Assembly (NCBI GenBank): GCA_032358255.1
Contig: JAULBX010012763.1
Span: forward strand, 1 to 64,000
Origin: Heterotrichella gracilis
Taxonomy: Eukaryota; Sar; Xanthophyceae; Tribonematales; Xanthonemataceae
DNA: 64,000 nucleotides
Reading direction: 5' to 3'
Made by a program: the position numbers and the translations under genes. Below the pieces are notes generated by a model. It was not told the DNA's origin. It saw only the letters and a list, made by a program, of their open reading frames with translations, and ran no database searches. How positions within the stretch are numbered: the first letter of the stretch is position 1; every line of letters starts with the position of its first letter. Below are positions 1 through 64,000 of this stretch, piece by piece.

Positions 1-369
1 GTCGTGCAAGGCGGGCAGGTGAGACTCGCTGTGGAGCACTGGACTTTAGGCCCTAAATGCTGAGAATTAATATCTTATGACCCCTCATCTACTACATGCT
101 TTCAAGCAGTACTGTAGCAGTCAGACTGCAGGCAGTCCTAGATGCCTTGCGGTAACCAGCCCTGTCCTTAGGCTGGCACTGTCTATACCAGCTCGGCTCA
201 GGCCGGTGTCAAGGCAGTGGACTCGTATTCTTTCAGCATAATGGGCACTTATGGTGTTATGTTTTTCTTGTTTTGGAGCTCCACGCGCAGCTGAGTCTTC
301 TGCTCAGGAAGCTGCATCCAATGCGCACACAGATCCATCACTCGCCCTCCGTCGCCCTCCCCTTTGGTC
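1..369. other. No gene recognised at left edge
   Basis: I see no convincing coding exon, repeat array or RNA gene here. Because gene A runs leftwards, part of its 3' end may lie in or beyond this stretch, but nothing in it could be assigned by homology or by a closed reading frame. Confidence 0.4.
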
Positions 370-490
370 ACCACCATCCCCACCTCCACCTTGTTGATTC
401 CTGCGCAAGCTCCGTAACTTCCTTCTCCATTCCACTTGCCTCCTGTTCCACCTCCCTTGTGGTGGTCTCAGTCACGTTGAACTTAGCAGC
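370..490 (-). CDS. Possible 3' exon of gene A
   Basis: On the minus strand an acceptor (TTACAG) at about 491 opens a frame rich in Glu and Thr (AAKFNVTETTTREVEQEASG...) that looks like a short coiled coil. It enters in phase 0, matching the phase-0 donor of the last firm exon of gene A (919-1058). A different frame further downstream (about 260-400) is also open. I cannot tell which, if either, is used, nor place the stop codon. Confidence 0.3.
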
Positions 491-918
491 CTGTAATGTA
501 GGTAGGGGGTGCACAAGGTGGAATGCAGGTATGAAGTTGACCCTGAAATACAATTATTTTGAATTAACTTAAAGAATTAATTTTAAATTGATTTATTTTG
601 AATTAATTTAAATTGAACCTGGATGTAATGCAATTTACATGCAAAGACACCGTTTTCAACCCACGGTGATTACAGCATTTGTTGAAAGCAAGATATAAGA
701 AATAAATAAAGGAAACGTACAAAGGCGGAGCAGCTTATGCGCCGATGCACAGCGTTGCATGAAAAGTAAGCCACAGAGGTGCCTGCCTACAAAGTGGGTA
801 CACGTGGCGCAACAGCATTGGCGATAGACCATGATCGACAAAAAATAAGAGACAAATCTCACGCCGAACGGATTGACAATTAGGTGATTTAGCAAGTAGC
901 AAGATCAGGGTGCCTCAC

Positions 919-2615
919 CTGATACACCTTGCGCCACACGTCGTCCTGCACAGTCACCCTCATGCCCAGGCGATCAAGCTCAAACCTGAGAAAGGCGCAT
1001 GCATCTGCCTCCACAAAATCACCAATCACCACGGGGTTCCAAAGCTTAGGGTCAATCTCTGCAAAGGTAACGAGGGACCAGTGGATCAGCCGCAACCAGC
1101 CTCATCATGAAAATACTCATAATTAATCGTGATTATGAACATACTCATAATTAACATTGTAATCATGAATCATTGGCAACCAGCCTCATCATGATCGTGA
1201 TTGTAAACATAATCACAATAGTAATCAGTGAACCAGCAAGCCAAGAGTAACACGTGAATCAGCTGCAACCAGCATTAGCGACCGTGTCCATCACAGCCTG
1301 TCACTTCTGGAGAAGGGGCATGCCAAGCTTTGGAAGCTGATGGTTATAGCACTCAGTACTAGTAGTGTAGCAAAATGTGACTGCTACCAGTAATTTTTGT
1401 AGCGGCCACAGTACTGTAGCAATAAATCATTCGACTGTTTGTATGCATTGCTGGCGCAACCAGCCTGTTGATTGCCTTGGCATTGTCAAATGCAGCACAC
1501 TATGTCTCAACCACATGTGCGCCGACAAACGGTTCCAATACAAATTTAGAAAATTTTAGTCGGCGCAGTCAATGATACCTTTTTGCAGCCACGCTTGGAA
1601 TCCAGGCTCCGACGTTGCCAGGAGTACATGGCAGCGCCCAGATGACTTGCTCAGCCACAAAAAGCATTTCAGAAGGGCTACAAGCCTCCTCGGGTGAGTC
1701 TCGCTCCACCGCATCATTGCGTGGGCTTCATCGACCACAATAATCGGCCACTGGCGCCCATACGGGAAGTCAGCTGCATTTGATGTGGCGAGTTGATCCT
1801 CCCAGCCGCGGACAAGGTACCTGCAAGCATAAGACAAGTACGCCATTGCACAACCCGGCAAACAAACCCATTCCATAGCCACACATTGCAACACCATTAT
1901 GAGCTGCAACAGTTGCTACAACTGCTAGTAGCCAGGTGGCAGGACCCAATTTCAATCAACAAACCGATGCAGCTAGGGCTTGTGCTGTTGACCTGCAAAT
2001 GCCGCAGCCCATAATGGCACTGCTGTGACATGCCCAAGGAGTTGCACTGCATTGAATGCATGCTGCTGATGCTGATGCCAATCAGTGCAATCACAGAAGT
2101 GCAGTCCATGCTTAACATGCCGATGCCAATCAGTGCAATCACAGAAATGCAGTCCATGCTTAACATGCCGATGCCAATCAGCGCATGCACAGGAGCGCAC
2201 ATCAGGCCTGAATCCTCACGCCGCATGCGCACCACACCAGGAAAACGAAGCGTACCCTGTAGCCTCAAAAACCGCAGTCGAGTACCATTCCAGGGCAAAT
2301 TTCTCCATAGTGATCACCGTCAACCTTGTTAAACCATTCAGCAGTGATCTTGTGGGTCATCAGTAGCTGCTTCACCCACATGGCAAGATCAGTGGGAGTG
2401 GTGATGCACTTTTCCCCGCAGTCAATGTGGATGGCAGCAGCCCTGTTCTCCACGAATTTGTTCAGCACTGCGCTTTTCCCGCTGTTACGTGGTCCCAGCA
2501 GCACGGTGATGCCTGTAGGCTTGGTATCGCACAGGGCCTCGAGCCTTGCCAGCTCATGCGCCCTGCCATACAGCTGCTGCTGCTGCTGCTGCTCACTATT
2601 TGGCTGCTGCAGCAT
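919..2615 (-). CDS. Gene A: archaeal-type P-loop ATPase (AAA/STAND-like), partial
   Basis: Three exons are firm: 2335(or 2286)-2615, 1579-1820 and 919-1058. The ATG at 2615 sits in a good context and is followed by a glutamine run, then the Walker A motif GPRNSGKS (about residues 42-49). Exon 2 carries a Walker B, IIVVDEAH, and a sensor-like CHVLLATSEPGFQAW. Exon 3 carries VVIGDFVEADACAF, typical of the archaeal-ATPase/NACHT-like P-loop family expanded in green algae. Exon 2 to exon 3 joins cleanly in phase 1. The exon 1 donor is uncertain, and the stretch between Walker A and Walker B is shorter than I would expect, so a small exon may be missing. The 3' end is unresolved. ATP binding and hydrolysis is inferred from the motifs; the substrate is unknown. 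Confidence 0.7.
1070..1290. repeat. Short dispersed repeats in AT-rich tract beside gene A exon 3
   Basis: A 19-base motif beginning GCAACCAGCCTCATCATGA occurs at 1092-1110 and, with one or two changes, at 1175-1194; a weaker relative (CTGCAACCAGCATTAGCG) lies near 1264. Copies of an AT-rich ATACTCATAATTAA motif lie between them. It looks like local segmental duplication within the intron. Confidence 0.5.
2069..2188. repeat. 48-bp tandem repeat in gene A intron
   Basis: Two nearly identical 48-bp units (2069-2116 and 2117-2164) and a partial third lie between exons 1 and 2 of gene A. The unit holds CCAATCAGTGCAATCACAG. Units 1 and 2 differ at only about two positions, so the duplication is recent. 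Confidence 0.8.
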
Positions 2616-4939
2616 GGTTGAAGCTGCCGGCTGGTGTCCTGATTTCTGGCAACTCTCTACACAAGGGAGAGCACAGGCACTGCTTATGGATCTTCACATG
2701 TAAGGGGCGCAGGTTTGTGGTGTGTAAAGCTCCAGGTACTGCTTAGGGTATAAGGGTTTTCCTTTCAGGCTTAGACGCATATTGGTATCATGTGAAGCAC
2801 AGTCACTCTTGCGTGACAGTGCATTGTGCGGGTGCGGAAGGATGGGGGAAATAAACATTACTTGTACTACGAGTATTCCAACCAGGAGGACTTTAATATA
2901 CCACGTGATATTATATAATATGCAAGTCCTCCTGTTCCAACACAGGGCTGTGGTACCTGCTTTCAAGCCGTACTATTGTGTATAGGTGGGATAGCTAAGA
3001 CACTTAGTAAGACTACGGTAACCCCTTGCCCATGAAACATACTTGTAAATTGACAAAACGCAGCAGTCACACTTGCAATAAAACTAGTATGGCTAGCTCA
3101 TTTTACCAAACAGTACCAAAGTAGTTGCAACGCACCTTGGTAGTTGCCCGCAACCATGGCCTGACCCCAAGGGTTTTGGTGTGCGGTCTAGGGTTTAGGG
3201 TGTGGGGGTGGCTGAAGTGCGCAGTTGTGGGACGGGTGCCAGCAGCAGCCATGCTGATAGGTTGGCAACTGGTCGAGGGAGAAATAATGCCCTGTGAGAG
3301 GGACAAACAGGTGGTGAACTGCTGGCATACTTTCGGGGTTTGTGAGCTGCAAAAGTGACGCATGCTCCCCTTCAGCTGCTTGCTAGCACAAGTAGGCTGC
3401 AATGGCTTGGTTGCGAGCGAAGATCCTTTGACATGCTGGACTTTTGCAGGGTTGTGTACATGCGAGGGGAGAGTAGAGGACTGCTGGGGATTTGCATGGG
3501 CCACCCAGCACAGGCTGCAACTGTATACACAACCAGGACCTGTCAGGCTAGTCAGGCCACCAATTGGAAAGTAACACCGTACCCGGCCAGGCAACCTTCC
3601 AACAGTCGCTGTTGCTGTGGCCATCCTGGTGGAAAATAGTGGCCAAAAAACTACAGGGGGAGAAGGTGACGCCTACACTGACTCCGACTAGTACTGCCTA
3701 CTGGCCGTGGTGCCCCTGTGCAAGCAAACAGGGTGGTGACTGTTGGTAACCAGCCGTTCACTCTTGCCAGTGGTAAGCCGAGGCTCTGTCTGACAGCCAA
3801 ATTCTCGCAATTTGCTCTGCAAGGTACGTGTGTAAAATTGTAGTAACGTCGATTGCTTTACAAATCAAGGGGGCGACAGTCCAACAGGTCAGATGCAAAA
3901 CCACACCCATATGCAAGCAAAACCACAACGGTTTGCATAGCCGTGCAACAACCAACCTGGAAGTCTTGACATTCACACACAGAGATAAATGCAAAAAGAC
4001 ATAAATAAAACCAGTTACAGGGCGGCAGGCGACGGAAGAGACGGTGGAGAAACCCAAAGCTAAGCAACGGTGAACTAGTCGGAACCGGGAGAGTGGGTAG
4101 CCAAAAAGGTTGACAACCCGACTTGAAACATACGAAATAGTTCTTAAGATCAAGAGAACTATTGGATTTCGAATGTAACACAATTACCACCGTAAAAGTC
4201 GCCAACTCGTTGACTGGACAATGCATGCATGCATGTGGTTTTGGTTTTTCTCACGCACTGCGTTAGCTTGCACCCCGAAGCTCGTGGCTATTTCACAACC
4301 AAAAAGCGGGATATCTAATAACCACGGCTGTAATGGGTGCGATTGCAGACTGTGGCAAACTTGAAGGCGACAAGACTGTTGGCGGCAAAAGTCACAATGC
4401 ATGCATGCTCCCTCCAGAAGAATAAGGGAAACGCCCACAAGAGGACAAGCCAGAAGTCACGGCGTGCCACCACTTGCAAAGTATGTAGGTGAGTGAAACC
4501 ATAGCTATGCTATACCATATTCAGGTACAGTTACACAAAAATAGAAAAAACCATGTTCACCCCAGCAAAGCAGTGGACAGGGCAAGGAGCGAGTCAGGCA
4601 AAAGGCAGACCACTGCAGGGGGTCCACACAACGGTCATGAAAAGAAGTCAAACATGTAAAACGTCAAACGTTGCAAGCGGGAAAGGTCTGCAGCTGAGAG
4701 GCTCGGGAGCCCAAACAGAGGGCAGCCTGGGCCCCTAGGGGGACATGGGCCGGCCGTCCAGTTGCCAACACCAAGGGTGGAGTATAGCCATGGAATGCCC
4801 CTCTTTCCTGGCCTTTCCAGGGTTTCCGTGGCCCATGAAGGTCTGGGCACGCCAGCGGGAGTGCTGGTAGGCTGAAGTTCCCATCCCATCCTATTCCCAG
4901 TTGGCGCTGCATAAGCGGCCCCAGCTTGAACCCTAAACC
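2616..4939. other. Spacer between genes A and B
   Basis: This spacer lies upstream of gene A and downstream of gene B. It holds one miniature inverted-repeat element (2883-2934) and scattered TAGGG motifs near 3188 and 4929. Several open frames of 60-170 codons exist but show no recognisable motif, no exon-like boundaries and no consistent codon bias. The promoter of A and the 3' UTR of B should lie here. Confidence 0.5.
2883..2934. mobile_element. Miniature inverted-repeat element, copy 1 (52 bp)
   Basis: The element starts CAGGAGGACTT and ends AAGTCCTCCTG, perfect 11-base inverted termini around an AT-rich centre. The flanking bases TTCCAAC occur exactly at 2876-2882 and 2935-2941, a 7-bp target-site duplication. 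A second copy with the same termini and its own 7-bp duplication lies at 25032-25079. It has no coding capacity and would need a transposase acting in trans. It sits about 270 bp upstream of gene A. Confidence 0.8.
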
Positions 4940-7900
4940 CTAGGTCTGCGGCTGCGTTGCGTCGCTCTCCTCTGCTCCCCCTTCCTTTCCCTTCCTCTCC
5001 GCATCCATTTCCGCCACCTTGTCCATCCCGAAAATGCCGATCAGGAAACCGCGCCAGTCAGGCTTGGACTTGCGGGACATCACGTGCTGCCGGTAGGACC
5101 TGTGTGGGAGGGTCGGATATTAGGGTTTAGGGCAGGGTTTAGGGTAATGAGCCAGTCAGGCTTGGACTTGCGGGTCATCACGTGCTGGCGGTAGGACTTG
5201 GGTGGGACGGCGTGGTCTTAGGGTTTAGAGCAGGGTTAGGGTGATGAGCCGGGCATGCATAGACAGCTGCGGGAACCCTGCGCATCAAATACTACATCCT
5301 GCAGCTGCTGAGACATAAATCCTAGGCTTGTTACCCGGCGCCTGAAACCCTTGCATAGGGCTATCCCCTCCTCTTCCGCCACACATCCGCCACACATCCA
5401 CCAGCATGCGACCCTGTGCAATGCAGCTATGGCTTACTGCTTGCTGAGCAAGCACCATGATTCTACCCTAGGGCTATCCTCCCCGCACCTATTTGCATCC
5501 TGTAGCTGAGGCCACACATCCATCAACACGCTGTAGGCGACACTCCTAAAGCCTAGTGAGGGTTTTCCTTGCACCTGAAACCCTGGCATGCCCCATATCC
5601 GCACCTGATTGCGTCCTGCAGCCGCGGCGACCCCATGCGCCACACATCCACCAGCATGTAGTAGGCAGTGTTGTCATACCCTAGGCGCTTCAGTGCAGCC
5701 CTGGCCTGACTGAGGTTCAGCTGGGCAAGCACATGCTCAACTGCCGGGTCGGTGGTGGGTGGGGGGAGGGCGGGGGCGGTAGGGGGCGGGGCCGGGGCCG
5801 GAGCGGGGATGGGGAGGGCGGTGGTGGCGGGTGGGTGGCTGGGGAAGAGGCCCAGGGGTGGCTGTGGGGTAGGGAGAAGGGGTGTGGGTTGGGGAATGTG
5901 TTGACTTACGTGTGTGTGCTGTGCTGGGTACAGTAGTGTTTACTGGCCTCTAGAGCGTGTCCTTGGTGGCGTGTGTGTGTTTATGCTGTTCATAATGCCA
6001 TGGGCATGTGTGTAGGGTAGACAAGGGGACGAGCATGGGTGAGGTATCATGTGTGGGTGGATGCGCCTGGCCTAAACCAAACCGTCTGTGAAAAAGATGC
6101 GATGTGCGCACCCCCATGTGTCCCATCAAATTTTGGCGATTAAGATTTTATGAACTTGGCAATCGAAATTCCACCCATTTGGCAAATTTCACTCCTGCCA
6201 CCCACCTGTCCCAACATGGCCCATCCTGGCGGCGGCGGCCTCTGCATCATCATCGCCAGGGGGTGGCTGGCTGGGGGGGGCAGCGCCGTGGTGGGGGGTG
6301 GGGGTGGCGGTGGTGCCTCCTCCTCCTCTCCTTCGTCCCCCGACCCTGATGCGCCCCCCTTGCGCCTGTGGTGGGGGGGAGTGTTGTTGAGGGAGTAGTA
6401 GGGATGTGATGGGTGGGAGCGGGCGGGGTGCATGGGTGTGGTGGGGGATAGGGCGACGGAAGCTGGTCACGAGTACTTGCCTTGGCACTCTGTACGGAAA
6501 TGAACCTTACGTCCACCTCTCCCCTCTTAACCCCACCCCACCCCACCCCACCGCACCCACCTCTTCCTCTTGGGCGGGTCGTACCCTATCTGCTCACACA
6601 ACTTCGTGTACTCCTCCCTCTCCTTGGCCGCAAGCTCAAGGTAGCGCTGCTTGGTGGCAAGGTCCGCTGCGTGCCAGGCCTGCGCAGCCAGCTTGGTGCC
6701 TGCGGGGGGTGGGGTGGTGATTTAGGGTTTTAGGGCGCAGGGTTCAGCGCTGCTTGGTGGCTGCGTGCCAGGCCTGCCCAGCCAGCTTGGTGCCTGTGGG
6801 GTAGAGGTGGCGATTTAGGGATTAGGGTCTTAGGGTTCAGCACTGCTTGGTGTCTTGGTGCCAAGGTCAGCGGCGTGCCAGGCCTGCGCAGCCAGCTTGG
6901 TGCCTGTGGGGTAGGGGTGGCGATTTAGGGTTTAAGGTTTAGGGTTCAGCGCTGCTTGGAATTCAAGCCTGCGGCGTGCCTGTGGGGGTTGGGGGGTGAC
7001 GGGGTGGGCAGCGCATAGGGACCCAAACACCCTAGCACTGCAAGGGGGTAGGGTTCCCAGAGGATCCTGAAACCCCCAAATCCAGCATCGCTAGGCAGCT
7101 AGGCCACGCAGCCTACCACCCAGCATCACCAAGCAGCTCGGCGACGCAGCCTACGACCCATAAACCTCCAAGCAGCACAGGGCCACAGCCTACATCCCCT
7201 CTACCCCCTGCCCTGCACCACCGCCCGCCTGCGCCACGCCCACACCCCTCCGCACCATCATTGAATTGCGTTTCTGGGTCCAGCGTTGCGCGGTGGTCCA
7301 TCGAAAACAGGATGTAGGCGGAGCGGGGGCGCCTCGGGGGCTCAAAGCCCTCCTGGCCGGGGAGGAGTGGGGGGCCTGAAGGGGGAGGAAAAAAGGTCAG
7401 TTGAGTTGGGGAGGGCAGCTATGATGCATGCGTGTGCCGTTGGAGGGAAGCATCCATTAGTTGGTCATCTGAACCCTAACCTTGAACCCTAAACACTATT
7501 TCCAGGCATGCAGCAGCGCAGCCAAGTGAAGAGTCAGACATGCGTGGTGACATGCAGATGCGCATTTTATGTGCGGGTGGGCCATGTTCATTTGATGGCA
7601 GATGCGTGTGCATGTCGCCGTGTGCACAATGCCGACTCCTAATCCATGCGTGGTGTGTGCCTGCCCGCGCGTATGTTTGGAGGGGGATTTGGATGAGGTG
7701 CCCATGCCAGGCCATGACGAAAGGCCCATACCGGCACATGCCCACCCCACCCACCACCCACACATAACACTGGGGTGGGTGGTGGGTTCCACCACCGCCA
7801 CCTCCACCACCGCCGCCGGCACCACCCTACCCACCTGCTGCCCGCTCCTCTTTTATTCGCGTGACCTCCGCCGCGCGCGCCGCTTTCTGCTCAATAAAGC

Positions 7901-10900
7901 GCGCCTTGTCCACCTGAGAGGGGTAGGTGGTGGTGGTGGTGGTGGTGGTGCAGAGGGGGAGGAAGGTGCGCACGTGCTTCAGGTGGGTAGGGGATGCGTG
8001 TGCACACGCACTGTAGGCCGACTGCCCTCGTCAAGCATGGTGCGCACCTCCCATTTACACCCACGCCAACAGACTCATCATGAAGGCAAACTACCCCCCC
8101 CATCCACCACCATGCTATTCTGGCTGTACTGCATGTTAGCACGCACCCACCCACCCAACAGGCACACATCATTTGACACCCCCCACCCATAGGCACATAT
8201 GATTCGACACTTCCCCGCAACCAACCCCACCTGCGCCTCCAGCTCGCACTCCTTTTTCTCCTCGGGCGAGGCTGCGCGCCACATCTCAGCCAGGGCGCGG
8301 GTGATGTCCTGGAAGGTGGGGTGTGGGGGCATGGAATTGAGTATTGGTGTGCGGGTAAGTGCATGTGCATGCATGCGCGAGGTGAAAATGCGTGTGTCTG
8401 ATTTTAAAGGGCACATGCCCCAATGTGCATGTGCTTGTTCGCTCCCACAGCAACCTGTGTGTAGCTTCCCAATATGACTTAATGCATGTGTAGGGCATGT
8501 GCCTTCTGTGCCTATGATCAAAACCCCCCTGTTGGAGTTCAAAGTTTCAGCTGAACCCTAAACCCTAAACCCTAACCCTACACTGCTCACCACCATCCTC
8601 TTCCCCCCCTCCTCCTTGGCCGCCTCCGCCTGCAGCCGCTCCCTGTGCCTGCCCATGAACACTATGTACCCCGTGATGGGCTTCTTGGGGGCAAGGGGGT
8701 CGCGCGCGCGCTTGGGCTTGGTGGGGAGGGGTGCGGGGGGGAAGGTGGCTGCAGGGGCGGACGCTGCAGGAGGAGCGGGAGCGGGGGCTGCGGGAAGGGG
8801 AAGGGGGACAGGGGGTGGGAATGGTGCCACGATGCTGTGGGAAGAGCCCGTGTTGGTCTTAGACGTATTTCTTGCAATCGTATGTGTCATTTCTTAATTG
8901 CCTATGTTTACTTATAATAAAAATGTACAGTACTGAAACTGTTCTTCTTGATTGTCCTCCCAGACAGACGTCACATTTTTGAGCATTGTTATTTTTATTT
9001 TTTATTGTTTTTTACTAGGTGCGTGCTGTCGCTATGCAAAGACATCATCAAGAGGTCGCAATCATCCGGTGAGACTCTCTCCACCACAAACCATACGCCA
9101 GAGCCTAGGTCGAAAGCCTTCCTTGTAACTTTCTACCAAGACTAGATTGCCTTGCACCCATGCTTATGCCGTCATTAGCTCACAGCGATCGCAGGTCACG
9201 CATCTTGGCCTGTGCGCAGGTGGCCAATCAGTAGCTGACACCACCAAAACCCTAGGGTGACCGAACCTTAGGGCAATAAATTGCAATCACACGGGGGTTT
9301 AAACCCTAACCCAGGGAGTAGGGTTTAATGCAGCCACGTACCTATGGGCACCGGGTGGTGCTGTTGGGGGTGGGGGTGGTGGGGGGCGAGGGGGAAGGGG
9401 GGCGCAGCATGTGGAATGCCTGCGGGGATGAACACCGCCGGGCCCCCTGCAATCCCAGGGTGGAAAAAGCCGTAGGAGGGGACCGCTGGCATCCCCGGTT
9501 GCTGGGGCATGTAGTGGGGGTGGGGGATGGCGGCCGTGTGCGGTGGGGGGCCAAGGGCCAAGGGGCTGGGGCCGGGGGTGGGGATGGGGAGGGCTGCTGC
9601 AGCTGGTAGGGGTGATATTGGTGTTGGCTTTGGTTGCGGTTTGGGCTGGGCGGCAGGCTCCTCTGCTGGTGGGGCGGCTGGTGGCGGTGGTGGCTGTGCA
9701 GGGGCGCTGGTGGTTGCTGGTGGTGGTGGTGCGGGCTTGGGTTTGTCAGCAGCCTTGGCTTTCTGTGGTGGAGGGGGAGGGGGAGGCTGGTGGGTATCTG
9801 CATCATCACACTGCTACTGCATGCTGGGGTACCGAATAGAACGACTCCAGTAAATTCCATTGAAAATGCGCATAAATACGTGCATACACCCACACACGCA
9901 ATACACACGTCACATATGATATGCGCATACACCCACACACCTTGGCCGCGGGCTCCTCTCCTGTCTCCCCCTCCTTCTTCTCCTTCCTCTTCCCCTCCTT
10001 TCCCCCACTCTTCTTTTCCCCCAGATCTACCAAGCCACCTGGCTCGTTGCCCTGCACAGGGCAGGGTGCAAACCCTAAGCAAGGGTTTGGTGTGGCGTAA
10101 ACCCTAAGGGTGCTTTGGTCACGGTGCAAGCAGAGAGGTGCGGTAAAACTCAAGAGGGGGTTCTGATGGTGCAGGGCTGTCAGGGGTGTGGAGCAAACCC
10201 TAAGGGTGGTTTTGATGGTGGGCAGTGCGGCTACATGTGTTGTAAACCCTAGCCCTAGCCCCCAAGCCCTAGCTCAGACCTTACCTTGCCCTCCCCCAGA
10301 AACGCTGCCATCTGTTCCGCATCCCACTTGCGAAGCTCGACTGGAGATGTGACCTGCATAGGGGGGGCAAAACCCAGCTTAGGATATTCACTAGCCGTAC
10401 CTGCTACATCAGCTACATCGAATGTGACTAGATATCTGCTGCGCCTGCATGGTGGAAGAAGCAGGGGGTAGCAGTGTGGGTAGCCTACCTCCACCTCAAC
10501 TTCTGCCCCTTGCAGATTACCCACAGTGACTTACCGTGCAACTAGCTCTACCATGCTGACATGCACGCAAACTGTAGGTTAGCCTCAACTCCTCTCCAGC
10601 CCTAGCCAGAGGCCCTACACATCCAAACACAATGGGGCTTTCCCAGCCCTAGCCAGAGGCCCTACATATCCAAACACAATGGGGCTTCCCAGCCCTAGCC
10701 AGAGGCCCTACATACCCAAACACAATCCCCACAAGTTCTCTAAAAACATCTGCCTCAACCCTTCCCAGCGTGCTCTCCCCACTGCCCCCCCATGCATTAC
10801 CCCCTTCAGCCCGACTCACATCCCCATCCTTCCACTTCTGGCCTGGCTCAATGAATTGGAACACCCCTGTGGCGTGGTCGTACACGCGTGCGCGGCGAAT

Positions 10901-12965
10901 GAGCTCCTCCTGAAACAGGATAGGGGTGGCGTGGTTGGGGTGTGGGTGTGCAACGAGGGAGTGGTGGGTGTGAAGGGTGCGGCACAAGCATGGGAAATGG
11001 GGATGAGTGTTGAGTGGGGGGTAACACGCATCATTGCTGCTGACCATGGTGGGACATGCTCGAGACATCACAATTCAATTACGAAAAAAGTGCACGGCTT
11101 GAGGAACCAGTGCACAGTCTGCCAAGAGAGTAATGCTTGCAAGGGTGACCGCCACTTTTCTGGGAACGCAAGCAATGAACTGGCAGACTGCCCAGCAACA
11201 GAACAACAACAGCCTGGCAAGCGCAGGGATGGGTGAAAACCCCAGGCCGGAACCCTTGTCAAGGGTTTCCATTTCACGCACCCGCACCACCTCATCGTCA
11301 GCGTCATGGAAGGGGTAGTGCACCTGCAAGGGGAGGGGGAGGGGAGGACGCAGTTTAGGGCCTGCCGAAACCATCATGGAAAACCCTAGCTGGAACCCCA
11401 CCAAGAAGGCGCGGTTTCTGTGCCCCAGAATGACTGCGCCCATGTAGGAAATGCACCCATGGGTTCATGGGGCTGCCATGTCCATGACCAACTCCCCAGC
11501 CATGTAGGCGCCTACTCGTTTCCATAACCCTTGGTACAAATATAGCTCAAACCCTTGCTGCATGGTAGGTGGTGCTCTTTTGGCGTTGCTCGCAATCACC
11601 ACCCTTGAGAGACAAACCCTACTGCAAAACCCTAGTCCGCACCCTACCGTGTATGTGCGCTTGTTGGCCTTCTTCACAATCCCCACCCATGCCGCGGGGT
11701 CCTTCTTGCTGTTGTTGAAGATCTCGCAAAACTCTCCCACCTGCACACACACCCGCACGCCCCCTAGATAAAAGAAACATATTTGCTAGTGCCAAAGGAT
11801 GGTGCATGCCTGCTTTGTGACAACATTACACCGCCCGTCATATACATGCCGCTGGCGGGGCGGCTTACGCCAATGGCTGAACCATCACCCGCCAATGCAT
11901 GAATCCAGGATGACGCACATGGCAATGGGTGTTGCATGTGCCCATGGATGCATGCGGTTAAACCCAAGCTGGAGGACGCATGTGAACGCCACCACACCCA
12001 CACCACGCTTCCACCCCCACACACCTTCCCCCCCACACACCACACCCTCCGCCAGCAGCCGCATCCCCTCCGCCCAACTGATGAGCAGTGGGACATGCCA
12101 TGCATCTATGACCCAGCCCTCCCCGTGGCCACAAACCGGCTCATAGCGGCCACCCGCTTCCCACCCCCCACATGTGCACACCAAGCTGCACCACCCCCCT
12201 CCCCTCCCCCCTCCCTCCGCACACAACCCACCTGCAGCCGCGTCGCCTCCTTCCCGAAATCCGTGGGCAGGGTGAGTGGAGACACATGCTCCGCAAATAT
12301 GAGCTCGCTCTCCCCGTTGTCATACACAACCTCGTAGCGGTCGCCTCCCTGGCCCCCCTTCTCCCCCTCGCCCCCAGGCACCTCCCGCACCACCTGGGCC
12401 GGCCAGTACATACCGCTGAAGTCTGTGCGCTTGCGGTTGCGGGTGGGGGCCCACCACACGCGCACCTGCAGGCGGGAAGGGGTTTGGGGTGATGGAGAGG
12501 GGTGGGGGGCCACCCCACGTACACATACGCTGTGGGTATCACAACGCACGTGTGGGGACGTTTACAACCACTGCCACGTCCACATTTTGCACCGTTGCGG
12601 GATCTCGTGATGCGGCACAATCTCCCCACCCTTACCACCACACACACCACACCAGGGGGGTGGGCAGTGCGCACCCATCCGCCCCTGCGGCACTTGCCTA
12701 AACCCTAAACCCTAATCCCCGCCTGAGCAGCACCCTCCCCTACCTTCTCGGTGAGAATGCGCGACTTGCTGAGCTTGCTGGCGGCCACCCTGGCGGTGCT
12801 TGGCTTGTGCGAGGAGGAGGCTGCGCCCCCCTTGCGCTTGCTGCTGCCGCTGGGAGGGGGGGCGGAGGTGGCTGCCACGGGGGTGTGGGTGGGTGCAGCG
12901 GCCGTGGCCTTTTTGGCGGTGCCGGTGGCTTTGCCGGCGGAGGGTGCGGGTGGTGTTTTGGCCAT
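4940..12965 (-). CDS. Gene B: two-HMG-box chromatin protein with Tudor/Agenet-like domains
   Basis: Exons (minus): 12744-12965, 12232-12465, 11648-11740, 11282-11323, 10820-10909, 10285-10353, 9941-10051, 9342-9786, 8591-8787, 8231-8308, 7835-7913, 7256-7375, 6561-6699, 6206-6365, 5605-5861 and 4940-5099. They total 2496 nt (831 aa) and every phase closes. Residues 1-74 are a basic Ala/Lys/Ser-rich tail. Residues 75-220 look like tandem Tudor/Agenet folds (VRVWWAPTRNRK, RYEVVYDNGESELIF, then AAWVGIVKKANKRTYTVHY). A Lys/Glu segment and a Pro-rich linker (288-460) lead to HMG box 1 (about 466-540: PKKPITGYIVFMGRHRERL, ALAEMWRAASPEEKKECELE) and HMG box 2 (about 566-634: RPRSAYILFSMDHRATL, AAQAWHAADLATKQRYLELA). 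The C-terminus (FLIGIFGMDKVAEMD) is unassigned. By family, HMG boxes bend DNA and Tudor/Agenet folds read chromatin marks; a nuclear role is inferred. The exon 8/9 acceptors are the least certain joins. Confidence 0.88.
5145..5262 (-). repeat. Echo of gene B exon 16 5' end
   Basis: Bases 5150-5200 repeat the start of exon 16 and its acceptor (5045-5100) with only a few changes, and a third, poorer copy begins near 5243. The copies are separated by TTTAGGG-like runs at 5122-5146 and 5218-5245. Confidence 0.8.
5278..5560 (-). repeat. Echoes of gene B exon 15 3' end
   Basis: Pieces of the last part of exon 15 and its donor (5600-5665) recur at about 5284-5310, 5384-5410 and 5482-5545. Shared words include CACACATCCACCAGCATG and ATCCTGCAGCTG. 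Copies are broken and rearranged, so this is an older or more complex echo array. Confidence 0.65.
6745..6985 (-). repeat. Echoes of gene B exon 13 5' end
   Basis: Two copies of the exon 13 start and its acceptor (genuine about 6650-6705) lie at about 6748-6803 and 6845-6912, with a short remnant near 6950-6982. All share GCCAGCTTGGTGCCTG. TTTAGGG-like motifs fill the gaps. Confidence 0.8.
7926..7952. repeat. GGT/ACC trinucleotide microsatellite
   Basis: About nine uninterrupted GGT units lie in the gene B intron between exons 10 and 11, just upstream of the exon 11 acceptor when read on the minus strand. Confidence 0.9.
8554..8580. repeat. Interstitial telomere-type repeat
   Basis: Nearly four consecutive CCCTAAA/CCCTAA units lie just downstream of the exon 9 donor of gene B. 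It is one of the cleanest of the many telomere-like tracts in this window; others are at 34983-35004, 50672-50700 and 57225-57240. Confidence 0.85.
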
Positions 12966-15230
12966 TTTGGCGTGGTCTTGGGGCTTGTCGGTGTGCCCTG
13001 GTGGGGGAGGTGAGGGTAGGTGGAGTGCTGGTGGGTTGGGTGGTGGGTTCAAATCTGGTGAAACAGCAGTGGGCTAGTGAGGTGTAGGTGAATGTTTTCT
13101 GGGTATCTGGCAGGTTGTGTGGAGATTGTTGAGCAGAAAAACAAATGGGGAAACGGAGCATGCATGCCTCTGCTGACCAAGGCTAGTGCACGGGTGTGTA
13201 GGGATAACCCGATGACGCCACCTAACGCATGCAAGGCTCGGAGGGGAGAATTGGAGGGTGGTTATAGCCAAAAGAGGCGCTGGTACACGATAAGATGCTA
13301 ACTGCAGCATGCATGGGTAGAGCCCTACATGGGTGCACGCATGCAAGTGTGTCGTGTGACGGGTATTTTGAGGAACGCGGCGACACTTTCTGCACGATGG
13401 ACCTCAATCGGTGGTGTCGAAGCAAGGAAACGTGGGTTCAAGGCTGGAACTGCTCCAGCCTTTGACCAGCACCGCTTGCAGATGCAACCATCCAACACCT
13501 GGCTCTCCACTCGATGAATTCCCACGCACCTTCCAAGAAAAATTGGCACCTTCACGCCGTTTGAAAACACGAGGTGCTGGCACCAAAAAGCCCAGCTCAG
13601 TACGGTGCCGCTGTTTGTGTATCAGTCGAGTTCTTCTGGCTGAACGGTGCTGATGCTAGGCTAGTTGACGTACTTGCTGAGGATGGATTTGAAACGTTCG
13701 CAGCAGCTTCACATACCGCTTCATGCGTGTGATGTCAACAACCCCTTTTGGCCATTGGGCCGGCCTCGGCACGGCAAAGCAGTGCAATCCTTGAGAAAAA
13801 AGGGATGCGCTGGCCGTATGTATGGTGCTCGACAGTTTAAATAGGTTGCTTTGCCCCACGGTAGAAAAAACCTGACCTTGTGGAAACAGCCGTGATATCA
13901 GCCAGTCAGATACGGCCTATCTTCCAGGAGGGCACATTTTTGGCATGAACGTTGACCGACTTGAAATAATGCTGCTCACACTGTTCTGACCCACAACCCA
14001 CTCGTCTAATTGTGTGGTGGTGGGTAATCGAGTGGTATGGCTTTTGATCGCTGTGGTCCTTCAGACAATTTTCAAGTGCACGTCACTTGGTTTCCATGGT
14101 TTTTTGCTCACTGTTAACCGTCGGTCTTCATGTGCCACGGTAGGCAGGCGCGCACGTTTCAGGCGGGCGTGTGTCAATCAGGCAGAAACAGGCAGCTCTC
14201 CGGGCGAGGCATAGCTTTACGGCGAACTTGACACTGAGTTGGGTTGGGTCAACAGCGAGTTCCGCATGCGATACCTGTGCCTGTATTCAATGCACATACG
14301 TCTACAAATAGTATTCAAAAACGCATATCTCTCTTAAAAAATCGTTCCCATCAAACAGACGTGGTTGGCCACCTTGATCTGTGTTTGTCAAAGTGGGTCG
14401 GGTGCTTGCTAAGCCCTGCTTTGGTGAATACCGTTTGCCATATTACGCAGGGATGGGAGTTGGGATTGGCAACGGCTGTAAACGTGTACCGACGCGGTAG
14501 ACGCGCAATTCAACTAAGCACTACCTTCTTCGTCGTGTGCAGAGAACCATGCAGTGTGTGCGCGTCAGACATCAAAAGCGCTGAATCCTCGTCCCCGTTG
14601 ACGAGTTTGAAGCGAGTTGGTTGGTTTCTGTTGGCGTATGGACCCGTGCAACAAATAACGTCTGTCAGACGAGCTCAGCGTTGCAACTGACAGTGAAGGG
14701 AGCGCAGTTCAAGCACCCCGGTTGCAGGCTGCAACTTCAAAGCTTCCAGTTGCCATGGGCTGTATTTGAACTTATAAAACCCTCGAAACCCTAACTCAGA
14801 ATAAAATTGTATGTCAACGGGGATGAATTTTAATATCACGTGATTATCAGAATGCGAAAAATAACGTCATTTCCCCACTCTGCTGTCTACAAAAGGAATC
14901 TTTTCCAACAAAACAGCAAGGTTGTAGCTCGCCCTTGCCATAGCCGAAGTGTGTGCAGGTTGACAGACCTGAGGCAAGGCGTACCGTTACTCAGCCATCG
15001 TTTGCTGCCAAGCATCAGCAAGTCCTCGCTGCCACAGTCGCCAAGGTTGCCCACTGCCCTAGCTGCGTCGTGCTCTGCCCCTGGCTTTTTGCACCCCTCT
15101 CACTCAATCCTTTTCACAGCCATGTCAGCCCCGTCACGGGCCGTGGTGGCAAGATGGGTGGGCTGTCAAAGCCACCAGTTGTATCAACAGTCGTATGGTG
15201 TGAACGGCCAGTGACCCAAGCCGCACCGCC
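12966..15230. promoter_or_regulatory. Divergent spacer between genes B and C
   Basis: Genes B and C are transcribed away from each other, so this 2.3-kb stretch should hold both promoters. No coding exon could be supported; the longest open frame (14244-14690, +) shows no motif. A TTATAAAA motif at 14772-14779 is the only TATA-like site, but it lies about 450 bp from the ATG of gene C. Bases 13300-14700 look like unique non-coding DNA. Confidence 0.4.
14772..14779 (+). promoter_or_regulatory. TATA-like motif upstream of gene C (weak)
   Basis: TTATAAAA on the plus strand. It would imply a 5' UTR of about 420 bases or an upstream non-coding exon, so the assignment is tentative. Confidence 0.2.
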
Positions 15231-18200
15231 ATGGCAAACCCACACTCGTGGCTGGACTTCTCGTCCCTCCTGGAAGGACCAGAGGACTTGGCGTTTTCGG
15301 ACCCCGGCCTCTCGTCAGCCCTGGCCAATCCCGAGCTAGACCCACCCCCCGCCGCCGTACCCACACACCTCACCTCCAACCAGCACACCTTGGTACGGCA
15401 GGATGGGGCTCATCTCGATTTGGCCAGTTTGCAGTTCCTCATCCTCCTGCCGTCGCGTTCCGGGACGCTCATCCCCACCACCTCCGTACTCATGCTGCGT
15501 GCTCATGCTGCGCAGGAGAGAGCGTTCCAGAACCCGCAGCACGGTCAGCACGGCCAGCAGCCAGACGGCCCGTTTCACGCGGCGTCTGGCTTGCGCAGCG
15601 ATGTGATGGACCACCTAACAAACCTGGGGCAACCACAAGGGGCGCCGCAGGGCCAGCTGTACGTGTTGCCGATGCAGCAAGGTGAGGCCTACTACAGCCC
15701 AGGGGCAAGCATGCATATAAAGAGCACGTTGCGACAGCTCAAGGAGTGCCAGGATAGGACGGCGCCGCTTGTGCATTGCACCCTGGCTGAATATAGCTGG
15801 ACTGCTTGCACGCAGCAAATCCATTTTTTGTCACAATTGTGAGTGCACACCACAATTTTATGTGGCCGGCCAGGGGCTGGCCCTACCCCCGCCACAACCT
15901 CCGCACACACTCCCACAAACCCTCCATGAGGTGTGGACAGTACCCAACCCTGGGCGCATAGATGGGCAAGCGGTACAAGCGGTGTCAACACTCTACCAGA
16001 GCTAGCCACGCACACCAGCCCCCATGCTCCCACCCACCTCAGGGTAGTTTTTACTGCCGGGCTTTGCACCCACCCCCACACACCTCCAGCTAGCAAGCAG
16101 AGCGGCCTCCTCATGCGGTGCATCAAGCACACGCACACGGTAATCGTGTCCTAGGTTTGCATATGGCCAAGAAGCCTTGATGTACCCCGCACCATCAACC
16201 TCACCTGCCCTTGATGCCATGGCCATTACACGCCATGGTCATCGCACCAGCCAAAGCCACAGGCCCAATTGAAATGCTCATTGCACCAGTCCTTGATGCC
16301 GAGGTCATGCACCAGCACCCACTTCACACCATCGACCCCCCACCCTCCACCCGCAGACCCTGCCCAGGAGGCGCAGCCCACCAACTCCTCCCAGGTGCGC
16401 CCCCGCCTGCGCTGGACCCCCGAGCTGCACAAGCGCTTCCTGGCAGCAGTGGGAGAGCTGGGCGGCATGGAAAAGGCCACCGCCAAGCGGGTGCTCACTC
16501 GCATGAACGTACAGGTATGGCTTTGAAATCGCACTCCCAACCCTCATTTTGAAATCACGGGCTGTGGCCAATAGGCGCTCCGGCAAGGGGAGTGGCATGC
16601 ACAGCTTGTGTGCAGCAGTTTCCAAGGGGGCACTTCTGTTGTAAGGACTCCCTATCCAAACTAGCTTGAAAACCAAAACCCTGGACCAGCTTGGTCGGAC
16701 AATCAGTCTATGTGTGTGTAGCCTGATATGTATGCTAATGGATGGCAAAGCGGGTGCTCACGTATGCATACATTCCAGGGCCTTACGCTGCTCCACGTGA
16801 AGAGCCACCTCCAGAAGTACCGACAGGCGCGCAGCGAGGGTCCCAAACAAGGGGGTGGTGGGGACTCGGAAGGGGAGGACGATGGGGACGAGGAGGGGGG
16901 GTTCAGCCCCCGAGCAGCCAGCCCCCCACCCGCCGCACCACAGCACCACCCGGCCCCCACCGCCCCACCGCCACCACAGCCCCACCACCAGGGCGCCCCA
17001 CAAGGGGCCAACAATACTGTGCCTGCAACAGCAGCAGCTGCGACGGCGGCCGCTGAAGCCGCCTCGGCTGCCGCCGCGTCGTTTTTCTCCATCCGGTTGG
17101 ATGTTGGCGACAGCGCCGCTGTGCGTCGGCAGAAGCTTGAGGAGGCGCTGGTGCTGCAGCTGGACATGCAGCGCAAGCTCAAGGAGCAGCTGGAGGTGGG
17201 TGGGGAGGGGGGATGCTACGGGACCTTTGCAGGGTGTAGTGGTTGCATGAAGGCTTGCGGGCGTGGGGTGCGGCTTCAACCATGGTGCAGGCCAAGCTTG
17301 ACATTGTGTGACAGAATAGCCCACATACTGCTTGGGTCTTTTAAGATGCCAGCACTCCGCCATGCCCATTCACCATGCGCATCTGTGAGCTCATGGCACC
17401 CAGGCACCCTCTCTACCCACCTCATGTCGCCTCTCCCCCTAGACCCCAGACCCCGCCTGCATGTCTCTCACACCGCCCCTTCCCCCTTGCAGATGCAGCG
17501 CACGCTCCAGTACCAGCTCGAGGAGAACGGGCGCCGCATCGCATCCCTCATCAAGGCCAGCGACGCAGCCACCACCACCACCACTACCACCGGCGCAGCC
17601 ACCACTAGCACACCCGCAACCACACCCACAGCCGCGCAGGGCAACTCCATCCTGGGCGCCCTCCCCTACCCCGCGCAGGAGATCCTGCGCCAGATCCAGC
17701 AGCAAAATAGCTTCGGGATTCCACTGGCCCCCGCACCCAGCACCAGCAACCCAGGGTCCAATCCCGGGTCAAATCCCAGCAATCCCTGGGAGTCAAACCT
17801 GGGACCTCCCGCATCCCAGCAGGCAAATGCCGCTCCGGGGAAAGCGCGGGCCCGATCCAAGCCCCGCAGGGGCGGCAGCGGCGCCCCGCAGCTCATTTTG
17901 GCGCCCCCCGCCACCTCCACCGCCCCCGCGCAGCTGGTCCCGACAGTCACTCGCCTGCCCGCTAAGCCCGTGCTCACCCCCGTGGTGGCTTCATCGGGGG
18001 TGCAGCTGGTGGCGCACGTGCGGGGGGGTGCAGGGGTGGGGGAGGGCGGCACCTGCGCCTCCAGCCTGGCGTCACAAACCACCACCATGCAGTGGCCGGG
18101 GGGGGAGAGCTACCCGCCCTCCTCCGCTGCCATCCCCCACATGGCCACCCACATCGCACCCACTTACCACCACCACCAGCAGCAGCAGCAAAGTGCCCGC

Positions 18201-18710
18201 CCCGCGATGGCGGAGCTGGCGATCCCGGGGGCGCCATCGGCGCACATCGACGCCGCCGGGATTGAGGATTTGTATGCTGCGGCGTTGGGACAGGCGCCGA
18301 CCCCGATGGACACTGGTGTCGCCTTTGCGCCCGGCACCGGTGGGGGGCATGTTGCAACGGCGGCGTCGCCACGGGTGGGGGGTGGGGTGCAGCAGCAGCA
18401 CCAGCAGCAGCATAACCACCGCCACCACCACCAGCTGCCGCTGGATTCCACGCATGGCCTACTTCAACTGCTGGCGAGCTCGCAGGGGGTTTCGGTGGTC
18501 AATGGGGGGCAGTTTGGCGGAGGGAAAACCCTAGCTGCTGGAGCACAGACCCTAGCGCCTGCTGGGTTGCTGAACTGCAGCAGTAGCATCGGCAACGGCA
18601 GTGGTGGTGGTGGTGGCAGTGGAGGTTTTCCCTTGGCGCAACCCACAGCCGCAGCCCCAGCGCCAGAGGCGAAACCTCGCAAGGCCAAGCGCGCAAGGGC
18701 GGGTCACTGA
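15231..18710 (+). CDS. Gene C: GARP G2-like MYB-CC transcription factor (PHR1/PSR1 type)
   Basis: Exons 15231-15681, 16357-16514, 16779-17195 and 17493-18710 give 2244 nt (747 aa), with phases closing. The MYB-like domain spans residues 165-218 (RLRWTPELHKRFLAAV then LHVKSHLQKYR), split by intron 2. A MYB-CC coiled coil follows at about 318-366 (RRQKLEEALVLQLDMQRKL, LKEQLE, MQRTLQYQLEENGRRI). This domain pair defines the plant PHR1 and Chlamydomonas PSR1 family, which binds DNA as a dimer and controls the phosphate-starvation response; which family branch this gene belongs to is inferred. The rest is low-complexity: acidic Gly/Glu, Ala, His and Gln runs, with a basic C-terminus (PRKAKRARAGH) that may help nuclear import. 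The ATG at 15231 opens the longest frame, but exon 1 has no conserved domain, so the start is less certain. Confidence 0.88.
16742..16770 (+). repeat. Echo of gene C exon 2 3' end
   Basis: The bases just upstream of the exon 3 acceptor (ATGGCAAAGCGGGTGCTCAC...) repeat the end of exon 2 (16469-16505, with GCCAAGCGGGTGCTCAC). This places an exon-2 fragment 250 bp downstream, next to the next acceptor. Confidence 0.65.
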
Positions 18711-21188
18711 TGGTGCCCTTTTGCATTCGCCTGGTGATGTGCGCATGGCGGGGACCTTGTGGTGTTGTTTTTGTAAGGGGCTGTATTTCTTACAGAGTGT
18801 GCGAAAGCGCTTGCTGCGTTGGCAGCGATTTCCTGACCCAGGATTTACACTTGTATACAAGCCAGGGTTGTCTGGCTGAGGAGCTGTGTTTGTGTAGCAT
18901 ACAGAGTGATTTGGTACCTTTCCTTTGAGTGACAGTTGGTAGTGAATTGCCATCTAGACCCCCGCATTGGGATCGCACGGATTTGGATCGTCGCATTTAA
19001 TCGTCGAGTTTCGGGGTATTTGTGCCTTGTATACTGTGGACCCTGTGGTCTCCCCATTCAGGAGTGTGCTTCCCTTTTCCAATTTTCAGAGTATATCCCT
19101 TGTCCTGTGACGCCGCCAGGCTTTGCTTGCACGTGAGAACCGATGTGAGAGAAGGTCAATTTCACGTGCCCACCGCTCCACACGCACCCTTACTTACTAA
19201 AAGGAGCGTAGTTGCTTCTTATGCTTGATCAATACCAGCCTATTGGTTGGTAGGCATTGCAGCCTTTACTCCTCTTTGGAGAAGTGTTTCCCCCCCCTTG
19301 CTATTAATTCCACGCGGTTAAACCCGATTTAGGGCCTCCCACTAGATAGTATCACACACGGCTCGTGGGGGCACCGCTGTACCTACCTCGTTTTTCCCGT
19401 CCCATACCCTGGGTTGATTTTCTGCCTCCCTGAGGTTTTGCCTAGGCTCTAGGCTAGGGTTTAGCGGTGTACCTTCAGCACCCAGCCTTCACTGTGTTTA
19501 GTCCAAATCCAAATTCAACTTGGTGGTAGCTGTGGCCATAGCGCCCAGCTGTGTTTTTCGCCCTACTGATATTTTTATCCCTCCTTAGGGAGCTCGATGT
19601 ACCCTACGAGAAGGCGAGGTGAGAGAGGGTGTGCAAGCATGGCAGCCAAACGCTTTGTATCAGGCCCAAAACAGCGAATGCGGTATGCGAACAGCAGTAC
19701 TGTTTTTATCTTGAACACTGCCTAGTCTAAGACTAGACTAGCACTAGGCGTCTGTAAAAAACAGAGTGGAGCCCACACTGCATGGTCACCAGATATGGCG
19801 TTATCAGGGACTTGTCAGAGGTTGAGAAAGTGTTGGACTGGCAGTGGTACAACCATGAGATTGCTGTTTCACCTTGTCCACCCTTTTAGCCTGACCCTAA
19901 GGCTTTCTGTCCACCTTGTCTTTTCTTTCTGTCTTGCTGGTGTGTGCCATGGGCGCGAGGGCATACGCAGCTTCACACCCTTACAAGGGTTTTGCAGCCC
20001 TGAGTTGTTTGCATCTTCTGTATGATGGCATTACTAGTTGATGACCTGCTCAGATGATCTGCCCTGTCCCTGACCAGCTGTACCCTAGTTTGGCGCCTCT
20101 CAAAACCCTTTCGGAGGGCATCGAGGATCTGCCACATTAGAACCAGCCTGGTGGTCCCTTTTGAGTGGAGTGAGCCACACCAACTTGCTAAAAAGCGTGT
20201 TAAAAGCGAAGCGTGGATTTTCAAAAACTGCTGCTTGTAAGCGACTGCTTTGATACCAAACCTCGGCAACAACCTGACCTGGCCTGTACCAGTCAGTCTG
20301 CGCAGCAGGTATACAAGTGGGACGGTCTGTCTGCGAGCCAATTGGAAGGCACAGGTGGGACGCGTTTGTCTGCGGAGCAAGCTGGCAGTCTAGGCAAGGG
20401 TAATAAGATAATAATAGGACCTATTATTATATTATTACCCTTGGTCTAGATGCGCAGTTGGCAACCCTGGGGTATCCCTCTGTATGACGGCACCCTTGCA
20501 TGCAGAAGTCTTGCTTGTTCCCCATATGGCATGCACACCAGCCTGAATGCATGCAGAAGTCACCCTACTCGACTGGCGGAGGTGGTGTGAGTGCCTGTAA
20601 ATGTACGCAAGAAAGTGCTGGAAAGTGAAAACACTTGGATATGCCTTGGCGCCTGTGTTACCATCGTTGCACCAGCGTTTCCACTGCCACTTCTGTTGGT
20701 GCACGTTATGGCAACAGCAAAAAGATATTTGTCTGTTAGCTGTTGCTCTGTGGTTACAGCCGTCCGCAACCCTGCACCAGGCGCATTAACCTAAGCCCCA
20801 AACTCTAAACCCTAAAGCAGCTGTATCCTGGCCATAGTTTGAACTTGTGCAACCCAGTGCCCCCACGGTGCCCCCACTTGTGCAACCCAGTGGCCCCCCA
20901 CTTGTGCAACCCAGTGCCCCACCCCATGCCTCTAATCCTGGTCTCACCTAACAAGCCAAACCCACCAACCCACCCTAAACCCCTATTACTGCCCTTGCAG
21001 ACCACTGCCCCAGTATCCGCTTACCCGGCTGCCCACTGCCCTGCGCAACCCTACCGTAGGGTTTTGACTCCCTCATCACACACATCCAGGGAGGGGTATC
21101 ACAGTGGGCGCCACAAAGGGGAAGTGCACCTCCACCAGCCTCGGCTAGTCCCAGGGACTGTCGCTGCACACACACACCCCTCCAGTTC
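18711..21188. other. Spacer between genes C and D
   Basis: Holds the 3' UTR of C and the promoter of D. A 49-bp palindrome lies at 20395-20443. Bases 20857-20925 contain three short near-repeats of CTTGTGCAACCCAGTG. I see no coding exon; open frames of up to 135 codons have no motifs. Confidence 0.5.
20395..20443. mobile_element. 49-bp near-perfect palindrome with flanking direct repeats
   Basis: Arms CAAGGGTAATAA and TTATTACCCTTG enclose an AT-rich centre, so the whole stretch can fold on itself almost without a loop. GTCTAG lies on both sides (20388-20393 and 20444-20449), offset by one G on the left, as expected of a target-site duplication. It is probably a miniature fold-back element; only one copy is seen here. 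Confidence 0.55.
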
Positions 21189-23689
21189 ATGAGCAAGGGG
21201 AGTAAACCCACCACCAGGGCGGAGAGGAGGGCGCTGCAGGAACAACAGGTGGCGACCCAGGCCCCAAACCCTACACTAAACTCTAACCCCCGTGCAGCGC
21301 CGCGCCTCAAGCCCCCTTGCTGCCATGGGCCCCGCTGCATGCAACCCAACCCCAAACACCACAGCCCTAGAATAGAGCTCTAAAGTCTCCAAACCCTAAA
21401 TTGATGTCCTCCGCCCTGTGCAGCGCCGCGCCAAGTCCCTTGCCGCCATGGGCCCCTCCGCATGTGAGGTGTGGCTGGTGCGCCATGGCGAGACGGACTG
21501 GAACACAGCCCGGGTGATGCAGGGGCAGACAGGGGAGGAGCCTGGGCTGAATGAAAAGGGGAGGGCGCAGGGGGAGGCGGTGCGTGTGGGGGGAAGGGGC
21601 CGGGGTTGTCGCAATGGGGAAGGGGGGGCAGAGAGGGGAGGAACAAGCTGATAGGCCGCACCTACTCCCCCCCCTTGTCATGTCATGCTACCTTGCAGTG
21701 CCTTGCTCTCATGCAATTAAAGTAGGATAGGACTGGTCAGTTGCCTGACGCCAACCAGCCTATGGCACAGGCAGCTCCCAGGGAAGGTTTTTTTCCCCCA
21801 GGAGGCACATTGTGATTGCTGCGTGGCAGCCACGCATGCAAAATCTCGTTAACGTCCCCGTCCCCACCTCCTCTAACACATACACCCTCCCATCATGCAG
21901 CTCGCCCAGGCCCTGCAAGGGGAGCGCTTCAGCGGTATGTATTCCTCTGACCTGGGGAGGGCGCAGCAGACTGTGCGGCTGGTGGAGGGGGTGGTGGGGG
22001 GACAGGTGGGGGTCGGAGGGTTGGGGTGTGGGGGGGATGGGGGTGGGTGTGAGGGCGCAATGCACCCTCATGGACTGGCGGCTGGCAGTCCTTGGCAATC
22101 TACCCCCTTCATTTCCCAACACATGGCAACTGTAAAACCTCAATCCCCCACCCTCCCCCCACACCCCACCACTGCAATCAAGCACACCCTCACTTGCAGG
22201 CGATCCCCGACCCCGGCCTGCGGGAGCGCCACCTAGGGTTTCTCCAGGGTTTCACATTGGAACACAGCGCACAGCACCAACCAGAAGTACTGGCCGCGCT
22301 GTACTCCCAAGACCCTAGCACACCCCTGCCGGTAGGTCTTAAGGGTTTTAGGGTTTGGGATGCTGGCCGTACTCCATCCTAGCACACCGAGGCCAGTAGG
22401 TGTTTAGGGTTTCAGGGTTCAGGGTCCTGTGCTGTACGCCCAGTGCACTGGCCCACCCCTGCCGGTGGGATTCAGGGTTTTGAGGGGGAGGCTGCACTGT
22501 AACATCATTGATCATTTATGTCACTCTTCCACTTACGATTCCCACCTGGGTGGTTGCAGGGAGGGGGGGAGTCACTGGATGTGTTTTCACAGCGGGTGGT
22601 TTCGGCTGTCGCTGCAATTGCGGCTGCACACCCAGGTACAGTACTGACGGATTTTGGGTGTGTGTGTTTCTGTCCTGTCTTTCCCTTGCTGGCCAGTTGT
22701 GTTGGAGACACATTGTGTTACCAGCCTTGCTCCAAGTGCAGTGCATGGGGTGTACTCCTGCGTTGCTCAAACCTTAGGATTTCTGTGAGTAGAAAGTAGC
22801 AGTACCCAAAACCTTACCTCGTAAACCCTGGATGCTCACCATCCAGGATGACACTTCAATGCTGACCTATATGTACAGCTTGATGCACGACGACAACCCC
22901 ACTAAACGCTGGCCATCCTTCTTGATCACGTTTGGTCTGGTAGGGTTTTATGGTGTGCCCGCGGAGGGTTTTAGGGTTTTCCTTTGCATGCCTGCAGGTG
23001 GTAAAGTGCTTGTGGTGACTCATGGCGGGGTGCTGACGGCAGCCTACAGGTAGGGTTGGGAGAGGGTGGGAAACCCTAAAGCCTTCCATAGGTGACATGC
23101 GAGGCACTGGCCAGCGGTGCATGGAATCTATGGATTTGAAAAGTACATATTGTCATCTGCAGGGTGACATTATAAGTGCATTACATGATGAAGTCATCCC
23201 CTACCGAGGCTTTTTGTTCCTTGTCATTCGCAACAGTTACCTTCATCCTTTGGGACATGCTTTCTACCATGTCTTATGACCTGCCTTCTTTCGGTGAACC
23301 CTGTGTGTTCCACCTGGCATGACAACATTTCCTTTCTTTCCTGATTTGTCCCTCGCTGCGTGCGACAGATTATTCAGGGTCTGCTTCCCTGCCCATGTGC
23401 ATATACGCTATGGCAAGAACCACGAATGCTCGCGAGAGCTTACCCTATTTCAGGGTTTTCTCCCTCGCATTTAGCGACAGATCACCCTAACTGAGGGTTT
23501 TGTTCCCTCCCCACGTGCAGGCATGCTACCGGCAGCACCCCTGGCAAGAACCACAACTGTGCCATTAACAGGCTGCGGGTGGGGGGTGGTGGGGGGGGGA
23601 CGTGGGTGGTGGAGGGGTGGGGGGAGGTGGGGCACCTGCAAGGGGTGGGGGTTATGGAGGATGCATTTGGAGGGGGGGCGGGGGGATGA
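21189..23689 (+). CDS. Gene D: histidine phosphatase / phosphoglycerate-mutase-like enzyme
   Basis: Exons 21189-21248, 21424-21579, 21901-22005, 22200-22331, 22560-22635, 22998-23049 and 23521-23689 give 750 nt (249 aa), with phases closing. The catalytic motif LVRHGETDW puts the phospho-accepting His at residue 41. GLNEKGRAQ and YSSDLGRAQQT follow, then the PDPGLRERHLGFLQG loop and the second catalytic His at about 185 (VVTHGG). The end has NCAINRLRV and TWVVEGWGEVGHL, as in bacterial-type GpmB/CobC-like members. By family it moves or removes phosphate through a phospho-His intermediate; the substrate cannot be told. The size is normal for the superfamily. The short basic N-terminus (MSKGSKPTTRAERRAL) does not look like a secretion signal. 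Confidence 0.9.
21287..21345 (+). repeat. Echo of gene D exon 2 5' end
   Basis: The stretch GTGCAGCGCCGCGCC... at about 21291 copies the acceptor and first 45 bases of exon 2 (genuine 21418-21470), about 128 bp upstream of it. It includes a complete CAG acceptor, so it could act as a decoy splice site. Confidence 0.75.
22345..22475 (+). repeat. Two echoes of gene D exon 4 3' end
   Basis: The exon 4 end and donor (22288-22340) recur at about 22358-22398 and 22430-22475. The second keeps CCCACCCCTGCCGGTGGG, i.e. a possible donor. Each copy is followed by TTTAGGG-type sequence. Confidence 0.7.
23380..23436 (+). repeat. Echo of gene D exon 7 5' end
   Basis: Bases 23383-23435 (CTTCCCTGCCCATGTGCATA...GGCAAGAACCACGAATG) mirror the exon 7 acceptor and start (23503-23560), about 121 bp away. 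The AG of the acceptor is lost in the copy. Confidence 0.65.
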
Positions 23690-24825
23690 TGGTCGCATGC
23701 GCAGGGGGGATTGCAGGCGGGGCAAGTTGTCAGAGGGGGTGAAACTTGCAATTGCAAGCTGGGTACTGAAATTGAGATCAGCTGTATGGATCATCATTGC
23801 TATACCATACCATTGCTACCATATCACAATGATTGATATACTATGCTATGGTAGTCAGGCTTTGAATTTGTATTTTTGTAGTTCAATCATTCATTTTTGG
23901 ACTCTGCAATTCACAATGTGTTAGTGCCTGGCCGCCAGTGGCCCTAGAGAGATAGATGGAGCTGCTCGTGAGAGGATCGCTCTTTAAAAATCCTGCACTG
24001 CCTGCACGTGCATTGCTAATGCCCCTGTGGCACAATGCTACAATGTATGATGTCATCTCCTATGAGTCTCAGCCCGTCTGACTCACGTTAATCGCTTGAC
24101 ACAGACCTCAGAGTCTGACTCAGAGGTACAGTGTAAGGGTTTTGCCAAAATCGGGTTTGCTTTCTAAGACTGGCCAGCGTGAGGGGGCCTGTTGCCAAAT
24201 TGGATGGCAGGCCAACGCTTGGCAATACTCGTGGCAGACTTGCCGCAATGAGCGCTCAATCATACAATGGCGGGGTTACAAAATTGGAGGGGCAACAACC
24301 GTGATCATCACGATGCACCCTGTGACTGGTTACTAGTTTAAATGGACGGGCCGCAACTGAAAGTTTCCCATACAAGGAATCCAGCAGCGCTTCAAGTATC
24401 AGTTGCAAGTTGCGCAGTTGGCGCATGCATGACCAAGGTCATCACGATCAGTACTGCTGGGAGAAAACATCATCACCACTACCGAGGCATCCAGTGTTTG
24501 GTCAGAGAGCAATGCTGCTGCTGCAGTGGTAAGTCACATGGTAGGCTGCTAGGGTCAGAACAGAGAAACAATCCTACCGGGCTCAATTGAATCACGAATC
24601 GGCTGCCGCAGCGGCGGGAGCAACTTGCTTGAAGTTGCTCACATGTGCGTGCAGCTCGCATAAACTGCAAACATTTACTATTAGAAATTGCAGTGGATCA
24701 TTGAAACTATTCTTTTCAAGGGTGAATCATTCTACAACCATGATGGCAGAGGCTGTTTACCAACAGTGGCAACAGCTTGTAGGAGTCCTCACTCAAGGGA
24801 GGGACTTCCAGTGCAATACCCTAGC
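23690..24825. other. Convergent spacer between genes D and E
   Basis: The 3' ends of D (+) and E (-) face each other here. No exon, array or RNA gene was found; the centre is moderately AT-rich. Bases 24140-24600 hold open frames on both strands with no recognisable motif. Confidence 0.5.
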
Positions 24826-27800
24826 TTAGGTTGTCATGGGGCCGGCCACCGGCACGAGCACGTCTGGGAATGTCATCTGGCGAATCAACACATCCAGCAC
24901 CTGCAAAGGGGGGCACATTTGAATATGAGGGGGGGGGGAGGGGTGAAATGTCACGGGGAGGAGGTGTGGCTATATGGGGTCACATAAGACCCCATATACG
25001 GACTGTGAATGCAAGGATTTCCAATCATTATCAGGAGGACTTCGCAGTGCTGCGGATGTGACATATTGAAGTCCTCCTGTCATTATGCACATCCAACAGC
25101 TCAAAATGAAGGCAAACCATCGCATGTGCGCACCTGTGCTGCATTGTGTGCTGCGATGCCCAGGAACTGCGAGATTTTGTTGAACTCCGCATCCCCCCCT
25201 GCCAAGTCGCTGACCGACCTGATGATCATGCAAGGCTTCTGGTTCGTTGCACAAACTTGCATCACCGCTGGGGACTGCGGCACAAGGGGAGGGATGTTCG
25301 GGGGCCAAGGGGTGGGAACGTGTTGGGAGGAGGGTAGTACATGCACACCTGCACCACCGCTGAGGACTGAGGCACAAGGGGAGGAATGGTGTGTCTGAGA
25401 GGTGGGGATAGGAGTGGGTGTGGGTGTGGCAGGACTGCTAATGCAGCAGTGGAAGACCTTGTAGGTATTGGGCAACAGAGCTATCTGTGCCCATTATGTA
25501 GCCCTCCCATCCAGATCCTCCCACCCTCACCCATCACCACCTGCCACCCATCTCCATGACCACCACCTCCGCCTGCAGCTCCATGCACACCTGCTCCCTG
25601 TTATTAGGGTTTTAGGGTTTGCCACGTTTGTCCTCCACAAAGGTGGACGAGGCAAAACCACAGCCCCCACCCACCCATCAACCCCCCACCCCACCTGTCC
25701 ACCACCTCCGCCTTCAGCTCCTTGTACAGCTGCTCCCTGTAGGCCGCGTCGTCCACAAATGTGGATGAGGCCACTGCATAGCCCCCCCTCCCCCCACACA
25801 CCACCACACACACACACCATCATCCCACCCCACCCACCTCCATGTCCACCACCTCCGCCTTCAGCTCCTTGTACAGCTGCTCCCTGTAGGCTGCGTTGTC
25901 CACAAATGTGGATGAGGCCACTGCATAGCCCCCCGCCCTCAGCTCAGGGTCCTGCTCCAGCTCGTAGGTCATGTTGGTCATGGGGTCGGTCCACACACGG
26001 GACATGTTCACAAGGGGAACAACCTGGGGTGGGGGGAGGGGGTGGTATCACTCCATTGATGCTTCCATGAGCCAACTACCCAGCCACGCCCACGCGCACC
26101 CACACACCCAAACCCACACACGAGTCATGTGACGGGGTGCAACGACGGAACTGCCTGCCACGGCTCCTGGCGCGTCGTGCAGCCAAGACCAACTTCCCCA
26201 AACCCTACCTTAGGGTTCACCACAAGCCCTTCCACAGGGCCCCACCTCGCCACAACCTTAACCCAGCCCACCTAAACCGGCCACCTTGTCAGCCAGCTCC
26301 TGCAGCCATTCAGGCGCCTCGAACCCTACTCAAGGGTTTCTCTCAAATCCTACTCTATGTCCAAAAACCCAAAACCCTAGCGCCCCACCTTGTCAGCCAT
26401 GGCTGCAGCTCCTGCAGCCACTCGGGCACTTGAAAACTCTACCTAAGGATCCATCACCTCAAACACTACCCTAGGGTTCCCCCTGCCCCCATCCCCACCT
26501 TGTCAGCCAGCTCCTGCAGCCACTCTAGCACCTCGAACCCTACCCTAGGGTTCCACCTCAAACCCTACCTAAGGGTTCCATCTCCCACAAACCCAAAACC
26601 CTAGCCCCCCACCTTGTCAGCCAGCTCCTGCAGCCACTCAGGCACCTCGAACCAGAACTGCTGGGGGGGCGTGGCGGCAAACCCGTCCTCCGCATGGATC
26701 AGCACCTCTGTCTGCATGGGGATGGCGAAGTAGGGCGTGACTGCAAACCCTGCGTTGGCGGCTGCGGCCAGGGTGGAGGCGTTGGGGGTGTTGGCACACA
26801 CCGAGCAGCCTGCGGGTGGGGGGGAGTGGGGGGGTGGTGGGGGTGGAAGAGGGGGGAGGGGGGGGAGGGGAGAGGGAGGCAGGGCTTGAAGGTGGTGGGC
26901 ATGGGTTGGGGTAGTTTTGGTGTGGCGTGGGTTGCAATGGGATTTTTTTCTATTGATGCTGACTTGCACTGGACTGAGCATCAGAATCCCACATGGACTG
27001 GTCTTGCATCAGTGGGCGGTTGGGGTACTCAGTGTGAGGGCACTTGCGGCAGCAAGCATTGCGCCTCGTGCACATGGCTCACCAACATTAAGATTACACT
27101 CCTTAGTAGGTTGGACCAGAACCCAAAGTTACCATTTTGACCAAGGCCTAAAAGTACCCTACTGATTAACGCTCGCAAATGCATCATGTGGTTGAGGATT
27201 AGGCTTTGCAGCGCGGCCACCACATGCCCCATGTCAGGCCATCAATCCAAAACGTGCTAAAGCTCCATCACGCCCTAGGAAGATGATAAGCAGCCCACAA
27301 GCATCATTGCGGGAAGGCAAATGCTGAATTAACCCCTAATGCCCTCAGGAGTATGGGCATCCCCATGCCCACAGGAAATTCCACACACCCCTCCTTCCCT
27401 CCCCTCTCACCTGGCCGCATGAACGACATGTACCCCCCCTTGTCGTTCTTCACAAACTTATCTGGGAAGTCCACCGCGATGTCTGCAAAGTAGGAGGTCT
27501 CGCTGTCCCCCGCCATCATGGGGCGGATGAACTTCTGGTGCTGGGGGTGCGCCCAGCTGAAGGGGATGGTCACGTCGCCGATGAGGTTGTCGGGGTTCAC
27601 GCCACCGGCAATGCCTGGGGTATGGGACAGGGGATTTCAGAAGTTTTTCATTTTTATACTCTGGGGAATAACTTACATGAGGTTGTCGGGGTTCACGCCA
27701 CCGGCAATGCCTGGGGGATGGGATAGTACAGAAATTTCAGTTGTTTGTTTTGTTCTGTTTTACAGAATTTTCAGTTTGTAAAACAAACAGCTTTCTTTAC

Positions 27801-29520
27801 TGAATTTGCAGTACTGAATTTCCCGAACTAATTTTTTCAGTATTTCAACTGAATTTTCAGTATTACATTTAGGGACCCGAATTTTCAGTTTTGACACAGA
27901 AAATCCGCTAGGGTTTTCCACAAGGGTTTCTGGCCCCTCACCGGTAAACACGATGACCTTGGGGTTGATGTGGTCGATCACGTTCTGCGTGGTCATGGCC
28001 GCATTGACCATGCCCACGCCGCACACCGTGATTGCCACCAGCTTGCCGTTCAGCTCGCAGATGTAGTAGGGCCGGCTGGCAACGGTGATGTTACCATACA
28101 CCTGGGGGAAAGAGGAGCCGGGTGAGGGTTTTCTCTAGGGTTTCTACGGTATTTTCTAGGGAATTTCTGGGGTTTCTAGGGATTCAAAGGCAGGCTGGCA
28201 ACGGTGATGTTGCCGTACACCTGGGAAGGGAAGGGGGAGCCGGGTGAGGGTTTTCTCTAGGGTTTCTAGGGTATATTCTAGGGAATTTCTGGGGTTTCTA
28301 GGGATTCAAAGGCAGGCTGGCAACGGTGATGTTGCCGTACACCTGGGAAGGGAAGGGGGAGGCGGGTGAGGGTTTTCTCTAGGGTTTCTAGGGTATATTC
28401 TAGGGAATTTCTGGGGTTTCTAGGGATTCAAAGGCCGGCTGGCAACGGTGATGTTGCCGTACACTTATGGGCAAGGGTGGGCAGTGTGGGTTTTTATCTG
28501 GGGTTTCTACAGTTTCCTGGGCCAATTTCCTGGGTGTGGCATCTATTCGGGCATAACCGCAACCTTGGTTGGCACGTCAGTGAGGATGCATCCTGTAAAT
28601 ATTCACTTTGAGTGGACACAGATAACGAATTCTAGCGCTTCCACCCTCTTCCTTTACGCTCCTTGAAGCCATCACAAGGGTATCCAAGGGTTTCTTAGGG
28701 TTTCTGCCAGCGTTTGGCCACGCACAATGTCAGCATTGGCCAGTGTTGCGTCTATCTTGGGCACAAGTACAGCAATTACTTCTGTAGGGATTTCTAGGGT
28801 TTTGGCCACGCACAATGTCTGCGTTAGCCAGCGCTGCGTCTATCTCGGGCACAAAGGCAGCGATGATGGCCACATCAATATCCAAGCTGATGCCCCCGGT
28901 CTCAGTCCCAAAGTCAATGAGCTTGCGCACGTGGTGGCGGCGGGAGCCGGGCCCCTCGCTGGGGAAGGCGTCACCCAGGTCCTCCTACAGGGGGGGAGTG
29001 GGGGGTGAGGAAGGGGGAGTCACTCAGGGAAAGGTTGAGGGGATGGGGTGGGGTACATGTTAAATTTGGCCAGGGTATTAATGTGGGATGGAGAGGGGCG
29101 GTTTAATTGAAGTGCCTGGTGAGGGTGAACGGGAGGGAAGGATTCTTTAGGGTTTATATCGTAGGAATGTTGGCCACGCACACTCGCTGTGGGCGGAGGA
29201 GGGTGCTAGGTAGGGTACCTAGCACACGCACGTGTAGGGGTTTGGCAAGGGTTAGCAGCGTTTCATGGGAGGCATTAGGTTCTTGCGGGAATGTTGGCTA
29301 GGCGCTTACTACGGGAGTGAACAACTCCAGCCTATTAGGGTTTTAAGGTTCTGGGGTTTAGGGTTCGCACCATGGGGATGTTTGCCAGGCGCTCGCTGCG
29401 TCCATTGAAGTACTCCTTCTTGAACTGCTTAAAGGCCTGGCCCTCCTCTGAGGCAGCGCAGGGGCCCACCGCCAGCAGGAGGGCGGCAAGGAGGGCGAGG
29501 GTGGCGAGGTAGCGCGCCAT
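24826..29520 (-). CDS. Gene E: secreted nucleoside-phosphorylase / bark-storage-like protein
   Basis: Exons (minus): 29371-29520, 28814-28984, 27942-28101, 27411-27614, 26613-26809, 25838-26023, 25134-25274 and 24826-24900 give 1284 nt (427 aa), with phases closing. Residues 1-23 are a clear signal peptide (LATLALLAALLLAVGPCAAS), so the product enters the secretory route. The rest matches the PNP_UDP_1 fold: AIIAAFVPEIDAAL, then VCGVGMVNAAMTTQNVIDH, VIVFTGIAGG and, near the end, EVVDMESPAVMQVCATN with IIRSVSDLAGG. These are the phosphate/ribose-binding and late active-site regions of nucleoside phosphorylases and MTA nucleosidases; secreted plant relatives are vegetative (bark) storage proteins. 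Catalytic activity is therefore plausible but not proven. Almost every intron contains copies of the neighbouring exon end. Confidence 0.9.
25032..25079. mobile_element. Miniature inverted-repeat element, copy 2 (48 bp)
   Basis: It has the same 11-base inverted termini (CAGGAGGACTT / AAGTCCTCCTG) as the element at 2883-2934 but a different, GC-richer centre. TCATTAT flanks it exactly at 25025-25031 and 25080-25086, a 7-bp target-site duplication. It lies in the last intron of gene E. Confidence 0.8.
25355..25392 (-). repeat. Echo of gene E exon 7 5' end
   Basis: CACCGCTGAGGACTGAGGCA and the following GGGGAGGAATG repeat the exon 7 acceptor region (genuine 25263-25298), about 96 bp further into the intron. 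The copied acceptor is changed from CTGCGG to CTGAGG. Confidence 0.7.
25540..25800 (-). repeat. Two partial copies of gene E exon 6
   Basis: Bases about 25695-25790 repeat about 95 bases of the 3' part of exon 6 (25838-25935) with few changes; read on the minus strand the copy still encodes TFVDDAAYREQLYKELKAEV. An older copy spans about 25545-25665 and is interrupted at about 25600-25625 by TTAGGGTTTTAGGGTTT. Neither copy has a good acceptor, so they are probably not exons, though the nearer one keeps an open frame. Confidence 0.8.
26282..26545 (-). repeat. Three echoes of gene E exon 5 3' end
   Basis: The exon 5 end and donor (genuine boundary 26613) recur with boundaries at 26285, 26389 and 26499, i.e. 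spacings of 104, 110 and 114 bp. All keep CCACCTTGTCAGCCA and a potential donor. Each is followed by CTACCCTAGGGTTCCA-like sequence. Confidence 0.9.
27660..27720 (-). repeat. Echo of gene E exon 4 5' end
   Basis: AGGTTGTCGGGGTTCACGCC and the bases after it at 27680-27718 copy the start of exon 4 and its acceptor (27579-27620) almost exactly, 97 bp upstream of it on the coding strand. The copied acceptor is intact. Confidence 0.9.
28180..28470 (-). repeat. Three tandem copies of gene E exon 3 5' end (about 122-bp unit)
   Basis: The exon 3 start boundary at 28101 recurs at 28220, 28342 and 28464 (spacings 119, 122 and 122). Each unit holds the exon start, a TTCTAGGG-rich intron piece and, in the nearer ones, a working-looking acceptor. 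The units at 28220 and 28342 are nearly identical, so the array grew recently. Confidence 0.92.
28718..28792 (-). repeat. Echo of gene E exon 2 3' end
   Basis: Bases 28718-28785 repeat the last part of exon 2 and its donor (28805-28870), 87 bp away. Shared words include TTGGCCACGCACAATGTC, so the GTGCGTGG donor is preserved. Confidence 0.88.
29160..29320 (-). repeat. Two echoes of gene E exon 1 3' end
   Basis: Weakened copies of the exon 1 end (29369-29408) lie at about 29164-29200 and 29286-29318, sharing GGAATGTTGGC and a CGCACTCGCTG-like core. They are more diverged than most echoes here. Confidence 0.55.
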
Positions 29521-32478
29521 GGTGGGGGGTCTGTGGGGGTTTGGGGGGTGGGAGGGGTGGGGGGGGCAGGGTGGAGGTGGGGCTATGGTTGGTGGGTGTT
29601 CTGTGTGGAAAAAGTGCAGGTGGGGAAGAAGGGGAAAGGGTATTTATATAGGATATGACAGAGCCCAGCAGTGCTGTTTGGACGTGGGGGAGGGCAGGGT
29701 GAAGGGGAGGGTGGGGAAAGGTGCAGCCCAAGGGGGCATGTTACTTGAGGGCAAGGATGCGTGTGGGTGCAAGCCAAAGGCGATGCTAAGGAGGTGTGGG
29801 ACCAGGAGGGCCGTGGTTCGGTTGCCTACAGGACAGATGGCACGGGGGGTGCACGGGGGAGGGGCCTGGGCACATCACGTGAACAGTACTGGCATGCCCA
29901 ACAAAATTCCACGGGCGTCGCACACACCGAGTACTAGCAGTGCGCAGAGCTTTGCACGAGTTATGCAAGCGCTTGCGATGTTGCTGGCGTTCTAAAGTTG
30001 GGGCGAGGAGGATACAAGGAAGTCTTTAGCCTACGGGGCTGTACTGCACGCCATTCCCGGGGAGTCATGAGCGAAAATACACAGACAGCCGCGTGAGAGA
30101 AATAGGAAAACTTTGTTTGTTTACGCTGGACTTAAGGTGTTGTTTCACCAGCGGTGGGTGATATCGTGTGATAAACCGTGTGCTGCAGGGCAGATAGGGA
30201 TGGCACGTGCACCCATGTGTTTGCACCTTGCTTGCTTATCCACGAGCTGGGTGATATGTTATGATAGCAGCGAGTTAAGCAACAGAGGGGGCGTGATTGA
30301 GCGTGCATGCGCGACACGGTTGCGTGGCATCGAGGGTCACGCAGGGTATCTTGCGGGCAAAGGTCCCTACGTACGTTGCTTGCTGGTTTACCCTCGGTAC
30401 TGTTTGAACCTCGGGGCACGGGCAGTACCAGACTACACGGGTTTAGCAACAGTTTACAAAGTGCCCACTTGATAATGCTTGCTACTACGGTAATCAGCAC
30501 CCACGAAAGCGGGCGTTTTCGTTTGCGCCCCGTGACCACACACAACTATCGTTGCCACTGTCAGCAAGAAACCTTAAAGCGCAACCTGCACACTAGAACA
30601 GCAACGGCCTATCGCAGAAAAACAGAAACCGTGGCAAGAGAAGATACGTTGTTTCCTAGGCGGTGAAGCCAGGTGATGGGTCCATGACGCACCTCACGTC
30701 ATCGCGATTGCATTGCATGCGTACTCACGACCCCTATCTTCACCGCTCCCCCGCTGTGATCATATTAGCTACATACTCTGAAACCCTAAGGCGTCCACGT
30801 TTGACGCCATAACACTGCAGCGCGGCTGGTGACCAGTCCTGACATAACCTAACCCAGAAGGAGGGTGATTAGGTCCAATATTGATCGCACCTGTTGGTTG
30901 TGGGGACCTCAGCAGCCCTACGCCGTTGCGGGTCGTACCGTGCAAGCTTCTATCCTTCACTTGACTTGGTAAGAACTATGATTGGCTGGCTGCATCTGTT
31001 CTGTTGTGGCAGATATGGCACTCGTGCGGCAAGTGTGTCTTGTCACTCGGCGATATACCCTAGTCAAGGGTTCAAGTGCACATCACACTGTGGCCCCCAG
31101 GAAAAAGGAAGTTGCTGTCCTCCTGAATGTGAGGTGCTCGACAACTTAGCGTGAGGGCTGGGCTGGGTATGGGCGGTAGAGGTGTCCATAGGGGTGGTGG
31201 GGACAAGCATAGGCTAAGGACGGGTGGGGCGTGTGGGAGCCCCAATGGACCCTCAGAGAGCGGAGGCCAGATTAGGCTCGCAACTGGCAGGCTCCAGCAT
31301 ACTCTGATGTTGATGGATCTTACAGGTTCAAGGCTTTCCAGAGGCTCAGATACAGACAGCTGTGCACAGGTGACTTGGCCCGCACAGCTCTCCGAGGAAG
31401 TTCATTTGGAGAACTTCCTTCAAGGGAACGCCCACAGCTGACAGTCCATGTACCCACCCTTATGCAAGGAATGCACAAAATAAATATCTACCTACACACC
31501 CCTTGGTACAGCACTCAGCTAGGCGCCCGTGTAAGGACCACAGGAGATTGTGCACAGCAAAACCACGCAGATCAGATAGTAACCTTTGCTTGTGGACTGG
31601 GCCATAGTTTCTGCAAATGTTAATTTTCACCCTGCCATAAAGCATCGCCAAAAAACTTGCAAAAAGACGATACGAAGAGCAGCACTGCGGGATTCTAAAA
31701 CACCAAACCATCAGGGATTGGTGGAAAAAGTGGCAGAAAGTGGCATGCCAGCCAGAGTTTGAAACATGAACATGTACACTGAAGCTGATGGCGTGCACCA
31801 GAAAGACCTCCTAGAGCTTGTGTGCCAATAAAAATACTTCCTCTTAAGTTTGGACATGACAAGTCAGACTGGAGGGTCAAAAAAGGTGCATGCCAGAGGT
31901 AAAGAGTCATGGGTAGACTGAAGAAATCGTAAAAAGAAAATGCATTGCAAGTCACGGACCAATACAACGATCAGTCCTACCCATTACGCGCTACCTTGGT
32001 CTCAGCAGGATGACTTCATACTTTCATTGTAATTATTTCAGTGGTGCCCGACAATCAAATTTGCACAAATTTATGTACGCCACTTGAATCGTAACATTTG
32101 ACCCCGTGTAGGCACATAACCCCCACCCCTACCAACCCCATGCCCCCCACCAACACGCACATTTGCCTGTGGTTGTGGAGGCACTGATAGCAGGCCCCCC
32201 CACCAAGCACAAAACTGGGCTGTTGCAACCTCATAACAAAACCGGGGCAGGGCTTTAGACTGGATCCCACAGCACAGACAACAGATAGGCCTTCCCTGCG
32301 ATTATTACTAGACTAAATATATGTAGCTTGAGGCTCTCAGGCACTACAGCAAAAAAAGGGGATGGTGCGACGTACATTGGGGCCACCCTAAACCCTAAAC
32401 CCTGCACCAGGAGGGCATGTCCAGCATGATGCACCTTCCTCCGGTCACCCACCAATTAAGTGCAAGAAAACCACCACC
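29521..32478. other. Spacer between genes E and F
   Basis: Holds the promoter of E (TATA box at 29641-29650) and the 3' UTR of F. No exon is supported. Open frames at 30307-30666 (+) and 31460-31798 (-) lack motifs or splice-site support. CCCTAAACCCTAAACCC occurs at 32388-32402. Confidence 0.5.
29641..29650 (-). promoter_or_regulatory. TATA box of gene E
   Basis: On the minus strand this reads TATATAAATA, an excellent TATA consensus, about 121 bp upstream of the gene E ATG. Transcription would start near 29615, giving a 5' UTR of about 95 bases. Confidence 0.65.
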
Positions 32479-35400
32479 CTATGGAGCAAAACCGTACTGC
32501 ACACCCTTGCTGCCCGACTGCCCCGCCCCCACCCCTTCACCCCCTCCTGTCTCCACCTCCACCCCCTCCAACACACCCACTTTTTCCAGCCGCTCCACAG
32601 CCGATTTGGTGGCATGGATGAACTCAATCGGCTGCGACATATCAGCAAGATACTGGTGGGCAGCTGTCTGGGTGCGTTCCAATGCAGGCGCCCCCCCTTC
32701 TCCCTCCCCTGGTCCGTACTTGGTTGTTTCCCCCTGTGCGGGGGCGGTGAGTGCTTCGGGGCGGTAGTCGGGACTGGTTCTGGATACGAAGATCCCCGCA
32801 AAAAAGAGGAACACCGCGGGGATGAGCCACAGGATGCAGGTCAACATGGTGTGCCTGCAGGGGAAGGGGGATGAGAGGGGGGTTTGAGGAGGAGAAATGG
32901 GCAGGAACAGGCGGGGATTGGGCTCCAGGATATGCGCTGAAGAAATGTAGAGTAGCGCACAAATCCACCACCTCCCACACCACTCTCTGCATGTCATCAG
33001 ACCAATACCGTTGACCAAAGCTTCCAACCCCATCCACCACCCACCAGCCCACCTCCAGTTGCTGTCACCCACCTCCACGCTGTCCAGCAATCCCCCCATG
33101 AAAACCCCCCATCCCCACCGCCGCAATCAACCCCTCCCCCCCTCCCCCCCACCCTCTCCCAACCTCCAGTTGTTGAACACCCATCTAGCACCACCACCAC
33201 CTCCACCATTCCCCACCACCCCACCCACCTCCAGTTGTTGAACACGTTGTCCTGCAGCGCCCCCAGCACCGGCGGCATGGGTATGGTCCCCAGCAGGTTG
33301 GCAGCAATGAGCTTAATGGACAGCGCAAAGGGGCGAAGCTTGTTAGGCACGCTCCACATGGCCACAGCGTGCACGGGTGCCTGCGGCAGGCAGGGTGTAG
33401 GGTTTGGTAGGGTTTGGCGCGGGGTGTACGCGGGAAAGGTGTGGGGCACGCTCCACGTGGCGACAGCGTGGACCGGCGCCTGTGTGGGGGGGGGCAGGGG
33501 TGATGTTGGGTTTGATGCAGGCTTTAGATGCTGGGTGAAAGTGTGTCGCTATCGGGTTCGGTATGTGATGCTGTACAGAGGGCGTAGCTTTATAGCAGCA
33601 TGCATTGAGCTAGGATGCCGAAGGGTGCAGGCGGCAGAATCCAGGTGTACGATTTCCCAGGATGGCACCGCAGGTTACTTGTGAGGGTTTAGGGTTTCCC
33701 AGCAGGCCCGCACCGTGACCATCAGAATGAACACCTCCCCGATCGCCAGCGGCGCCAGATACTCCCAGATGGTGTGGCACAAGCTAATTCCCAAGGCGAT
33801 CGCCACACACCCCACCGCCGCGCCCACCGTGCAAATCTTGAACCCGTTGGAGAGGGTGGGGCCCAGCCAATCCATGACCAACCCCCCAAATAATGTGCCA
33901 CAAATGGAGGTCACCATAGTGACTAGGCCGTAGAACAGGTCGGCTGTTTTGCCCTTGACGTGGAAGATGTATTTGCCGGAGCGGGGGCCCCAGAAGGCAA
34001 GCCCTGCCAGCATGCCTGCGGGGGGTTGGTGGGTGGCGGGTGGGTGGGGGTGTGGTTGAGCTGACCAAGAGGGCTAATGGCTTAGGGTTTCCATGGTTTA
34101 GGGTTTCCGTGAAGCTGGCATTTGACAGCGACCTGTGATGGAGAGGGTGCATGACAGTGTGGTGGATCACCATCGGCGGTTGCAATCCACTTGGGATCAT
34201 GGAACTTGCATTATGTTGTAGGTAAAATATTAGCAGTAACCCTCACAAAACACATACACACGCCCCCCTCCCTTCACCCACCTGACAGCACCGCATAGCC
34301 CAGGATGCACAGCGTGAACGCCTTGTGCCTGAACACCGCCTTGAGGTCCACCCAGAACAGGCGCAGGGCCACGCGCACCCCCATTTTTGGCTTCACCACC
34401 CTGTGCTTCCTCAGATCCACCGACCGCATGCAGAAGCAGAACAGCACAAAGGGGGCCATGAGGCAGCCCTCGAGGAGGAATACCCCCCTCCAGCCCCAAG
34501 CGGGGGCCACAAAGCCGCCCATGATGTACCCTAGGGAATACCCTAGGGGGAGCGCCATGTAGAAGCAGGCCAGCCAGCGGGTCTTCTGGGCAGGGGGGGC
34601 GTAGTCGTCTGCGGAAATGGGGGAGGGGGTAGGTTTTGGTTGAGCAGGGAAGGTGCGGTTTAGGGTGTAGGGCAATACCTATACAGGCGCCAGGTTTAGG
34701 GCTTAGGGCGGTACATACGAAGAGGGAGGTGCCAGATATAGGGTTTAGGGTAGTACCTAAGAAGGAAGGAGCCTGGTGTAGGGCTTAGGGTTTAGAGCTT
34801 ATGGCTTTAGGGTTTAGGTTCTGGGGAGTACCTATGGAGGCGCCAGGTTGAGGAACGAGTCCTCCCCTATCCCCACAAAGCAGGTTTAGGGCTCAGGGTT
34901 AAGGATTCTGGGCAGTACCTATGAAGGGCGGCGCCAGGTTGAGGAAGGAGGCCTCCCCGATCACCACAAAGCAGATTTAGCACTTAGGGTTTAGGGTTTA
35001 GGGTTTTGGGCGGTACCGATGAAGGGCTGCGCCAGGTTGAGGAAGGAGGCCTCTTCGATCCCCACAAAGCAGATTTAGGGCTCAGGGTTTAAGCCTTAGG
35101 GTTTGGGCGGTACCTATGAAGGGCGGCGCCAGGTTGAGGAAGGATGCCTCCCCTATCCCCACAAAGCAGCGCGCCGCCAGGAGCATGGGGTAGTTGAGCG
35201 ACCCCGCGGTGGCCAGCACAGCCAGCATCCACACCAGCTGGCCCACGCCGATGAGCCGGAAGGCGTTGCAGTACTGCGCCAGCTCAGCAAACACCGGGGA
35301 CGAGGCGATGAGGCCGATCTGTGGGCATGGGGTGGTGCAGGGTGAGGCGGGGCGTGCCAGAAGCGTACATACATGTCACCACTACATGTCCTGCTGTGGA

Positions 35401-36455
35401 GCTATCCCGTTTATAGCTCCTCTCCACTTTGGGTGTTCTCCGCCTGTCTTTTCTTTTCGCGCACGCACAAAGCACCCCCTCAGGGCCCATGTTTTGCTGA
35501 TGCAAACTGTAGGGTTTGCATCAGTACTGACCGTGAAGGCCGCTGGCAGCCACCCCAGCTGTGCGGTGGTGATGTCAAACTTGCCCTGGATCCCTAAACC
35601 CTGAGGGTATTTGGCGTTTGGGGCTACCCCTTGCACGCCGTTGCTGGCCATAGTGCCTGCAAACACACACACAAGGGGGAATAGGTTAGCAAGGCACTAC
35701 TGCATATAAAACCGCTGACCACGGTCTGCAAGCGCAAGTGAGCAGGGCAGGGCAAGCAACAAGACAGGTGGCAGCGCAAGCAACAGGCAAGCCAGTGCAT
35801 ACTAGTGATATCAATAGTGTCATGTGCTGTGTTCACTCGGTATGCTAGGTACAGTGGTGATGCCTATGGTGTGGGCAGGGAGATGAGCAGCTGGAAACTT
35901 TGGTCTGGGCTATTCATGAGTAATAAAGGAAGAAGCTTTTGGGTGCAACGCGAGGTGAAACCGCTGGACTTTTAATATGATAAGGCAACATGCCAGCCAC
36001 TGGGGCCTGGGTGAAGGGACATGGGGTGGGGTGCGCTATCACTACTACGTGCGTGTGGTGTGTGTGTGGTGTCCAGGCGTGCAGAGAGACAGGGACTGTT
36101 GATGGGCTGCGCTGCAGCAAGAAGCGCAATCCGCGCTGGCAGAGGGTCGTAGCAAACAGTGGACCAGAGGAAGTGTGCGAAACCGTGGTGCTTGGCAGAC
36201 TTTCACTCCCACACGACCCTGCCAGTATGGTACAATCGATACGGGGTTTTCCAAAGGCACCAACCCATACCACGCACCTCGGTCCATCGTGATGAGCACC
36301 AGCACCGCGACGTAGATGACCACCATCCTGCCTGGCGTGAACCATTTGGGCGCCGTTCTGCCTGGCTCATGCCGCTGCTCCTCCTCGTCGACCTTGTCCT
36401 TGACCACCTCCTCGCCCTTGCTGGGGCTGCATACGGTCTCCGGTTCGACAGACAT
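32479..36455 (-). CDS. Gene F: MFS transporter, Spinster-like
   Basis: Exons (minus): 36278-36455, 35532-35656, 35114-35318, 34282-34608, 33714-34015, 33229-33380 and 32479-32854 give 1665 nt (554 aa), with phases closing. About 12 membrane helices are expected; clear ones are VVIYVAVLVLITM, VWMLAVLATAG, FYMALPLGYSLGYIMGGFVA and WLIPAVFLFFAGIFV. The signature GIGEASFLNLAPPFI followed by KTRWLACFYMALPLGYSLGY is typical of the Spinster (SPNS) branch, whose animal members export sphingolipid or lysophospholipid species. Both termini look cytosolic: a Glu/Lys-rich N-tail and a long C-tail. A second ATG lies ten codons upstream (36485), but a TATA box at 36511-36517 would put transcription start at about 36480, so I chose the inner ATG. 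The substrate is unknown. Confidence 0.9.
33040..33190 (-). repeat. Echoes of gene F exon 6 3' end
   Basis: CACCTCCAGTTGTTGAACAC at the true exon end (33226-33245) recurs as AACCTCCAGTTGTTGAACAC at about 33162-33182 and as ACCTCCAGTTGCTG at about 33051-33065. C-rich sequence lies between. Confidence 0.75.
33440..33485 (-). repeat. Echo of gene F exon 6 5' end
   Basis: GGCACGCTCCACGTGGCGAC and the next bases copy the exon 6 start and acceptor (33349-33383), about 98 bp into the intron, with a few changes. So exon 6 is echoed on both sides. Confidence 0.85.
34672..35075 (-). repeat. Decaying echo array of gene F exon 3 3' end
   Basis: The true exon end and donor at 35111-35169 recur at about 35014-35072, 34917-34974 and 34831-34884, with remnants near 34751, 34712 and 34675. 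Spacing is about 97 bp for the near units and shorter for the far ones. Similarity and length fall steadily with distance from the exon. Telomere-like AGGGTTTAGGGTTTAGGG lies between units. Confidence 0.92.
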
Positions 36456-36510
36456 CCTCGCTATGTGTGCGAGAGACCCATCCACGCTGTGATTTGGCCT
36501 ACAGACGGTC

Positions 36511-36517
36511 TATATAG
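36511..36517 (-). promoter_or_regulatory. TATA box of gene F
   Basis: CTATATAG on the minus strand, 56 bp upstream of the chosen ATG (36455) but only 26 bp from the outer ATG (36485). This spacing favours the inner start. Confidence 0.55.
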
Positions 36518-38556
36518 GGCTGGCAAGGCGTGCCCCAAGCACCTGTTGAGCATGCGGTGCAGCACGTGCGCTCCCTGGTTATCCCCTGCGCTTCCTCGCT
36601 TGGCCGTGCCGTGCTGTTATATGGCAGGGGTGCTCGAGGCAGTCAGGCGTACTCAGTGCACTATATCGAGGGGCATATATGTGGGGCTGCAATAAACGTG
36701 ATAGGCCGGGTGGTGCGATGCAGGAGTGACGCGAGGTTCCGACGCGTCGTCGTACACCCGGTCAAGTACAACTAAGAAAGGCAATGCTGTAGGCACGTTA
36801 TATACCAATTCAGTTGAACTGGCACCCGCTAGACCTATACAAGGGTGCACAGTGACCATGCGAAGGCGAAACAAAAACAAAACAATTTCAGACAAATTAC
36901 CATAAATATATATTATTATTTCTCTCCACCCCACTTCCTTTCTGGTGATGCCCCCTTGGTCGGTTCGGCTGGTTAAATTCTAGAAGCCCACGAACTTTTT
37001 CACAAGAAATTTGTATCACCGTACCGGTTGTTAGAGGAAGCCTTACTTTTGCGGTGTTTTGCCTAGCCATTCAGCATTCAGCGCGAGACAGACTGGGCTG
37101 TTGGATGTGTCTTGATACAACGGGACGTTGCGGTGTAAAACAAACGTCGTCTTTCGCTAGGAATTGAAATTGCGCCGTGATGGGGGCGGTCTAGCTCAAC
37201 CTCAATAGGCACACAATAGGCCTCCTTAGGCGTGGTTCCACCTGGTGGTCTGATACCACAGGTTCAAGGTTGTGGCTCGTGCAGTTAAGATCGTCGATCG
37301 TGCTGCTTGCCCCACTCAAGTGGGAGGGTTCAAGTCAATAGGCGGGCTACCCATGGTACTGGTCCTGGTACTACGCTTGTCCTCTGGCAGTAATTGAATT
37401 GTGGACGCTACTCCATACGAACCCGCGCACCCAGCAATCACCGCAGACTGGGGCCTTCACCAGAGTGACGATTGAGACAGCGACAGACGAGCCTCATGTA
37501 CTGCCAGAGGGCTCCCGTCTTGGACTGATGCTATTTCGGCATTGGCCCTCGTGGGGAGCCTTGTGCACCCATGGTGCAATGCTCGAGTGAGGCTCTGGGA
37601 GCAGGCTTGCTTGCGGGGGTCTTCCTGACGGTCCTTGGCAGCCTGGTGGTTCTGGACTTGGGAGACCACAGCTCTCGCCCGCATTCCGATAGCGCGCCAC
37701 CTCCTCCCCTCACAGCAGGTTGGTAGCTTCGCACTGTAGCATTGCCAGGAGCAGCCATCCCCACCTAGCATTGCACTGCCATGCCGTTGGAAACTACAAA
37801 CAGAGCGTTTGCTTGTTTACCCGCGAAGGCAAAGGCTGCAGCTTCCACCAAAAAGAGTTATCCGTATCTTGCGTAACGTAAGGATTCGGTGACGTAGTTG
37901 TGAACGTCACATACACAACGCGCGTGCAGCAGACCTGGGGGGAACAGTGCCCCAGGCTAGCAAGTGGTTTGGTCCGATTGCTGCTTGTGGTGTGATGCAT
38001 GCACGGGGTTGCTTGCATCCGCCTGATTTGTCGTAGTATTTTGAAAATCCCAGCCATGTATCAGTAAAAAATATCCAACAATATCCAACCCTTCAAAAAG
38101 GTTTTTGCCAGCTTCCAACTAATCAGCACACCAGCTGCAGTTCATTCCTGTTTGTTGTGCCATTTTCCATGCTGGGCTGTGGCCATGCCTGTTTGAAAGG
38201 GCCTTGCACAGCAAACAGCGGACCCAACATGCACAGGGACTAGAATAGCACTGGGATAGGGATGCACTAACACTAGGGATATACTAGAACTGTAGGGATA
38301 GGACTAGGATAGAATAGGACTAGGAGTCCCACCTGCATGGGGGACATTCCCATAGGTACCTGTCCGGGACACTAACACAGGACGAGGCATGGGACTAGGG
38401 ATAGTGGGATAATCCTACTGCTAGCCCCCTGCTTATGTGCACCTATCCCAGCGTGTAGTCTATGTCCCACTGGAACGCAAGGGGTACTTTATTATCCTTA
38501 CTCATATTCTTATTCTATGTGCACCAGCCCCACCCACCCGTTGTGCCACCCCGCAG
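36518..38556. promoter_or_regulatory. Divergent region between genes F and G
   Basis: It should hold the F promoter and the undetected first exon(s) of G. A low-complexity tract of GGGATAGGACTAGGATAG-type words spans about 38236-38420. No exon with a signal peptide or an open phase-1 donor could be supported. Bases 37186-37330 have weak tRNA-like words but no cloverleaf. Confidence 0.4.
38236..38420. repeat. Low-complexity ACTAGGGATA-type repeats
   Basis: Imperfect repeats of ACTAGGGATA, GGACTAGGATAG and GGGACACTAACAC lie about 140-320 bp upstream of the first recognised exon of gene G. They resemble a degenerate microsatellite. Confidence 0.6.
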
Positions 38557-41500
38557 AGGCGACAGCAGACGCGCAGCAAGCCGCGCTCACGCTCGAGAAA
38601 ACCATCCTCACTGCCCTCCTGGGGTGCCTCACGGCTGTGCTGTTGGGGACACTGGTGCTGCCCAGGCTACCGCGGCGACAACCTAGGTATGTGTAGCAAA
38701 CCCTAAGCCACAAACCCTGAACCCTAAACCCTACACAAGGGCGCTGGTGCTGCCCAGGCTACCGCGGCGACAACCTAGGTACGTGCAGCAAACCCTGAGC
38801 CACAAACCCTGAACCTTAAACCCTACACAAGGGCGCTGGTGCTGCCCAGGCTACCGCGGCGACAACCAAGGTATCCGCTGCAAACTGGATAATAAAATTT
38901 ACAACGGAACCGTACACTGGGATTCCTGGATTGCTGCTATGTATGGTACCAGCCACACTCGAACGCAGCCATATCCTTGTGAGCCGCGGCACAGCTCATC
39001 CTTACCTACCCACAAAAATATACATGCACGCACAGGCAGCCAGTGGCGGGCACACACCCGCAACTCATTAGACATGATTGCACTTGTAAGGGCGCCCACA
39101 AGCACACACATCCTTGCGCCTGCCTACCCGGCAAAGTGCACTACAGCAGCCAGGCCTGGGCCCCACCAGCGCATGGCACTGGCTCCTGCCAATCAAACAG
39201 GCCGTGACCCCAGCGAGCCACCAATTCCCAGGAACAGCGTCGCCTGGCGCACTGCCCGGGTTCCAAGGGGTGGGGTGGGGTGGGGTGGGGTGGGGCCACA
39301 CCGCCATTTGAGGGTGGGTAATTTTGCGCAGGCGCCACTCTCACCCAGGGCTAAGTCCCCCAGGGATGCTGCTGGTGGGTGGGCAGCTGGGCCGAGCCTC
39401 CCCACCGCAAGCCCCCGGACCATCACCCACCCACCCCCTACCCACCCACCTCCCAGGCTCTCACACCCACCCCCACCTCCCACGAACCCACTCCCCGCAG
39501 GCGCGCCTCCTCGCGCTTTTCCAACGACGGCGCCACCACCGCGCGCTCCCGCCGCAGCATCGAGGTGCTGCGGACGCTGCAGACGCGGCGGTCCGCTGAC
39601 GCGACGCGCGCGGCTGCGGCGGCGGCCGATGCGGGGCTGGGGAGCAGGCGGACGGCGTCTGAGCACCTACTGCTGCCCTCGGAGGCGCTGAGGCTAAGTG
39701 CGTCTTGGGGGGTTGGGGTTCCCCTTGCGTATGAGGGTTAAGCAGACCGTCAGACCATCTACGGGGGTGCACACCCGGGTAGTTGTTGGTTTGCTGGACC
39801 GCACTGCGCCGCGCCTCCCACTCTGCCCCCTCCCCCTCTGGGTGCATGGCTGCCAGCATCACCCACCACCCCCTTGTTGCTGTCCCACTATTAACGTGTG
39901 CCTCTTTCCTTCCCCCAGGGCATGGTCCGCTGACTGGCGTGGAGGTTGGGGAGCTGCTGGGGACTGGGTCCTACGGGCGGGTGTACAGAGGTGCGCCTTA
40001 GGGTATGGGGTTGAGGGGTTAGGGTTCTCATAGGGGCAAGCTGCTAGGGACTGGGTCCTATGAGCGGGCGTACGCAGGTGCTCGCCACACATACACCCTT
40101 AGGGTTTTGGTAGGTGAACAGCTGCCCAGGCCGCAGAGGTGCGCCACACACCCGTAAGGCCAGTAAGCACTTGCGGGCGGCTGCACAGCGGTAGGCATAC
40201 CTAGACGAGGCTTGCAATGAGTTTGTAGGTGGGCAGCGCCACAACCATTAGGGTTTGGGTGGGTGGCCAGCGGCGCACCCTTTAGGGTATTGGTAGGTGG
40301 GCAACGGCGTGGTACGCACCCTGAGCTTGATGGGGTGGATGGGGGGGAATGTAGGCAGGGGAGCATGGGCACCATTTCAATGGATGCGGCTGGTTCGTGG
40401 ATGCTGCGGGTTAGGGTTTAGGGTGCGGCTGGTCCCCCTGGGGCCATGCTGGGCTCACGACCACCAAGCCGAGGAAAAGCCCTGATTTTCTAGGGAGGGT
40501 TTTAAAGTGGGTAACTTTTTTGGGGGGTGGGGGGTGACTGACTGAAAACTTGTGTGTGTGCTTGTGCCTAAAAATAGTTTATGGGTGTACGGTAGTACAT
40601 TGCATCACTGTGGACTCCGCCTTGCCTCCACACCTGCAGCTTTTCCCACCCTCTCCCCCCACCCCGCCCACCCCACACCCCCGCAGCGCGCTGGAACGGT
40701 GCTGTTGTTGCTGTGAAGATCATCGACCACATGGTGTACAAGACCAAGGGGGCGCTGCTGGAGAGGGAGAAGACGCTCAACACAACGCTCAGCCACCCTA
40801 ACGTGGTCACCACCTTCAAGGTAATACCTCAAACCCTAACCCTAAGCCCTAACCCTAAGTCTTAAACCCTAAGTGCGCAACACAACGCTCAGCCACCCTA
40901 ACTTGGTCACCACCTTCAAGGTAAACCCTAAACCCTAGAACAACGCTCAGCCACCCCATTGTGGTCACCACGTTCGAAGTAAATCCTAAACTTTAAACCC
41001 TAAGTGTTCCAGCAGGCACACTAGGCCTCAGAATAGGCAAAATCGACCTTCGAAACAGGCTAAACAGGCCTCACATTGGCAAATTCGGGCTGTCCTCTTT
41101 CTCACTCTTGCCCACCCCCCTGTAGGTGTACACCTTCAAGTCTCCCGTGCCCAGTGCTGACTCGAGAGACAGCCGGTCGTTGGATGAGGGGAGGGGGGAG
41201 CCGGAGGGTGCGTGCTTTTTGGGGGCCTGGTGGTGTGGGTGATGTGTGGGTGGGGGTGGGGGTGGGGTAGTGGTCACTCGAGGAACAGCCGGTGGTTGCA
41301 TGGTGCAAGGGGAAGGAGCAGGAGGGATGTGTGGTGGAGGGTGGTCGGTGGGGAAAGGGGCTGAGGAGGCTGCATGTGGGTCAGGGGGGTGTATGGTACA
41401 GTGCTGCGGTGGACGATGGGGGCAAGGGTTTTAGGGTGCAGGGTGCAGCAAGGGTGCCACAGGTGGTTTACTTCCACCACAATGAGATTGCAAAAAAAGC

Positions 41501-44410
41501 CGGTGTCTGGCTCAAAGCCTTTCTTTGATTGTAGTTGTGGGGGTGTAGGGGGTGGGTTGCGGCTGGGATGGGGATTGAATCGGGCAAGGGGGGCGGGGGA
41601 GGAGGTGGGAGGCACTTTGATGGACCCCAGGAGTTGCTGTGTGAGACGCATCGGATCATGCGGGAGGATGGGTACAGGCTTTGGGGGGCTGCGGTGTTGC
41701 TTCTGGTCCAGACCCTAAACCTCAAGAGCGTGTGTGCCTTCATTCGAGACCTCACAACCTAAACCAAAGCCAATGCACCCCACACAAGTGGTGCGTGTCC
41801 CCACCCACCCACTCAACCCCCACCCCTGCAGGTGGTCGGCCGCAGCCCGAGGAGACTTGGATTGTGATGGAGTATTGCGACAGGGGGTCGCTACTAGACG
41901 CAATCAACGTGGGCAGGTTCCAGCAGCGCAGCCCGAACCCCAAGGCCCCCGACCTGGTGCGTGCGGGCAAAACCCTAACAAGAATACCCTACACTAAAGT
42001 TTAGGGAGGTCGTTTGCATCCATGGCATGGGCATTGCCCAAGGTTTAATTGCCAGCCGGTTCAAAACGTAGATGCTCTTCTGGAAAATCCTGCACCATGG
42101 CCATTACGCCCGTGCCCAACCCTACTCAAACCACATGCCTGACCCTACACAATGCCTGTGTACACACACCCTGCGCCCAAGCACACTAGACAGGCTTGAC
42201 TGGCTAATGCACAGGCCCTTTAGAACCCTCAAACCCATCGCCAAACTCTACGCCAACCCTACCATCCTGCGCTCGCTGCGTGACATCGCATGACCTACTG
42301 CCCTTTGAGGGAACGTTCTACCCAGGCGCTACACCTCAACCCCAACCCTAAACGCTAAGGTTTGCCCTCGCAGGAGGCCATCCTTCGCTCGCTGCTCGAC
42401 ATCGCTCAGGGCATGACGTACCTGCACTCGGAGGGGATCATACACTCGGACCTCAAGTGCCCAAACGTGCTGCTGCGCTCAACGCTGCAAAACCCTCGAG
42501 GTACGGTTTGGGGCGCCGTGTTTTTGAACGCTTTCTGTACCTGTTGCGGATGGTGAGGGGGGCTGTGCAACTGAAAATAACAGCCAGGTAGCGCTTCACA
42601 TGCATTAGTATGGGAGCTAACTACTGCTTCCCATGTACCCTTTAGGGTTTTCCTGCAAGCTGGCCGACTTTGGCCTTGCACGTGTGCTTGAGCCCGAGCA
42701 GACCACCATCCACACGCGCACCTTTGGCACCATGAGCCACCAGCCGCCGGAGATGCTGACCAAGAACAAGCTGAGCAAGGCGGTGGACGTGTACGCCTTT
42801 GGCATACTCAGTACGTGGCTGGAAAACCCTAAACCCTAGACACATTATTTCGGATTGAGTTGAGCGAGACACCTAAACCCTAGAGTCTGAACCCTTATCG
42901 AGCAAACTGCTGAGAAGGACAATGGGCGTGTGTGCTTTTTGACATCTTGAGTGCGCGGCTTGAAATCATAAACCCTAGACACCCAACCATAAGCCGTGAA
43001 CAAGCCAAGCAGATCTAAATTGCATACACCTTGTCACTAATGACAAGGTGTATAACAACCTCAGCCAGGGCCAATCATACATGGGAATCAAGGAGAACCT
43101 GCGTTAGGGTGTCGAGCTTTGTGTAGGGTTTTGCACGTTCTCCCTCATCCCCCTCTCCCTCTGCACCCCACACGCAGCCTTCTGACCCCCCAAACCCCCT
43201 CTCCTTCACAGTGTGGGAGGTGTACACTGGTGTACAGCAACCACAGCCAGGGCCTGTCCAGACAGGGAACACCCTCAACCCTGCGATACCAAGACCCTAA
43301 ACCCTAACCCCCTCCCCCCGTGCAGTGTGGGAGGTGTACACTGGCGACAAGGTGTACAGCAACCTCAGTCAGGGCCAGCTGTATATGGGCGTCACGCAGC
43401 AAAACCTGCGGCCCCCAATCCCCACCGGCTGTCCCCAGTTCTATGTGGAGATGATGACTGCGTGCTGGGATAGCGACCCTACCAGGCGGTGAGTGGTCGG
43501 CTGGGATCATGTGGGAATGGGGTGCGATCATGTGGATTAATGGCTGCTTGCTGGGATAGCAACACTACCAGGCGGTGAGTGACCGTGTGGGATCGTGTGG
43601 GATCATGTGTGGTGCGAACCTGATAAAAGCCAGTTGGGGACCAAGTGAGTTGAGTGGGGTTGTTTGGAACTGGCTGAAGGGATTTACATTCTGGCTGAAG
43701 GGATTTACGCTGGTGGCCGGGCAAGGTGATGCCCAGTAATGCGTACTGTGCACCGTAACCATCGATCTACGCATCAACCCCAGAGATCAGCTGCATGCCA
43801 TCCAAGTAACCCACCCCTCTCCACCCCCCAGGCCCCCCACCGGCACCATCCTCCAGCAGCTGCGGCGCGCACTGAGCCAGATGCGGCAGGCTGCGGGGGG
43901 GGCCGCACGCGCCGCCCGCCAGCGCTCCTCCTCCATGCCCCCCACCCCCTCCGCCATCGGCAGCGGCAGGCGGCTGGTTGCGGCTGAGCAGCCCACAAAC
44001 CCCGAGTCACAATGTGAGTTGCGCTAGGGTCTGGGGGTAGGGTTCAGACAACAGGCAGCAGCCCATGCCCTCCTGGCTTCACCCAGTCAGGGTACTTTTG
44101 AAGGCACGTACGCTGTCACCCAAACCTTAGTAGCAACTATAGATCACCAATTTCCTCCCCTGCATGGGCTGATATTCCTCCTCCCCTGTACCCGCTCATG
44201 CCTCTCCCACTCCTGCCCAGCACCTACCACCGCTGATGCCCCACCCCTCCTTTGCATGCAGTCGAGGACTCAATGGGACCCGGGTCGGATTTGCCGGGGA
44301 CGCATGAGCTGCATTCGGTCCCCGGGTCGGATGTGGCGGGGATGCCCAGGCTGGGCTCGGTCCCCGAACCAGATGTGGTGGACGGCCATGAGTGGCGCTC
44401 GGGGCAATGA
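38557..44410 (+). CDS. Gene G: membrane-anchored RAF/CTR1-like protein kinase (5' end missing)
   Basis: Exons 38557-38686, 39501-39697, 39919-39990, 40687-40820, 41126-41207, 41832-41956, 42374-42500, 42646-42810, 43326-43488, 43832-44013 and 44262-44410 join with consistent phases. The first exon found enters in phase 1, so at least one upstream exon is missing. It encodes a membrane helix, TILTALLGCLTAVLLGTLVL, followed by a basic stop-transfer patch (RLPRRQPR). The kinase domain has the Gly loop GTGSYGRVYRG, VAVK lysine, hinge WIVMEYCDRGSLL, catalytic loop HSDLKCPNVLL, DFGLA and MSHQPPEML. This is the tyrosine-kinase-like (RAF/CTR1/MAP3K) group. Oddities are HSD in place of HRD and PPE in place of APE, but the catalytic Asp, Lys and Asn remain, so it is probably active. 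The Ser/Pro/Gly-rich tail has GSVPEPD-type repeats. A receptor-like kinase is likely. Confidence 0.88.
38738..38875 (+). repeat. Two echoes of gene G transmembrane exon 3' end
   Basis: GCGCTGGTGCTGCCCAGGCT and the rest of the exon end with its donor (38649-38692) recur nearly exactly at 38742-38785 and 38833-38874, spacing about 92 bp. Both keep a potential GT donor. ACCCTAAACCC-like sequence lies between. Confidence 0.92.
39269..39297 (+). repeat. GGGGT pentamer run
   Basis: Five GGGGT units in a row lie in a gene G intron. They could form a G-quadruplex in DNA or in the transcript. Confidence 0.85.
40030..40085 (+). repeat. Echo of gene G glycine-loop exon 3' end
   Basis: AAGCTGCTAGGGACTGGGTC and the bases after it, up to a GCAGGTGC donor-like site, copy the exon end 39948-39996, about 84 bp downstream. 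Weaker fragments may continue to about 40140. Confidence 0.8.
40874..40985 (+). repeat. Two echoes of gene G exon 40687-40820 3' end
   Basis: The exon end (CGCTCAGCCACCCTAACGTG...CTTCAAG) recurs at 40886-40922 and 40946-40982. The first is almost perfect and keeps GTAAACCC as a possible donor; the second has more changes. CCCTAA repeats fill the spaces. Confidence 0.92.
41270..41335 (+). repeat. Echo of gene G exon 41126-41207 3' end
   Basis: CACTCGAGGAACAGCCGGTG and the following G-rich bases resemble exon bases 41158-41212, with several substitutions and a 10-base insertion. Confidence 0.6.
42255..42300 (+). repeat. Echo of gene G exon 42374-42500 5' end
   Basis: CCATCCTGCGCTCGCTGCGT with GACATCGCATGACCTAC copies the start of the exon (42378-42420), about 116 bp upstream. 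Confidence 0.75.
42915..42975 (+). repeat. Weak echo of gene G exon 42646-42810 3' end
   Basis: A diverged copy of the exon end and donor (TTTTTGACATCTTGAGTGCG against CTTTGGCATACTCAGTACG), followed by the same CCCTAGAC tail. Identity is low. Confidence 0.5.
43024..43265 (+). repeat. Echoes of gene G exon 43326-43488 5' end, with a snap-back hairpin
   Basis: Bases 43041-43105 copy exon bases 43345-43412 (GACAAGGTGTA.AGCAACCTCA). Bases 43209-43262 copy 43324-43375. The first copy is preceded by an inverted piece of itself: ATACACCTTGTCA - CTAA - TGACAAGGTGTAT forms a perfect 13-bp stem at 43024-43053. Confidence 0.85.
43538..43582 (+). repeat. Echo of gene G exon 43326-43488 3' end
   Basis: GCTTGCTGGGATAGCAACAC and the following TACCAGGCGGTGAGTG at 43544-43580 copy the exon end and its donor (43461-43495), 83 bp downstream. 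The duplicate GTGAGT donor is intact. Confidence 0.9.
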
Positions 44411-46822
44411 TCCATGCCCCCACCCACCTGGTGCTCCCGCCCAGCTACCAGCCAGCTACCACAGCGCAGCCCAGCGTATTTCAGTTGCCTGCAGTGCGCG
44501 CCAGCCCTTTCCGCCGCCCCGAAGCGCAGCTCAACCGTAAACCCTACACCCAGGCTGCAGCGGGCGGGCCCAGCAAGGCACGCACCCCATGCAGTGGGGC
44601 GCACATGCGACGCCGTTGAACCCCGGCTGTCGAGCAGCAGGCGCCTGCGCATGCGCTGGCCCATGGCTGGGTGGGCAGCACTGGTGCGGTTTGGCGTCAG
44701 GAGGCGCTGTGGACCCTACGGCAGGGTTCTGCTTTGGGAGGCGCTGTGGACCCCACGGCAGGGTTCTGCTTTGGGAGGCGCTGTGGACCCCACGCTAGGG
44801 TCCTTTCATGCACGCGAGGTTTTCAGCCGAGTGCGTCCGCCATGTGGCCATTCGAGCCTAGCCTCGCACGCCCTGCCGGTCCATATTGTGTGTTTTTTGG
44901 GGTGGCTTGTTTTTGGCCGCTAGAATTTGCGGGGGGGTTATTTAGCCCCAAGTATTTTGGGTTGTTTCTGATTGGTCCCCTGGCAGCAGTGGGGCCACAC
45001 AAGGATAGGTTCTCAGCACAGCCCCTCAGCAATGCAGTTGGCCCTCGCGGCGCTACGTGCCCTTTTGCCAGGGCATATAGGTACACGACATTGGTTTGAA
45101 CTTACATTGTTTTGGCAAAGCCTGGCCATCAGAGAATTGACCATGTGTGGGCTCTCTGCCCGATTTTCAACCGCCAGTTTTCCACCACCAATTCTTTGCC
45201 CACTGGACCTTGGGCTTTTCACCCCCTGCTCTCTTGCATATGAATAGGGGGGTGTAATGCACAACTTTTACCCCCCCTGTTATCCAACCACCAGGTGTGC
45301 GCCGACTGCACCCCTTGGTACGAGGGTTTTCAGGGGCTTGCTATTCCTGATCCAGAGCTGTTTCTTTGGGGGTTTATTAGCCTGCCATCTGTAGACAGGA
45401 GATTGTCGTGGTTGACCCTATCGATACCCGGCTGCTCAAGTAATTTTGCCAGGCCCCGCATATGCACAGGGTTTGGGGTTGCCTGAAGCAGTAGTCCCCG
45501 CGTGCGCGCAGCGTAGCTGAGTTTCTCGCGTACACTTGTAGTACGTTTTTTCAAGTAATAGAGTGTTGGCCAGCTGCTGTTACAGTGTGGGTGGACCAAG
45601 CAATTCGTGGCATTGTAGGTATGGGGGAGGGCCGGGGCCTCGTGCTTTCATGCCTTGCTTTGCAGTAATGATTCATCCTTTGCAAAAACTGCAATCCGGT
45701 GCCCTTGTTAGGTTTGTGTAGCATGGGCTTTGCCAATGGTTAGGGTTTACAACCCTAATAGGGAACAGCTAGCTGAGTACGGCGCTGCAACCCTAGGGTT
45801 AGGGTTGTTTACAACTCCCAATTTCCCAACGCATCAAGCCGTTTAACGTTTTGAGTAGCATAATAGCAGTGGGCAGTTGGGACGCGCAGTTTGAACGCCG
45901 GTTATAACAGGTGTGACATCAGGCTGGACCAGGTTTCAACTTGCCCTGCAGCAGCTCAAAACCGCATCTTCCTTTTTTTCGTTTTTTCTCCCACCTGGTG
46001 TTGGTACCGTACGTTGACATTGTTACACTGTTTGCCGGTAGACACCTCACAACATCCCTGCAGTGCGTTACTGTGCACAAAAGGCAACTGACAAATATCT
46101 ACTGGCAGTGTAGGCGTGTGCGTGACGCTTGCTACCATAATGACACTGTTGCTGCTGTAAAAGCGATAACTTCATGTGACCAAGCTGGGTTGAAACAACA
46201 CAGAGGTATTTTCTAAGGACCTTGACCTCCACTGTTTGCCCCCCTAGGCCAGCTGTGGCCGCGCCATTTCCAAAGTAGATAGGCATCGCCTCCTCAGGCT
46301 GCGGGAGGTATGTACCGGGTCCAAAGGAAGGGACGGACTGCGTGACAGCCCAAAAGAAACCCGCAGGGGTGCTGCATCTGCTTCACCAGGCACACATATG
46401 CAGAATAAACAGGGGAAGCACTCGCCTCAGGCACATTCTGCTGTTTCTTGGGAAATAGTTGGCGACATGCTCAGCTAGTTGCTGAATATTGCCCTCCAGA
46501 CCTGGTTACGAGAAGTGTCCATGTAACCAGTCTGTATCAGTCACTTTCATTCTTCCTCGGGGCCCTTGCTACTAGGCTTTTAGGGTGGTTAGGGTTATAT
46601 TAGGGGTGTGGGCCCTTGTGGCTCTGTAACAACCCCCCTTGCCCAAGGACTTGGGTCACAGTAAAATACGGGTCCAGCGCACTTTCGCAGAGCACCAGTG
46701 GCAGTGGAAGATAGTGGTACACAAATCGCGAGGATTGTGCTATAGACACCACATCACGCTTCCAAATGAGTGTCGTCATGTGGTCACACCGGTTTGCCAC
46801 GGCACACAAACAACATCCAGCC
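44411..46822. other. Spacer between genes G and H
   Basis: Contains the 3' UTR of G, a 37-bp minisatellite (44701-44808) and the upstream region of H. A CCCTAA/TTAGGG cluster lies at 45738-45810. No further exon is supported. Confidence 0.5.
44701..44808 (+). repeat. 37-bp minisatellite, three units
   Basis: Units start at 44701, 44738 and 44775 and share GAGGCGCTGTGGACCC. The first two are nearly identical. It lies about 290 bp downstream of the gene G stop, probably in its 3' UTR. Confidence 0.92.
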
Positions 46823-49800
46823 ATGCTTGTAACCAGTAGCACACCGACCATGCTACCCGCCAGCTTGGGTGCTGGCAGCAGTGTGCGTATCTGCCCACAG
46901 CCGTTCACCTCCCCAGCCACTACACACGTCCGCAACCAAAAGGCTCGACTGCGAGCAAATCCCGTCAGTGCTGCAGCCCAATCAGCGTCGTACGAGGTGG
47001 CGAAAGACACGCAGACCTCGAACTACGCGGCATGGGCCGCCAGCAAGGGTATCACCTCTCCCAAGCTAGCGCAGGCGGCCTTTGCGGGGCTTCGGGGCAT
47101 GGTGGCGGTGGAGGTGGGTGGGGTACAGCCAGGCTCATGCGGATGTTGCCTGTCACCGGGTTCCGTACGCCACCTCACAGCCTCAAATCGGCGGATGTGC
47201 ATGTTAGTTCGCGTCTTGTCACCTTGTAGTGGGGCGTTGCGTGGTGTATGCATATTACATTATGCATGCATATCCAACGGTGGCGATGCATGCATGCATC
47301 TGTTGTGTTTCACCTAGGCACAGATACTACCGTATGTCGGCCTGTTGAGGACGTTAGGATGGGACAGCAAAGCAAACCAGCACACACAACCCCCCTTAAA
47401 CCCCTATCCTAACGATGACCCTAATAAAACCCTACTTTGGGGCAATATAACCATCACCATGGTGTGCCATAGGCTGGATCAGTTGATTGCAGTGCCTGGA
47501 CAGAGCTGGTTAATGCAAGGTATATAGGACTGCCTACAACGTAGCTCTATCGCTGGAGGTTTGTGGCTGACTACCTGTGTGGCATGCGTCTCACACCATA
47601 CACATCGTATGAAAAACCCTAACCCTGCACAGTAAGAAGCCCTACTGTAGGAAATAGAATCAACACCCCTTGCCACGTGTTTCAGGATATTCCAGCTGCC
47701 GAGGCGTTCGTCACCCTTCCCCGGGACGCAGCCCTGGTGGTCCTCCCCAAGCAAAAATGCCCCCTGGGGGACCAAATAGACCCCAAATTCTGGGGCAGCA
47801 CCCCCTGGTTCGCCAAGCTGGCCATCTTTTTATTGGCCGAGCGGGCCAAGGGGAGCGTATCAAATTACTGGGGATACATCCAGAATCTGCCCAAGGAGCA
47901 TTATGAGATGCCCTTCCACTGGAGTGAGGAGGAGCTGGCGGAGCTGCAATACCCTTACATCCTGCAGGAGGTGGGGGGAAACCCTAGCATAGGGTCTTAG
48001 GGTTTGGGATTTAGGTTTAGCAACGCATCAGGATGACCATGTCGGGGCTGTAGGATCCCATACGCTTTGCAGGAGGGGAGGGAAAACCCTGGCGCAGGGT
48101 TTTTAAGTCCCGTTGGTTGCCCCCTCGTTTCGAATCGCGCCTGGCCTTTTAGCTAATCTCTCTAACGACCACCCTGCCACTTTAGCTGCATTGCTGGCAT
48201 GGGTGTAACTAACCACAGGGAACTCACATGTACTGTTTTGGCACCCCCCTGCTGAGGCGGTGTTTCCTCCCCTGCCCTCCCGACAGGTAGCGCAACAGAA
48301 GGTGGCGTGGAGCAAGTTCCACAGCGACCTCCAGGCCAACTCCAAGGGTCTAGGGCTTTCGTACGAGGACGTGGTGTGGGCGCTGGAGAATGTGCGCAGT
48401 AGGGCATTCAGCGGACCCTATGCAGGTGGGGAGGGATTAAATTTGGGGACTAGGGTTTTTGCGTGAGAATGTGGTGTCAATAACTGGTCCAGGCCTTCGC
48501 TTGAATACAAATTGCATGGCCCCGGCAGGGTTATTACACAAAGGTATCCTGTGCACCTCAAATGAACCCTATGTGAACCCCATGCGAATCCCCATTTGAT
48601 CCAGGTGGCAGCCAGGGGGATCGACTAGCGGCTAGGGTTGGGAGGGTTTGGGAGGGTTTCTCTTGCGCAGCACCATACGAAACCCTATGTGAAACCCTAT
48701 GTGAGCCCCTTGTAAACCCATGTGATCCAGGTGGCAGCCTGCGGGAGCGCCTCAAGGTGGCGGGGCTGGTGGGGCTGGTGGGGGGGGCATACGTGGCAAC
48801 CTCGGGCATACCGCTGGAACAGGTGGGGGGGGAAGGGGGGAGGGTGGTGGTCGGCTGGTTGGATGTGGATGCACAGGTGTAGGATGTAGGGTTTTGGAAG
48901 CACACAGTGAAGGGTTTTGGGTGCACAGTGTGTAGGGTTTTGGGTGCACCGGGTGCAGGGTTTTGGAGGCACGGGTGTAGGATGTATCTACTTCTCATAT
49001 AAGAGCCGGCAGTAATGCGTCTTTGGGTTCGTGCAGGCATTGAACGGCGCCATTGCGGCGGTTCTGTTCAACATCATGTATGACGTGCTGCTGTCTCAGA
49101 AGTTAAAGTGGTACGCGCTGCTGCCCGTGGTGGACTCCTGCAACCACAGCAGCAGGGCGCAGGTGCGGGAGGGCGGAAACCCTAAACCCTACTAAGAACC
49201 CTAATGACAGTTCTGATTAAATTTCACTTGCTTCCCGTGGTGGACTCATGCAACTACTCTAGCAGGGCGCAGGTGTGGGAGGGCGCAGATCCTGAACCCT
49301 ACTCCAAACCCTAATGACAGTTCTCATGGAAACCGTAATTGCTGCCAGCGTGGTTTTGTGCAACTACAGCAGCAAAGGGCAGGTGCGGTAGCCCTGAACC
49401 CTGCTAAGAACCCTAATAATACCTGATGACGTCCCCCAATGGAAATCCCGATGGAAAGTACGGTGGGCTCGGGCAACAAAAGCAGCAGGGCCCAGGTGGG
49501 TGGGTAGTGGGGGGAGAGGGCAGACCCTTGAAGCCATGATGTGAATCCTTACCCGTATCATAAGGTCCGTATGGGACCCTGCGTGTGTACAAACAGCCTC
49601 CATCCGCCAGGGGGGGGGAAGGGGGATAACCCGCTCCCGCACGGCTTTGCCCAAAGCTCGCCCCTCCCATATGAGGAGCTGCTTAACCCCTCCCCCACCG
49701 TGCACAGCGATGTCTCCTACCAGTACTTCAAGGACCAATTCACCCTGGAGCTGGCTACTGCCTCACCCAAGGGCAAGCAAGTGTTTATCCATTGTGACCA

Positions 49801-51300
49801 AAACAAATCATCACCCAATGTCATCGGCCTTGCTAATCTGATCCCTCCATCGTCCCACGGCACCCTCCCTTGCCTGACGAGGACCCCCTCCTCCCCCGCC
49901 TGCGCAGAGCGACGTGTCCTACCAGTACTTCAAGGACCAATTCACCCTGGCCACACCCTCCCCCAAGGGCAAGCAGGTGTTCATCAGCTACGGGGCCCAG
50001 AGCAACGACCATCCAATCCTATGCAACAGACCCCACCAATCTGATTGGCACCCTCCCATTCCTGTCAAGAAACCGCCCCCCACCCCCCTCCCCCGCAGAG
50101 CGATGTGTCCTACCAATACTTCAAGGACCGATTCACTCTAGAATTGGCCACACCCTCCCCCAAGGGCAAGCAAGTGTTCATCAGCTATGGGACACAAGGC
50201 AACGACCAGCTGCTGCAGTACTATGGGTTCGTTGAGGGGAGCAACCCGCATGATGTGTATGTCATGACCAGCTTTGTGGAGCGGCTGGGGCAGCGGCTGG
50301 GGTTGGGGTTGGGGGAGGTGGAGGCGCGGGTGGGGGGGCAGGAGGGGCATCTCAAGGCGGCGCAGAAGGTGGGGGATGTGGGGTGGATTGCGTTGCGGGG
50401 GTTTGGTTGAGAGCATGTATGTTTGCCTGTCTGTGTACTTTGCAAGGTGTGGCTACTTTTTGCGCATGGCTTGTCAGCAACGATGGGTAACATTGTCCTG
50501 AGTTGCAGAGCCTGGTTTGACCCATGGTAGCCTGTCCCCCTCCTCCAAACCCTACAGCATGTAGTCCCAACCCTGTGCGCAGGCTCTGGTCACTCTCAGG
50601 GGCTTCTCCAACCATCCCATCCACCACAAACCCTACATCAAAAGCCTTACAAGCAGCAACCCCACATAATAAGCCCTAAACCCTAAACCCTAAACCCTAC
50701 ATGCAGGCCATCGTCACCGCTAAGGGTTTTTCCGAGGAGGCCCGCCAGGCCGCGCGCGCCGCCATTGGCCCTACCTGCACCGATGCGCAGCTGAGCAGCG
50801 TGCTGATTGGGTGCCTGGAGGTCGAGCTGCTGGGCATGGGAACCACCCTGCAGCATGACAAGAGCCTGCTGGCCAAGGGGGGGATGCTGACTGAGAGGAG
50901 GCAGCTGGCGGTGCAGGTGGGTGACAGGGGGGGAGCCTGAACCCTACGCGGAGAGCCCTAAACAGTCAGTAAACCCTAAGGGGGCTGGAGGTTGAGCTGC
51001 TGGCTATGGGTAGCACCTTACACTATGACAAGGGCCTGATGGCCAAGGGAGCACTGCTGACTGAGAGGGGGCAGCTGGCGGTGCACATGGGTGACAAAGG
51101 TGGAAGCTACACCCTAGGCCCCAAACCCTACGTTTATTTCATAAAATGAACTCAATGTCCATATGTCCATATGCTCTTCATGAGTACCCTGACTACCCCC
51201 CTCCTTGTGCCTGCAGTTCCGGGTGCTGAAGAAGGGTCTGTTGCTGGATGCGCTCAAGGCACTCAACCAGGCAGCCAAGAAGATGGGAGCGACACCCTAG
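46823..51300 (+). CDS. Gene H: SET-domain lysine methyltransferase, Rubisco-LSMT type
   Basis: Exons 46823-47113, 47686-47970, 48287-48425, 48731-48822, 49037-49162, 50099-50368, 50707-50916 and 51217-51300 give 1497 nt (498 aa), with phases closing. An in-frame ATG also lies at 46766. The first 50 residues are Ser/Thr/Ala/Arg-rich and nearly free of acids, like a plastid transit peptide. SET motifs are GLRGMVAVEDIPAAEAFVTL, NYWGYIQNLPKEHYEMPFHW, the VVDSCNHSS cofactor/lysine pocket (the usual D.xNH) and VFISYGTQGNDQLLQYYGF. The C-terminal half (EARQAARAAIG, LLTERRQLAVQ-like, LLLDALKAL) fits the Rubis-subs-bind domain of Rubisco large-subunit methyltransferase. By family it transfers methyl from S-adenosylmethionine to a lysine of a stromal protein; the exact target (Rubisco, aldolase or other) is not known. 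Introns are full of exon copies. Confidence 0.9.
48048..48635 (+). repeat. Weak echoes of gene H exon 2 3' end and exon 4 5' end
   Basis: CATACGCTTTGCAGGAGG at 48060-48077 resembles the exon 2 end (47953-47973). CCAGGTGGCAGCCAGGGGGA at 48602-48621 resembles the exon 4 acceptor and start (48727-48746). Both are short. Confidence 0.55.
49220..49500 (+). repeat. Three decaying echoes of gene H exon 5 3' end
   Basis: The NHS-motif exon end (49120-49165) recurs at about 49229-49276, 49347-49386 and 49452-49498, spacing about 105-115 bp. The closest copy is nearly intact, the last is barely recognisable. All keep GCAGGTG-type donors. Confidence 0.88.
49705..50015 (+). repeat. Two near-complete copies of gene H exon 6 5' half
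   Basis: Acceptor plus about 100 bases of exon 6 (genuine from 50099) recur from about 49709 and from 49909, spaced about 190-200 bp. Both read SDVSYQYFKDQFTLELA-like protein with intact AG acceptors. Neither has a clear donor, so they may be decoy acceptors or, less likely, alternative first halves of the exon. Confidence 0.92.
50980..51095 (+). repeat. Echo of gene H exon 7 3' end
   Basis: About 108 bases of the exon 7 end (50812-50922) recur at 50986-51093, including GAGGCAGCTGGCGGTGCA-like bases. The duplicate reads largely open but its donor is changed from CAGGTGG to CACATGG. Confidence 0.92.
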
Positions 51301-52811
51301 CCAAGGGTTGAGGCCTGGCGCTGCTAAGAGGCATCAGACGCTGTGCTTGCGAGATTCCCGATTCCCATTGGATCCGCTGGGATTTTTGAACTCTATTGGG
51401 CTTGCGCAAGTTTTGTTGGTCACCAAAAGTGCGATGTCTCCTGTGCCTCTCAGCCTGAGGCCTTCCGCATGGGGTGCATCCAAAGAGAGAAAGAGAGAAA
51501 GGCTGCTGGGAAAGCACAATGCTGTTGATAATCATTGATTTTGCGATAATTATTGTTACACTGAACATGTATGCATTCCCGCATTCGTTTCGAATGGGCC
51601 AGAGGTTTGGCATTCCAAAGCAGTTGAAGCTGTCAAATTCGAGATTTTGTTCCAAAGTCTCAGAGAGTTATGTGTTTACATGCGCCCGGCGGAGAATATA
51701 TTGTAATAATAATACACCTCGGCATTAATATTGAACTGCTGTGCACAGCAACAGTTGCAGCTAGTATCTACTCAGTCTGTTGAGCAGGCATTGCTATGGC
51801 ATCTGCAGAGTGAGTAATTATTGCAGAGTGAGTAATTATTGTACGCAGCCTGTCCCTGAATAGGCGCGTTCAACGAATCCAGTGATCCAGGAGTTATCAA
51901 AGATCTTGAGAACGGCATTGCCCTTCTGTCACAGTGGTCACAGTGCCAGTACTGTTTCTCCTACCATCATGGCACCTTAGGTGGACTCCAAATTGGGGTG
52001 GAGCAAATGGGAGCAAATACATACATTATGCTTGGCACAGGCCCTGGGCGGCCCATAGCAAAGCATTGCGCGTAACGTTGAATTGATTATTGACAATTCC
52101 GCTCCATGATTTCAAATGGAGTCCACAGTGACAGAATGTTTTTGCTGTACAAAAACGTCTTTTCTGGTATGCGCACACTTGCACATACGCTCTATGGCAA
52201 TACTGCAGTACGTACGTTGCAGCAAGATCCGGATGGCCATGCATCATCATCAAGGAGGCAATGCCATGCACTGCATGCTGCATGGCGTGATGTCCCCTGG
52301 CACATCTATGTAACCTGGTAAGGCCATTGCTTACAGCCTTCGTGAAATAAACTTTTATTTATTATTAATTACACATACTTATTAAAGGCCTGGTGAAATA
52401 TAATGTTTTATTATATGCCTGATGAGACAAACTCCTACTAGGTTATAGGCTAGGTGAAATAATTCCCTATGTCCTTTAGCAAGGAATAGTTTTGGTGTCC
52501 ACCAACCGACATTATTTGCCAGGAATAAGAAATAACCTACTTGTCTCAAACTCAAAGACGCTGGCTGTCCAAAGGACACGTTACCAAGTACAATTTGCGA
52601 TGGACGTTTGCAAGTCTGTAAATGTGAAATTGGATTGAAAATTCGATAAGAGACTCTCAAGTTGATCATTTGGAGAATGACATGAGCTTGACATTTTAAA
52701 AAGATTGATAATCTGCAAATGGCGCATGGCATCAAGCCTTAGACGCCAACTGAGTTGACAAAATCCGCAAGTCCACAAACTTTGGGCTGTTAGCGTTATG
52801 CATGCATACCC
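51301..52811. other. Convergent spacer between genes H and I
   Basis: 3' ends of H (+) and I (-). It is more AT-rich than the genes, with ATTGTAATAATAATAC near 51702 and AGAGTGAGTAATTATT repeated at 51806-51841. No exon is supported. Confidence 0.5.
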
Positions 52812-54822
52812 TCAGCCCTTAACCTTTGCTGCCTTGAGAATGGCAGAAGCCTGTGCCCTGCCAGAGCCATATGCACCATGCACAGTGGCTTGGTAGGTGT
52901 AGTTGCACGCCTCACCCGCAAAGTAAACCCTGCCATGTCGTTTCCCTAGGATATCGCTTGCACCATCGGGTGCGCCTGTGCCTATAAAAGAGTATGACCC
53001 ATAACTGAAGGTGTCACTCCCCCACCGTGTGACCTTATAATCAATTGGAGCATCTGGAAGAGCAACATCAGGGTCATTTGCATACAAGCTGCGCAGTTTG
53101 CCAAACGCCTGCTGCATGATAGCCTTGTCGCTCAGTGCACTGGCCTCCAGCTGCCACGCAAAATCTGCCGCCATAAATGCAATTATGATCGGCTTGCCGC
53201 TGGAAGGAACTAAAGAATAATATTCAGCCCATCCGCCGCGTGGTGTGGCAATGCGGCCAAACCACTCCGCAGAGTTATCCCAAAATACCGAGTCAAATAT
53301 CATGATCACCTTGTTAAGGAGACCCATCCCCAAGCCCCTGATGGCAGCCGCCTTGTCCTGAGGCAGAGCCGGGGAAAAGGAGATGGTGCCCCTCTTGAGC
53401 ACGCCCAAAGGAACCGTCACAAGTGCGTACTTCCCGTTGCACTTGGACCCTGCTTTCGTGGTCACTGTCACCCCCTTGGCCGATGTTGCAACGCTGGTGA
53501 CCACTTCGTTCAGCTGTATGTTGGTGCCACTCGCCACAGCCTTGACTATCTGGGTATACCCCTTGGGGAACCACAGTTCATCCCCTACCAGCTCATCGCC
53601 CCCTTGAAACCTTGCAGCATCCAGCGCCGTGATTGAACCCGAGTACTCCTGCTCGATGTCGCTGTTGATCACGTAGTCCAGGGAAGCCCTATCAAAGGGT
53701 TTTTTCACTCGCAACGGGTACTTTGCCAGGTACTGCTTCAGCACTTGGTCGATAGACTGGCCGTCTTGCGCGTTTGCATTCAGGTACGATTTGAAGGCAC
53801 TGCCAATGGCATCCACAGCGTTGGACTCGCCGTCTGTCAGGAGGCGTGGAGAGCTGCCTCCATCGTACACAATAGCAGACTCAAGGTCGGTAGACAGGGT
53901 GGCAAGCTTTAAATCCTTTGTAAGGGCTGCGATGGGGTTTCCAGGCCCCGCTCCGTGGATCCAAGCAGCGCCCAAGTCGATAGGACCTGTGCAGACATGG
54001 GGGGAGGGGTGGGATGGGGGTAACTTGCAATAACACCAACTTTTTCCAAGATTGACTGCAGATTAATCTCCAGTAATATGCCAAAGCACAACCTATACAT
54101 TCCTTTTGGGGTGCAAATAGGGCCACAGGATCAGAAAAAATTAGACCGTTGCCCTATAGATGAGCCCTTAGAACCATCAGTTGCAGCAGGTCCCAACCCA
54201 GCACTGTGTGTTTATAACACCATGCATGCAGTTTAGCGCAAAGCAGCTGCACAGCCCTTGCATCTAGCCCTTGCGCTAGCCCTTGCCAACTTGCCTTTGC
54301 ACTGCGAAGGAGCGGGGACATACCAAGCAGTGTCTATTTTCATGGTTGACCACTCATGGGTCACTTGTGTGCAACGCTGGCATGCATGCATTCGAATCAG
54401 GGAAAGTGTGTGAGGGGCTGTAGGATGCCTGTTTTTGGCTCAACAAGTTTACCCACCTCCCTCAATTGCAAGGTTTGCACCCTACCTCCTTTGGTGTCGA
54501 CAGTCCACATGCGGCCTCCGATTCGCTGCCTCCCCTCCAGCACCACCACGCTCAACCCCCCTGCTCGCAGCGTCTTGGCGGCGGCCAGTCCCGAGATGCC
54601 AGCCCCAACAACCACCACGTCGGCATCACACGTTGCAGCGGCTTGCAGGCGCCGGCCGGTGGCATTCTGCGCGGATGCAGCAGCAGTCCTGATGGCGTCG
54701 TGCCCGTAGCTATCGATGGACCCTGGGGTGCTCAGCGCCACTGGGCGCACAGCGGCAGTGGATGGCAAGGTGAGAGCTACAAGATGGCACACTGCCAGGA
54801 GGTAGAGGTTGAACGCCATCAA
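52812..54822 (-). CDS. Gene I: secreted FAD-dependent amine (polyamine) oxidase
   Basis: Two exons, 54486-54822 and 52812-53986, give 1512 nt (503 aa), with phases closing. Residues 1-24 form a signal peptide ([15 protein letters not shown] core). The FAD-binding motif is [17 protein letters not shown] (glycines at 73-78), with E96 and the GGRMW loop near 102-106. Further flavin-amine-oxidase motifs are [14 protein letters not shown], the [12 protein letters not shown] strand, [14 protein letters not shown] and the terminal FAD contact [20 protein letters not shown]. By family it oxidises polyamines to an aldehyde and hydrogen peroxide, outside the cell or in the secretory route; the substrate is inferred. 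The intron-poor structure and the lack of telomere-like repeats and exon echoes set it apart from its neighbours, which may mean a younger or retrotransposed gene. Two ATGs lie in tandem (54822 and 54819). Confidence 0.93.
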
Positions 54823-55828
54823 GATAGCGCTGAACAGCTGGCTAGCTGTTCAGCAGGGCGCTGGGGTACAGGGTGAGCCGAGCAGTACTGGTGTGACAGC
54901 AGTGTGGTTGGCTGTTCAGCGCGCCAGCCGTGGTGCCGGCATACAATCGCAGCCCAAGTGTGCAAAGTGTGTTTAAACTGGACTTTATCTGTGTGGTACA
55001 AAGTCCGCGCGCACCGGCAACCGCCGTTCTCGTGTGGTACTGTGCAACAAAGCACCTGCAGCAGCCTGGCAGCAGTACTCTGAGGCCCTCGAGTGCCTGG
55101 TGAGAAATGGTATATTTTGTCGTTTTTTTGGACAAGGGGCAGTTGGCAGAACGGCTGTTTTTCTGCATATCGATACCGGAAGGCCGCGGCTTGGACTTAA
55201 CTGTCCCTGACATACGCCTAGATGCGGGTAAACAAGAAATTGTCTTCGAGAACGCGTTCCCAGCAAGCGGGGGCGTTACCCGGGGCGTTACCCAGGTACT
55301 AACACCCTAGGGCTTGGCGTGCACATGTGCACTGGGGGCCTGTGAACCCAGGGTACCAATCCACTTGCTATGGGGGAGTTCTTGCACCTAGCCCTTGCAC
55401 CAACTTGCCTTTGCCTTTGTTTGAAGGAGGCGGGGGCGGTCAATTGGGGCCCACACAACCCACAGCACGCGTCCTCCCACGCCCCACTTTCCAAACCCAC
55501 GCACAGGGCCACAGTTGGCAGCATGCAATTGTACACAGTGCTGAACTTATTACAGCTCTGTTGACCACCTACCACCCGCCATCATAAAGCTTTGCACCCA
55601 CACAACCGTATGAAGCCCAAAAACATGGTGGGTTTCCATATAAAATGACCAGGGCAACCCAAAAGGCGAAAGTCAAAACTAAAAGACGCGGGCCCATGGC
55701 TTACTGCACCAAAATGTTGGCCCTTGAGGGGCAGCGCTGGTATGGCACCACAAGAGCAGCCGGCAGCCAAGCGAATGATGCCAGGGGACCACAAAAACCC
55801 ATTAAATAAATTCCATCCCCGGGACCGC
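54823..55828. other. Spacer between genes I and J
   Basis: Upstream region of I and 3' UTR of J. AACAGCTGGCTAGCTGTTCA at 54835-54854 is a palindrome next to the gene I start. GTTACCCGGGGCGTTACCC at 55274 is a 10-bp tandem pair. No TATA box or exon found. Confidence 0.5.
54836..54854. promoter_or_regulatory. Palindrome just upstream of gene I start
   Basis: ACAGCTGGCTAGCTGT is a near-perfect inverted repeat 14-30 bp upstream of the ATG on the minus strand. It could be an operator-like site or a hairpin in the 5' UTR; no factor is known. Confidence 0.3.
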
Positions 55829-58800
55829 CTATGACCACGACGAGGACCGTCCCACTCCCGAGAATCCAGTCAGCAGCCTGAGGCCATCCATGAACGATCC
55901 CTGGGACGCCACGACAGCGGCTGGGGATGGAGATGCGGCTGACGGCTTGGGCCTGGATACAGGGTGGAACAGGGTGAGAATGGGGTAAGGGGGAATTAAG
56001 TGGGGGGTATGAGACGGCGTCCCGCGGCTCAGAAAAAATAATGCCGTGTGATTGTAGATGCCCATGCGCATCCTCGCCCCATGGGTGAACCCACTGGGTG
56101 GCAGCCTGCAAAAATAAAATAACCAAGCAAATGCACCCACAAAGAGTCCCCCCACCCCACTCCCATCCCCACCGCACCTGGCCTGTGGCTGGTCCTCCAG
56201 GGGGAGTGATGATGCGGGTACGGGTGGTGGAGGGTGGTCTGCAGCCGCGCTCATCATGAACTGGATGAGGCGCCGGTGCAGCACCGCCTCCAGGGCAGGC
56301 GCCAGGTGGCGGCCGTGGGAGCGTGCCAGCTGGCGCACCACACCGTTGGCCAGCAGGACCTGTGGGGGGTGAGGGGTGAAGGAGTGAGGTGGAGGGGTTT
56401 GCTTTGCGAACAGTGCAGCAATACAGCCGGCTGACCTTCAAAGCTTGTCCTATACTGCAATCATTTACATGCATTCCAGCCCACACAACCTACACAAAGG
56501 CCAGAAGATAGCTACGCTAACCTAACCGCCTCATCCCCTGTCCCAAGGTCCCCCTTACCCCTCATCTCCAACCACGTCACCAGTGTGTATGCCCCCTCGA
56601 CCTCCGCCTCACCCCCATCTCCCCCATCAATACCCTACCCTAGGGTTTTCATCCCTCACCTCAAACCTCCCCACCAGCGTGTCTGCGACTACCTCCCTTA
56701 GCCTCGCTCCGGCACCCCCCGCAGCCCCGGCGTAGTCCAGTGCGCGCGCCATGGCGGGGGCGTCATCCAATGCGCCAGGGGCTATCCTCTCGCAGTGGTC
56801 TTGCAGGGCGTGCATCTGGGATGGGATGGGAAGGGGGGAACTTCGATAGGGTTTAGGGTTTTAAAACTGGCCACCCATGGGACCCCCAATGTGCTATGGG
56901 TAAATGTGGTGCTACAGAAAACAACCATTGTGTGGTTCTGTAGAGCAGGCAGTACTGTTCCAACCAACAAACAAACCAGCACCCTCACATCCCACTCCCA
57001 CCTATATTGTTTTATTAGTTATTGTATTCCACCCCGTCCTTGACCACACCCTCCACCTCCCTCCCCACCTTCAGGTGCGCCGCCACTGCCCACACATCCA
57101 GCACCTGACTCTGCTCCACGCCGCCACACCCCCTGCGCCACAAGGAAACACACAACGCTGGTCACTGCATCGACATCAGGTGTCCAGGTAAGTGGTTTAG
57201 GTGTAACAGTCAATAACATTGTTTTAGGGTTTAGGGTTTAGTTCCACGCAGCATACTCCTGCCTGGCTGCACCGCTGAAACGCACGCAACCGATCCACCC
57301 AACCATTGTAAAAGTAAGCTGTAGGATTCAGCATTTAGGTCTGGGCGCACCACTACCTGTAATAGTCTATGGCTGCTGACGTGGCCTCCCACGTGGCTTC
57401 AGGCGACAGCAGGGGGGGTGGAGGCAGCACCAAAGGGTGGGCAGCATGGGTGCCAGGGGGGTGTAACAGGTCGCGCAGGACGGGGGAGGACTGCTCTGCC
57501 AGGCTGCAAGGGAGGACCATCTCGCGGCCTGCGGGGTGGGCAGGGCCAGGGGTGGGAGTGGGTGGTTACGTCTGAAGCGTGTATGAACGAGGCTCGGGCG
57601 ATTGTGGGGGGTGGGGGGGTATCACAGCCACTGCCGGCTCACTGCCGATGAGGGCCACACGCACTGAGCTGCTTATGGAATGCATACTCCAACCCATGCA
57701 GGGTCATTGCAAGGTGTGATGACCGCAAAACCAGCTGTGAAGCATCATCATGCAACCTCCGTTTTCGAGTTGTTACACCCACCTGCGACCAGGAACGTGT
57801 GCTCTTTGGCAGCCTCGAAATGGCCGGCGTCAATCCCCGCAACGCCATTGCCCTGTCCCCATTCCTCCCCTCCCCCCTCCCCGTCTTCGTCACCCTGCGG
57901 CAACCGCGCCTCCCCAACCCTCCGATCCCCTGATGGGGTCCCAGGGCTCGATGGCTGATCCAAACTTGCGTCCCCGTTCTCCACATCCCCGTTTTCTTCG
58001 TAATCATCCCTAGGTCCGCCTCCCAGGGACGCAGAAATGGCGCTGCGGGGACTGGTGGCCAGGGTGGCCATGTTTGTTGAAATTGGGGAGGATGGGAGTG
58101 CCAATCGGAGATTGGAGTTTGATTCTCTGGGGATGTGAATTCCGGTGACGGGCACAAACGTGAGGGCCTGGGTGACTGACAGCATGGCGGTGGTGGCGTC
58201 CAGTTCTGCAGGGGGAGAGAACAGGGTTCAAGCCTGAAAGGCGCCCTATAGACACAAGTACATGTGTACCTGACACACAGCTGTTACCAGTGCATGCATG
58301 TTCAATAGTTCCAGTTACATGCATGCCCCAAGCGGGATGCACCCATCCAGATTCGCCCATTGACCCTTAGCAAACACAACTGGGGATACCTACCAAGTGG
58401 TGGCATTCCAATGCCATAAAAAAACAACTTCCAGGTTACACTCCCATGACCGGATTACCCACCCACCCACCTTCCCCACCCACCCCCGCCGCCCCCTCGT
58501 CCCCCCCCCGCTCCTGCTCCCCCACAAATGCCCCCACCAGCGCCGCCAGCCTTCCCCCCCTCAGCAGCAGGGGGGCGGATGCGGCTGTGTGGTTGAGCAG
58601 GTGACCGGCAGCCAGCGCTGAACCCACCACCGCTGAGGGCTGCAAGGGGGAAAATGGCATGATAATTTGTGAGAGGGTGTATGGATGGAAGGGTTTGGTG
58701 TATGTTTGTGAGCGCTACAACTCCTCGAATGCAGATGATTTGTTGGATACATGTGCAGGCACATGTAGGCGGTGCAATGCAGCATGAGGTTTCAATCAGT

Positions 58801-61800
58801 CACCTGGGGCAAGTGAGGGACATGCTGGTGCTGGTGAGGCAATCACCAGCACCAACCAATGGGTAAAAGCTCCCACCACCCCCATCCCTACCACACCGCC
58901 ACCCACCACCTTACACACCCCATGCACCCCCACCCCCACCCCCACCCCACCCACAGCCGCCCCACACCTGCACATTGGCAATCACCGCCAGCCCCCCCTC
59001 GCTCCCCGCCCTGGCCAGCACCAGCGGCGCAAGCTGGGGCAGCGCCAGTAGGCCCCCGAAGCAGCCTCCCACCACCGCGTGCATCACCACAACCACCCCC
59101 TCGCCCTGCAGCAGCCCCGCCAGCAGCTGCTGAGTGCACTGGCCCTCGGGGTCGTCACAATCCACTGCCAAGGTGGCGGCTCGCACCAGGGAGGAGAGCT
59201 CGGGCGGGCCCAACAGCGCGCGTACAACCTACAGGGTTTGGGGGTCAGATTTAGGGTGCAGCAGAACGCACACCATCCCAGGGGTAAACGGTTTAGGGTT
59301 CAAGGCCCAGCAGCTGCTGCGTGCACTGGCCCTCCGGGTCGTCACAGTTCACTTCCAGGGTGGCGGCCCGCACCAGGGAGGAGAGTTCAGGCGGGCCCCA
59401 CAGCGCGCGCACAACCTATAAGGTTTGGGGTTCAGGTACTGTGGTTACAAGCTGCGCCAGGAAAGAGCTGCTTGGTACCGCATGTGCAAGACTGACTGCT
59501 AGAGGTACAAGAAATGTCAGGACAGGGCTGGTGGCGCAAGCGTGTGCAAGCTGATTGCTGATCCGGCTGTGTTGCTGGAATGCATGAATTATTAAAGGGG
59601 GCGTAGAGTTTAGGGCCAAGCAGGACGCGCGCTACCTTGATGATGGGGCTAGGACACTCTGGCCGAGGGTTGAGTGCAGACCCTGGCCTGGGGCTTTGTG
59701 CACACCCTTGCCTAGGGTTTTGCACGCACCTGGAACGTGTCGTGGTCCTCACAGAGCGTTGTGAGCAGCTGCGCCACCCTGTGCTGCTGGCCCTGGGTGT
59801 GCAGGAGGCCAACCTGCGGGAGAGGGCAGGGTTATGTGCATAGTTTTTGGGTAAGGTTGTGTGTAGGGTGTGTGTAGGGTTTTAGGTAGGGTTCTGCGTA
59901 AGGTGCGAATTGCTGCTGGCCGACACATGCCCCACACCTCCTCACATGTGCAACATAGGCACCAAAATCACGCCATTACATCCAGATCACAGCTCAAGAA
60001 ACAACCCACGACAACAGGCAGACCCGCCGCCCCCAGTACCCACCAGCGCCGCCACCCCCCCTTCCTCCACCAGGAGCTTGGATGCACTGGCCACCTCCCC
60101 ACTGCCAAGCATCTCATCAATGATGTCTAGAGCTGCAGGGGGGACGATTACGGCGTGAGAGGATGGCGGCAGATGGTAGGCCCAGGGGGGCAAGGGGAAA
60201 GAAGAATAAGTAATTCCCCGGGGCATGACAATAACTGCGACAGAGTCGATGCGGACGGGAAGGAGGGATATGTATGGAGGGGCGAGGTATCAATTAATAA
60301 AGGTGTACTGTTGAGGTGTACCCCAGAGTATATCCCACACTGGTACATGTGATGCCAAGCCTGCACTGTGATCCTGACTGTGACCTACAATTTGTGTTGC
60401 AGCATCCCTGAATCATCCCCGATACACCCTGCCACATGGTGGTGTGGGTAGCTCTCAAACCCTAATTACAACCCTACCACATCTCCAGCGCACCCCAACC
60501 ACACCCCTACCACACACCATGGGCCAAACCCTCCTTGCACCCCCAACACACAACCCCCGGCGCACCTATCAACAGCGACACAGCGAGTTTCTTTGCCATC
60601 AACCTCCCCAACCTCCGCCACCACCTCTCAACCCCCACCTCCCCCCCCACACCACCACCGCCCGCGCACCTATCGACAGCGACAGTGGGTCCCTGCACTT
60701 TGCCATCAGCTTGACCAGCACCCCCATCTGCTGGATGAGCAGGCGGATGACATCGCGGGAGCGCCTGGCCAGGGGGCACAGCAGCGACATGAGCTCGCGG
60801 GCCCAGGCGCTCAGGCCCGGCTCGGGCATGTGGTCCAGCACGCCGCGCAGCAGGCGCACCTGGGGGGGGGGAGGGTTGTGAAGCGGGGTAATTATAGGGA
60901 GTGGGTGGGCGGGTGTTGGTTGGGGTTTGGGGGAGCGGGGTGTGTGTGTGCAAGAATAGTGGTCGGGATTTAGGCAAAGGAAACCACAATAGCGACATCC
61001 CAACTTGCTCAGGCCGGGCTCTGGCATGTGTTCAAGAAAGTCACGCAGCAGGCGCAAAAATACCCACCATGACCACCACGTTGAGGCCCTCTACCAGTGT
61101 CATCCTATGTCCCCACTCATCCACCCATCCGCCCACACCCTCCCCAACGGTTTCCGCCCCATTACACCCACCCCCTTTTAGAACTGACCACCTCACCCTA
61201 CCCCACACCCAGCCGCCCACACCCTCCCCAAGGGTTTCCGCACCATTGCATCAAACCCCCCCGAGCTGACCACCTGGCTGGTGGCCGCCCCGCTGGTGTC
61301 GCTCCTGACCAGCGCGTGCAGGGCCCGCACAACCTCCAGGGGCCCCTCGTCGTGGGGCTGGTACTTGAGCAGCTGGCACAGGGAGGGGACGGCGCCGGCG
61401 GCGATGGCGGCGTGCCTGTGGGGGGTTGTAAGTGTGTGGTGTGCAGGGGGGTTGGGGGGGGAGTGCGTGAGTAAACAATGAACCTTTGTAGCTAGGTTAG
61501 GTTTCTTTCAATCTGCCACCGCAGCGCCATACAGCCATTGTGGGGGCTTGGCCTGCTGGAGCAGCACCAGATACCCTATCGAGGGTACTTGCCTGCCGGC
61601 GCAGGATGCGCACCCTATTAGCGTGTTCCTTGCCGGAGCTGAAACCGAAAACCCTGGCAGGGTTTTGACTGCCAGACCCGCACCACCCCGCCGCGCACAT
61701 GTTCCTCGGGGTGTGCCTGGCCAGTGTAATCATCCCCATGGTGGCTGATAGTGACACCCTGTGTAGGGTTTCCGCTTCCCAGCGCAGGACCACGCACCCT

Positions 61801-62726
61801 ATTGTAGGGTTTACCCTTGCCAGCCTGCACCACAAACCTCTACGTAGGGCTTTTCATCACCCCGCCACCCACCTGTTCATGGGGTTGTGCCTGGCCAGCG
61901 TTGTCATGGCCATGGTTGCTGACAGTGACAGTGGCGTGAGGTCGCCATGGCGGGCCGAGGCCTGGTCAATCAGCTTGACCAGCATGGCGAAGCCATCCGC
62001 GTTCCGGAACTCGATCTGCACTGCTGAGAAAGACCAGCCCTGCCAGTTCTTGCTCAGCCCCTGCAGCGCCTGGAGCGCTGTCATCTGGCGGGCTTCATTC
62101 CTGGACTGCAGGGGGGGAGTGGTGGGGTGAAGGGATGTTGGTGTGGCGAGTGGGGGTGGAGTGAGGTGAGAGTTGGGGTGGCATGCGAGAGGGAGTGTGT
62201 GTGTTGGGTTGGTGTGGGAAGGGTGCTGGCATGGGGAGTGGGTTGTGTGGGAGGGAGAGGAAAAGAGGAGGTGTGTAAGGTGTTGGTGAGAGGGAGGGGG
62301 TGCGCGTTGAAGGTCACTGAAAGTGAAGCCCTCATGGTTTCCAAACCCCCTGTGATCTACTCCCCAACAGGGCTTCCCTGTGCGGAATGTTGCAGGAACT
62401 ACAGAGGCTCGTGAGGTCTGGGTCACCCGCTTCTGTCAGCGGACACCCTTCTCCATAGGGCCTCATCTTTCTTTAGGGCCGGCTTGAACACAACAGTTGC
62501 CTTTCACAGCCCTGCTCCTTTCACCCAAAGCTGCCAACAGGAGTGCACAGTGTGGCCTCCAAAACGGAGTCCCAGAAGCAATAGTGTTCTTCATTGTAAG
62601 AATACTATTGCTTATTCCTTGGCTTACCTGGAGGTCAGTGAGCAAGGTCCCCAGCAGCACACTCACTCCCTGCTTCAGGAGGGCCTGCTGGGGCCTGTCC
62701 TTCTTGACAGTGGTTTGGGTGGGCAT
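55829..62726 (-). CDS. Gene J: armadillo-repeat BTB/BACK protein (ARIA/ABAP1-like)
   Basis: Exons (minus): 62628-62726, 61873-62105, 61244-61415, 60670-60859, 60044-60132, 59730-59813, 58968-59228, 58471-58639, 57783-58205, 57357-57528, 57069-57132, 56660-56815, 56178-56359 and 55829-56105 give 2571 nt (856 aa), with phases closing. Residues 1-430 are helical ARM-type repeats, e.g. RQMTALQALQGLSKNW, AIAAGAVPSLCQLLKY, VVSSGGFDAMVRLLRG and KLLVEEGGVAAL. An acidic, disordered insert follows (about 470-555). Then comes a BTB-like segment (EHTFLVAGREMVLPCSLAEQ) and a BACK-like helical part (VLDVWAVAAHLKMHALQDHC). The order ARM then BTB matches Arabidopsis ARIA/ABAP1, which act as nuclear partners of transcription and replication factors and may recruit CUL3; that role here is inferred. 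The last exon could hide an intron of length divisible by three. Confidence 0.85.
59285..59430 (-). repeat. Echo of gene J exon 7 part
   Basis: About 115 bases of exon 7 (59115-59232), with its acceptor, recur at 59309-59424 with roughly ten changes. The copied acceptor is intact (AACCTATAAGG against AACCTACAGGG is the only change near it). This is one of the longest echoes in the window. Confidence 0.92.
60550..60610 (-). repeat. Echo of gene J exon 4 3' end
   Basis: GGCGCACCTATCAACAGCGA and about 30 following bases copy the exon 4 end and donor (60664-60715), 109 bp away. Confidence 0.8.
61000..61065 (-). repeat. Echo of gene J exon 4 5' end
   Basis: GCTCAGGCCGGGCTCTGGCA and the bases to GCAGCAGGCGC at 61056 copy the exon 4 start (60805-60859), about 196 bp upstream on the coding strand. 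The acceptor is lost. So exon 4 is echoed on both sides. Confidence 0.85.
61145..61200 (-). repeat. Echo of gene J exon 3 3' end
   Basis: CGGTTTCCGCCCCATTACAC ... GAACTGACCACCT resembles the exon 3 end with its donor (61232-61275), 86 bp away. Identity is moderate. Confidence 0.6.
61685..61770 (-). repeat. Echo of gene J exon 2 3' end
   Basis: GGTGTGCCTGGCCAGTGTAA and flanking bases to about 61760 copy the exon 2 end and donor (61860-61936), 176 bp away, with about a dozen changes. Confidence 0.82.
62577..62612. repeat. 36-bp hairpin beside a 5' splice site
   Basis: AGCAATAGTGTTCTT - CATTGT - AAGAATACTATTGCT, 14 of 15 arm positions paired. It starts 15 bases inside intron 1 of gene J, so the transcript can form a stem-loop next to the donor. 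It may be a tiny fold-back element; no clear target duplication is seen. Confidence 0.75.
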
Positions 62727-64000
62727 TGTGATCCTAACGGTCTCAACGACCACGAGGAGTTACACCTGATCTACCCTGTCCAGTGGATGCTCTGCTGCAG
62801 CAGCTGGCGCAGTTTCCAGGCCACTTTGTGAGTGTGGAGTTGTAGGTAGTAGAAAATGTGAAGAGCAAAGCGACCGAATGTTTGCGGTTGAAGCGGTTTT
62901 TTTACTTTCTTCGTGTACTAGTGTGCTTTGGAGCAACCCCTCGTAAACAGTTTGGTTTAATACCGTCGTGCACTGAGAGGCCTTATGCATGCATATGGTT
63001 TCACCCGCCATACGGTCAACTGCCATGCGGTCAACTGCCAAGGACACGATGCACCGTATTGAACACGTCTGTTTGCGTATCTTAATTACTTTAAATGTCT
63101 GTTTGCTGAGACAAGAGGTTCATTTTTTGAAAACAAATGTTTAAATATAATATTTATAATGCGCCTGGGGACTAAGAGTTATATTTCATAGTCCCCGTGC
63201 ACATTAGTTGGGGATCGGTATAGCAACCCCACTCTTTCCTGGTTGTGTGTTGGCTTGAGGCTACTAAAAGGCTAAAGGTGGCCTTGACCTGGTTGAACCT
63301 TGTGGGCTATGCAGTTAGGGCTGAGTCAACTTGTCAGCGTCCTTGACTTCACCTGTTGTGGCGAGCGCATGCACTGGGGACACCAACAAGGACCAAGGTG
63401 ATCCAACGTACGTGGAACCGATAGGATGATGCCAGCTGTGACAATGCAGGGCCACAGTAACCACAGAACGAACTGCTACACATCGCATTGCAAGTTTCCA
63501 GCTCCCACAACCCGTACAGCGTGCATCCTGCGCCGGACCCACATTGTGATAATCAGTATGTGCATAGTCTCCAAGTGGTCCTGTTTCGCCCCTGAGCCAC
63601 CCTGTTTTTGCTTCTTTGCCTTCCCCGTGCAATTGCTGTCGGTTAACGTGTTCAGCGGTTTCTATATGCATACAGGCTGAGTGCAGTCAGCCGCGGCGGT
63701 CCACCTCGTGTCTGCTTGGCGCCAAAGCAGTTCATGTTCATGCACGTCAACTGCTAGCAGCAGGACACCTCAGCAGGCACCACCCGCCCCGTGACTCTAG
63801 GTTGCAGGCAGGTACGTTGGCCCTGGTTGCCTTGAACGGCCCCGTAGGACTAGGCCTGGACCCTAGGTCTGTCTTTGCGACTAAGCGTTCGACTACATAA
63901 TAGCAGTGAGCACCAATGAGGCTGTTCATGCTGAGAGCTGCTTCCTTGCCAGAAATATCCCCTGAACCGAGCACGTTCCCAAGCATTCCAGTGCCATCCA
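62727..64000. other. Right-edge region upstream of gene J
   Basis: Presumed promoter and 5' UTR of J. No TATA box, exon or repeat array is evident. AT-rich bases lie at 63128-63190. Open frames on both strands lack motifs. Confidence 0.45.

Follow-up and report, generated by a model that had tools for sequence, protein, structure and literature searches.

Introduction

The growth of introns and the sites at which small tandem duplications arise are usually inferred from rare single cases. In the potato RdRp gene, an intron was gained by tandem genomic duplication (the Rogers model), the duplicated segment crossing an intron-exon boundary (PMC4974935); the same text cites frequent duplications within genes. 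Small tandem duplications are also described at breaks with 43–50 nt 3' overhangs that are filled in by CST/Pol-alpha (PMC8355091). Telomeric repeats inserted at breaks come with a duplication of the flank at 6 of the 130 loci from rodents and 4 of the 25 from primates (PMC2246262). Two algal examples are the introners, which alter intron content on a large scale in eukaryotes including algae (PMC9860276), and the short tandem composite repeats of Haematococcus lacustris, a genome with AACCCT at scaffold ends (PMC7617258, section 3.5).

The window analysed here is one stretch of 64 kb, to which all counts below refer. Its introns hold copies of the adjoining exon ends, which we call echoes. 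At about one splice border in five there is such a duplication, which diverges neutrally and brings its own clock, the frozen exon set against the echo, and the mutation spectrum of duplication is therefore directly readable.

Gene models and tests

Models were made for nine of the ten genes with our own Viterbi procedure, using fixed, general splice-site weights set by hand, and were then curated by hand; gene A was left out. Eight of the nine have Pfam matches at E ≤0.001. The ninth, gene H, has a PDB match to SETD3/Rubisco LSMT, and protein homology backs the joining of its exons over the two-sided intron. No Rfam families or tRNAs were found in the window. Exon B 12182–12465 was cut back to 12229 prior to testing. 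The models at acceptor E 25279 and donor D 22331 were adjusted once the duplications were known.

For the border test, exon-end 45-mers were compared with their own intron at 130 modelled splice borders with a cut-off of p<0.002, the null being 7,188 comparisons of exon ends with introns of other genes. Repeated pairs were also sought by self-BLAST at spacings of up to 1,500 bp, with 40-bit and 30-bit cut-offs and three shuffled sequences as a control. An ungapped offset scan was added because short tandem repeats with an offset below about 50 bp escape self-BLAST.

Echoes of exon ends within introns

The presence of exon-end echoes inside their own introns is confirmed. As the first-pass annotation of this DNA had claimed, introns hold copies of the adjoining exon ends together with their splice sites: a significant own-intron copy was found at 25 of the 130 borders against about 0.3 expected, and at 0 of 130 in the reverse-strand control. 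Both sides of exons are affected, again as claimed, with 15 donor and 10 acceptor borders. Twenty of the 25 matches score 45–81, and exon ends reach only background level in the introns of other genes (maximum 36 over the 7,188 comparisons). Mid-exon control windows matched in 4 of 166 cases, all four within exons that have a long border echo. A weak excess is seen at the other 103 borders, 24 of them having p<0.1 where about 10 are expected (7 on the reverse strand).

The copies lie head to tail, in agreement with the earlier description. Self-BLAST at ≥40 bits gave 41 direct pairs and no inverted pair, and the shuffled control that the annotation had called for gave no pair in any of the three sequences; at ≥30 bits there were 69 direct pairs and one inverted pair. 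The unit length over 27 borders (10–90% range, 85–191 bp) bears out the claimed spacing of 85–200 bp. One to six copies had been counted; strong copies number one to three per border, and the F 35114 array reaches five at a lower cut-off. Across 28 arrays the duplicated segment measures 42–176 bp, the echo lies about 65–205 bp from its source, and 15–110 exonic bp are copied per echo, always from one exon end only. The exonic length is 30–60 bp in 21 of the 28 (p 6e-4, for a range picked post hoc). A model in which every copy is centred on the splice site and takes in the same length of exon was rejected (dispersion p 0.16, KS p 0.84).

Seven genes show the pattern: B, D, E, F, G, H and J. Gene C, the eighth carrier originally named, was rejected: its best p is 0.0028, and its 31-bp pair at 17166/17493, which encodes MQRKLKEQLE and MQRTLQYQLE, is probably a normal protein repeat since it is coding and lies inside the Myb-CC LHEQLE region. 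Gene I has no echo border in the 45-mer test. In viral contigs, a search for relatives of the protein encoded by gene F gave four pattern matches, none confirmed, and a scan of viral contigs for the donor-plus-motif pattern gave no match.

On the minus strand, gene B carries a full tandem with CCCTAAA (unit 98) at acceptor 5099 (5053–5264) and, at acceptor 6699 (6643–6959), two strong echoes and a partial one seen by eye, the exon head being followed by gaaccctaaa-type filler. Gene E has one echo at acceptor 25279 (25252–25388), apparently intron-only before the exon was re-modelled; echoes at donor 25834 (25531–25934), one of them with about 100 exonic bp; three at donor 26613 (26196–26653), with filler of the type AACCCTAGGGTT; one of 96% identity at acceptor 27614 (27581–27726), with A/T-rich filler free of the telomere motif; three with a unit of about 120 at acceptor 28101 (28070–28535); and one at donor 28814 (28713–28854). 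In gene F, donor 33229 (33143–33245) has one short echo with 17 exonic bp, acceptor 33380 (33346–33482) one echo, and donor 35114 (34657–35169) five echoes (three strong, two weaker) and CCCTAAA tracts. Gene J shows one long echo with CCCTAAA filler at acceptor 59228 (59120–59435), a short one with 15 exonic bp at donor 60670 (60540–60684), an exon-head echo that begins at the border and lacks the AG at acceptor 60859 (60809–61056), one with GG in place of the donor GT at donor 61244 (61122–61259), and one at donor 61873 (61681–61930).

On the plus strand, gene D has one echo at the acceptor-like border 21424 of its first modelled exon (21264–21464), which was scored as a border without a modelled upstream exon, and two with TTTAGGG-type filler at donor 22331 (22298–22486). 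Gene G has two echoes at donor 38686 (38652–38885), with CCCTAAA filler between copies and none past the last; one with TTAGGG-type filler at donor 39990 (39952–40081); two plus CCCTAAA at donor 40820 (40775–41004); one at donor 41207 (41153–41333), the filler lacking the telomere motif; two at acceptor 43326 (43042–43410); and one at donor 43488 (43443–43602), a near-full tandem that also lacks it. In gene H, one echo with mixed, telomere-like filler lies at acceptor 48731 (48565–48752), three with CCCTAAA between copies and none past the last at donor 49162 (49119–49498), two long ones with motif-free filler at acceptor 50099 (49687–50208), and one long echo at donor 50916 (50815–51119).

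Preference for exon borders

At a score of ≥45 and a spacing of ≥60 bp, 25 loci span a border, two involve the exon part only, one is intron-only and none is intergenic, in a count that takes the best value per locus and mixes ungapped scores with BLAST bits. No duplication locus lies wholly within one exon, as expected from the earlier proposal that such events are purged. The proposal went further and held that tandem duplications arise everywhere, those that span a border surviving. Read as uniform placement across the genome, with survival over borders and in introns, this is unlikely. It accounts for the empty exon interiors, and the position of the border inside the duplicated segment is indeed consistent with uniform (KS p 0.84, as above). 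However, uniform placement predicts 42% border loci among border and intron-only loci together, while 25 of 26 are observed at ≥45 (29 of 31 at ≥36), and it leaves the lack of intergenic cases at ≥45 unaccounted for. The excess has a p of about 1e-8, of 3e-5 under a twofold detection bias and of 0.005 under a fourfold one; before the model corrections the count was 26 border against 2 intron-only loci (p 2.6e-8). The 29 border loci at ≥36 take in the gene C protein repeat and the weak loci 33159, 47963 and 48866, all four below 45.

Detectability was measured by spike-in. At the observed mean age, intron-only copies were recovered in 78% of cases against 90% for border copies, and the detectability ratio is 1.03–1.16 up to that age, rising to 1.5 at 1.5 times and to 3 at twice that age. 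Because intron-only copies, which should be equally harmless and at the observed mean age are nearly as detectable, are almost missing, something favours exon edges. Repeats with short units (<60 bp) are present in introns and outside genes, and are a class separate from the border echoes.

Telomere-like motifs and filler

Seven-mers in the CCCTAAA/TTTAGGG register are about 17-fold more frequent in introns than a Markov model predicts, with 44 per kb within arrays against 14 in the remaining intron sequence and an orientation bias of 206:32 in favour of the CCCTAAA sense. Heptamer dimers number 21 and hexamer dimers 4. The association with echoes that had been noted at the outset stands: of the 27 echo borders, 17 have a 7-mer no more than 60 bp away, against 26 of the other 103 (odds ratio 5.0, p 4e-4).

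Unshared filler, unaligned beyond the outer copy, measures ≥10 bp in 23 of 27 arrays and ≥25 bp in 15; in one example 46 bp adjoin a copy that is 96% identical. Such filler is not given by plain tandem duplication. Telomere-like tracts between copies, which the annotation had described, are frequent and not universal: an exact telomere 7-mer occurs in the unshared filler of 10 of the 23 arrays, is absent from that of the other 13, and occurs in 7 of 23 outer flanks. In total, 62 7-mers lie in the filler and 21 in outer flank of equal length, of which the weak array at B donor 5605 (25 bp) contributes 2 and 7, respectively; this array belongs to the 27-array filler set and was dropped from the segment-length and codon-position sets. 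Counted per array (10 against 7 of 23), the contrast between filler and flank is weak. In four of the 23 arrays (D 22331, F 33380, G 38686 and J 61873) the filler may be shared but diverged, since its similarity to the outer flank has p<0.05, and at B 5099, E 26613, F 35114 and G 43488 almost all of the unit is shared in the manner of a plain tandem.

A heptamer-register 7-mer lies no more than 25 bp from the exon-side junction in 24 of 51 copies and from the intron-side junction in 21 of 51, the figure for random windows of the same introns being 17.7%. As the motif is nearly equal on both sides and the tracts frequently end several bases before the exon junction, no clean telomerase scar is demonstrated at the array junctions; a telomeric repeat tract at the junction is found in part of the arrays only.

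The motifs might instead be intron elements that already stood near exon edges, slippage there duplicating the border. Arrays that are full tandems and have the motif within the unit (B 5099, E 26613 and F 35114) agree with this, as does the first 60 bp of non-echo introns of ≥240 bp, where 9 of 29 contain the motif against 3.9 expected from interior windows. On the other hand, the last 60 bp are at background (4 of 29 against 3.9), 77 of 103 non-echo borders have no motif within 60 bp, several arrays have none at all, and slippage at an intron motif would presumably yield intron-only duplications too. We consider this origin distinctly unlikely. Candidate roles for such elements are splicing enhancers, branch points and fork-stalling sites; CCCTAAA resembles a branch-point core.

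Divergence and splice sites of echoes

The best-matching echo was compared with its exon by codon position for 26 of the 28 borders, all but G 38686 and E 25279, with frames assigned from open frames. The differences at positions 1, 2 and 3 are 8.4, 8.3 and 16.0% (36/428, 36/432 and 69/430); the intron part of the same alignments diverges by 14.7% over 225 bp, and the mean difference over the exon parts of copies is about 11%. It looks as if silent sites drift in both exon and echo and the remaining sites in the echo only. The echoes thus look like neutral, non-functional junk, in line with the first-pass interpretation. A difference of about 11% with this codon-position pattern is not the signature of an assembly or sequencing artefact, which we find hardly credible.

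Selection could in principle keep echoes for use as alternative exon ends, or as splice-site modules that serve as decoys or backups. Splice dinucleotides are intact in 34 of 40 aligned echoes, or 34 of 42 when two D-gene copies are counted that had been left out because the border they are aligned to was 2 bp out of place; nine further copies end short of the splice site. The reading frames are mostly conservative in the long echoes H 50099, H 50916, J 59228 and E 25834. Against this, about 77% retention of splice sites is already expected at about 88% identity by our own arithmetic, 17 of the 19 indels in echo alignments are not multiples of three, and codon positions 1 and 2 have about half the divergence of position 3 and intron, as drift in the echo alone would give. 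Selection on echo splice sites is disfavoured and quite improbable.

Proposed mechanism

The copies are direct, nearby and neutrally diverging, and the splice border is nearly always included. With about even confidence, we read the echoes as non-functional local duplications left by the repair of DNA breaks near exon edges. A break would have long complementary 3' overhangs (tens of nt), one or both of its cuts falling in or close to the exon; CST/Pol-alpha-primase-type synthesis would fill the overhangs, sometimes after telomeric repeat addition, and rejoining of the filled ends would give segment, optional filler and segment. Within-exon events would break the frame and be purged. Border-spanning events would leave with the spliced intron and be harmless, the intron therefore becoming longer by one unit; later unequal exchange could raise the number of units. 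However, staggered breaks should be expected in introns too, and fill-in leaves the absence of intron-only copies without explanation. Our guess for the targeting of exon edges is that breaks are linked to exons, or to transcription or splicing.

A stronger version, which we hold to be doubtful, posits a mutational process aimed at exon edges that combines transcription or splicing breaks, telomerase and CST/Pol-alpha, with introns lengthening from their ends. If it were true, introns genome-wide would grow outward from the ends, bearing decoy splice sites. Very improbable, in our judgement, is RNA-templated patching, in which border-spanning pre-mRNA, protected by splicing factors, is recopied next to the exon by a telomerase- or Penelope-like reverse transcriptase. 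It would account for border-only copying and for the 206:32 sense bias of the motif; the copies, however, are direct and about 65–205 bp from their source, like cis DNA events, and the border position within the segment varies.

Comparison with known systems

To our knowledge, neither telomeric filler nor border specificity accompanies the frequent within-gene duplications cited by the potato RdRp paper. The likeness to those duplications is that duplication is frequent inside genes (cited in PMC4974935). With the potato intron itself, the echoes share a tandem duplication within one gene, seen as direct repeats, that carries splice signals across a boundary. Unlike that new intron at one locus (PMC4974935), the echoes lie inside existing introns beside their own exon; here an existing intron lengthens, at 28 borders, and telomere-like filler is common. 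Mutually exclusive tandem exons would involve a whole exon, both splice sites and a kept frame, and here one exon end is copied.

The CST/Pol-alpha duplications are small, direct and tens of bp long, the duplicated segments here (42–176 bp) being of that order, and use telomere end-processing machinery, as would the process proposed here. They come from experimental mammalian breaks, and the portion of the report at hand mentions neither telomeric filler nor an exon-edge preference (PMC8355091). Interstitial telomeric sequences also have telomere repeats at junctions and sometimes a duplicated flank; unlike the present arrays, these are mammalian loci with duplication in a minority, no tie to exon borders being mentioned in the part of the source available (PMC2246262). 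The repeats of the green alga Haematococcus lacustris are similarly short, interspersed and organised in tandem, and exon borders are not mentioned in the accessible text (PMC7617258), nor does the available part of a further Haematococcus paper contain anything on them (PMC10400597). In the literature searches made, precedents came up for single ingredients and none for this density of echoes.

Like introners, the echoes alter intron content at large scale. Unlike introners, which are repeated elements making new introns (PMC9860276), every echo copies its own neighbour. The label 'introner-like', which the first-pass annotation had offered as a distant analogue, does not fit, because echoes copy their own border and exon ends have no match in the introns of other genes. 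The placement of the echoes, as small non-coding copies beside their source exons and often accompanied by telomere-like sequence, suggests a local DNA-repair error that favours exon edges and lengthens introns; if the border preference is genome-wide, it would link exon edges, breakage and telomere-type end processing.

Gene Models and Reality of the Echoes

Nine of the ten genes were modelled (65 introns, 25,626 bp; 13,889 exonic bp) in a window with a G+C content of 56%, and in our own models the introns are of the GT-AG type. Composition and gene content by themselves would suggest a green alga. The products encoded are an MFS transporter, a kinase, a SETD3/Rubisco-LSMT-like protein, a Myb-CC factor, an amine oxidase, an armadillo-repeat protein, an HMG protein, a phosphorylase-superfamily protein and a histidine phosphatase. 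A 48-bp repeat at 2069-2199 (2.7 units) occupies an open minus-strand frame adjoining the ATPase_2-like ORF of gene A and translates repeatedly as ALIGIGMLSMDC; a 37-bp tandem repeat at 44700-44801 (2.8 units, 95%) lies downstream of where the modelled exons of the kinase gene end.

The exon-border echoes, i.e., intronic direct copies of an exon end with its splice site, are real. Exon-end 45-mers matched their own intron (p < 0.002) at 25 of 130 borders and at 0 of 130 in the reverse-strand control, which bears out the first-pass annotation that introns carry copies of exon ends. Only 4 of 166 mid-exon windows had an own-intron match, all from exons bearing long border echoes. Pairs of at least 40 bits lying at most 1,500 bp apart were direct in 41 cases and inverted in none, three shuffles gave none, and an ungapped scan (offsets 20-600) found 96 pairs versus 0 in four Markov resamples. 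The 28 usable arrays, each comprising the source border and its echoes, have segments of 42-176 bp with exon parts of 15-110 bp. Among the other 103 borders, 24 reached p < 0.1 versus about 10 expected and 7 on the reverse strand; this weak excess makes additional, older echoes likely there.

Intronic tandem repeats with 23-46 bp units (7082-7160, 40225-40309 and 48885-48981) are distinct from the border echoes, and the latter two contain telomere-like words. By eye, a gene E intron is A/T-rich at 27660-27930, with recurring 'ctgaaaattc'-type words, and the neighbouring introns are C-rich.

Preference for Exon Edges

Loci with a spacing of at least 60 bp were classed using corrected gene models. 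At a score of at least 36, 29 were border loci, four held an exon part only, two were intron-only, one lay in gene A and two were intergenic; at 45 or above, the counts were 25, 2, 1, 0 and 0. It had been proposed that tandem duplications arise everywhere and that border-spanning ones survive while exon-internal ones are purged. The same units placed uniformly would give a border share of 42% among border and intron-only loci, and the 25 versus 1 observed speaks against such an origin in this one window. The p values against uniformity are 7e-9, 2.6e-5 and 0.005 if border loci are assumed to be 1, 2 or 4 times as detectable as intron-only loci; spike-ins run at the substitution and indel rates seen in the echoes gave ratios of 1.03, 1.16, 1.51 and 3.05 at 0.5, 1, 1.5 and 2 times the mean age. 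The duplications thus favour exon edges, as seen in one window with gene models of which some were adjusted manually once the duplications were known; before correction, the counts were 26 border versus 2 intron-only (p 2.6e-8).

The sole intron-only locus scoring at least 45 is a 47-bp minisatellite at 10596-10726 (2.8 units, 96% alike), wholly within a gene B intron and without exon sequence. Short-unit repeats (<60 bp) occur in introns and extragenic DNA alike, and therefore form a class apart from the border echoes.

Divergence of the Echoes

The best-matching echo was compared with the real exon at 26 of the 28 borders. Mismatches amounted to 36/428 (8.4%), 36/432 (8.3%) and 69/430 (16.0%) at codon positions 1, 2 and 3, and 14.7% of the 225 intronic bp past the splice consensus differed; 17 of 19 indels in the echo-exon alignments were not multiples of three. 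The echoes look neutral: this is the outcome predicted for a freely drifting echo of an exon that changes at silent sites alone. The pattern gives the duplications a common time scale and identifies the exon-joined copy as the functional one. Reading frames are mostly conservative in four long echoes (borders H 50099, H 50916, J 59228 and E 25834, named by gene and position), so that some might conceivably serve as alternative exon ends.

Telomere-Like Sequence

Introns carry heptamer-register 7-mers of CCCTAAA/TTTAGGG at a density of 20.4 per kb (1.2 expected under a first-order Markov model), versus 0.94 in exons and 4.6 outside modelled genes; the density is 44.3 within duplication spans versus 14.1 in the remaining intron sequence, 7-mers in runs not being independent of one another. 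In gene sense, CCCTAAA:TTTAGGG is 206:32 inside the spans and 166:119 outside. Dimers are mostly of the heptamer (21, versus 4 hexamer and 2 octamer dimers).

Of 27 echo borders, 17 have a motif no more than 60 bp away, versus 26 of 103 others. Among 51 echo copies, 24 have one within 25 bp of the exon-side junction and 21 within 25 bp of the intron side, compared with 17.7% of random windows drawn from these introns. For 23 of 27 arrays, at least 10 bp of the unit has no aligned counterpart beyond the outer copy. This filler holds 62 motif 7-mers versus 21 in equal-length outer flank, though counted by array the motif is present in 10 versus 7 of the 23, and it resembles the outer flank (p < 0.05) in four of 23. 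Arrays 38652-38885 and 49119-49498 have motifs between copies and none past the last; array 34657-35169 has one behind every copy. Taken together, these counts and layouts show a link between the motif and the duplications, which do not require it; nor is it always restricted to their junctions. The earlier observation of telomere-like tracts between copies thus stands as an association and does not extend to all arrays.

Ten palindromic CCCTAGGG sites (4733, 5466, 9250, 26469, 26543, 34529, 34541, 45791, 55305 and 56638; about 1.5 expected by our rough arithmetic) resemble head-to-head telomere motifs. The array at gene E border 26613 contains two.

Proposed Mechanism and Known Systems

The best reading is that the echoes are break-repair products arising at or beside exon edges. 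A break there would leave long complementary overhangs that are then filled in, telomeric sequence would be added in some events, and border-spanning products would be removed by splicing and so retained in the genome. Where breaks carry 3' overhangs of 43-50 nt, CST-guided Pol-alpha-primase produces small tandem duplications (PMC8355091). In mammals, telomeric repeats have been inserted at breaks, with flank duplication at 6/130 rodent and 4/25 primate loci (PMC2246262). In our own synthesis, one telomere-processing machinery could yield both duplication and filler.

Tandem duplication is among the listed routes of intron gain (PMC3443670), and in potato a duplication spanning an intron-exon boundary created a new intron (PMC4974935). 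Introners (PMC9860276) are a different phenomenon. Haematococcus lacustris has short repeats in tandem organisation and AACCCT at scaffold ends (PMC7617258); unlike the border echoes, these are described with no mention of exon borders in the parts of that paper covered. Pervasive exon-border echoes with telomeric filler were not found among the titles and abstract starts covered, most subscription papers lying outside this scope.
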